Assembly: GCF_000003605.2 (NCBI RefSeq) | Contig: NW_003143244.1 | Location: forward strand, 1-36,546 | From: Saccoglossus kowalevskii | Taxonomy: Eukaryota; Hemichordata; Enteropneusta; Harrimaniidae | Length of the DNA stretch: 36,546 nucleotides | Reading direction: 5' to 3' | Shown: one piece after another, positions 1 through 36,546 of the stretch | Numbering within the stretch: position 1 is the stretch's first letter | How the letters are laid out: every line of letters starts with the position of its first letter | Notes under the pieces: model-generated | The model's input: only the letters and a program-made list of their open reading frames with translations | What the model was told of the DNA's origin: nothing | Database searches by the model: none | Program-made: the position numbers and the translations under genes

Positions 1-299
1 AATCTAAGACAATCACTACATCAAAGTCGCCTATTCATAAATTAAAACAAACCTCCGACAAAAATGGATACATGGCCTTATGACTGAATAGAACTCATGT
101 TTCTCAGCAAAGTTCGTGAACTTAAAACCAAGTGAAAGTGTTCAAAGCATGAGAAAGTGAAATTAAAAACCATTGAAAATAAATGGATTTACAGTCATTT
201 TTTGGGGGGTAAAAATACAATGTTCAATGAAAATCGTTGAATTATATTCGATATATGCGATATATTAATATAAAAAGTATACTCAATATAAAGGAAAAA

Positions 300-597
300 G
301 GATTGTGTTCAACTATTTTGGTAGGGCTGCTAGACACTGCCATTCACGAGCGTGATCCCACTACTGCTGCTCCACACGGGAAGTTTTGCATGCTGTGTTT
401 CCACCCTGGGCCGATTCGTCCCTCATTATACAACCTGGTCGTCCTAACCTCCGTCGGGTCGACCATATTGATGCCGAGCTTAGCATGGACGCCTGATCTC
501 CATAGAAAGACAACTAACAGGACTCCCAACCTCAATCCGACAAACAACCCCGGCCTCCAAGTAACTGGATTACAGGCGCACGCCACAACGCCCAGCC
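300..597 (-). ncRNA. 7SL: SRP RNA (7SL), copy 1
   Basis: Full-length copy with a T5 terminator at 295-299. The 3' part has GUGAAUGGC where most copies have GUGAAUAGGC. It carries an extra GCA triplet (GGAGCAGCAGUAG) just before the conserved CAGUAGUGGG, unique in the array. Its TATA-like box at 621-628 is intact, but DNA upstream of about -57 is missing (junction at 654/655). Confidence 0.93.
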
Positions 598-653
598 ATT
601 TACGCATGACATTTTAACGCTATTTATTGAATAGAAGACAGTGCCATCTACGA

Positions 654-655
654 TG
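654..655. other. Upstream-deletion junction, copy 1
   Basis: CTACGAT joins directly to GAAATTAAAAACC, where full units have about 221 bp in between. The two ancestral ends share TG, so this looks like a short-homology deletion. The same junction occurs at 1147, 2354, 4215 and 18196. Confidence 0.9.
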
Positions 656-795
656 AAATTAAAAACCATTGAAAATAAATGGATTTACAGTCATTTTTTG
701 GGGGGTAAAAATACAATGTTCAATGAAAATCGTTTAATTATATTCGATATATGCGATATATTAATATAAAAAGTATACTCAATATAAAGGAAAAA

Positions 796-1090
796 GGATT
801 GTGTTCAACTATTTTGGTAGGGCTGCTAGACACTGCCATTCACGAGCGTGATCCCACTACTGCTCCACACGGGAAGTTTTGCCTGCTGTGTTTCCACCCT
901 GGGCCGATTCGTCCCTCATTATACAACCTGGTCGTCCTAACCTCCGTCGGGTCGACCATATTGATGCCGAGCTTAGCATGGACGCCTGATCTCCATAGAA
1001 AGACAACTAACAGGACTCCCAACCTCAATCCGACCAACAACCCCGGCCTCCAAGTAACTGGATTACAGGCGCACGCCGCAACGCCCAGCC
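796..1090 (-). ncRNA. 7SL: SRP RNA (7SL), copy 2
   Basis: 295-bp copy with a T5 terminator at 791-795. It has the GUGAAUGGC form and a G for A change in the 5' domain (plus strand CGCCGCAACGCC), shared with copies 12 and 28. Like copy 1 it sits in a 493-bp unit and keeps only about 57 bp of upstream DNA. Confidence 0.93.
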
Positions 1091-1146
1091 ATTTACGCAT
1101 GACATTTTAACGCTATTTATTGAATAGAAGACAGTGCCATCTACGA

Positions 1147-1148
1147 TG
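1147..1148. other. Upstream-deletion junction, copy 2
   Basis: Same CGAT/GAAATT junction as at 654, exactly 493 bp further on, so the shortened unit is itself tandemly repeated. Confidence 0.9.
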
Positions 1149-1283
1149 AAATTAAAAACCATTGAAAATAAATGGATTTACAGTCATTTTTTGGGGGGTA
1201 AAAATACAATGTTCAATGAAAATCGTTGAATTATATTCGATATATGCGATATATTAATATAAAAAGTATACTCAATATAAAGG

Positions 1284-1288
1284 AAAAA
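1284..1288 (-). terminator. Pol III T5 terminator of copy 3
   Basis: TTTTT on the minus strand directly follows the conserved 3' end CACAATCC. A run of four or more T is the usual RNA polymerase III stop. A second T5 lies about 20 nt further on in most units. Confidence 0.85.
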
Positions 1289-1583
1289 GGATTGTGTTCA
1301 ACTATTTTGGTAGGGCTGCTAGACGCTGCCATTCACGAGCGTGATCCCACAACTGCTCCACACGGGAAGTTTTGCCTGCTGTGTTTCCACCCTGGGCCGA
1401 TTCGTCCCTCATTATACAACCTGGTCGTCCTAACCTCCGTCGGGTCGACCATATTGATGCCGAGCTTAGCATGGACGCCTGATCTCCATAGAAAGACAAC
1501 TAACAGGACTCCCAACCTCAATCCGACCAACAACCCCGGCCTCCAAGTAACTGGATTACAGGCGCACGCCACAACGCCCAGCC
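1289..1583 (-). ncRNA. 7SL: SRP RNA (7SL), copy 3
   Basis: 295-bp copy with T5 terminator and complete upstream region: TATA-like box, palindrome and octamer-like motif all present. It has the GUGAAUGGC form and CAGUUGUGGG in place of CAGUAGUGGG. Confidence 0.93.
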
Positions 1584-1606
1584 ATTTACGCATGACATTT
1601 TAACGC

Positions 1607-1614
1607 TATTTATT
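1607..1614 (-). promoter_or_regulatory. TATA-like box of copy 3
   Basis: AATAAATA on the minus strand at -31 to -24 from the first G of GGCTGGGCG. The same element at the same distance precedes nearly all full copies. The placement fits TATA-dependent Pol III promoters (U6 type; plant SRP RNA genes). Confidence 0.75.
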
Positions 1615-1629
1615 GAATAGAAGTCAGTG

Positions 1630-1642
1630 CCATCTAAGATGG
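1630..1642. promoter_or_regulatory. Palindrome CCATCTAAGATGG upstream of copy 3
   Basis: A perfect inverted repeat (CCATCT, one central base, AGATGG) at -47 to -59. Many units have the weaker form CCATCTACGATGG. The position is where a proximal element would sit in U6-type genes, but I recognise no known site. The recurrent upstream deletion cuts through its distal arm. Confidence 0.4.
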
Positions 1643-1660
1643 TACCTGGCATCCACCTGG

Positions 1661-1667
1661 TTTGCAT
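1661..1667. promoter_or_regulatory. Octamer-like motif TTTGCAT upstream of copy 3
   Basis: Lies at -78 to -84; the minus strand reads ATGCAAA, seven of eight bases of the ATGCAAAT octamer. It recurs in every full spacer, in TTTGCATG or TTTGCATA context. It could be a distal activator site; being part of a repeat, conservation alone does not prove function. Confidence 0.35.
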
Positions 1668-2003
1668 GTCTGTTTTGAAGTTTACACAATAATCATTGCC
1701 CAATAACTATCTAAGACAATCGCTACATCAAAGTCGCCTATTCATAAAAACAAACCTCCGACAAAAATGGATACATGGCCTTATGACTGAATAGAACTCA
1801 TGTTTCTCAGCAGAGTTCGTGAACTTAAAACCAAGTGAAAGTGTTCAAAGCATGAGAAAGTGAAATTAAAAACCATTGAAAATAAATGGATTTACAGTAA
1901 TTTTTGGGGTGATAAAAATACAATGTTCAATAAAAATCGTTGAATTATATTCGATATATGCGATATATTAATATAAAAAGTATACTCAATATAAAGGAAA
2001 AAA

Positions 2004-2297
2004 GGATTGTGTTCAACTATTTTGGTAGGGCTGCTAGACGCTGCCTATTCACGAGCGATCCCACTACTGCTCCACACGGAAACTTTTGCCTGCTGTGTTT
2101 CCACCCTGGGCCGATTCGTCCCTCATTATACAACCTGGTCGTCCTAACCTCCGTCGGGTCGACCATATTGATGCCGAGCTTAGCATGGACGCCTGATCTC
2201 CATAGAAAGACAACTAACAGGACTCCCAACCTCAACCCGTACAACAACCCCGGCCTCCAAGTAACTGGATTACAGGCGCACGCCACAACGCCCAGCC
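2004..2297 (-). ncRNA. 7SL: SRP RNA (7SL), copy 4
   Basis: 294-bp copy of the short 3'-arm class (GGGAUCGCUCGUG, two nt less than GGGAUCGCGCUCGUG), with a T6 terminator. Upstream DNA beyond about -57 is missing (junction 2354/2355). Confidence 0.93.
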
Positions 2298-2353
2298 ATT
2301 TACGCATGACATTTTAACGCTATTTATTGAATAGAAGACAGTGCCATCTACGA

Positions 2354-2355
2354 TG
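2354..2355. other. Upstream-deletion junction, copy 4
   Basis: Same CGAT/GAAATT junction as at 654. Here the neighbouring unit also carries the 66-bp internal gene deletion (copy 5). Confidence 0.9.
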
Positions 2356-2499
2356 AAATTAAAAACCATTGAAAATAAATGGATTGACAGTCATTTTTGG
2401 GGGGGGGGGTAAAAATACAATGTTCAATGAAAATCGTTGAATTATATTCGATATATGCGATATATTAATATAAAAAGTATACTCAATATAAAGGAAAAA

Positions 2500-2729
2500 G
2501 GATTGTGTTCAACTATTTTGGTAGGGCTGCTAGACGATGCCTATTCACGAACGTGATCCCATTACTGCTCCACACGGGAACTCCGTCGGGTCGACCATAT
2601 TGATGCCGAGCTTAGCATGGACACCTGATCTCCATAGAAAGACAACTAACAGGACTCCCAACCTCAATCCGTCCAACAACCCCGGCCTCCAAGTAACTGG
2701 ATTACAGGCGCACGCCACAACGCCCAGCC
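2500..2729 (-). pseudogene. 7SL: SRP RNA copy 5, internally deleted
   Basis: 230 bp. A 66-bp block, equivalent to nt 150-215 of the full RNA, is missing at plus-strand GGGAAC/TCCG; the ends share AAC. The loss removes the 3' side of helix 6, the GUG-GAAA-CAC hairpin and AGCAG, that is, the SRP54-binding core. The T5 terminator and TATA-like box remain, so it could be transcribed but should not make a working SRP RNA. Copy 8 has the identical deletion. Confidence 0.9.
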
Positions 2730-3148
2730 ATTTACGCATGACATTTTAACGCTATTTATTGAATAGAAGTCAGTGCCATCTAAGATGGTACCAGGCATCC
2801 ACCTGGTTTGCATGTCTGTTTTGAAGTTTACACAATAATCATTGCCCAATAACTATCTAAGACAATCGCTACATCAAAGTCGCCTATTCATAAAAACAAA
2901 CCTCCGACAAAAATGGATACATGGCCTTATGACTGAATAGAAGTCATGTTTCTCAGCAGAGTTCGTGAACTTAAAACCAAGTGAAAATGTTCAAAGCATG
3001 AGAAAGTGAAATTAAAAACCATTGAAAATAAATGGATTTACAGTCATTTTTTGGGGGGTAAAAATACAATGTTCAATGAAAATCGTTTAATTATATTCGA
3101 TATATGCGATATATTAATATAAAAAGTATACTCAATATAAAGGAAAAA

Positions 3149-3444
3149 GGATTGTGTTCAACTATTTTGTTCGGGCTGCTAGACGCTGCCTATTCACGAG
3201 CGTGATCCCACTACTGCTCCACACGGGAACTTTTACCTGCTGTGTTTCCACCCTGGGCCGATTCGTCCCTCATTATACAACCTGGTCGTCCTAACCTTCG
3301 TCGGGTCGACCATATTGATGCCGAGCTTAGCATGGACGCCTGATCTCCATAGAAAGACAACTAACAGGACTCCCAACCTCAACCCGTCCAACAACCCCGG
3401 CCTCCAAGTAACTGGATTACAGGCGCACGCCACAACGCCCAGCC
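3149..3444 (-). ncRNA. 7SL: SRP RNA (7SL), copy 6
   Basis: 296-bp copy with T5 terminator and full upstream region. CCCGAACAAAA replaces CCCUACCAAAA in the 3' arm of helix 5, and AGCAGGUAAAAG replaces AGCAGGCAAAAG beside helix 8. Confidence 0.92.
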
Positions 3445-3863
3445 ATTTACGCATGACATTTTAACGCTATTTATTGAATAGATGACAGTGCCATCTACGA
3501 TGGTACCTGGCATCCAACTGGTTTGCATGTCTGTTTTGAAGTTTACACAATAATCATTGCCCAATAACTATCTAAGACAATCACTACATCAAAGTCGCCT
3601 ATTCATAAAAAAACCTCCGACAAAAATGGATACTAGTACATGGCCTTATGACTGAATAGAACTCATGTTTCTCAGCAGAGTTCGTGAACTTAAAACCAAG
3701 TGAAAGTGTTCAAAGCATGAGAAAGTGAAATTAAAACCATTGAAAATAAATGGATTTACAGTCATTTTTGGGGGGTAAAAATACAATGTCAATGAAAATC
3801 GTTGATTATATTCGATATATGCGATATATTAATATAAAAAGTATACTCAAAATAAAGGAAAAA

Positions 3864-4158
3864 GGATTGTGTTCAACTATTTTGGTAGGGCTGCTAGACA
3901 CTGCCATTCACGAGCGTGATCCCACTACTGCTCCACACGGGAAGTTTTGCCTGCTGTGTTTCCATCCTGGGCCGATTCGTCCCTCATTATACAACCTGGT
4001 CGTCCTAACCTCCGTCGGGTCGACCATATTGATGCCGAGCTTAGCATGGACGCCTGATCTCCATAGAAAGACAACTAACAGGACTCCCAACCTCAATCCG
4101 TCCAACAACCCCGGCCTCCAAGTAACTGGATTACAGGCGCACGCCACAACGCCCAGCC
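3864..4158 (-). ncRNA. 7SL: SRP RNA (7SL), copy 7
   Basis: 295-bp copy of the GUGAAUGGC form with a T5 terminator. CCCAGGAUGGAAACAC differs from CCCAGGGUGGAAACAC at the base of the GAAA hairpin. Upstream DNA beyond about -57 is missing. Confidence 0.92.
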
Positions 4159-4214
4159 ATTTACGCATGACATTTTAACGCTATTTATTGAATAGAAGAC
4201 AGTGCCATCTACGA

Positions 4215-4216
4215 TG
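4215..4216. other. Upstream-deletion junction, copy 7
   Basis: Same CGAT/GAAATT junction as at 654, again next to an internally deleted copy (copy 8), repeating the arrangement at 2354. Confidence 0.9.
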
Positions 4217-4359
4217 AAATTAAAAACCATTGAAAATAAATGGATTGACAGTCATTTTGGGGGGGGGGGTAAAAATACAATGTTCAATGAAAATCGTTGA
4301 ATTATATTCGATATATGCGATATATTAATATAAAAAGTATACTCAATATAAAGGAAAAA

Positions 4360-4589
4360 GGATTGTGTTCAACTATTTTGGTAGGGCTGCTAGACGATGC
4401 CTATTCACGAACGTGATCCCATTACTGCTCCACACGGGAACTCCGTCGGGTCGACCATATTGATGCCGAGCTTAGCATGGACACCTGATCTCCATAGAAA
4501 GACAACTAACAGGACTCCCAACCTCAATCCGTCCAACAACCCCGGCCTCCAAGTAACTGGATTACAGGCGCACGCCACAACGCCCAGCC
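4360..4589 (-). pseudogene. 7SL: SRP RNA copy 8, internally deleted
   Basis: 230 bp, with exactly the 66-bp deletion of copy 5 and nearly the same sequence, including CGAACGTGATCCCATTACTG on the plus strand. The TATA-like box is altered (AATAATTA). It is a duplicate of the copy 5 unit, not an independent event. Confidence 0.9.
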
Positions 4590-5007
4590 ATTTACGCATG
4601 ACATTTTAACGCTAATTATTGAATAGAAGACAGTGCCATATACGATGGTACCTGGCATCCAACTGGTTTGCATGTCTGTTTTGAAGTTTACACAATAATC
4701 ATTGCCCAATAACTATCTAAGACAATCACAACATCAAAGTCGCCTATTCATAAAAACAAACCTCCGACAAAAATGGATACATGGCCTTATGACTGAATAG
4801 AACTCATGTTTCTCAGCAGAGTTCGTGAACTTAAAACCAAGTGAAAGTGTTCAAAGCATGAGAAAGTGAAATTAAAAACCATTGAAAATAAATGGATTTA
4901 CAGTCATTTTTGGGGGGTAAAAATACAATGTTCAATGAAAATCGTTGAATTATATTCGATATATGCGATATATTAATATAAAAAGTATACTCAATATAAA
5001 GGAAAAA

Positions 5008-5303
5008 GGATTGTGTTCAACTATTTTGGTAGGGCTGCTAGACGCTACCTATTCACGAGCGTGATCCCACTACTGCTCCACACGGGAACTTTTGCCTGCT
5101 GTGTTTCCACCCTGGGCCGATTCGTCCCTCATTATACAAACTGGTCGTCCTAACCTCCGTCTGGTCGACCATATTGATGCCGAGCTTAGCATGGACGCCT
5201 GATCTCCATAGAAAGACGACTAACAGGACTCCCAACCTCAACCCGTCCAACAACCCCGGCCTCCAAGTAACTGGATTACAGGCGCACGCCACAACGCCCA
5301 GCC
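5008..5303 (-). ncRNA. 7SL: SRP RNA (7SL), copy 9
   Basis: 296-bp copy with T5 terminator. It is marked by GACCAGACGGAGG before the helix 6 loop, CAGUUUGUAUAAUG, and a TCTGGC start context (plus strand CGCCAGAC). Nearly identical to copy 34. Confidence 0.93.
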
Positions 5304-5722
5304 ATTTACGCCAGACATTTTAACGCTATTTATTGAATAGAAGACAGTGCCATCTACGATGGTACCAGGCATCCACCTGGTTTGCATGTCTGTTTTGAAG
5401 TTTACACAATAATCATTGCCCAATAACTATCTAAGACAATCTCTACATCAAAGTCGCCTATTCATAAAAACAAACCTCCGACAAAAATGGATACATGGCC
5501 TTATGACTGAATAGAAGTCATGTTTCTCAGCAGAGTTCGTGAACTTAAAACCAAGTGAAAGTGTTCAAAGCATGAGAAAGTGAAATTAAAAACCATTGAA
5601 AATAAATGGATTTACAGTAATTTTTGGGGTGATAAAAATACAATGTTCAATAAAAATCGTTGAATTATATTCGATATATGCGATATATTAATATAAAAAG
5701 TATACTCAATATAAAGGAAAAA

Positions 5723-6016
5723 GGATTGTGTTCAACTATTTTGGTAGGGCTGCTAGACGCTGCCTATTCACGAGCGATCCCACTACTGCTCCACACGGAA
5801 ACTTTTGCCTGCTGTGTTTCCACCCTGGGCCGATTCGTCCCTCATTATACAACCTGGTCGTCCTAACCTCCGTCGGGTCGACCATATTGATGCCGAGCTT
5901 AGCATGGACGCCTGATCTCCATAGAAAGACAACTAACAGGACTCCCAACCTCAACCCGTCCAACAACCCCGGCCTCCAAGTAACTGGATTACAGGCGCAC
6001 GCCACAACGCCCAGCC
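5723..6016 (-). ncRNA. 7SL: SRP RNA (7SL), copy 10
   Basis: 294-bp copy of the short GGGAUCGCUCGUG class with T5 terminator, full upstream region and the type II downstream spacer (TAATTTTTGGGGTGATAAAA). Confidence 0.93.
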
Positions 6017-6435
6017 ATTTACGCCTGACATTTTAACGCTATTTATTGAATAGAAGACAGTGCCATCTACGATGGAACCTGGCATCCAACTGGTTTGCAT
6101 GTCTGTTTTGAAGTTTACACAATAATCATTGCCCAATAACTATCTAAGACAATCACTACATCAAAGTCGCCTATTCATAAAAACAAACCTCCGACAAAAA
6201 TGGATACATGGCCTTATGACTGAATAGAACTCATGTTTCTCAGCAGAGTTCGTGAACTTAAAACCAAGTGAAAGTGTTCAAAGCATGAGAAAGTGAAATT
6301 AAAAACCATTGAAAATAAATGTATTTACAGTCATTTTTGGGGGATAAAAATACAATGTTCAATGAAAATCGTTGAATTATATTCGATATATGCGATATAT
6401 TAATATAAAAAGTATACTCAATATAAAGGAAAAAA

Positions 6436-6731
6436 GGATTGTGTTCAACTATTTTGGTAGGGCTGCTAGACGCTGCCTATTCACGAGAGCGATCCCACTA
6501 CTGCCTTACACGGAAACTTTTGCCTGCTGTGTTTCCACCCTGGGCCGATTCGTCCCTCATTATACAACCTGGTCGTCCTAACCTCCGTCGGGTCGACCAT
6601 ATTGATGCCGAGCTTAGCATGGACGCCTGATCTCCTTAGAAAGACAACTAACAGAACTCCCAACCTCAACCCGTCCAACAACCCCGGCCTCCAAGTAACT
6701 GGATTACAGGCGCACGCTACAACGCCCAGCC
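6436..6731 (-). ncRNA. 7SL: SRP RNA (7SL), copy 11
   Basis: 296-bp copy with T6 terminator. Marked by GGGAUCGCUCUCGUG and CCGUGUAAGGCAGUAG next to the conserved CAGUAGUGGG. Sister of copy 33. Confidence 0.93.
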
Positions 6732-7148
6732 ATTTACGCCTGACATTTTAACGCTATTTATTGAATAGAAGACAGTGCCATCTACGATGGTACCTGGCAT
6801 CCAACTGGTTTGCATATCTGTTTTGAAGTTTACACAATAATCATTGCCCAATAACTATCTAAGACAATCACTACATCAAAGTCGCCTATTCATAAAAAAA
6901 ACCTTCGACAAAAATGGATACATGGCCTTATGACTGAATAGAACTCATGTTTCTCAGCAGAGTTCGTGAACTTAAAACCAAGTGAAAGTGTTCAAAGCAT
7001 GAGAAAGTGAAATTAAAAACCATTGAAAATAAATGGATTTACAGTCATTTTTGGGGGGTAAAAATACAATGTTCAATGAAAATCGTTGAATTATATTCGA
7101 TATATGCGATATATTAATATAAAAAGTATACTCAATATAAAGGAAAAA

Positions 7149-7445
7149 GGATTGTGTTCAACTATTTTGGTAGGGCTGCTAGACGCTACCTATTCACGAG
7201 CGTGATCCCACTACTGCTCCACACGGGAACTTTTGCCTGCTGTGTTTTCCACCCTGGGCCGATTCGTTCCTCATTATACAACCTGGTCGTCCTAACCTCC
7301 GTCGGGTCGACCATATTGATGCCGAGCTTAGCATGGACGCCTGATCTCCATAGAAAGACAACTAACAGGACTCCCAACCTCAATCCGACCAACAACCCCG
7401 GCCTCCAAGTAACTGGATTACAGGCGCACGCCGCAACGCCCAGCC
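7149..7445 (-). ncRNA. 7SL: SRP RNA (7SL), copy 12
   Basis: 297-bp copy with T5 terminator. One extra A makes the helix 8 tip GUG-GAAAA-CAC, five loop bases instead of a GNRA tetraloop, which may weaken SRP54 contact. The 5' half matches copy 28. Confidence 0.9.
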
Positions 7446-7864
7446 ATTTACGCCTGACATTTTAACGCTATTTATTGAATAGAAGTCAGTGCCATCTAAG
7501 ATGGTACCTGGCATCCACCTGGTTTGCATGTCTGTTTTGAAGTTTACACAATAATCATTGCCCAATAACTATCTAAGACAATCGCTACATCAAAGTCGCC
7601 TATTCATAAAAACAAACCTCCGACAAAAATGGATACATGGCCTTATGACTGAATAGAACTCATGTTTCTCAGCAGAGTTCGTGAACTTAAAACCAAGTGA
7701 AAGTGTTCAAAGCATGAGAAAGTGAAATTAAAAACCATTGAAAATAAATGGATTTACAGTCATTTTTTTGGGGGTAAAAATACAATGTTCAATGAAAATC
7801 GTTGAATTATATTCGATATATGCGATATATTAATATAAAAAGTATACTCAATATAAAGGAAAAA

Positions 7865-8158
7865 GGATTGTGTTCAACTATTTTGGTAGGGCTGCTAGAC
7901 GCTGCCTATTCACGAGCGATCCCACTACTGCTCCACACGGAAACTTTTGCCTGCTGTGTTTCCACCCTGGGCCGATTCGTCCCTCATTATACAACCTGGT
8001 CGTCCTAACCTCCGTCGGGTCGACCATATTGATGCCGAGCTTAGCATGGACGCCTGATCTCCATAGAAAGACAACTAACAGGACTCCCAACCTCAACCCG
8101 TCCAACAACCCCGGCCTCCAAGTAACTGGATTACAGGCGCACACCACAACGCCCAGCC
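7865..8158 (-). ncRNA. 7SL: SRP RNA (7SL), copy 13
   Basis: 294-bp short-class copy with T5 terminator. The 5' domain has GUGGUGUGCGCC in place of GUGGCGUGCGCC, a C-to-U change. Confidence 0.92.
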
Positions 8159-8577
8159 ACTTACGCTTGACATTTTAACGCTATTTATTGAATAGAAGAC
8201 AGTGCCATCTACGATGGTACCTGGCATCCAACTGGTTTGCATGTCTGTTTTGAAGTTTACACAATAATCATTGCCCAATAACTATCTAAGACAATCACTA
8301 CATCAAAGTCGCCTATTCATAAAAACAAACCTCCGACAAAAATGGATACATGGCCTTATGACTGAATAGAACTCGTGTTTCTCAGCAGAGTTCGTGAACT
8401 TAAAACCAAGTGAAAGTGTTCAAAGCATGAGAAAGTGAAATTAAAATCCATAGAAAATAAATGGATTTACAGTAATTTTTGGGGTGATAAAAATACAATG
8501 TTCAATAAAAATCGTTGAATTATATTCGATATATGCGATATATTAATATAAAAAGTATACTCAATATAAAGGAAAAA

Positions 8578-8873
8578 GGATTGTGTTCAACTATTTTGGT
8601 AGGGCTGCTAGACGCTGCCTATTCACGAGCGTGATACCACTACTGCTCCACACGGGAACTTTTGCCTGCTGTGTTTCCACCCTGGGCCGATTCGTCCCTC
8701 CTTATACAACCTGGTCGTCCGAACCTCCGTCGGGTCGACCATATTGATGCCGAGCTTAGCATGGACGCCTGATCTCCATAGAAAGACAACTAACATGACT
8801 CCCAACCTCAACCCGTCCAACAACCCCGGCCTCCAAGTAACTGGATTACAGGCGCACGCCACAACGCCCAGCC
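8578..8873 (-). ncRNA. 7SL: SRP RNA (7SL), copy 14
   Basis: 296-bp copy with T5 terminator. Marked by CAGUAGUGGUAUCACGC, GUAUAAGGAGGG and GAGGUUCGGACG. The same three markers occur in copy 17, three units (2143 bp) away. Confidence 0.92.
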
Positions 8874-9285
8874 ATTTACGCATGACATTTTAACGCTATT
8901 TATTGAATAGATGACAGTGCCATCTACGATGGTACCTGGCATCCAACTGGTTTGCATGTCTGTTTTGAAGTTTACACAATAATCATTGCCCAATAACTAT
9001 CTAAGACAATCACTACATCAAAGTCGCCTATTCATAAAAAAACCTCCGACAAAAATGGATACATGGCCTTATGACTGAATAGAACTCATGTTTCTCAGCA
9101 GAGTTCGTGAACTTAAAACCAAGTGAAAGTGTTCAAAGCATGAGAAAGTGAAATTAAAATCCATAGAAAATAAATGGATTTACAGTAATTTTTGGGGTGA
9201 TAAAAATACAATGTTCAATAAAAATCGTTGAATTATATTCGATATATGCGATATATTAATATAAAAAGTATACTCAATATAAAGG

Positions 9286-9291
9286 AAAAAA
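9286..9291 (-). terminator. Pol III T6 terminator of copy 15
   Basis: TTTTTT on the minus strand immediately after CACAATCC. Units with T6 and T5 are interspersed through the array. Confidence 0.85.
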
Positions 9292-9587
9292 GGATTGTGT
9301 TCAACTATTTTGGTAGGGCTGCTAGACGCTGCCTATTCACGAGCGCGATCCCACTACTGCTCCACACGGAAACTTTTGCCTGCTGTGTTTCCACCCTGGG
9401 CCGATTCGTCCCTCATTATACAACCTGGTCGTCCTAACCTCCGTCGGGTCGACCATATTGATGCCGAGCTTAGCATGGACGCCTGATCTCCATAGAAAGA
9501 CAACTAACAGGACTCCCAACCTCAACCCGTCCAACAACCCCGGCCTCCAAGTAACTGGATTACAGGCGCACGCCACAACGCCCAGCC
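9292..9587 (-). ncRNA. 7SL: SRP RNA (7SL), copy 15, reference copy
   Basis: The RNA scaffold of the signal recognition particle, which pauses and targets ribosomes making secreted proteins. 296 nt plus U-tail; human 7SL is about 300. From +1 at 9587: GGCUGGGCG and CCUGUAAUCC (Alu domain, SRP9/14 site) at the 5' end; CGGCAUCAAUAUGG entering helix 6; GGAG loop at nt 146-149 (SRP19 site); GGCCCAGG, then GUG-GAAA-CAC with the tetraloop at nt 197-200 and AGCAG at 204-208 (SRP54 site); CAGUAGUGGGAUC; GUGAAUAG. Helix 5 arms pair: GGGUUGU with ACAAUCC, GGUUGGG with CCCUACC (one U-U), CUGUUAG with CUAGCAG, UUGUC with GGCAG. The start is set by alignment to the human 5' end and by the TATA distance. 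Best candidate for a functional copy. Confidence 0.95.
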
Positions 9588-9610
9588 ACTTACGCTTGAC
9601 ATTTTAACGC

Positions 9611-9618
9611 TATTTATT
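9611..9618 (-). promoter_or_regulatory. TATA-like box of copy 15
   Basis: AATAAATA at -31 to -24 relative to nt 9587, the same place as in copy 3. The octamer-like TTTGCAT follows at 9665-9671 and the imperfect palindrome CCATCTACGATGG at 9634-9646. Confidence 0.75.
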
Positions 9619-10007
9619 GAATAGAAGACAGTGCCATCTACGATGGTACCTGGCATCCAACTGGTTTGCATGTCTGTTTTGAAGTTTACACAATAATCAT
9701 TGCCCAATAACTATCTAAGACAATCACTACATCAAAGTCGCCTATTCATAAAAACAAACCTCCGACAAAAATGGATACATGGCCTTATGACTGAATAGAA
9801 CTCGTGTTTCTCAGCAGAGTTCGTGAACTTAAAACCAAGTGAAAGTGTTCAAAGCATGAGAAAGTGAAATTAAAAACCATTGAAAATAAATGGATTTACA
9901 GTCATTTTTTGGGGGGTAAAAATACAATGTTCAATGAAAATCGTTGAATTATATTCGATATATGCGATATATTAATATAAAAAGTATACTCAATATAAAG
10001 GAAAAAA

Positions 10008-10301
10008 GGATTGTGTTCAACTATTTTGGTAGGGCTGCTAGACGCTGCCTATTCACGAGCGATCCCACTACTGCTCCACACGGAAACTTTTGCCTGCTGT
10101 GTTTCCACCCTGGGCCGATTCGTCCCTCATTATACAACCTGGTCGTCCTAACCTCCGTCGGGTCGACCATATTGATGCCGAGCTTAGCATGGACGCCTGA
10201 TCTCCATAGAAAGACAACTAACAGGACTCCCAACCTCAACCCGTCCAACAACCCCGGCCTCCAAGTAACTAGATTACAGGCGCACGCCACAACGCCCAGC
10301 C
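10008..10301 (-). ncRNA. 7SL: SRP RNA (7SL), copy 16
   Basis: 294-bp short-class copy with T6 terminator. CCUGUAAUCUAGUUAC replaces CCUGUAAUCCAGUUAC in the Alu domain; copies 26 and 31 share this. Confidence 0.92.
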
Positions 10302-10720
10302 ATTTTCGCATGACATTTTAACGCTATTTATTGAATAGAAGACAGTGCCATCTACGATTGAACCTGGCATCCAACTGGTTTGCATGTCTGTTTTGAAGTT
10401 TACACAATAATCATTGCTCAATAACTATCTAAGACAATCACTACATCAAAGTCGCCTATTCATAAAAACAAACCGCCGACAAAAATGGATACATGGCCTT
10501 ATGACTGAATAGAACTCGTGTTTCTCAGCAGAGTTCGTGAACTTAAAACCAAGTGAAAGTGTTCAAAGCATGAGAAAGTGAAATTAAAAACCATTGAAAA
10601 TAAATGGATTTACAGTCATTTTTTGGGGGGTAAAAATACAATGTTCAATGCAAATCGTTGAATTATATTCGATATATGCGATATATTAATATAAAAAGTA
10701 TACTCAATATAAAGGAAAAA

Positions 10721-11016
10721 GGATTGTGTTCAACTATTTTGGTAGGGCTGCTAGACGCTGCCTATTCACGAGCGTGATACCACTACTGCTCCACACGGGA
10801 ACTTTTGCCTGCTGTGTTTCCACCCTGGGCCGATTCGTCCCTCCTTATACAACCTGGTCGTCCGAACCTCCGTCGGGTCGACCATATTGATGCCGAGCTT
10901 AGCATGGACGCCTGATCTCCATAGAAAGACAACTAACAGGACTCCCAACCTCAACCCGTCCAACAACCCCGGCCTCCAAGTAACTGGATTACAGGCGCAC
11001 GCCACAACGCCCAGCC
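10721..11016 (-). ncRNA. 7SL: SRP RNA (7SL), copy 17
   Basis: 296-bp copy with T5 terminator, carrying the copy 14 markers (GUGGUAUCACGC, GUAUAAGGAGGG, GAGGUUCGGACG). Part of a three-unit duplication with offset 2143 bp. Confidence 0.92.
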
Positions 11017-11406
11017 ATTTACGCATGACATTTTAACGCTATTTATTGAATAGATGACAGTGCCATCTACGATGGTACCTGGCATCCAACTGGTTTGCAT
11101 GTCTGTTTTGAAGTTTACACAATAATCATTGCCCAATAACTATCTAAGACAATCACTACATCAAAGTCGCCTATTCATAAAAACAAACCTCGACAAAAAT
11201 GGATACATGGCCTTATGACTGAATAGAACTCATGTTTCTCAGCAGATTTCGTGAGCTTAAAACCAAGTGAAAGTGTTCAAAGCATGAGAAAGTGAAATTA
11301 AAATCCATTGAAAATAAATGGATTTACAGTAATTTTTGGGGTGATAAAAATACAATGTTCAATAAAAATCGTTGAATTATATTCGATATATGCGATATAT
11401 TAATAT

Positions 11407-11411
11407 AAAAA
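11407..11411 (-). terminator. Downstream T5, likely back-up terminator of copy 18
   Basis: The minus strand reads GTATACTTTTTATAT about 17 nt beyond the RNA body. In most units this run lies behind the main terminator; here it is the first T-run met. Confidence 0.55.
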
Positions 11412-11427
11412 GTATACTCAATATAAA

Positions 11428-11723
11428 GGATTGTGTTCAAGTATTTTGGTAGGGCTGCTAGACGCTGCCTATTCACGAGCGCGATCCCACTACTGCTCCA
11501 CACGGAAACTTTTGCCTGCTGTGTTTCCACCCTGGGCCGATTCGTCCCTCATTATACAACCTGGTCGTCCTAACCTCCGTCGGGTCGACCATAGTGATGC
11601 CGAGCTTAGCATGGACGCCTGATCTCCATAGAAAGACAACTAAGAGGACTCCCAACCTCAACCCGTCCAACAACCCCAGCCTCCAAGTAACTGGATTACA
11701 GGCGCACGCCACAACGCCCAGCC
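11428..11723 (-). ncRNA. 7SL: SRP RNA (7SL), copy 18, no adjacent terminator
   Basis: 296-bp body, but the T-run after CACAATCC is gone: the sequence passes straight to TTTATATTG, having lost 7 or 8 bp. The next T5 is at 11407-11411, so a transcript would gain about 17-21 nt. Also marked by GCAUCACUAUGG in place of GCAUCAAUAUGG. First of four such copies. Confidence 0.9.
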
Positions 11724-12134
11724 ATTTACGCATGGCATTTTAACGCTATTTATTGAATAGAAGACAGTGCCATCTACGACGGTACCTGGCATCCAACTGG
11801 TTTGCATGTCTGTTTTGAAGTTTACACAATAATCATTGCCCAATAACTATCTAAGACAATCACTACATCAAAGTCGCCTATTCATAAAAACAAACCTCGA
11901 CAAAAATGGATACATGGCCTTATGACTGAATAGAACTCATGTTTCTCAGCAGATTTCGTGAGCTCAAAACCAAGTGAAAGTGTTCAAAGCATGAGAAAGT
12001 GAAATTAAAATCCATTGAAAATAAATGGATTTACAGTAATTTTTGGGGTGATAAAAATACAATGTTCAATAAAAATCGTTGAATTATATTCGATATATGC
12101 GATATATTAATATAAAAAGTATACTCAATATAAA

Positions 12135-12430
12135 GGATTGTGTTCAAGTATTTTGGTAGGGCTGCTAGACGCTGCCTATTCACGAGCGCGATCCCACTAC
12201 TGCTCCACACGGAAACTTTTGCCTGCTGTGTTTCCACCCTGGGCCGATTCGTCCCTCATTATACAACCTGGTCGTCCTAACCTCCGTCGGGTCGACCATA
12301 GTGATGCCGAGCTTAGCATGGACGCCTGATCTACATAGAAAGACAACTAACAGGACTCCAAACCTCAACCCGTCCAACAACCCCAGCCTCCAAGTAACTG
12401 GATTACAGGCGCACGCCACAACGCCCAGCC
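12135..12430 (-). ncRNA. 7SL: SRP RNA (7SL), copy 19, no adjacent terminator
   Basis: Near-duplicate of copy 18, one 707-bp unit on, with the same terminator loss and GCAUCACUAUGG. It differs by UAUGUAGAUCAGG and by GAGGUUUGGAGUCC in helix 5. Confidence 0.9.
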
Positions 12431-12849
12431 ATTTACGCATGACATTTTAACGCTATTTATTGAATAGAAGACAGTGCCATCTAAGATGGTACCTGGCATC
12501 CACCTGGTTTGCATGTCTGTTTTGAAGTTTACACAATAATCATTGCCCAATAACTATCTAAGACAATCGCTACATCAAAGTCGCCTATTCATAAAAACAA
12601 ACCTCCGACTAAAATGGATACATGGCCTTATGACTGAATAGAACTCATGTTTCTCAGCAGAGTTCGTGAACTTAAAACCAAGTGAAAGTGTTCAAAGCAT
12701 GAGAAAGTGAAATTAAAAACCATTGAAAATAAATGGATTTACAGTCATTTTTTGTTGGGTAAAAATACAATGTTCAATGAAAATCGTTGAATTATATTCG
12801 ATATATGCGATATATTAATATAAAAAGTATACTCAATATAAAGGAAAAA

Positions 12850-13145
12850 GGATTGTGTTCAACTATTTTGGTAGGGCTGCTAGACGCTGCCTATTCACGA
12901 GCGCGATCCCACTACTGCTCCACACGAGAACTTTTGCCTGCTGTGTTTCCACCCTGGGCCGATTCGTCCCTCATTATACAACCTGGTCGTCCTAACCTCC
13001 GTCTGGTCGACCATATTGATGCCGAGCTTAGCATGGACGCCTGATCTCCATAGAAAGACGACTAACAGGAATCCTAACCTCAAACCGTCCAACAACCCCG
13101 GCCTCCAAGTAACTGGATTACAGGCGCACGCCACAACGCCCAGCC
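12850..13145 (-). ncRNA. 7SL: SRP RNA (7SL), copy 20
   Basis: 296-bp copy with T5 terminator. Marked by GACCAGACGGAGG, GGUUUGAGGUUAGGAUUCC and GUCGUC in the helix 5 arm. The last two recur in copy 30, 6916 bp away. Confidence 0.92.
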
Positions 13146-13557
13146 ATTTACGCCTGACATTTTAACGCTATTTATTGAATAGAAGTCAGTGCCATCTAAG
13201 ATGGTACCTGGCATCCACCTGGTTTGCATGTCTGTTTTGAAGTTTACACAATAATCATTGCCCAATAACTATCTAAGACAATCGCTACATCAAAGTCGCC
13301 TATTCATAAAAACAAACCTCCGACAAAAATGGATACATGGCCTTATGACTGAATAGAACTCATGTTTCTCAGCAGAGTTCGTGAACTTAAAACCAAGTGA
13401 AAGTGTTCAAAGCATGAGAAAGTGAAATTAAAAACCATTGAAAATAAATGGATTTACAGTAATTTTTGGGGTGATAAAAATACAATGTTCAATAAAAATC
13501 GTTGAATTATATTCGATATATGCGATATATTAATATAAAAAGTATACTCAATATAAA

Positions 13558-13853
13558 GGATTGTGTTCAAGTATTTTGGTAGGGCTGCTAGACGCTGCCT
13601 ATTCACGAGCGCGATCCCACTACTGCTCCACACGGAAACTTTTGCCTGCTGTGTTTCCACCCTAGGCCGATTCGTCCCTCATTATACAACCTGGTCGTCC
13701 TAACCTCCGTCGGGTCGACCATAGTGATGCCGAGCTTAGCATGGACGCCTGATCTACATAGAAAGACAACTAACAGGACTCCCAACCTCAACCCGTCCAA
13801 CAACCCCAGCCTCCAAGTAACTGGATTACAGGCGCACGCCACAACGCCCAGCC
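13558..13853 (-). ncRNA. 7SL: SRP RNA (7SL), copy 21, no adjacent terminator
   Basis: Third copy with the T-run deleted. Also GGCCUAGGG in place of GGCCCAGGG at the base of helix 8, and GCAUCACUAUGG. Confidence 0.9.
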
Positions 13854-14265
13854 ACTTACGCATGACATTTTAACGCTATTTATTGAATAGAAGACAGTGC
13901 CATCTAAGATGGTACCTGGCATCCACCTGGTTTGCATGTCTGTTTTGAAGTTTACACAATAATCATTGCCCAATAACTATCTAAGACAATCGCTACATCA
14001 AAGTCGCCTATTCATAAAAACAAACCTCCGACAAAAATGGATACATGGCCTTATGACTGAATAGAACTCATGTTTCTCAGCAGAGTTCGTGAACTTAAAA
14101 CCAAGTGAAAGTGTTCAAAGCATGAGAAAGTGAAATTAAAATCCATTGAAAATAAATGGATTTACAGTAATTTTTGGGGTGATAAAAATACAATGTTCAA
14201 TAAAAATCGTTGAATTATATTCGATATATGCGATATATTAATATAAAAAGTATACTCAATATAAA

Positions 14266-14561
14266 GGATTGTGTTCAAGTATTTTGGTAGGGCTGCTAGA
14301 CGCTGCCTATTCACGAGCGCGATCCCACTACTGCTCCACACGGGAACTTTTGCCTGCTGTGTTTCCACCCTGGGCCGATTCGTCCCTCATTATACAACCT
14401 GGTCGTCCTAACCTCCGTCGGGTCGACCATATTGATGCCGAGCTTAGCATGGACGCCTGATCTCCATAGAAAGGCGACTAACAGGACTCCCAACCTCAAC
14501 CCGTCCAACAACCCCGGCCTCCAAGTAACTGGATTACAGGCGCACGCCACAACGCCCAGCC
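14266..14561 (-). ncRNA. 7SL: SRP RNA (7SL), copy 22, no adjacent terminator
   Basis: Fourth T-run-less copy. Unlike copies 18, 19 and 21 it has the usual GCAUCAAUAUGG, so its 5' two-thirds came from a different unit type: a recombinant. Confidence 0.9.
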
Positions 14562-14980
14562 ATTTACGCATGACATTTTAACGCTATTTATTGAATAGAA
14601 GACAGTGCCATCTACGATGGAACCTGGCATCCAACTGGTTTGCATGTCTGTTTTGAAGTTTACACAATAATCATTGCCCAATAACTATCTAAGACAATCA
14701 CTACATCAAAGTCGCCTATTCATAAAAACAAACCTCCGACAAAAATGGATACATGGCCTTATGACTGAATAGAACTCATGTTTCTCAGCAGAGTTCGTGA
14801 ACTTAAAACCAAGTGAAAGTGTTCAAAGCATGAGAAAGTGAAATTAAAAACCATTGAAAATAAATGGATTTACAGTCATTTTTTGGGGGGTAAAAATACA
14901 ATGTTCAATGAAAATCGTTGAATTATATTCGATATATGCGATATATTAATATAAAAAGTATACTCAATATAAAGGAAAAA

Positions 14981-15276
14981 GGATTGTGTTCAACTATTTT
15001 GGTAGGGCTGCTAGACGCTGCCAATTCACGATCGTGATCCCACTACTGCTCCACACGGGAACTTTTGCCTGCTGTGTTTCCACCCTGGGCCGATTCGTCC
15101 CTCATTATACAACATGGTCGTCCTAACCTCCGTCGGGTCGGCCATATTGATGCCGAGCTTAGCATGGACGCCTGATCTCCATAGATAGACAACTAACAGG
15201 ACTCCCAACCTCAACCCGTACAACAACCCCGGCCTCCAAGTAACTGGATTACAGGCGCACGCCACAACGCCCAGCC
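14981..15276 (-). ncRNA. 7SL: SRP RNA (7SL), copy 23
   Basis: 296-bp copy with T5 terminator. Marked by GGGAUCACGAUCGUGAAUUGGC, GACCAUGUUGUAUAAUG and AUAUGGCCGACC. Copy 25, two units on, shares all three. Confidence 0.92.
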
Positions 15277-15696
15277 ATTTACGCATGACATTTTAACGCT
15301 ATTTATTGAATAGATGACAGTGCCATCTACGATGGTACCTGGCATCCAACTGGTTTGCATGTCTGTTTTGAAGTTTACACAATAATCATTGCCCAATAAC
15401 TATCTAAGACAATCACTACATCAAAGTCGCCTATTCATAAAAACAAACCTCCGACAAAAATGGATACATGGCCTTATGACTGAATAGAACTCATGTTTCT
15501 CAGCAGAGTTCGTGAACTTAAAACCAAGTGAAAGTGTTCAAAGCATGAGAAAGTGAAATTAAAAACCATTGAAAATAAATGGATTTACAGTAATTTTTGG
15601 GGTGATAAAAATACAATGTTCAATAAAAATCGTTGAATTATATTCAATATCTGCGATATATTAATATAAAAAGTATACTCAATATAAAGGAAAAAA

Positions 15697-15992
15697 GGAT
15701 TGTGTTCAACTATTCTGGTAGGGCTGCTAGACGCTGCCTATTCACGAGCGCGATCCCACTACTGCTCCACACGGAAAATTTTGCCTGCTGTGTTTCCACC
15801 CTGGGCCGATTCGTCTCTCATTATACAACCTGGTCGTCCTAACCTCCGTCGGGTCGACCATATTGATGCCGAGCTTAGCATGGACGCCTGATCTCCATAG
15901 AAAGACAACTAACAGGACTCCCAACCTCAACCCGTCCAACAACCCCGACCTCCAAGTAACTGGATTACAGGCGCATGCCACAACGCCCAGCC
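15697..15992 (-). ncRNA. 7SL: SRP RNA (7SL), copy 24
   Basis: 296-bp copy with T6 terminator. Marked by CCAGAAUAGUUG in the 3' arm, GCAAAAUUUUCC near helix 8 and GGCAUGCGCC in the Alu domain. Confidence 0.92.
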
Positions 15993-16411
15993 ACTTACGC
16001 ATGACATTTTAACGCTATTTATTGAATAGAAGACAGTGCCATCTACGATGGTACCTGGCATCCAACTGGTTTGCATATCTGTTTTGAAGTTTACACAATA
16101 ATCATTGCCCAATAACTATCTAAGACAATCACTACATCAAAGTCGCCTATTCATAAAAACAAACCTCCGACAAAAATGGATACATGGCCTTATGACTGAA
16201 TAGAACTCATGTTTCTCAGCAGAGTTCGTGAACTTAAAACCAAGTGAAAGTGTTCAAAGCATGAGAAAGTGAAATTAAAAACCATTGAAAATAAATGGAT
16301 TTACAGTCATTTTTTGGGGGGTAAAAATACAATGTTCAATGAAAATCGTTGAATTATATTCGATATATGCGATATATTAATATAAAAAGTATACTCAATA
16401 TAAAGGAAAAA

Positions 16412-16707
16412 GGATTGTGTTCAACTATTTTGGTAGGGCTGCTAGACGCTGCCAATTCACGATCGTGATCCCACTACTGCTTCACACGGGAACTTTTGCC
16501 TGCTGTGTTTCCACCCTGGGCCGATTCGTCCCTCATTATACAACATGGTCGTCCTAACCTCCGTCGGGTCGGCCATATTGATGCCGAGCTTAGCATGGAC
16601 GCCTGATCTCCATAGAAAGACAACTAACAGGACTCCCAACCTCAATCCGACCAACAACCCCGGCCTCCAAGTAACTGGATTACAGGCGCACGCCACAACG
16701 CCCAGCC
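16412..16707 (-). ncRNA. 7SL: SRP RNA (7SL), copy 25
   Basis: 296-bp copy with T5 terminator. The 3' half is of the copy 23 type. The 5' half is of the copy 12/28 type (CAACCCCGGCC preceded by GACCAA on the plus strand), so it is a mosaic. Confidence 0.92.
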
Positions 16708-16834
16708 ATTTACGCCTGACATTTTAACGCTATTTATTGAATAGAAGTCAGTGCCATCTAAGATGGTACCTGGCATCCACCTGGTTTGCATGTCTGTTTT
16801 GAAGTTTACACAATAATCATTGCCCAATAACTAT

Positions 16835-17650
16835 CTAAGACAATCGCTACATCAAAGTCGCCTATTCATAAAAACAAACCTCCGACAAAAATGGATACAT
16901 GGCCTTATGACTGAATAGAACTCATGTTTCTCAGCAGAGTTTGTGAACTTAAAACCAAGTGAAAGTGTTCAAAGCATGAGAAAGTGAAATTAAAAACCAT
17001 TGAAAATAAATGGATTTACAGTAATTTTTGGGGTGATAAAAATACAATGTTCAATAAAAATCGTTGAATTATATTCGATATATGCGATATATTAATATAA
17101 AAAGTATACTCAATATAAAGGAAAAAAGGATTGTGTTCAACTATTTTGGTAGGGCTGCTAGACGCTGCCTATTCACGAGCGATCCCACTACTGCTCCACA
17201 CGGAAACTTTTGCCTGCTGTGTTTCCACCCTGGGCCGATTCGTCCCTCATTATACAACCTGGTCGTCCTAACCTCCGTCGGGTCGACCATATTGATGCCG
17301 AGCTTAGCATGGACGCCTGATCTCCATAGAAAGACAACTAACAGGACTCCCAACCTCAACCCGTCCAACAACCCCGGCCTCCAAGTAACTAGATTACAGG
17401 CGCACGCCACAACGCCCAGCCATTTACGCATGACATTTTAACGCTATTTATTGAATAGAAGACAGTGCCATCTACGATTGAACCTGGCATCCAACTGGTT
17501 TGCATGTCTGTTTTGAAGTTTACACAATAATCATTGCCCAATAACTATCTAAGACAATCACTACATCAAAGTCGCCTATTCATAAATTAAAACAAACCTC
17601 CGACAAAAATGGATACATGGCCTTATGACTGAATAGAACTCATGTTTCTC
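16835..17650. repeat. Block duplicated at 20190-21005
   Basis: Offset 3355 bp. Holds copies 26 and 31 with UGUAAUCUAG, CGATTGAACCTGG upstream and the CATAAATTAAAAC spacer. The copy 16 unit is a third relative without the spacer insertion. Confidence 0.85.
17128..17421 (-). ncRNA. 7SL: SRP RNA (7SL), copy 26
   Basis: 294-bp short-class copy with T6 terminator and UGUAAUCUAG. Near-identical to copy 31 at an offset of 3355 bp; both are followed by the same rare spacer with an ATTAAAAC insertion. Confidence 0.92.
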
Positions 17651-17844
17651 AGCAAAGTTCGTGAACTTAAAACCAAGTGAAAGTGTTCAAAGCATGAGAA
17701 AGTGAAATTAAAAACCATTGAAAATAAATGGATTTACAGTCATTTTTTGGGGGGTAAAAATACAATGTTCAATGAAAATCGTTGAATTATATTCGATATA
17801 TGCGATATATTAATATAAAAAGTATACTCAATATAAAGGAAAAA

Positions 17845-18139
17845 GGATTGTGTTCAACTATTTTGGTAGGGCTGCTAGACACTGCCATTCACGAGCGTGA
17901 TCCCACTACTGCTCCACACGGGAAGTTTTGCCTGCTGTGTTTCCACCCTGGGCCGATTCGTCCCTCATTATACAACCTGGTCGTCCTAACCTCCGTCGGG
18001 TCGACCATATTGATGCCGAGCTTAGCATGGACGCCTGATCTCCATAGAAAGACAACTAACAGGACTCCCAACCTCAATCCGACCAACAACCCCGGCCTCC
18101 AAGTAACTGGATTACAGGCGCACGCCACAACGCCCAGCC
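17845..18139 (-). ncRNA. 7SL: SRP RNA (7SL), copy 27
   Basis: 295-bp copy of the GUGAAUGGC form with T5 terminator. Upstream DNA beyond -57 is missing (junction 18196/18197). It belongs to the same block as copies 1-2. Confidence 0.92.
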
Positions 18140-18195
18140 ATTTACGCATGACATTTTAACGCTATTTATTGAATAGAAGACAGTGCCATCTACGA

Positions 18196-18197
18196 TG
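18196..18197. other. Upstream-deletion junction, copy 27
   Basis: Same CGAT/GAAA junction as at 654, about 17.5 kb away, with one later change (GAAACTAAAAACC). Confidence 0.9.
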
Positions 18198-18337
18198 AAA
18201 CTAAAAACCATTGAAAATAAATGGATTTACAGTCATTTTTTGGGGGGTAAAAATACAATGTTCAATGAAAATCGTTTAATTATATTCGATATATGCGATA
18301 TATTAATATAAAAAGTATACTCAATATAAAGGAAAAA

Positions 18338-18632
18338 GGATTGTGTTCAACTATTTTGGTAGGGCTGCTAGACACTGCCATTCACGAGCGTGATCCCACT
18401 ACTGCTCCACACGGGAAGTTTTGCCTGCTGTGTTTCCACCCTGGGCCGATTCGTTCCTCATTATACAACCTGGTCGTCCTAACCTCCGTCGGGTCGACCA
18501 TATTGATGCCGAGCTTAGCATGGACGCCTGATCTCCATAGAAAGACAACTAACAGGACTCCCAACCTCAATCCGACCAACAACCCCGGCCTCCAAGTAAC
18601 TGGATTACAGGCGCACGCCGCAACGCCCAGCC
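18338..18632 (-). ncRNA. 7SL: SRP RNA (7SL), copy 28
   Basis: 295-bp copy with T5 terminator and complete upstream region. GUAUAAUGAGGAACGAAUC and the Alu-domain G variant are shared with copy 12. Confidence 0.92.
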
Positions 18633-19051
18633 ATTTACGCCTGACATTTTAACGCTATTTATTGAATAGAAGTCAGTGCCATCTAAGATGGTACCTGGCA
18701 TCCACCTGGTTTGCATGTCTGTTTTGAAGTTTACACAATAATCATTGCCCAATAACTATCTAAGACAATCGCTACATCAAAGTCGCCTATTCATAAAAAC
18801 AAACCTCCGACAAAACTGGATACATGGCCTTATGACTGAATAGAACTCATGTTTCTCAGCAGAGTTCGTGAACTTAAAACCAAGTGAAAGTGTTCAAAGC
18901 ATGAGAAAGTGAAATTAAAAACCATTGAAAATAAATGGATTTACAGTAATTTTTGGGGTGATAAAAATACAATGTTCAATAAAAATCGTTGAATTATATT
19001 CGATATATGCGATATATTAATATAAAAAGTATACTCAATATAAAGGAAAAA

Positions 19052-19346
19052 GGATTGTGTTCAACTATTTTGGTAGGGCTGCTAAACGCTGCCTATTCAC
19101 GAGCGCGATCCCACTACTGCTACACACGGAAACTTTTTCCTGCTGTGTTTCCACCCTGGGCGATTCGTCCCTCATTATACAACCTGGTCGTCCGAACCTC
19201 CGTCTGGTCGACCATATTGATGCCGAGCTTAGCATGGACGCCTGATCTCCATAGAAAGACGACTAACAGGAATCCCAACCTCAACCCGTCCAACAACCCC
19301 GGCCTCCAAGTAACTGGATTACAGGCGCACGCCACAACGCCCAGCC
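19052..19346 (-). ncRNA. 7SL: SRP RNA (7SL), copy 29
   Basis: 295-bp copy with T5 terminator. One nt is missing at the base of helix 8 (GAAUCGCCCAGGG). Also GCAGGAAAAAGUUUCC and UAGUGUGUGUAGC-type changes nearby (plus strand GCTACACACGG). Confidence 0.9.
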
Positions 19347-19766
19347 ATTTACGCATGACATTTTAACGCTATTTATTGAATAGAAGTCAGTGCCATCTAA
19401 GATGGTACCTGGCATCCACCTGGTTTGCATGTCTGTTTTGAAGTTTACACAATAATCATTGCCCAATAACTATCTAAGACAATCACTACATCAAAGTCGC
19501 CTATTCATAAAAACAAACCTCCGACAAAAATGGATACATGGCCTTATGACTGAATAGAACTCATGTTTCTCAGCAGAGTTCGTGAACTTAAAACCAAGTG
19601 AAAGTGTTCAAAGCATGAGAAAGTGAAATTAAAAACCATTGAAAATAAATGGATTTACAGTAATTTTTGGGGTGATAAAAATACAATGTTCAATAAAAAT
19701 CGTTGAATTATATTCAATATATGCGATATATTAATATAAAAAGTATACTCAATATAAAGGAAAAAA

Positions 19767-20062
19767 GGATTGTGTTCAACTATTCTGGTAGGGCTGCTAG
19801 ACGCTGCCTATTCACGAGCGCGATCCCACTACTGCTCCACACGGAAACTTTTGCCTGCTGTGTTTCCACCCTGGGCCGATTCGTCCCTCATTATACAACC
19901 TGGTCGTCCTAACCTCCGTCTGGTCGACCATATTGATGCCGAGCTTAGCATGGACGCCTGATCTCCATAGAAAGACGACTAACAGGAATCCTAACCTCAA
20001 ACCGTCCAACAACCCCGGCCTCCAAGTAACTGGATTACAGGCGCACGCCACAACGCCCAGCC
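19767..20062 (-). ncRNA. 7SL: SRP RNA (7SL), copy 30
   Basis: 296-bp copy with T6 terminator. Its 3' part is like copy 24 (CCAGAAUAG) and its 5' part like copy 20 (GGUUUGAGGUUAGGAUUCC): a clear mosaic of two unit types. Confidence 0.92.
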
Positions 20063-20482
20063 ATTTACGCCTGACATTTTAACGCTATTTATTGAATAGA
20101 AGTCAGTGCCATCTAAGATGGTACCTGGCATCCACCTGGTTTGCATGTCTGTTTTGAAGTTTACACAATAATCATTGCCCAATAACTATCTAAGACAATC
20201 GCTACATCAAAGTCGCCTATTCATAAAAACAAACCTCCGACAAAAATGGATACATGGCCTTATGACTGAATAGAACTCATGTTTCTCAGCAGAGTTCGTG
20301 AACTTAAAACCAAGTGAAAGTGTTCAAAGCATGAGAAAGTGAAATTAAAAACCATTGAAAATAAATGGATTTACAGTAATTTTTGGGGTGATAAAAATAC
20401 AATGTTCAATAAAAATCGTTGAATTATATTCGATATATGCGATATATTAATATAAAAAGTATACTCAATATAAAGGAAAAAA

Positions 20483-20775
20483 GGATTGTGTTCAACTATT
20501 TTGGTAGGGCTGCTAGACGCTGCCTATTCACGAGCGATCCCACTACTGCTCCACACGGAAACTTTTGCCTGCTGTGTTTCCACCCTGGGCCGATTCGTCC
20601 CTCATTATACAACCTGGTCGTCCTAACCTCCGTCGGGTCGACCATATTGATGCCGAGCTTAGCATGGACGCCTGATCTCCATAGAAAGACAACTAACAGG
20701 ACTCCCAACCTCAACCCGTCCACAACCCCGGCCTCCAAGTAACTAGATTACAGGCGCACGCCACAACGCCCAGCC
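20483..20775 (-). ncRNA. 7SL: SRP RNA (7SL), copy 31
   Basis: 293-bp short-class copy with T6 terminator and UGUAAUCUAG, as copy 26. One nt is lost in the 5' arm of helix 5 (GGGGUUGUGGACGGG). Confidence 0.9.
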
Positions 20776-21196
20776 ATTTACGCATGACATTTTAACGCTA
20801 TTTATTGAATAGAAGACAGTGCCATCTACGATTGAACCTGGCATCCAACTGGTTTGCATGTCTGTTTTGAAGTTTACACAATAATCATTGCCCAATAACT
20901 ATCTAAGACAATCACTACATCAAAGTCGCCTATTCATAAATTAAAACAAACCTCCGACAAAAATGGATACATGGCCTTATGACTGAATAGAACTCATGTT
21001 TCTCAGCAAAGTTCGTGAACTTAAAACCAAGTGAAAGTGTTCAAAGCATGAGAAAGTGAAATTAAAAACCATTGAAATAATGGATTTACAGTCATTTTTT
21101 GGGGGGTAAAATACAATGCTCCAATGAAAATCGTTGAATTATATTCGATATATGCGATATATTAATATAAAAAGTATACTCAATATAAAGGAAAAA

Positions 21197-21492
21197 GGAT
21201 TGTGTTCAACTATTTTGGTAGGGCTGCTAGACGCTGCCTATTCACGAGCGTGATCCCACTACTGCTCCACACGGGAACTTTTACCTGCTGAGTTTCCACC
21301 CTGGGCCGATTCGTCCCTCATTATACAACCTGGTCGTCCTAACCTCCGTCGGGTCGACCATATTGATGCCGAGCTTAGCATGGACGCCTGATCTCCATAG
21401 AAAGACAACTAACAGGACTCCCAACCTCAACCCGTCCAACAACCCCGGCCTCCAAGTAACTGGATTACAGGCGCACGCCACAACGCCCAGCC
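21197..21492 (-). ncRNA. 7SL: SRP RNA (7SL), copy 32
   Basis: 296-bp copy with T5 terminator. The helix 8 tip reads GUG-GAAA-CUC, which breaks the middle pair of the closing stem, and AGCAGGUAAAAG matches copy 6. Confidence 0.9.
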
Positions 21493-21911
21493 ATTTACGC
21501 CTGACATTTTAACGCTATTTATTGAATAGAAGACAGTGCCATATACGATGGTACCTGGCATCCAACTGGTTTGCATGTCTGTTTTGAAGTTTACACAATA
21601 ATCATTGCCCAATAACTATCTCAGACAATCACTACATCAAAGTCGCCTATTCATAAAAACAAACCTCCGACAAAAGTGGATACATGGCCTTATGACTGAA
21701 TAGAACTCGTGTTTCTCAGCAGAGTTCGTGAACTTAAAACCAAGTGAAAGTGTTCAAAGCATGAGAAAGTGAAATTAAATACCATTGAAAATAAATGGAT
21801 TTACAGTCATTTTTGGGGGATAAAAATACAATGTTCAATGAAAATCGTTGAATTATATTCGATATATGCGATATATTAATATAAAAAGTATACTCAATAT
21901 AAAGGAAAAAA

Positions 21912-22207
21912 GGATTGTGTTCAACTATTTTGGTAGGGCTGCTAGACGCTGCCTATTCACGAGAGCGATCCCACTACTGCCTTACACGGAAACTTTTGCC
22001 TGCTGTGTTTCCACCCTGGGCCGATTCGTCCCTCATTATACAACCTGGTCGTCCTAACCTCCGTCGGGTCGACCATATTGATGCCGAGCTTAGCATGGAC
22101 GCCTGATCTCCTTAGAAAGACAACTAACAGGACTCCCAACCTCAACCCGTCCAACAACCCCGGCCTCCAAGTAACTGGATTACAGGCGCACGCCACAACG
22201 CCCAGCC
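21912..22207 (-). ncRNA. 7SL: SRP RNA (7SL), copy 33
   Basis: 296-bp copy with T6 terminator, sister of copy 11 (GGGAUCGCUCUCGUG, CCGUGUAAGGCAG) at an offset of 15476 bp. Confidence 0.93.
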
Positions 22208-22624
22208 ATTTACGCATGACATTTTAACGCTATTTATTGAATAGAAGACAGTGCCATCTACGATGGTACCTGGCATCCAACTGGTTTGCATATCTGTTTT
22301 GAAGTTTACACAATAATCATTGCCCAATAACTATCTAAGACAATCACTACATCAAAGTCGCCTATTCATAAAAAAAACCTTCGACAAAAATGGATACATG
22401 GCCTTATGACTGAATAGAACTCATGTTTCTCAGCAGAGTTCGTGAACTTAAAACCAAGTGAAAGTGTTCAAAGCCTGAGAAAGTGAAATTAAAAACCATT
22501 GAAAATAAATGGATTTACAATCATTTTTGGGGGGTAAAAATACAATGTTCAATGAAAATCGTTGAATTATATTCGATATATGCGATATATTAATATAAAA
22601 AGTATACTCAATATAAAGGAAAAA

Positions 22625-22920
22625 GGATTGTGTTCAACTATTTTGGTAGGGCTGCTAGACGCTACCTATTCACGAGCGTGATCCCACTACTGCTCCACAC
22701 GGGAACTTTTGCCTGCTGTGTTTCCACCCTGGGCCGATTCGTCCCTCATTATACAAACTGGTCGTCCTAACCTCCGTCTGGTCGACCATATTGATGCCGA
22801 GCTTAGCATGGACGCCTGATCTCCATAGAAAGACGACTAACAGGACTCCCAACCTCAACCCGTCCAACAACCCCGGCCTCCAAGTAACTGGATTACAGGC
22901 GCACGCCACAACGCCCAGCC
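22625..22920 (-). ncRNA. 7SL: SRP RNA (7SL), copy 34
   Basis: 296-bp copy with T5 terminator, same type as copy 9 including the CGCCAGAC start context and the following ACAATCTCTAC spacer. Confidence 0.93.
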
Positions 22921-23340
22921 ATTTACGCCAGACATTTTAACGCTATTTATTGAATAGAAGACAGTGCCATCTACGATGGTACCAGGCATCCACCTGGTTT
23001 GCATGTCTGTTTTGAAGTTTACACAATAATCATTGCCCAATAACTATCTAAGACAATCTCTACATCAAAGTCGCCTATTCATAAAAACAAACCTCCGACA
23101 AAAATGGATACATGGCCTTATGACTGAATAGAACTCATGTTTCTCAGCAGAGTTCGTGAACTTAAAACCAAGTGAAAGTGTTCAAAGCATGAGAAAGTGA
23201 AATTAAAAACCATTGAAAATAAATGGATTTACATTAATTTTTGGGATGATAAAAATACAATGTTCAATAAAAATCGTTGAATTATATTCGATATATGCGA
23301 TATATTAATATAAAAAGTATACTCAATATAAAGGAAAAAA

Positions 23341-23636
23341 GGATTGTGTTCAACTATTCTGGTAGGGCTGCTAGACGCTGCCTATTCACGAGCGCGATCC
23401 CACTAATGCTCCACACGGAAACTTTTGCCTGCTGTGTTTCCACCCTGGGCCGATTCGTCCCTCATTATACAACCTGGTCGTCCTAACCTCCGTCGGGTCG
23501 ACCATATTGATGCCGAGCTTAGCATGGACGCCTGATCTCCATAGAAAGACAACTAACAGGACTCCCAACCTCAACCCGTCCAACAACCCAAGCCTCCAAG
23601 TAACTGGATTACAGGCGCACGCCACAACGCCCAGCC
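23341..23636 (-). ncRNA. 7SL: SRP RNA (7SL), copy 35
   Basis: 296-bp copy with T6 terminator. Marked by CCAGAAUAG, GGAGCAUUAGUGGG (in place of GGAGCAGUAGUGGG) and GGAGGCUUGGGUUG. Confidence 0.91.
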
Positions 23637-24051
23637 ATTTACGCCTGACATTTTAACGCTATTTATTGAATAGAAGACAGTGCCATCTACGATGGTACCT
23701 GGCATCCAACTGGTTTGCATGTCTGTTTTGAAGTTTACACAATAATCATTGCCCAATAACTATTTAAGACAATCACTACATCAAAGTCGCCTATTCATAA
23801 AAAAAACCTTCGACAAAAATGGATACATGGCCTTATGACTGAATAGAACTCATGTTTCTCAGCTTCGTGAACTTAAAACCAAGTGATAGTGTTCAAAGCA
23901 TGAGAAAGTGAAATTAAAAACCATTGAAAATAAATGGATTTACAGTCATTTTTTGGGGGGTAAAAATACAATGTTCAATGAAAATCGTTGAATTATATTC
24001 GATATATGCGATATATTAATATAAAAAGTATACTCAATATAAAGGAAAAAA

Positions 24052-24347
24052 GGATTGTGTTCAACTATTTTGGTAGGGCTGCTAGACGCTACCTATTCAC
24101 GAGCGCGATCCCACTACTGCTCCACACGGGAACTTTTGCCTGCTGTGTTTCCACCCTGGGCCGATTCGTCCCTCATTATACAACCTGGTCGTCCTAACCT
24201 CCGTCGGGTCGACCATATTGATGCCGAGCTTAGCAAGGACGCTTGATCTACATAGAAAGACGACTAACAGGACTCCCAACCTTAACCCGTCCAACAACCC
24301 CAGCCTCCAAATAACTGGATTACAGGCGCACGCCACAACGCCCAGCC
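24052..24347 (-). ncRNA. 7SL: SRP RNA (7SL), copy 36
   Basis: 296-bp copy with T6 terminator. Several changes lie between the Alu domain and helix 6 (UAUGUAGAUCAAGCGUCCUUGC), and CAGUUAUUUGGAGG. The TATA-like box has become AAAAAATA. Confidence 0.9.
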
Positions 24348-24667
24348 ATTTACGCCTGACATTTTAACGCTATTTTTTGAATAGAAGACAGTGCCATCTA
24401 CGATGATACATGGCATCCAACTGGTTTGCATGTCTGTTTTGAAGTTTACACAATAAGCATTGCCCAATAACTATCTAAGACAATCACTACATCAAAGTCG
24501 CCTATTCATAAAAACAAACCTCCGACAAAAATGGATACATGGCCTGATGACTGAATAGAACTTATGTTTCTCAGCAGATTTCGTGAACTTAAAACCAAGT
24601 GAAAGTGTTCAAAGCATGAGAAAGTGAAATTAAAAACCATTGAAAATAAATAGATTTACAGTCATTT

Positions 24668-24679
24668 GGGGGGGGGGGG
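24668..24679. repeat. Homopolymer G tract (12)
   Basis: In the spacer about 90-100 bp downstream of each gene lies a G run (C on the gene strand). It is 4-6 long in most left-hand units and 9-13 long in many units right of 24 kb. The longest is 13, at 26840-26852. Confidence 0.85.
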
Positions 24680-24769
24680 TAAAAATACAATGTTCAATGA
24701 AAATCGTTGAATTATATTCGATATATGCGATACATTAATATAAAAAGTATATTCAATATAAAGGAAAAA

Positions 24770-25065
24770 GGATTGTGTTCAACTTTTTTGGTAGGGCTGC
24801 TAAACGCTGCCTATTCAAGAGCGCGATCCCACTACTGCTCCACACGGGAACTTTTGCCTGCTGTGTTTCCACCCTGGGCCGATTCGTCCCTCATTATACA
24901 ACCTGGTCGTCCTAACCTCCGTCGGGTCGACCATATTGATGCCGAGCTTAGCATGGACGCCTGATCTCCATAGAAAGACGACTAACATGACTCCCAACCT
25001 CAACCCGTCCAACAAGCCCGGCCTCCAAGTAACTGGATTACAGGCGCCCGCCACAACGCCCATCC
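24770..25065 (-). ncRNA. 7SL: SRP RNA (7SL), copy 37
   Basis: 296-bp copy with T5 terminator. The start is GGAUGGGCG rather than GGCUGGGCG and the Alu domain has GUGGCGGGCGCC. GCUCUUGAAUAGG replaces GCUCGUGAAUAGG. Duplicated as copy 41. Confidence 0.9.
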
Positions 25066-25487
25066 ATTTACGCCTGACATTTTAACGCTATTTATTGAAT
25101 AGAAGACAGTGCCATCTACGATGTTACCTGGCATCCAACTGGTTTGCATGTCTGTTTTGAAGTTTACACAATAATCATTGCAAAATAACTATCTAAGACA
25201 ATCACTACATCAAAGTCGCCTATTCATAAAAACAAACCTCCGACAAAAATGGATACATGGCCTGATGACTGAATAGAACTTATGTTTCTCAGCAGAGTTC
25301 GTGAACTTAAAACCAAGTGAAAGAGTTCAAAGCATGAGAAAGTGAAATTAAAAACCATTGAAAATAAATAGATTTACAGTCATTTGGGGGGGGGGGGTAA
25401 AAATACAATGTTCAATGAAAATCGTTGAATTATATTCGATATATGCGATACATTAATATAAAAAGTATACTCAATATAAAGGAAAAA

Positions 25488-25783
25488 GGATCGTGTTCAA
25501 CTTTTTTGGTAGGGCTGCTAGACGCTGCCAATTCACGAGCGTGATCCCACTACTGCTCCACACGGGAACTTTTGCCTGCTGTGTTTCCACCCTGGGCCGA
25601 TTCGTCCCTCATTATACAACATGGTCGTCCTAACCTCCGTCGGGTCGGCCATATTGATGCCGAGCTTAGCATGGACGCCTGATCTCCATAGAAAGACAAC
25701 TAACAGGACTCCCAACCTCAACCCGTACAACAACCCCGGCCTCCAAGTAAATGGATTACAGGCGCACGCCACAACGCCCAGCC
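25488..25783 (-). ncRNA. 7SL: SRP RNA (7SL), copy 38, displaced promoter
   Basis: 296-bp copy with T5 terminator and 3' end CACGATCC. A 21-bp tandem duplication over the start moves the TATA-like box (25828-25835) to -45 to -52 from this start, but it is at -24 to -31 from the duplicated start at 25804. Transcription would then add a 21-nt 5' extension. Duplicated as copy 42. Confidence 0.9.
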
Positions 25784-25816
25784 ATTTACGCATGACGCCC
25801 AGCCATTTACGCATGA
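25775..25816. repeat. 21-bp tandem duplication at the start of copy 38
   Basis: Two exact 21-bp copies (25775-25795, 25796-25816), each containing CGCCCAGCC and TTTACGCATGA. The only other instance is at 28670-28711. Confidence 0.92.
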
Positions 25817-26221
25817 CATTTTAACGCTATTTATTGAATAGAAGACAGTGCCATCTACGATGGTACCTGGCATCCAACTGGTTTGCATATCTGTTTTGAA
25901 GTTTTCACAATAATCATGCCCAATAACTATCTAAGACAATCACTACATCAAAGTCGCCTATTCATAAAAAAAACCTTCGACAAAAATGGATACATGGCCT
26001 TATGACTGAATAGAACTCATGTTTCTCAGCAGAGTTCGTGAACTTAAAACCAAGTGAAAGTGTTCAAAGCATGAGAAAGTGAAATTAAAAACCATTGAAA
26101 ATAAATGGATTTACAGTCATTTTTGGGGGGGTAAAAATACAATGTTCAATGAAAATCGTTGAATTATATTCGATATATGCGATATATTAATATAAAAAGT
26201 ATACTCAATATAAAGGAAAAA

Positions 26222-26517
26222 GGATTGTGTTCAACTATTTTGGTAGGGCTGCTAGACGCAGCATATTCACGAGCGCGATCCCACTACTGCTCCACACGGA
26301 AACTTTTGCCTGCTGTGTTTCCACCCTGGGCCGATTCGTCCCTCATTATACAACCTGGTCGTCCTAACCTCCGTCGGTGCGACCATATTGATGCCGAGCT
26401 TAGCACGGACGCCTGATCTACATAGAAAGACTACTAACAGGACTCCCAACCTCAACCCGTCCAACAACCCCGGCCTCCAATTAACTGGATTACAGGCGCA
26501 CGCCACAACGCCCAGCC
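26222..26517 (-). ncRNA. 7SL: SRP RNA (7SL), copy 39
   Basis: 296-bp copy with T5 terminator. Marked by GAAUAUGCUGCGUC in the 3' arm, AUAUGGUCGCACCGACGG in helix 6 and GUCCGUGCUAAG. Duplicated as copy 45, which differs in the Alu domain (here CAGUUAAUUGGAGG). Confidence 0.92.
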
Positions 26518-26943
26518 ATTTACGCATGACATTTTAACGCTATTTATTGAATAGAAGACAGTGTCATCTACGATGATACCTGGCATTCAACTGGTTTGCA
26601 TGTCTGTTTTGAAGTTTACACAATAATCATTGCCCAATAACTATCTAAGACAATCACTACATCAAAGTCGCCTATTCATAAAAACAAACCTCCGACAAAA
26701 ATGGATACATGGCCTTATGACTGAATAGAACTCATGTTTCTCAGCAGAGTTCGTGAACTTAAAACCAAGTGAAAGTGTTCAAAGAATGAGAAAGTGAAAT
26801 TAAAAACCATTGAAAATAAATGGATTTACAGTCATTTTTGGGGGGGGGGGGGTAAAAATACAATGTTCAATAAAAATCGTTGAATTATATTCGATATATG
26901 CGATATATTAATATAAAAACTATACTCAATATAAAGGAAAAAA

Positions 26944-27239
26944 GGATTGTGTTCAACTATTTTGGTAGGGCTGCTAGACGGTGCCTATTCACGAGCGCGA
27001 TCCCACTACTGTTCCACACGGAAACTTTTGCCTGCTGTGTTTCCATCCTGGGCCGATTCGTCCCTCATTATACAACCTGGTCGTCCTAACCTCCGTCGGG
27101 TCGACCATATTGATGCCGAGCTTAGCATGGACGCCTGATCTCCATAGAAAGACAACTAACATGACTCCCAACCTCAACCCGTCCAACAACCCCGGCTTCC
27201 ATGTAACTGGGTTACAGGCGCACGCCACAACGCCCAGCC
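26944..27239 (-). ncRNA. 7SL: SRP RNA (7SL), copy 40
   Basis: 296-bp copy with T6 terminator. Marked by GUGUGGAACAGUAG, CCCAGGAUGGAAAC and CUGUAACCCAGUUACAUGGAAGCC in the Alu domain, where several changes fall in conserved positions. Duplicated as copy 46. Confidence 0.9.
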
Positions 27240-27665
27240 ATTTACGCCTGACATTTTAACGCTATTTATTGAATAGAAGACAGTGCCATCTACGATGATA
27301 CCTGGCATCCAACTGGTTTGCATGTTTGTTTTGAAGTTTACACAATAATCATTGCCCAATAACTATCTAAGACAATCACTACATCAAAGTCGCCTATTCA
27401 TAAAAACAAACCTCCGACAAAAATGGATACATGGCCTGATGACTGAATAGAACTTATGTTTCTCAGCAGAGTTCGTGAACTTAAAACCAAGTGAAAGTGT
27501 TCAAAGCATGAGAAAGTGAAATTAAAAACCATTGAAAATAAATGGATTTACAGTCATTTTTTTTGGGGGGGGGGGTAAAAATACAATGTTCAATGAAAAT
27601 CGTTGAATTATATTCGATATATGCGATACATTAATATAAAAAGTATATTCAATATAAAGGAAAAA

Positions 27666-27961
27666 GGATTGTGTTCAACTTTTTTGGTAGGGCTGCTAAA
27701 CGCTGCCTATTCAAGAGCGCGATCCCACTACTGCTCCACACGGGAACGTTTGCCTGCTGTGTTTCCACCCTGGGCCGATTCGTCCCTCATTATACAACCT
27801 GGTCGTCCTAACCTCCGTCGGGTCGACCATATTGATGCCGAGCTTAGCATGGACGCCTGATCTCCATAGAAAGACGACTAACATGACTCCCAACCTCAAC
27901 CCGTCCAACAAGCCCGGCCTCCAAGTAACTGGATTACAGGCGCCCGCCACAACGCCCATCC
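27666..27961 (-). ncRNA. 7SL: SRP RNA (7SL), copy 41
   Basis: Duplicate of copy 37 at +2896 bp (GGAUGGGCG start, GCUCUUGAAUAGG), with GCAAACGUUCCC as a private change. Confidence 0.9.
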
Positions 27962-28382
27962 ATTTACGCCTGACATTTTAACGCTATTTATTGAATAGAA
28001 GACAGTGCCATCTACGATGTTACCTGGCATCCAACTGGTTTGCATGTCTGTTTTGAAGTTTACACAATAATCATTGCAAAATAACTATCTAAGACAATCA
28101 CTACATCAAAGTCGCCTATTCATAAAAACAAACCTCCGACAAAAATGGATACATGGCCTGATGACTGAATAGAACTTATGTTTCTCAGCAGAGTTCGTGA
28201 ACTTAAAACCAAGTGAAAGAGTTCAAAGCATGAGAAAGTGAAATTAAAAACCATTGAAAATAAATAGATTTACAGTCATTTTGGGGGGGGGGTAAAAATA
28301 CAATGTTCAATGAAAATCGTTGAATTATATTCGATATATGCGATACATTAATATAAAAAGTATACTCAATATAAAGGAAAAA

Positions 28383-28678
28383 GGATCGTGTTCAACTTTT
28401 TTGGTAGGGCTGCTAGACGCTGCCAATTCACGAGCGTGATCCCACTACTGCTCCACACGGGAACTTTTGCCTGCTGTGTTTCGACCCTGGGCCGATTCGT
28501 CCCTCATTATACAACATGGTCGTCCTAACCTCCGTCGGGTCGGCCATATTGATGCCGAGCTTAGCATGGACGCCTGATCTCCATAGAAAGACAACTAACA
28601 GGACTCCCAACCTCAACCCGTACAACAACCCCGGCCTCCAAGTAAATGGATTACAGGCGCACGCCACAACGCCCAGCC
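28383..28678 (-). ncRNA. 7SL: SRP RNA (7SL), copy 42, displaced promoter
   Basis: Duplicate of copy 38 at +2895 bp, including the 21-bp duplication over its start. It differs by GUC-GAAA-CAC at the helix 8 tip, which breaks the loop-closing pair. Confidence 0.88.
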
Positions 28679-28711
28679 ATTTACGCATGACGCCCAGCCA
28701 TTTACGCATGA
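28670..28711. repeat. 21-bp tandem duplication at the start of copy 42
   Basis: Exact 21-bp copies at 28670-28690 and 28691-28711, as at 25775. Copied as part of the larger block. Confidence 0.92.
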
Positions 28712-29124
28712 CATTTTAACGCTATTTATTGAATAGAAGACAGTGCCATCTACGATGGTACCTGGCATCCAACTGGTTTGCATATCTGTTTTGAAGTTTT
28801 CACAATAATCATGCCCAATAACTATCTAAGACAATCACTACATCAAAGTCGCCTATTCATAAAAAAAAACCTTCGACAAAAATGGATACATGGCCTTATG
28901 ACTGAATAGAACTCATGTTTCTCAGCAGAGTTCGTGAACTTAAAACCAAGTGAAAGTGTTCAAAGCACGAGAAAGTGAAATTAAAAACCATTGAAAATAA
29001 ATGGATTTACAGTCATTTTTGGGGGGGTAAAAATACAATGTTCAATGAAAATCGTTGAATTATATTCGATATATGCGATATACATTGTATTAATATAAAA
29101 ACTATACTCAATTTAAAGGAAAAT

Positions 29125-29420
29125 AGATTGTGTTCAACTATTTTGATAGGGCAGCTACACGCTGCCTATTCACGAGGGCGATCCCACTACTGCTCCACAC
29201 GGAAACTTTTGCCTGCTGTGTTTCCACCCTGGGCCGATTCGTCCCTCATTATACAAGCTGGTCGTCCTAACCTCCGTCGGGTCGACCATATTGACGCCGA
29301 GCTTAGCAAGGACGCTTTATATACATAGAAAGACGACTAACAGGACTCCCAACCTTAACCCGTCCAACAACCCCAGCCTCCAAGTAACTGGATTACAGGC
29401 GCACGCCACAACGCCCAGCC
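29125..29420 (-). ncRNA. 7SL: SRP RNA (7SL), copy 43
   Basis: 296-bp diverged copy. The terminator is weakened to T4 with an A before it (CTATTTTCC). The 3' arm has GCGUGUAGCUGCCCUAUC, and the region before helix 6 is altered (UAUAUAAAGCGUCCUUGC). Probably not a main functional copy. Confidence 0.85.
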
Positions 29421-29846
29421 ATTTACGCCTGACATTTTAACGCTATTTATTGAATAGAAGACAGTGCCATCTACGATGATACCTGGCATCCAACTGGTTT
29501 GCATGTCTGTTTTGAAGTTTACACAATAATCATTGCCCAATAACTATCTAAGACAATCACTACATCAAAGTCGCCTATTCATAAAAACAAACCTCCGACA
29601 AAAATGGATACATGGACTTATGACTGAATAGAACTCATGTTTCTCAGCAGAGTTCGTGAACTTAAAACCAAGTGAAAGTGTTCAAAGCATGAGAAAGTGA
29701 AATTAAAAACCATTGAAAATAAATGGATTTACAGTCATTTTGGTGGGGGGGGGGGTAAAAATACAATGTTCAATGAAAATCGTTGAATTATATTCGATAT
29801 ATGCGATATATTAATATAAAAAGTATACTCAATATAAAGGAAAAAA

Positions 29847-30142
29847 GGATTGTGTTCAACTATTTTGGTAGGGCTGCTAGACACTGCCTATTCACGAGCG
29901 CGATCCCACTACTGCTCCACACGGAAACTTTTGCCTGATGTGTTTCCACCCTGGGCCAATTCGTCCCTCATTATACAACCTGGTCGTCCTAACCTCCGTC
30001 GGGTCGACCATATTGATGCCGAGGTTAGCATGGACGCCTGATCTGCTTAGAAAGACAACTAACAGGACTCCCAACCTCAACCCGTCCAACAAACCCGGCC
30101 TCCAAGTAACTGGATTACAGGCGCACGCCACAACGCCCAGCC
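29847..30142 (-). ncRNA. 7SL: SRP RNA (7SL), copy 44
   Basis: 296-bp copy with T6 terminator. Changes include GAAUUGGCCCAGG, CACAUCAGGC in place of CACAGCAGGC (hits the conserved AGCAG), and GCUAACCUCGG. Confidence 0.88.
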
Positions 30143-30560
30143 ATTTACGCATGACATTTTAACGCTATTTATTGAATAGAATACAGTGCCATCTACGATG
30201 GTACCTGGCATCCAACTGGTTTGCATATCTGTTTTGAAGTTTACACAATAATCATTGCCCAATAACTATCTAAGACAATCACTACATCAAAGTCGCCTAT
30301 TCATAAAAAAAACCTTCGACAAAAATGGATACATGGCCTTATGACTGAATAGAACTCATGTTTCTCAGCAGAGTTCGTGAACTTAAAATCAAGTGAAAGT
30401 GTTCAAAGCATGAGAAAGTGAAATTAAAAACCATTGAAAATAAATGGATTTACAGTCATTTTTTGGGGGGTAAAAATACAATGTTCAATGAAAATCGTTG
30501 AATTATATTCGATATATGCGATATAGTAATATAAAAAGTATATTCAATATAAAGGAAAAA

Positions 30561-30856
30561 GGATTGTGTTCAACTATTTTGGTAGGGCTGCTAGACGCAG
30601 CATATTCACGAGCGCGATCCCACTACTGCTCCACACGGAAACTTTTGCCTGCTGTGTTTCCACCCTGGGCCGATTCGTCCCTCATTATACAACCTGGTCG
30701 TCCTAACCTCCGTCGGTGCGACCATATTGATGCCGAGCTTAGCACGGACGCCTGATCTACATAGAAAGACTACTAACAGGACTCCCAACCTCAACCCGTC
30801 CAACAACCCCGGCCTCCAAGTAACTGGATTACAGGCGCACGCCACAACGCCCAGCC
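30561..30856 (-). ncRNA. 7SL: SRP RNA (7SL), copy 45
   Basis: Sister of copy 39 at +4339 bp, with T5 terminator and the same GGUCGCACCGACGG helix 6 change, but with the usual CAGUUACUUGGAGG. Confidence 0.92.
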
Positions 30857-31279
30857 ATTTACGCATGACATTTTAACGCTATTTATTGAATAGAAGACAG
30901 TGCCATCTACGATGATACCTGGCATTCAACTGGTTTGCATGTCTGTTTTGAAGTTTACACAATAATCATTGCCCAATAACTATCTAAGACAATCACTACA
31001 TCAAAGTCGCCTATTCATAAAAACAAACCTCCGACAAAAATGGATACATGGCCTTATGACTGAATAGAACTCATGTTTCTCAGCAGAGTTCGTGAACTTA
31101 AAACCAAGTGAAAGTGTTCAAAGAATGAGAAAGTGAAATTAAAAACCATTGAAAATAAATGGATTTACAGTCATTTTTGGGGGGGGGGGGTAAAAATACA
31201 ATGTTCAATAAAAATCGTTGAATTATATTCGATATATGCGATATATTAATATAAAAACTACTCAATATAAAGGAAAAAA

Positions 31280-31575
31280 GGATTGTGTTCAACTATTTTG
31301 GTAGGGCTGCTAGACGGTGCCTATTCACGAGCGCGATCCCACTACTGTTCCACACGGAAACTTTTGCCTGCTGTGTTTCCATCCTGGGCCGATTCGTCCC
31401 TCATTATACAACCTGGTCGTCCTAACCTCCGTCGGGTCGACCATATTGATGCCGAGCTTAGCATGGACGCCTGATCTCCATAGAAAGACAACTAACATGA
31501 CTCCCAACCTCAACCCGTCCAACAACCCCGGCTTCCATGTAACTGGGTTACAGGCGCACGCCACAACGCCCAGCC
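31280..31575 (-). ncRNA. 7SL: SRP RNA (7SL), copy 46
   Basis: Sister of copy 40 at +4336 bp, with T6 terminator and the same Alu-domain changes. Its downstream spacer has lost 2 bp (AAAAACTACTC). Confidence 0.9.
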
Positions 31576-31998
31576 ATTTACGCCTGACATTTTAACGCTA
31601 TTTATTGAATAGAAGACAGTGCCATCTACGATGATACATGGCATCCAACTGGTTTGCATGTCTGTTTTGAAGTTTACACAATAAGCATTGCCCAATAACT
31701 ATCTAAGACAATCACTACATCAAAGTCGCCTATTCATAAAAACAAACCTCCGACAAAAATGGATACATGGCCTGATGACTGAATAGAACTTATGTTTCTC
31801 AGCAGATTTCGTGAACTTAAAACCAAGTGAAAGTGTTCAAAGCATGAGAAAGTGAAATTAAAAACCATTGAAAATAAATAGATTTACAGTCATTTGGGGG
31901 GGGGGGGGTAAAAATACAATGTTCAATGAAAATCGTTGAATTATATTCGATATATGCGATACATTAATATAAAAAGTATACTCAATATAAAGGAAAAA

Positions 31999-32294
31999 GG
32001 ATCGTGTTCAACTTTTTTGGTAGGGCTGCTAGACGCTGCCTATTCACGAGCGCGATCCCTCTACTGCTCCACACGGGAACTTTTGCCTGCTGTGTGTCCA
32101 CCCTGGGCCGATTCGTCCCTCATTATACAACCTGGTCGTCCTAACCTCCGTCGGGTAGACCGTATTGATGCCGAGCTTAGCATGGACGCCTGATCTCCAT
32201 AGAAAGACAACTAACAGGACTCCCAACCTCAACCCGTACAACAACCCCGGCCTCCAAGTAACTGGATTACAGGCGCACGCCACAACGCCCAGCC
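31999..32294 (-). ncRNA. 7SL: SRP RNA (7SL), copy 47
   Basis: 296-bp copy with T5 terminator and 3' end CACGATCC. The helix 8 tip reads GUG-GACA-CAC, still a possible GNNA loop but not GAAA. CAGUAGAGGGAUC replaces CAGUAGUGGGAUC. Confidence 0.88.
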
Positions 32295-32713
32295 ATTTAC
32301 GCGTGACATTTTAACGCTATTTATTGAATAGATGACAGTGCCATCTACGATGGTACCTGATATCCACCTGGTTTGCATGTCTGTTTTGAAGTTTACACAA
32401 TAATCATTGCCCAATAACTATCTAAGACAATCGCTACATCAAAGTCGCCTATTCATAAAAACAAACCTCCGACAAAAATGGATACATGGCCTTATGACTG
32501 AATAGAACTCATGTTTCTCAGCAGAGTTCGTGAAATTAAAACCAAGTGAAAGTGTTCAAAGCATGATAAAGTGAAATTAAAAACCATTGAAAATAAATGG
32601 ATTTACATTCATTTTTTGGGGGGTAAAAATACAATGTTCAATGAAAATCGTTGAATTATATTCGATATATGCGATATATTAATATAAAAAGTATACTCAA
32701 TATAAAGGAAAAT

Positions 32714-33009
32714 GGATTGTGTTCAACTATTTTGGTAGGGCTGCTAGACGCTGCCTATTCACGAGCGCGATCCCACTACTGCTCCACACGGGTACTTTTG
32801 CCTGCTGTGTTTCCACCCTGAGCAGATTCGTCCCTCATTATACAACCTGGTCGTCCTAACCTCCGTCGGGCCGACCATATTGATGCCGAGATTAGCATGG
32901 ACGCCTGATCTCCATAGAAAGACGACTAACAGGACTCCCAACCTCAACCCGTCCAACAACCCCGGCCTCCAAGTAACTGGATTACAGGCGCACGCCACAA
33001 CGCCCAGCC
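32714..33009 (-). ncRNA. 7SL: SRP RNA (7SL), copy 48
   Basis: 296-bp copy with a T4 terminator offset by one base (CCATTTTCC). The base of helix 8 reads CUGCUCAGGG in place of CGGCCCAGGG, removing likely pairs. Confidence 0.87.
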
Positions 33010-33431
33010 ATTTACGCATGACATTTTAACGCTATTTATTGAATAGAAGACAGTGCCATCTACGATGATACCTGGCATCCAACTGGTTTGCATGTTTGTT
33101 TTGAAGTTTACACAATAATCATTGCCCAATAACTATCTAAGACAATCACTACATCAAAGTCGCCTATTCATAAAAACAAACCTCCGACAAAAATGGATAC
33201 ATGGCCTGATGACTGAATAGAACTTATGTTTCTCAGCAGAGTTCGTGAAGTTAAAACCAAGTGAAAGTGTCCAAAGCATGAGAAAGTGAAATTAAAAACC
33301 ATTGAAAATAAATGGATTTACAGTCATTTGGTGGGGGGGGGGTAAAAATACAATGTTCAATGAAAATCGTTGAATTATGTTCAATATATGCGATACATTA
33401 ATATAAAAGTATACTCAATATAAAGGAAAAA

Positions 33432-33722
33432 GGATCGTGTTCAACTTTTTTGGTAGGGCTGCTAGACGATGCCTATTCACGAGCGCGATCCCACTACTGC
33501 TGCACACGGGAACTTTTGCCTGCTGTGTTTTCACCCTGAGCCGTCCCTCATTATACAACCTGGTCGTTCTCACCTCCGTCGGGCCGACCAAATTGATGCC
33601 GAGCTTAGCATGGACGCCTGATCTCCATAGAAAGACGACTAACAGGACTCCCAACCTCAACCCGTCCAACAACCCCGGCCTCCAAGTAACTGGATTACAG
33701 GTGCACGCCACAACGCCCAGCC
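33432..33722 (-). ncRNA. 7SL: SRP RNA (7SL), copy 49, altered helix 8
   Basis: 291 bp. Five nt are missing between helices 6 and 8 (GGGACGGCUCAGGG), and the helix 8 tip is GUG-AAAA-CAC, so the first loop base is A instead of G and the GNRA fold is lost. T5 terminator and TATA-like box present. Same allele as copy 51; probably defective, or a specialised variant. Confidence 0.85.
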
Positions 33723-34094
33723 ATTTACGCATGACATTTTAACGCTATTTATTGAATAGAAGACAGTGCCATCTACGATGATACCTGGCATCCAACTGGT
33801 TTGCATATTTGTTTTGAAGTTTACACAATAATCATTGCCCAATAACTATCTAAGACAATCACTACATCAAAGTCGCCTATTCATAAAAACAAACCTCCGA
33901 CAAAAATGGATACATGGCCTTATGACGGAATCGAACTCGTGTTTCTCAGGATAGTTCGTGAACTTAAAACCAAGTGAAAGTGTTCAAAGCGTGAGAAAGT
34001 GAAATTAAACACCATTGAAAATAAATGGATTTACAGTCATTTTTTTTGGGGGGGGGGATAAAAATACAATGTTCAATGAAAATCGTTGAATTAT

Positions 34095-34105
34095 GTGTAG
34101 TAAAT
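34095..34105. repeat. 11-bp spacer insertion GTGTAGTAAAT
   Basis: Inserted between GAATTAT and ATTCGATATATG downstream of copy 50. Also present at 34604-34614 and 35329-35339, and nowhere else in the window. Confidence 0.85.
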
Positions 34106-34159
34106 ATTCGATATATGCGATATATTAATATAAAAAGTATACTCAATATAAAGGAAAAA

Positions 34160-34434
34160 GGATTGTGTTCAACTATTTTGGTAGGGCTGCTAGACGCTGC
34201 CTATTCACGAGCGCGATCCCACTACTGCTCCACACGGGAACTTTTGCCTGCTGTGTTTCCACCCTGGGCCGATTCGTCCCTCATTATACAACCTGGTCGT
34301 CCCAACCTCCGTTCGGTCGACCATATTGATGCCGAGCTTAACATGGACGCCTGATCTCCATAGAAAGACGATTAACATGACTCCCAACCTCAACCCGTCC
34401 AACAACCCCGGCCTCCAAGTAACTGGATTACAGG
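34160..34434 (-). pseudogene. 7SL: SRP RNA copy 50, 5' truncated
   Basis: 275 bp: nt 1-21 and the promoter are missing. At 34434/34435 ATTACAGG joins CCTTATGACC, which normally lies in the middle of the spacer; both sources have GG at the joint. Without start, TATA-like box and part of the Alu domain it should be silent. Terminator and helix 8 are intact. Confidence 0.9.
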
Positions 34435-34668
34435 CCTTATGACCGAATAGAACTCATGTTTCTCAGCAGATTTCGTGAACTTAAAACCAAGTGAAAGTTT
34501 TCAAAGAATGAGAAAATGAAATTAAACGCCATTGAAAATAAATGGATTTACAGTCATTTTTGGGGGAATAAAATACAATGTTCAATAGAAATCGTTGAAT
34601 TATGTGTAGTAAATATTCGATATATGGGATATATTAATATACAAAGTATACTCAATATAAAGGAAAAA

Positions 34669-34959
34669 GGATTGTGTTCAATTATTTTGGTAGGGCTGCA
34701 AGACGCTACCTATTCACGAGCGCGATCCCACTACTGCTGCACACGGGAACTTTTGCCTGCTGTGTTTTCACCCTGAGCCGTCCCTCATTATACAACCTGG
34801 TCGTTCTCACCTCCGTCGGGCCGACCAAATTGATGCCGAGCTTAGCATGGACGCCTGATCTCCATAGAAAGACGACTAACAGGACTCCCAACCTCAACCC
34901 GTCCAACAACCCCGGCCTCCAAGTAACTGGATTACAGGTGCACGCCACATCGCCCAGCC
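34669..34959 (-). ncRNA. 7SL: SRP RNA (7SL), copy 51, altered helix 8
   Basis: 291-bp sister of copy 49, exactly 1237 bp on, with the same 5-nt loss and AAAA loop. Private changes include GCGUCUUGCAGCCC and GGGCGAUGUGGCG in the Alu domain. Confidence 0.85.
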
Positions 34960-35393
34960 ATTTACGCATGACATTTTAACGCTATTTATTGAATAGAAGA
35001 CAGTGCCATCTACGATGATACCTGGCATCCAACTGGTTTGCATATTTGTTTTGAAGTTTACACAATAATCATTGCCCAATAACTATCTAAGACAATCTCT
35101 ACATCAAAGTCGCCTATTCATAAAAACAAACCTCCGACAAAAATGGATACATGGCCTTATGACGGAATCGAACTCGTGTTTCTCAGCATAGTTCGTGAAC
35201 TTAAAACCAAGTGAAAGTGTTCAAAGCGTGAGAAAGTGAAATTAAACACCATTGAAAATAAATGGATTTACAGTCATTTTTGGGGGGGGGGATAAAAATA
35301 CAATGTTCAATGAAAATCGTTGAATTATGTGTAGTAAATATTCGATATATGCGATATATTAATATAAAAAGTATACTCAATATAAAGGAAAAA

Positions 35394-35689
35394 GGATTGT
35401 GTTCAACTATTTTGGTAGGGCTGCTAGACGCTGCCTATTCACGAGCGCGATCCCACTACTGCTCCACACGGGAACTTTTGCCTGCTGTGTTTCCACCCTG
35501 GGCCGATTCGTCCCTCATTATACAACCTGGTCGTCCTAACCTCCGTCGGGAAGACCATATTGATGCCGAGATTAGCATGGACGCCTGATCTCCATAGAAA
35601 GACGACTAACAGGACTCCCAACTTCAACCCGTCCAACAACCCCGCCCTCCAAGTAACTGGAATACAGGCGCTCGCCACAACGCCCAGCC
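35394..35689 (-). ncRNA. 7SL: SRP RNA (7SL), copy 52
   Basis: 296-bp copy with T5 terminator. Alu-domain changes: GGCGAGCGCCUGUAUUCC and GGAGGGCGGGG; helix 6 entry AAUAUGGUCUUCCCGACGG. Diverged, function doubtful. Confidence 0.87.
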
Positions 35690-36111
35690 ATTTACGCCTG
35701 ACATTTTAACGTTATTTATTGAAAAGAAGACAGTGCCATCTACGATGGGACCTGGCATCCACCTGGTTTGCTTGTCTGTTTGAAGTTTACACAATAATCA
35801 TTGCCCAATAACTATCTAAGACAATCACTACATCAAAGTCGCCTATTCATAAAAACAAACCTCCGACAAAAATGGATACATGGCCTGATGACTGAATAGA
35901 ACTTATGTTTCTCAGCAGAGTTCGTGAACTTAAAACCAAGTGAAAGTGTTCAAAGCATGAGAAAGTGAAATTAAAAACCATTGAAAATAAATGGATTTAC
36001 AGTCATTTGGTGGGGGGGGGGGTAAAAATACAATGTTCAATGAAAATCGTTGAATTATGTTCAATATATGCGATACATTAATATAAAAGTATACTCAATA
36101 TAAAGGAAAAA

Positions 36112-36387
36112 GGATCGTGTTCAACTTTTTTGGTAGGGCTGCTAGACGATGCCTATTCACGAGCGCGATCCCACTACTGCTCCACACGGGAACTTTTGCC
36201 TGCTGTGTTTCCACCCTGGGTCGATTCGTCCCTCATTATACAACCTGGGTCGTCCCAACCTCCGTTCGGTCGACCATATTGATGCCGAGCTTAACATGGA
36301 CGCCTGATCTCCATAGAAAGACGATTAACATGACTCCCAACCTCAACCCGTCCAACAACCCCGGCCTCCAAGTAACTGGATTACAGG
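36112..36387 (-). pseudogene. 7SL: SRP RNA copy 53, 5' truncated
   Basis: 276 bp, with the same ACAGG/CCTTATGACC junction as copy 50. The downstream spacer is of the copy 49 type (GAATTATGTTCAATATATGCG), so this unit is a recombinant of the two types. Confidence 0.9.
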
Positions 36388-36546
36388 CCTTATGACCGAA
36401 TAGAGCTCATGTTTCTCAGCAGATTTCGTGAACTTAAAACCAAGTGAAAGTTTTCAAGAATGAGAAAATGAATTAAACGCCATTGAAATAAATGGATTTA
36501 CAGTCATTTTGGGGGAATAAAATACAATGTTCAATAGAATCGTTGA
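36388..36546. other. Partial next unit at the window end
   Basis: Spacer from CCTTATGACC through a short G tract to ATCGTTGA, matching 34435-34600 with several single-base losses. The array continues past the window. Confidence 0.85.

What the first reader, a model, noticed from the sequence alone, without database searches (positions are those of the whole stretch)
1..36546. A 36-kb 'satellite' that is a tandem array of 53 SRP RNA (7SL) genes
Each unit contains on the minus strand an RNA gene collinear with animal 7SL over its whole length, with helix 6 GGAG, helix 8 GAAA/AGCAG, a TATA-like box and a T-run terminator. Human functional 7SL genes are few; more than 50 head-to-tail copies with regular spacing is an rDNA-like arrangement that is unusual for this RNA. 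An ORF- or repeat-based annotation would miss it or label it satellite or Alu.
Basis: partly seen in the sequence, partly recalled or inferred. Interest (0 to 1): 0.93.

Follow-up and report, generated by a model that had tools for sequence, protein, structure and literature searches.

The report
Tandem array of SRP RNA genes
An animal genome carries a long head-to-tail array of genes for the RNA of the signal recognition particle; the array is real and larger than the window, but its copies show little sign of being kept intact one by one, so it is probably a redundant amplification and not a second rDNA.

Summary
All 53 covariance-model matches are Metazoa_SRP, all on the minus strand, in one 36.5-kb contig. 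A second contig (72.8 kb) holds 107 more, making 160 copies; neither contig reaches a flank. Genome-wide pattern counts leave only one single full-length gene (C4562) and one 5'-truncated copy (C1732) outside the array, as far as the patterns reach. Most units carry an upstream 17-mer whose 91 exact matches all lie at SRP genes, a TATA-like box and a T-run.

The rDNA-like functional reading is only partly supported. Among 158 units the gene varies as much as the spacer or more. Gene variants break helices as often as chance (47.3% against 46.8%), and the array consensus folds less stably than the single gene. 5S arrays of the same genome are more homogeneous, though only weakly quieter in the gene. 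Gene and promoter elements are shared with the single gene while outer flanks are unrelated, so the founder was a real gene.

Tandem SRP RNA arrays are already mentioned for Hydractinia echinata (PMC11067881 passages).

The parts
1..36546 (-). Whole contig C3417: tandem array of SRP RNA gene units; both ends lie inside spacer, so the array is cut by the contig ends
14263..14560 (-). Best-scoring SRP RNA gene of the window (251.1 bits, 298 nt)
   Evidence: with alignment; 51 of 53 copies score 187.3-251.1 bits
2497..2728 (-). SRP RNA copy with a 64-nt internal deletion (gene positions about 149-212, part of the S domain)
4357..4588 (-). Second copy of the same 64-nt deletion type; two more lie on contig C2369
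34157..34435 (-). Copy lacking the first 19 nt and the upstream promoter elements
36109..36388 (-). Second copy lacking 5' end and promoter elements
14598..14614 (-). Example of the upstream element TAGATGGCACTGTCTTC at -54..-38; 91 exact genome-wide matches to the 17-mer, 90 on the array contigs and one at the single gene C4562
14582..14593 (-). Example of the TATA-like box CAATAAATAGCG at -33..-22
   Evidence: sequence, offset
14561..14977 (.). Typical long spacer (417 bp)
   Evidence: a spacer 24-mer (up to 2 mismatches) has 136 matches in the genome, 47 + 89 on the two array contigs
158..1641 (-). Run of short-spacer units (period 493): about 222 bp of spacer upstream of the 17-mer are missing, the promoter elements are kept
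   Evidence: 22 of 158 units lack this stretch
29122..36546 (-). More decayed end of the window array (7-19 gene substitutions from consensus per copy against 1-9 in the other window units examined)

Best explanation
A second, genuine SRP RNA (7SL) gene, distinct from the single gene on C4562, became the founder of a tandem array that grew by unequal exchange to at least 160 units on at least 109 kb. Shown: a typical unit has the layout of a complete Pol III transcription unit (upstream 17-mer at -54, TATA-like box at -33, full SRP RNA, T-run); array and single gene share gene and promoter elements but not outer flanks; among the copies gene, promoter and spacer vary alike. Inferred: the copies are redundant and individually dispensable; the single C4562 gene (best score, most stable fold, 10-T run against 5 or 6 in most array copies) is the best kept SRP RNA gene; some of the 77 of 160 landmark-complete array copies are probably still transcribed and may add SRP RNA, but the array is not maintained copy by copy.
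For: Copies: 53 + 107 = 160. Inventory: a helix 8 23-mer with up to 3 mismatches occurs 157 times in the genome, = 50 + 105 on the array contigs + 1 (C4562) + 1 (C1732) (reversed control pattern 0). Single gene 259.3 bits, array 123.5-251.1. MFE -112.3 (single) against -99.8 (array consensus); 76.5% of 1000 random 10-change versions of the single gene are at least as stable as the array consensus. Gene variants: 203 distinct, 47.3% pair-breaking against 46.8% expected. Mean difference from consensus over 158 units: gene 1.88%, spacer 1.98%. Founder was a gene: 10 of 298 gene positions differ from the single gene, against 9 of 65 alignable promoter positions (Fisher P 0.002), and outer flanks do not align. 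Unequal exchange: two spacer classes on both contigs, a shared 64-nt deletion type at 2 places on each contig, no run of 3 or more units copied at 99.3% identity.
Against: Redundancy alone would also hide selection on single copies, so neutral variation does not prove dispensability. The 5S control is weak: by distinct variants per site the 5S gene is above its spacer in one stretch (0.051 against 0.032) and only somewhat below in the other two (0.051 against 0.061, 0.026 against 0.041), on 10-25 units. Variants present in 10 or more copies break pairs less often than expected (25% against 42%, P 0.05, n = 20), and three landmark motifs are exact in 404 of 480 cells where drift of 1.88% per site predicts about 378 (copies are related, so no P value): both hint at weak selection. 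CpG sites are not clearly hypermutable, so there is no good sign of methylation-based silencing, although the array consensus has 18 CpG against 21 in the single gene. Gene conversion limited to the gene could mimic past constraint. No RNA data.
Confidence: 0.55

Rival explanations
1. rDNA-like working array: the 160 or more copies are the main source of SRP RNA, kept by concerted evolution; variation per copy is tolerated because dose is high.
For: Promoter 17-mer within 1 mismatch in 154 of 160, TATA-like box in 156 of 160, T-run within 40 nt in 160 of 160; all landmarks in 77 of 160; gene and promoter stayed close to the single gene while surroundings diverged; only one other full-length gene found in the assembly; 5S arrays of the genome also show little gene constraint by variant count.
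Against: Gene not less variable than spacer; structure ignored by variants; SRP gene diversity about 0.03 whereas the 5S gene has 0.004-0.008; promoter retention is what drift predicts (0.956 and 0.977 expected; 154 and 156 of 160 seen).
Confidence: 0.3
2. Silent satellite: a 7SL-derived satellite DNA, transcriptionally dead, whose unit happens to be a whole gene.
For: Alike variation in gene, promoter and spacer; less stable consensus fold; 4 of 160 copies without part of the S domain and 2 without promoter.
Against: Promoter elements, gene and T-run are intact in the consensus; no clear CpG hypermutation.
Confidence: 0.12
3. Assembly artefact: false expansion of one locus.
For: Two contigs that consist of array only, no flanks.
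Against: Units differ from each other by about 3%; the longest exact match between the contigs is 1258 bp, within C2369 1305 bp, and within the window none reaches 1000 bp, so units were not copied by the assembler.
Confidence: 0.03

Closest known systems
Tandem SRP RNA arrays in Hydractinia echinata (Genome Res 2024, PMC11067881; passages seen)
   Same: Evenly spaced, highly similar tandem copies; the draft H. [quoted passage not shown]
   Different: Another animal lineage; the passages seen give no unit anatomy, copy count or selection test for SRP RNA; supplements not read
Metazoan SRP RNA (7SL), Rfam RF00017
   Same: Full-length match with Alu and S domain, helix 6 GGAG and helix 8 motifs
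   Different: Human has three 7SL loci (PMC7073466 passage), Didemnum vexillum one copy found (PMC5006418 passage); here 160 array copies plus one single gene
5S rRNA tandem arrays of the same genome (stretches of C3485, C3801, C2212)
   Same: Head-to-tail Pol III gene and spacer units
   Different: 5S gene pi 0.004-0.008, spacer 0.006-0.016; SRP gene 0.0334, spacer 0.0308, or 0.0322 and 0.0226 without homopolymers and without the last 65 bp, which have 0.0522
7SL-derived SINEs (Alu, recalled; hagfish SINE1-1, PMC7245038 passages)
   Same: 7SL-derived repeated DNA
   Different: Hagfish SINE1-1 has 2363 full-length insertions built on an internally deleted 7SL with a 3' microsatellite; here full-length genes with upstream elements, tandem, on two contigs

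Membership tests
Metazoa_SRP (RF00017) | Covariance-model score above the gathering score over the full model | tested here: met
   53 of 53 window matches, model 1-299, 123.5-251.1 bits; 107 on C2369, three of them cut by the ends of the fetched pieces
Metazoa_SRP (RF00017) | Alu domain (UGUAAU) and S domain (helix 6 GGAG, helix 8 GGAAA/AGCAG) both present | tested here: met
   Exact motifs in 160 copies: UGUAAU 10-mer 140, CGGAG 154, helix 8 18-mer 124; 4 copies lack helix 8
Metazoa_SRP (RF00017) | Transcribed and assembled with SRP proteins | not testable with these tools
   No RNA or protein-binding data
Pol III gene with upstream elements | TATA-like box near -30, an upstream element and a T-run terminator | tested here: met
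   Sequence only: TATA-like box 156 of 160, 17-mer 154 of 160, T-run within 40 nt 160 of 160; the 17-mer matches exactly only on the SRP contigs, 91 of 91. Transcription by Pol III not tested
rDNA-like concerted functional array | Gene more conserved than spacer among copies | tested here: not met
   pi 0.0334 against 0.0308; 0.0322 against 0.0226 without homopolymers and the last 65 bp; ratio 1.17, interval 0.79-1.75, on 143 units without the decayed window end
rDNA-like concerted functional array | Close homogeneity of copies | tested here: not met
   Median unit identity 96.8%; 5S stretches pi 0.004-0.016
7SL-derived SINE | Dispersed copies of the Alu-domain part with a tail | tested here: not met
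   Full length and tandem; 136 of 136 spacer 24-mer matches and 155 of 157 helix 8 matches lie on two contigs. A SINE made of the Alu part alone elsewhere in the genome was not searched for

The most novel reading that the evidence does not exclude
The animal makes most of its SRP RNA from an rDNA-like array of at least 160 heterogeneous 7SL genes driven by an SRP-specific upstream element, with selection acting only on the array as a whole; the raised variant rate in the gene and the G>T over C>A bias (37:14 against 12:15 in the spacer, uncorrected P 0.026, one of six classes) would then be marks of heavy transcription.
Probability: 0.27. Interest if true: 0.62.

Novelty: new member of a known kind. 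Interest (0 to 1): 0.45.

Why it matters
SRP RNA is usually made from one to a few genes (human three; Didemnum one). A whole-gene array of 160 copies beside one well-kept single gene is a natural test of how much redundancy a structural RNA gene can carry: whether variant SRP RNAs reach the particle, and whether selection acts on single copies or only on the pool. It also shows that repeat labels can hide complete RNA genes.

Tried and rejected
Alu or SINE origin: rejected for the array, whose copies are full length with upstream elements. Near-identical alleles: C3417 and C2369 share at most 1258 bp of exact sequence; whether they are adjacent pieces or diverged haplotypes is open. Higher-order repeats: no run of 3 or more units at 99.3% or more. 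CpG decay as a sign of silencing: not clear (C>T 0.41 per CpG site against 0.38 elsewhere in the gene, G>A 0.47 against 0.38). Promoter constraint inside the array: not seen. Frequency-spectrum test of gene against spacer: not significant (P 0.17). U6 promoters as a source of the 17-mer: not seen by eye upstream of 3 U6 loci, no exact match outside SRP genes. Asymmetron (lancelet) as host: rejected on gene order read by eye against PMC2034537 passages. tRNA genes in the window: none found. ORFs of 90 aa or more: 27 listed, none studied.

Literature: searched for tandem 7SL/SRP RNA or for it in likely hosts; the only animal array met was Hydractinia. No claim is made that none other is in print. 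PMC9734144 and PMC5994713 were looked into by passages and do not bear on it.

Full report
What is there. The window is a complete contig, C3417, of a 572-Mb genome in 4830 contigs. cmscan found 53 matches above threshold, all Metazoa_SRP, all on the minus strand, all aligned over the model's full length. Four of the 53 are damaged in kind: two have a 64-nt internal deletion and two lack the first 19 nt with the promoter elements. Spacing in the window is mostly 707-742 bp, with a class of about 493-504 bp. The short class (period 493) lacks about 222 bp of spacer directly upstream of the promoter elements; 22 of 158 units lack this stretch.

The array is larger than the window. Contig C2369 (72,765 bp), fetched in full, holds 107 copies in the same orientation (three are cut by piece ends). 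Neither contig reaches a flank. An exact 22-mer gave 85 matches on the same four contigs. So the assembly holds the array, one single full-length gene (C4562:44764-45061, 259.3 bits) and one copy on C1732 whose similarity starts at gene position 50, although cmscan still spans the whole model there (187.7 bits). Copies more diverged than these patterns allow, or without helix 8, would be missed. The Rfam search of the whole genome scored only 26 of 1274 candidates, so its count was not used.

Anatomy. On the RNA strand a typical unit has TAGATGGCACTGTCTTC at -54, CAATAAATAGCG at -33, the 298-nt gene, a run of 5 or 6 T, and spacer. In 160 copies: 17-mer within one mismatch 154, TATA-like box 156, UGUAAU 10-mer 140, helix 6 CGGAG 154, helix 8 18-mer 124, T-run within 12 nt 152 and within 40 nt 160. 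77 of 160 pass all landmarks of the script, which also asked for a further 10-mer and used a stricter terminator rule. The 17-mer with A or G at one place has 91 exact genome-wide matches, 90 on the array contigs and one at C4562; the reversed control has none. I take it as an SRP-specific upstream element; its likeness to any known factor site was not tested.

Relation to the single gene. Array consensus and C4562 gene differ at 10 of 298 positions. Promoter segments that align differ at 9 of 65, plus two single-base gaps and a 13-bp change in the spacing of the two elements; Fisher P 0.002. Beyond -66 in the array (-79 at the single gene) and past the T-run nothing aligned (200 bp up and 60 bp down, 500 bp each side against both contigs, best 12 rows printed). 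Seven of the ten differences are array-specific when the C1732 copy is the third sequence, two (112, 245) are specific to C4562, and one (49) is not covered (read by eye). This suggests that the founder of the array was a gene under constraint for much of the time since it split from the C4562 line; conversion of the gene part alone is an alternative I cannot exclude.

Selection within the array. Over 158 units nucleotide diversity is 0.0334 in the gene and 0.0308 in the spacer. Without homopolymers it is 0.0322 in the gene, 0.0226 in the spacer short of its last 65 bp, and 0.0522 in those 65 bp. Without the decayed window end, 143 units, the ratio is 1.17 with bootstrap interval 0.79-1.75. 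Adjusted for base composition the gene has 1.39 times the spacer's distinct variants and the core promoter 1.18 times. None of the 158 units has the consensus gene. Of 203 distinct gene variants 47.3% break a model pair against 46.8% for matched random sites; mean change in folding energy 0.105 against 0.215 +- 0.123 (P 0.19). Only the 20 variants in 10 or more copies lean the other way (25% against 42%, P 0.05). The array consensus folds at -99.8 kcal/mol, the single gene at -112.3, and 76.5% of random versions with the same ten kinds of change are at least as stable as the consensus. Of 120 model pairs 97 are standard in the single gene and 94 in the array consensus.

Control. The same genome has 5S rRNA in tandem arrays with two unit lengths (47 of 18,217 candidates scored). 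In three stretches (25, 14 and 10 units) gene pi was 0.0041, 0.0073, 0.0078 and spacer pi 0.0059, 0.0155, 0.0116. By distinct variants per site the contrast is absent or small: gene 0.051, 0.051, 0.026 and spacer 0.032, 0.061, 0.041, so in the first stretch the gene is above the spacer. The control therefore shows clearly that 5S copies are more alike than SRP copies, and only weakly that a working Pol III array must have a quiet gene. U2, for comparison, gave 7 matches (46 of 21,877 candidates scored).

How it most likely works. A second SRP RNA gene amplified by unequal exchange; the signs are the two spacer classes on both contigs and the same deletion type at two places on each, and the lack of longer block copies. 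After that, gene, promoter and spacer vary alike. I infer redundancy and no copy-by-copy maintenance. Whether array RNA reaches the particle is undecided; an rDNA-like working array is the main rival. CpG sites are not clearly hypermutable, which gives no support for germline silencing by methylation; the array consensus has 18 CpG, the single gene 21.

Host. Contig C4830 carries a mitochondrial COX1 (Pfam). The other gene names I assigned by eye from translations: ATP6-COX3-ND3-ND4L-ND4-ND5-CYTB, ND2 and ND1 on one strand, COX1 and ND6 on the other. In the nine genes counted, AGA occurs 5 times and AGG never, and TGA occurs in frame in all nine. From recall, AAA falls at Lys places, AGA at a Ser place in cytochrome b, and ATA at Ile places in COX1, which would fit an invertebrate deuterostome, perhaps a hemichordate.

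Known or new. Human has three 7SL loci (PMC7073466, passage); for Schistosoma mansoni eight candidates were reported (PMC2770079, passages), for Didemnum vexillum one (PMC5006418, passages). The Hydractinia genome paper says that the H. [quoted passage not shown] So the kind is known; this is a further member, in what seems another phylum, with anatomy and a selection test. Searches made.

Noticed in passing
G000:C3485 (L043-L045), C3801 (L046-L048), C2212 (L049-L050): 5S rRNA sits in tandem arrays of two kinds with different unit lengths (about 1139 and 1578 bp).
   Followed up: partly
L038:4005-4292 (G000:C1732): An SRP RNA copy whose similarity starts only at gene position 50, followed by a run of 12 T; carries mostly single-gene states, origin unclear.
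   Followed up: partly
window array genes and C2369 genes: The gene has more distinct variants than spacer base rates predict (1.39 times) and more G>T than C>A (37:14) where the spacer has 12:15 (uncorrected P 0.026, one of six classes tested).
   Followed up: partly
window 29122-36546: Array copies are more decayed towards this contig end, as if near the edge of the array.
   Followed up: no
L036:1-660 (G000:C4830): The mitochondrial contig starts with a tandem repeat of about 140 bp with an inverted-repeat core, seen by eye.
   Followed up: no
window 14598-14614 and equivalents: The upstream 17-mer looks like the core of CTCF or YY1 sites (recalled, not tested).
   Followed up: no
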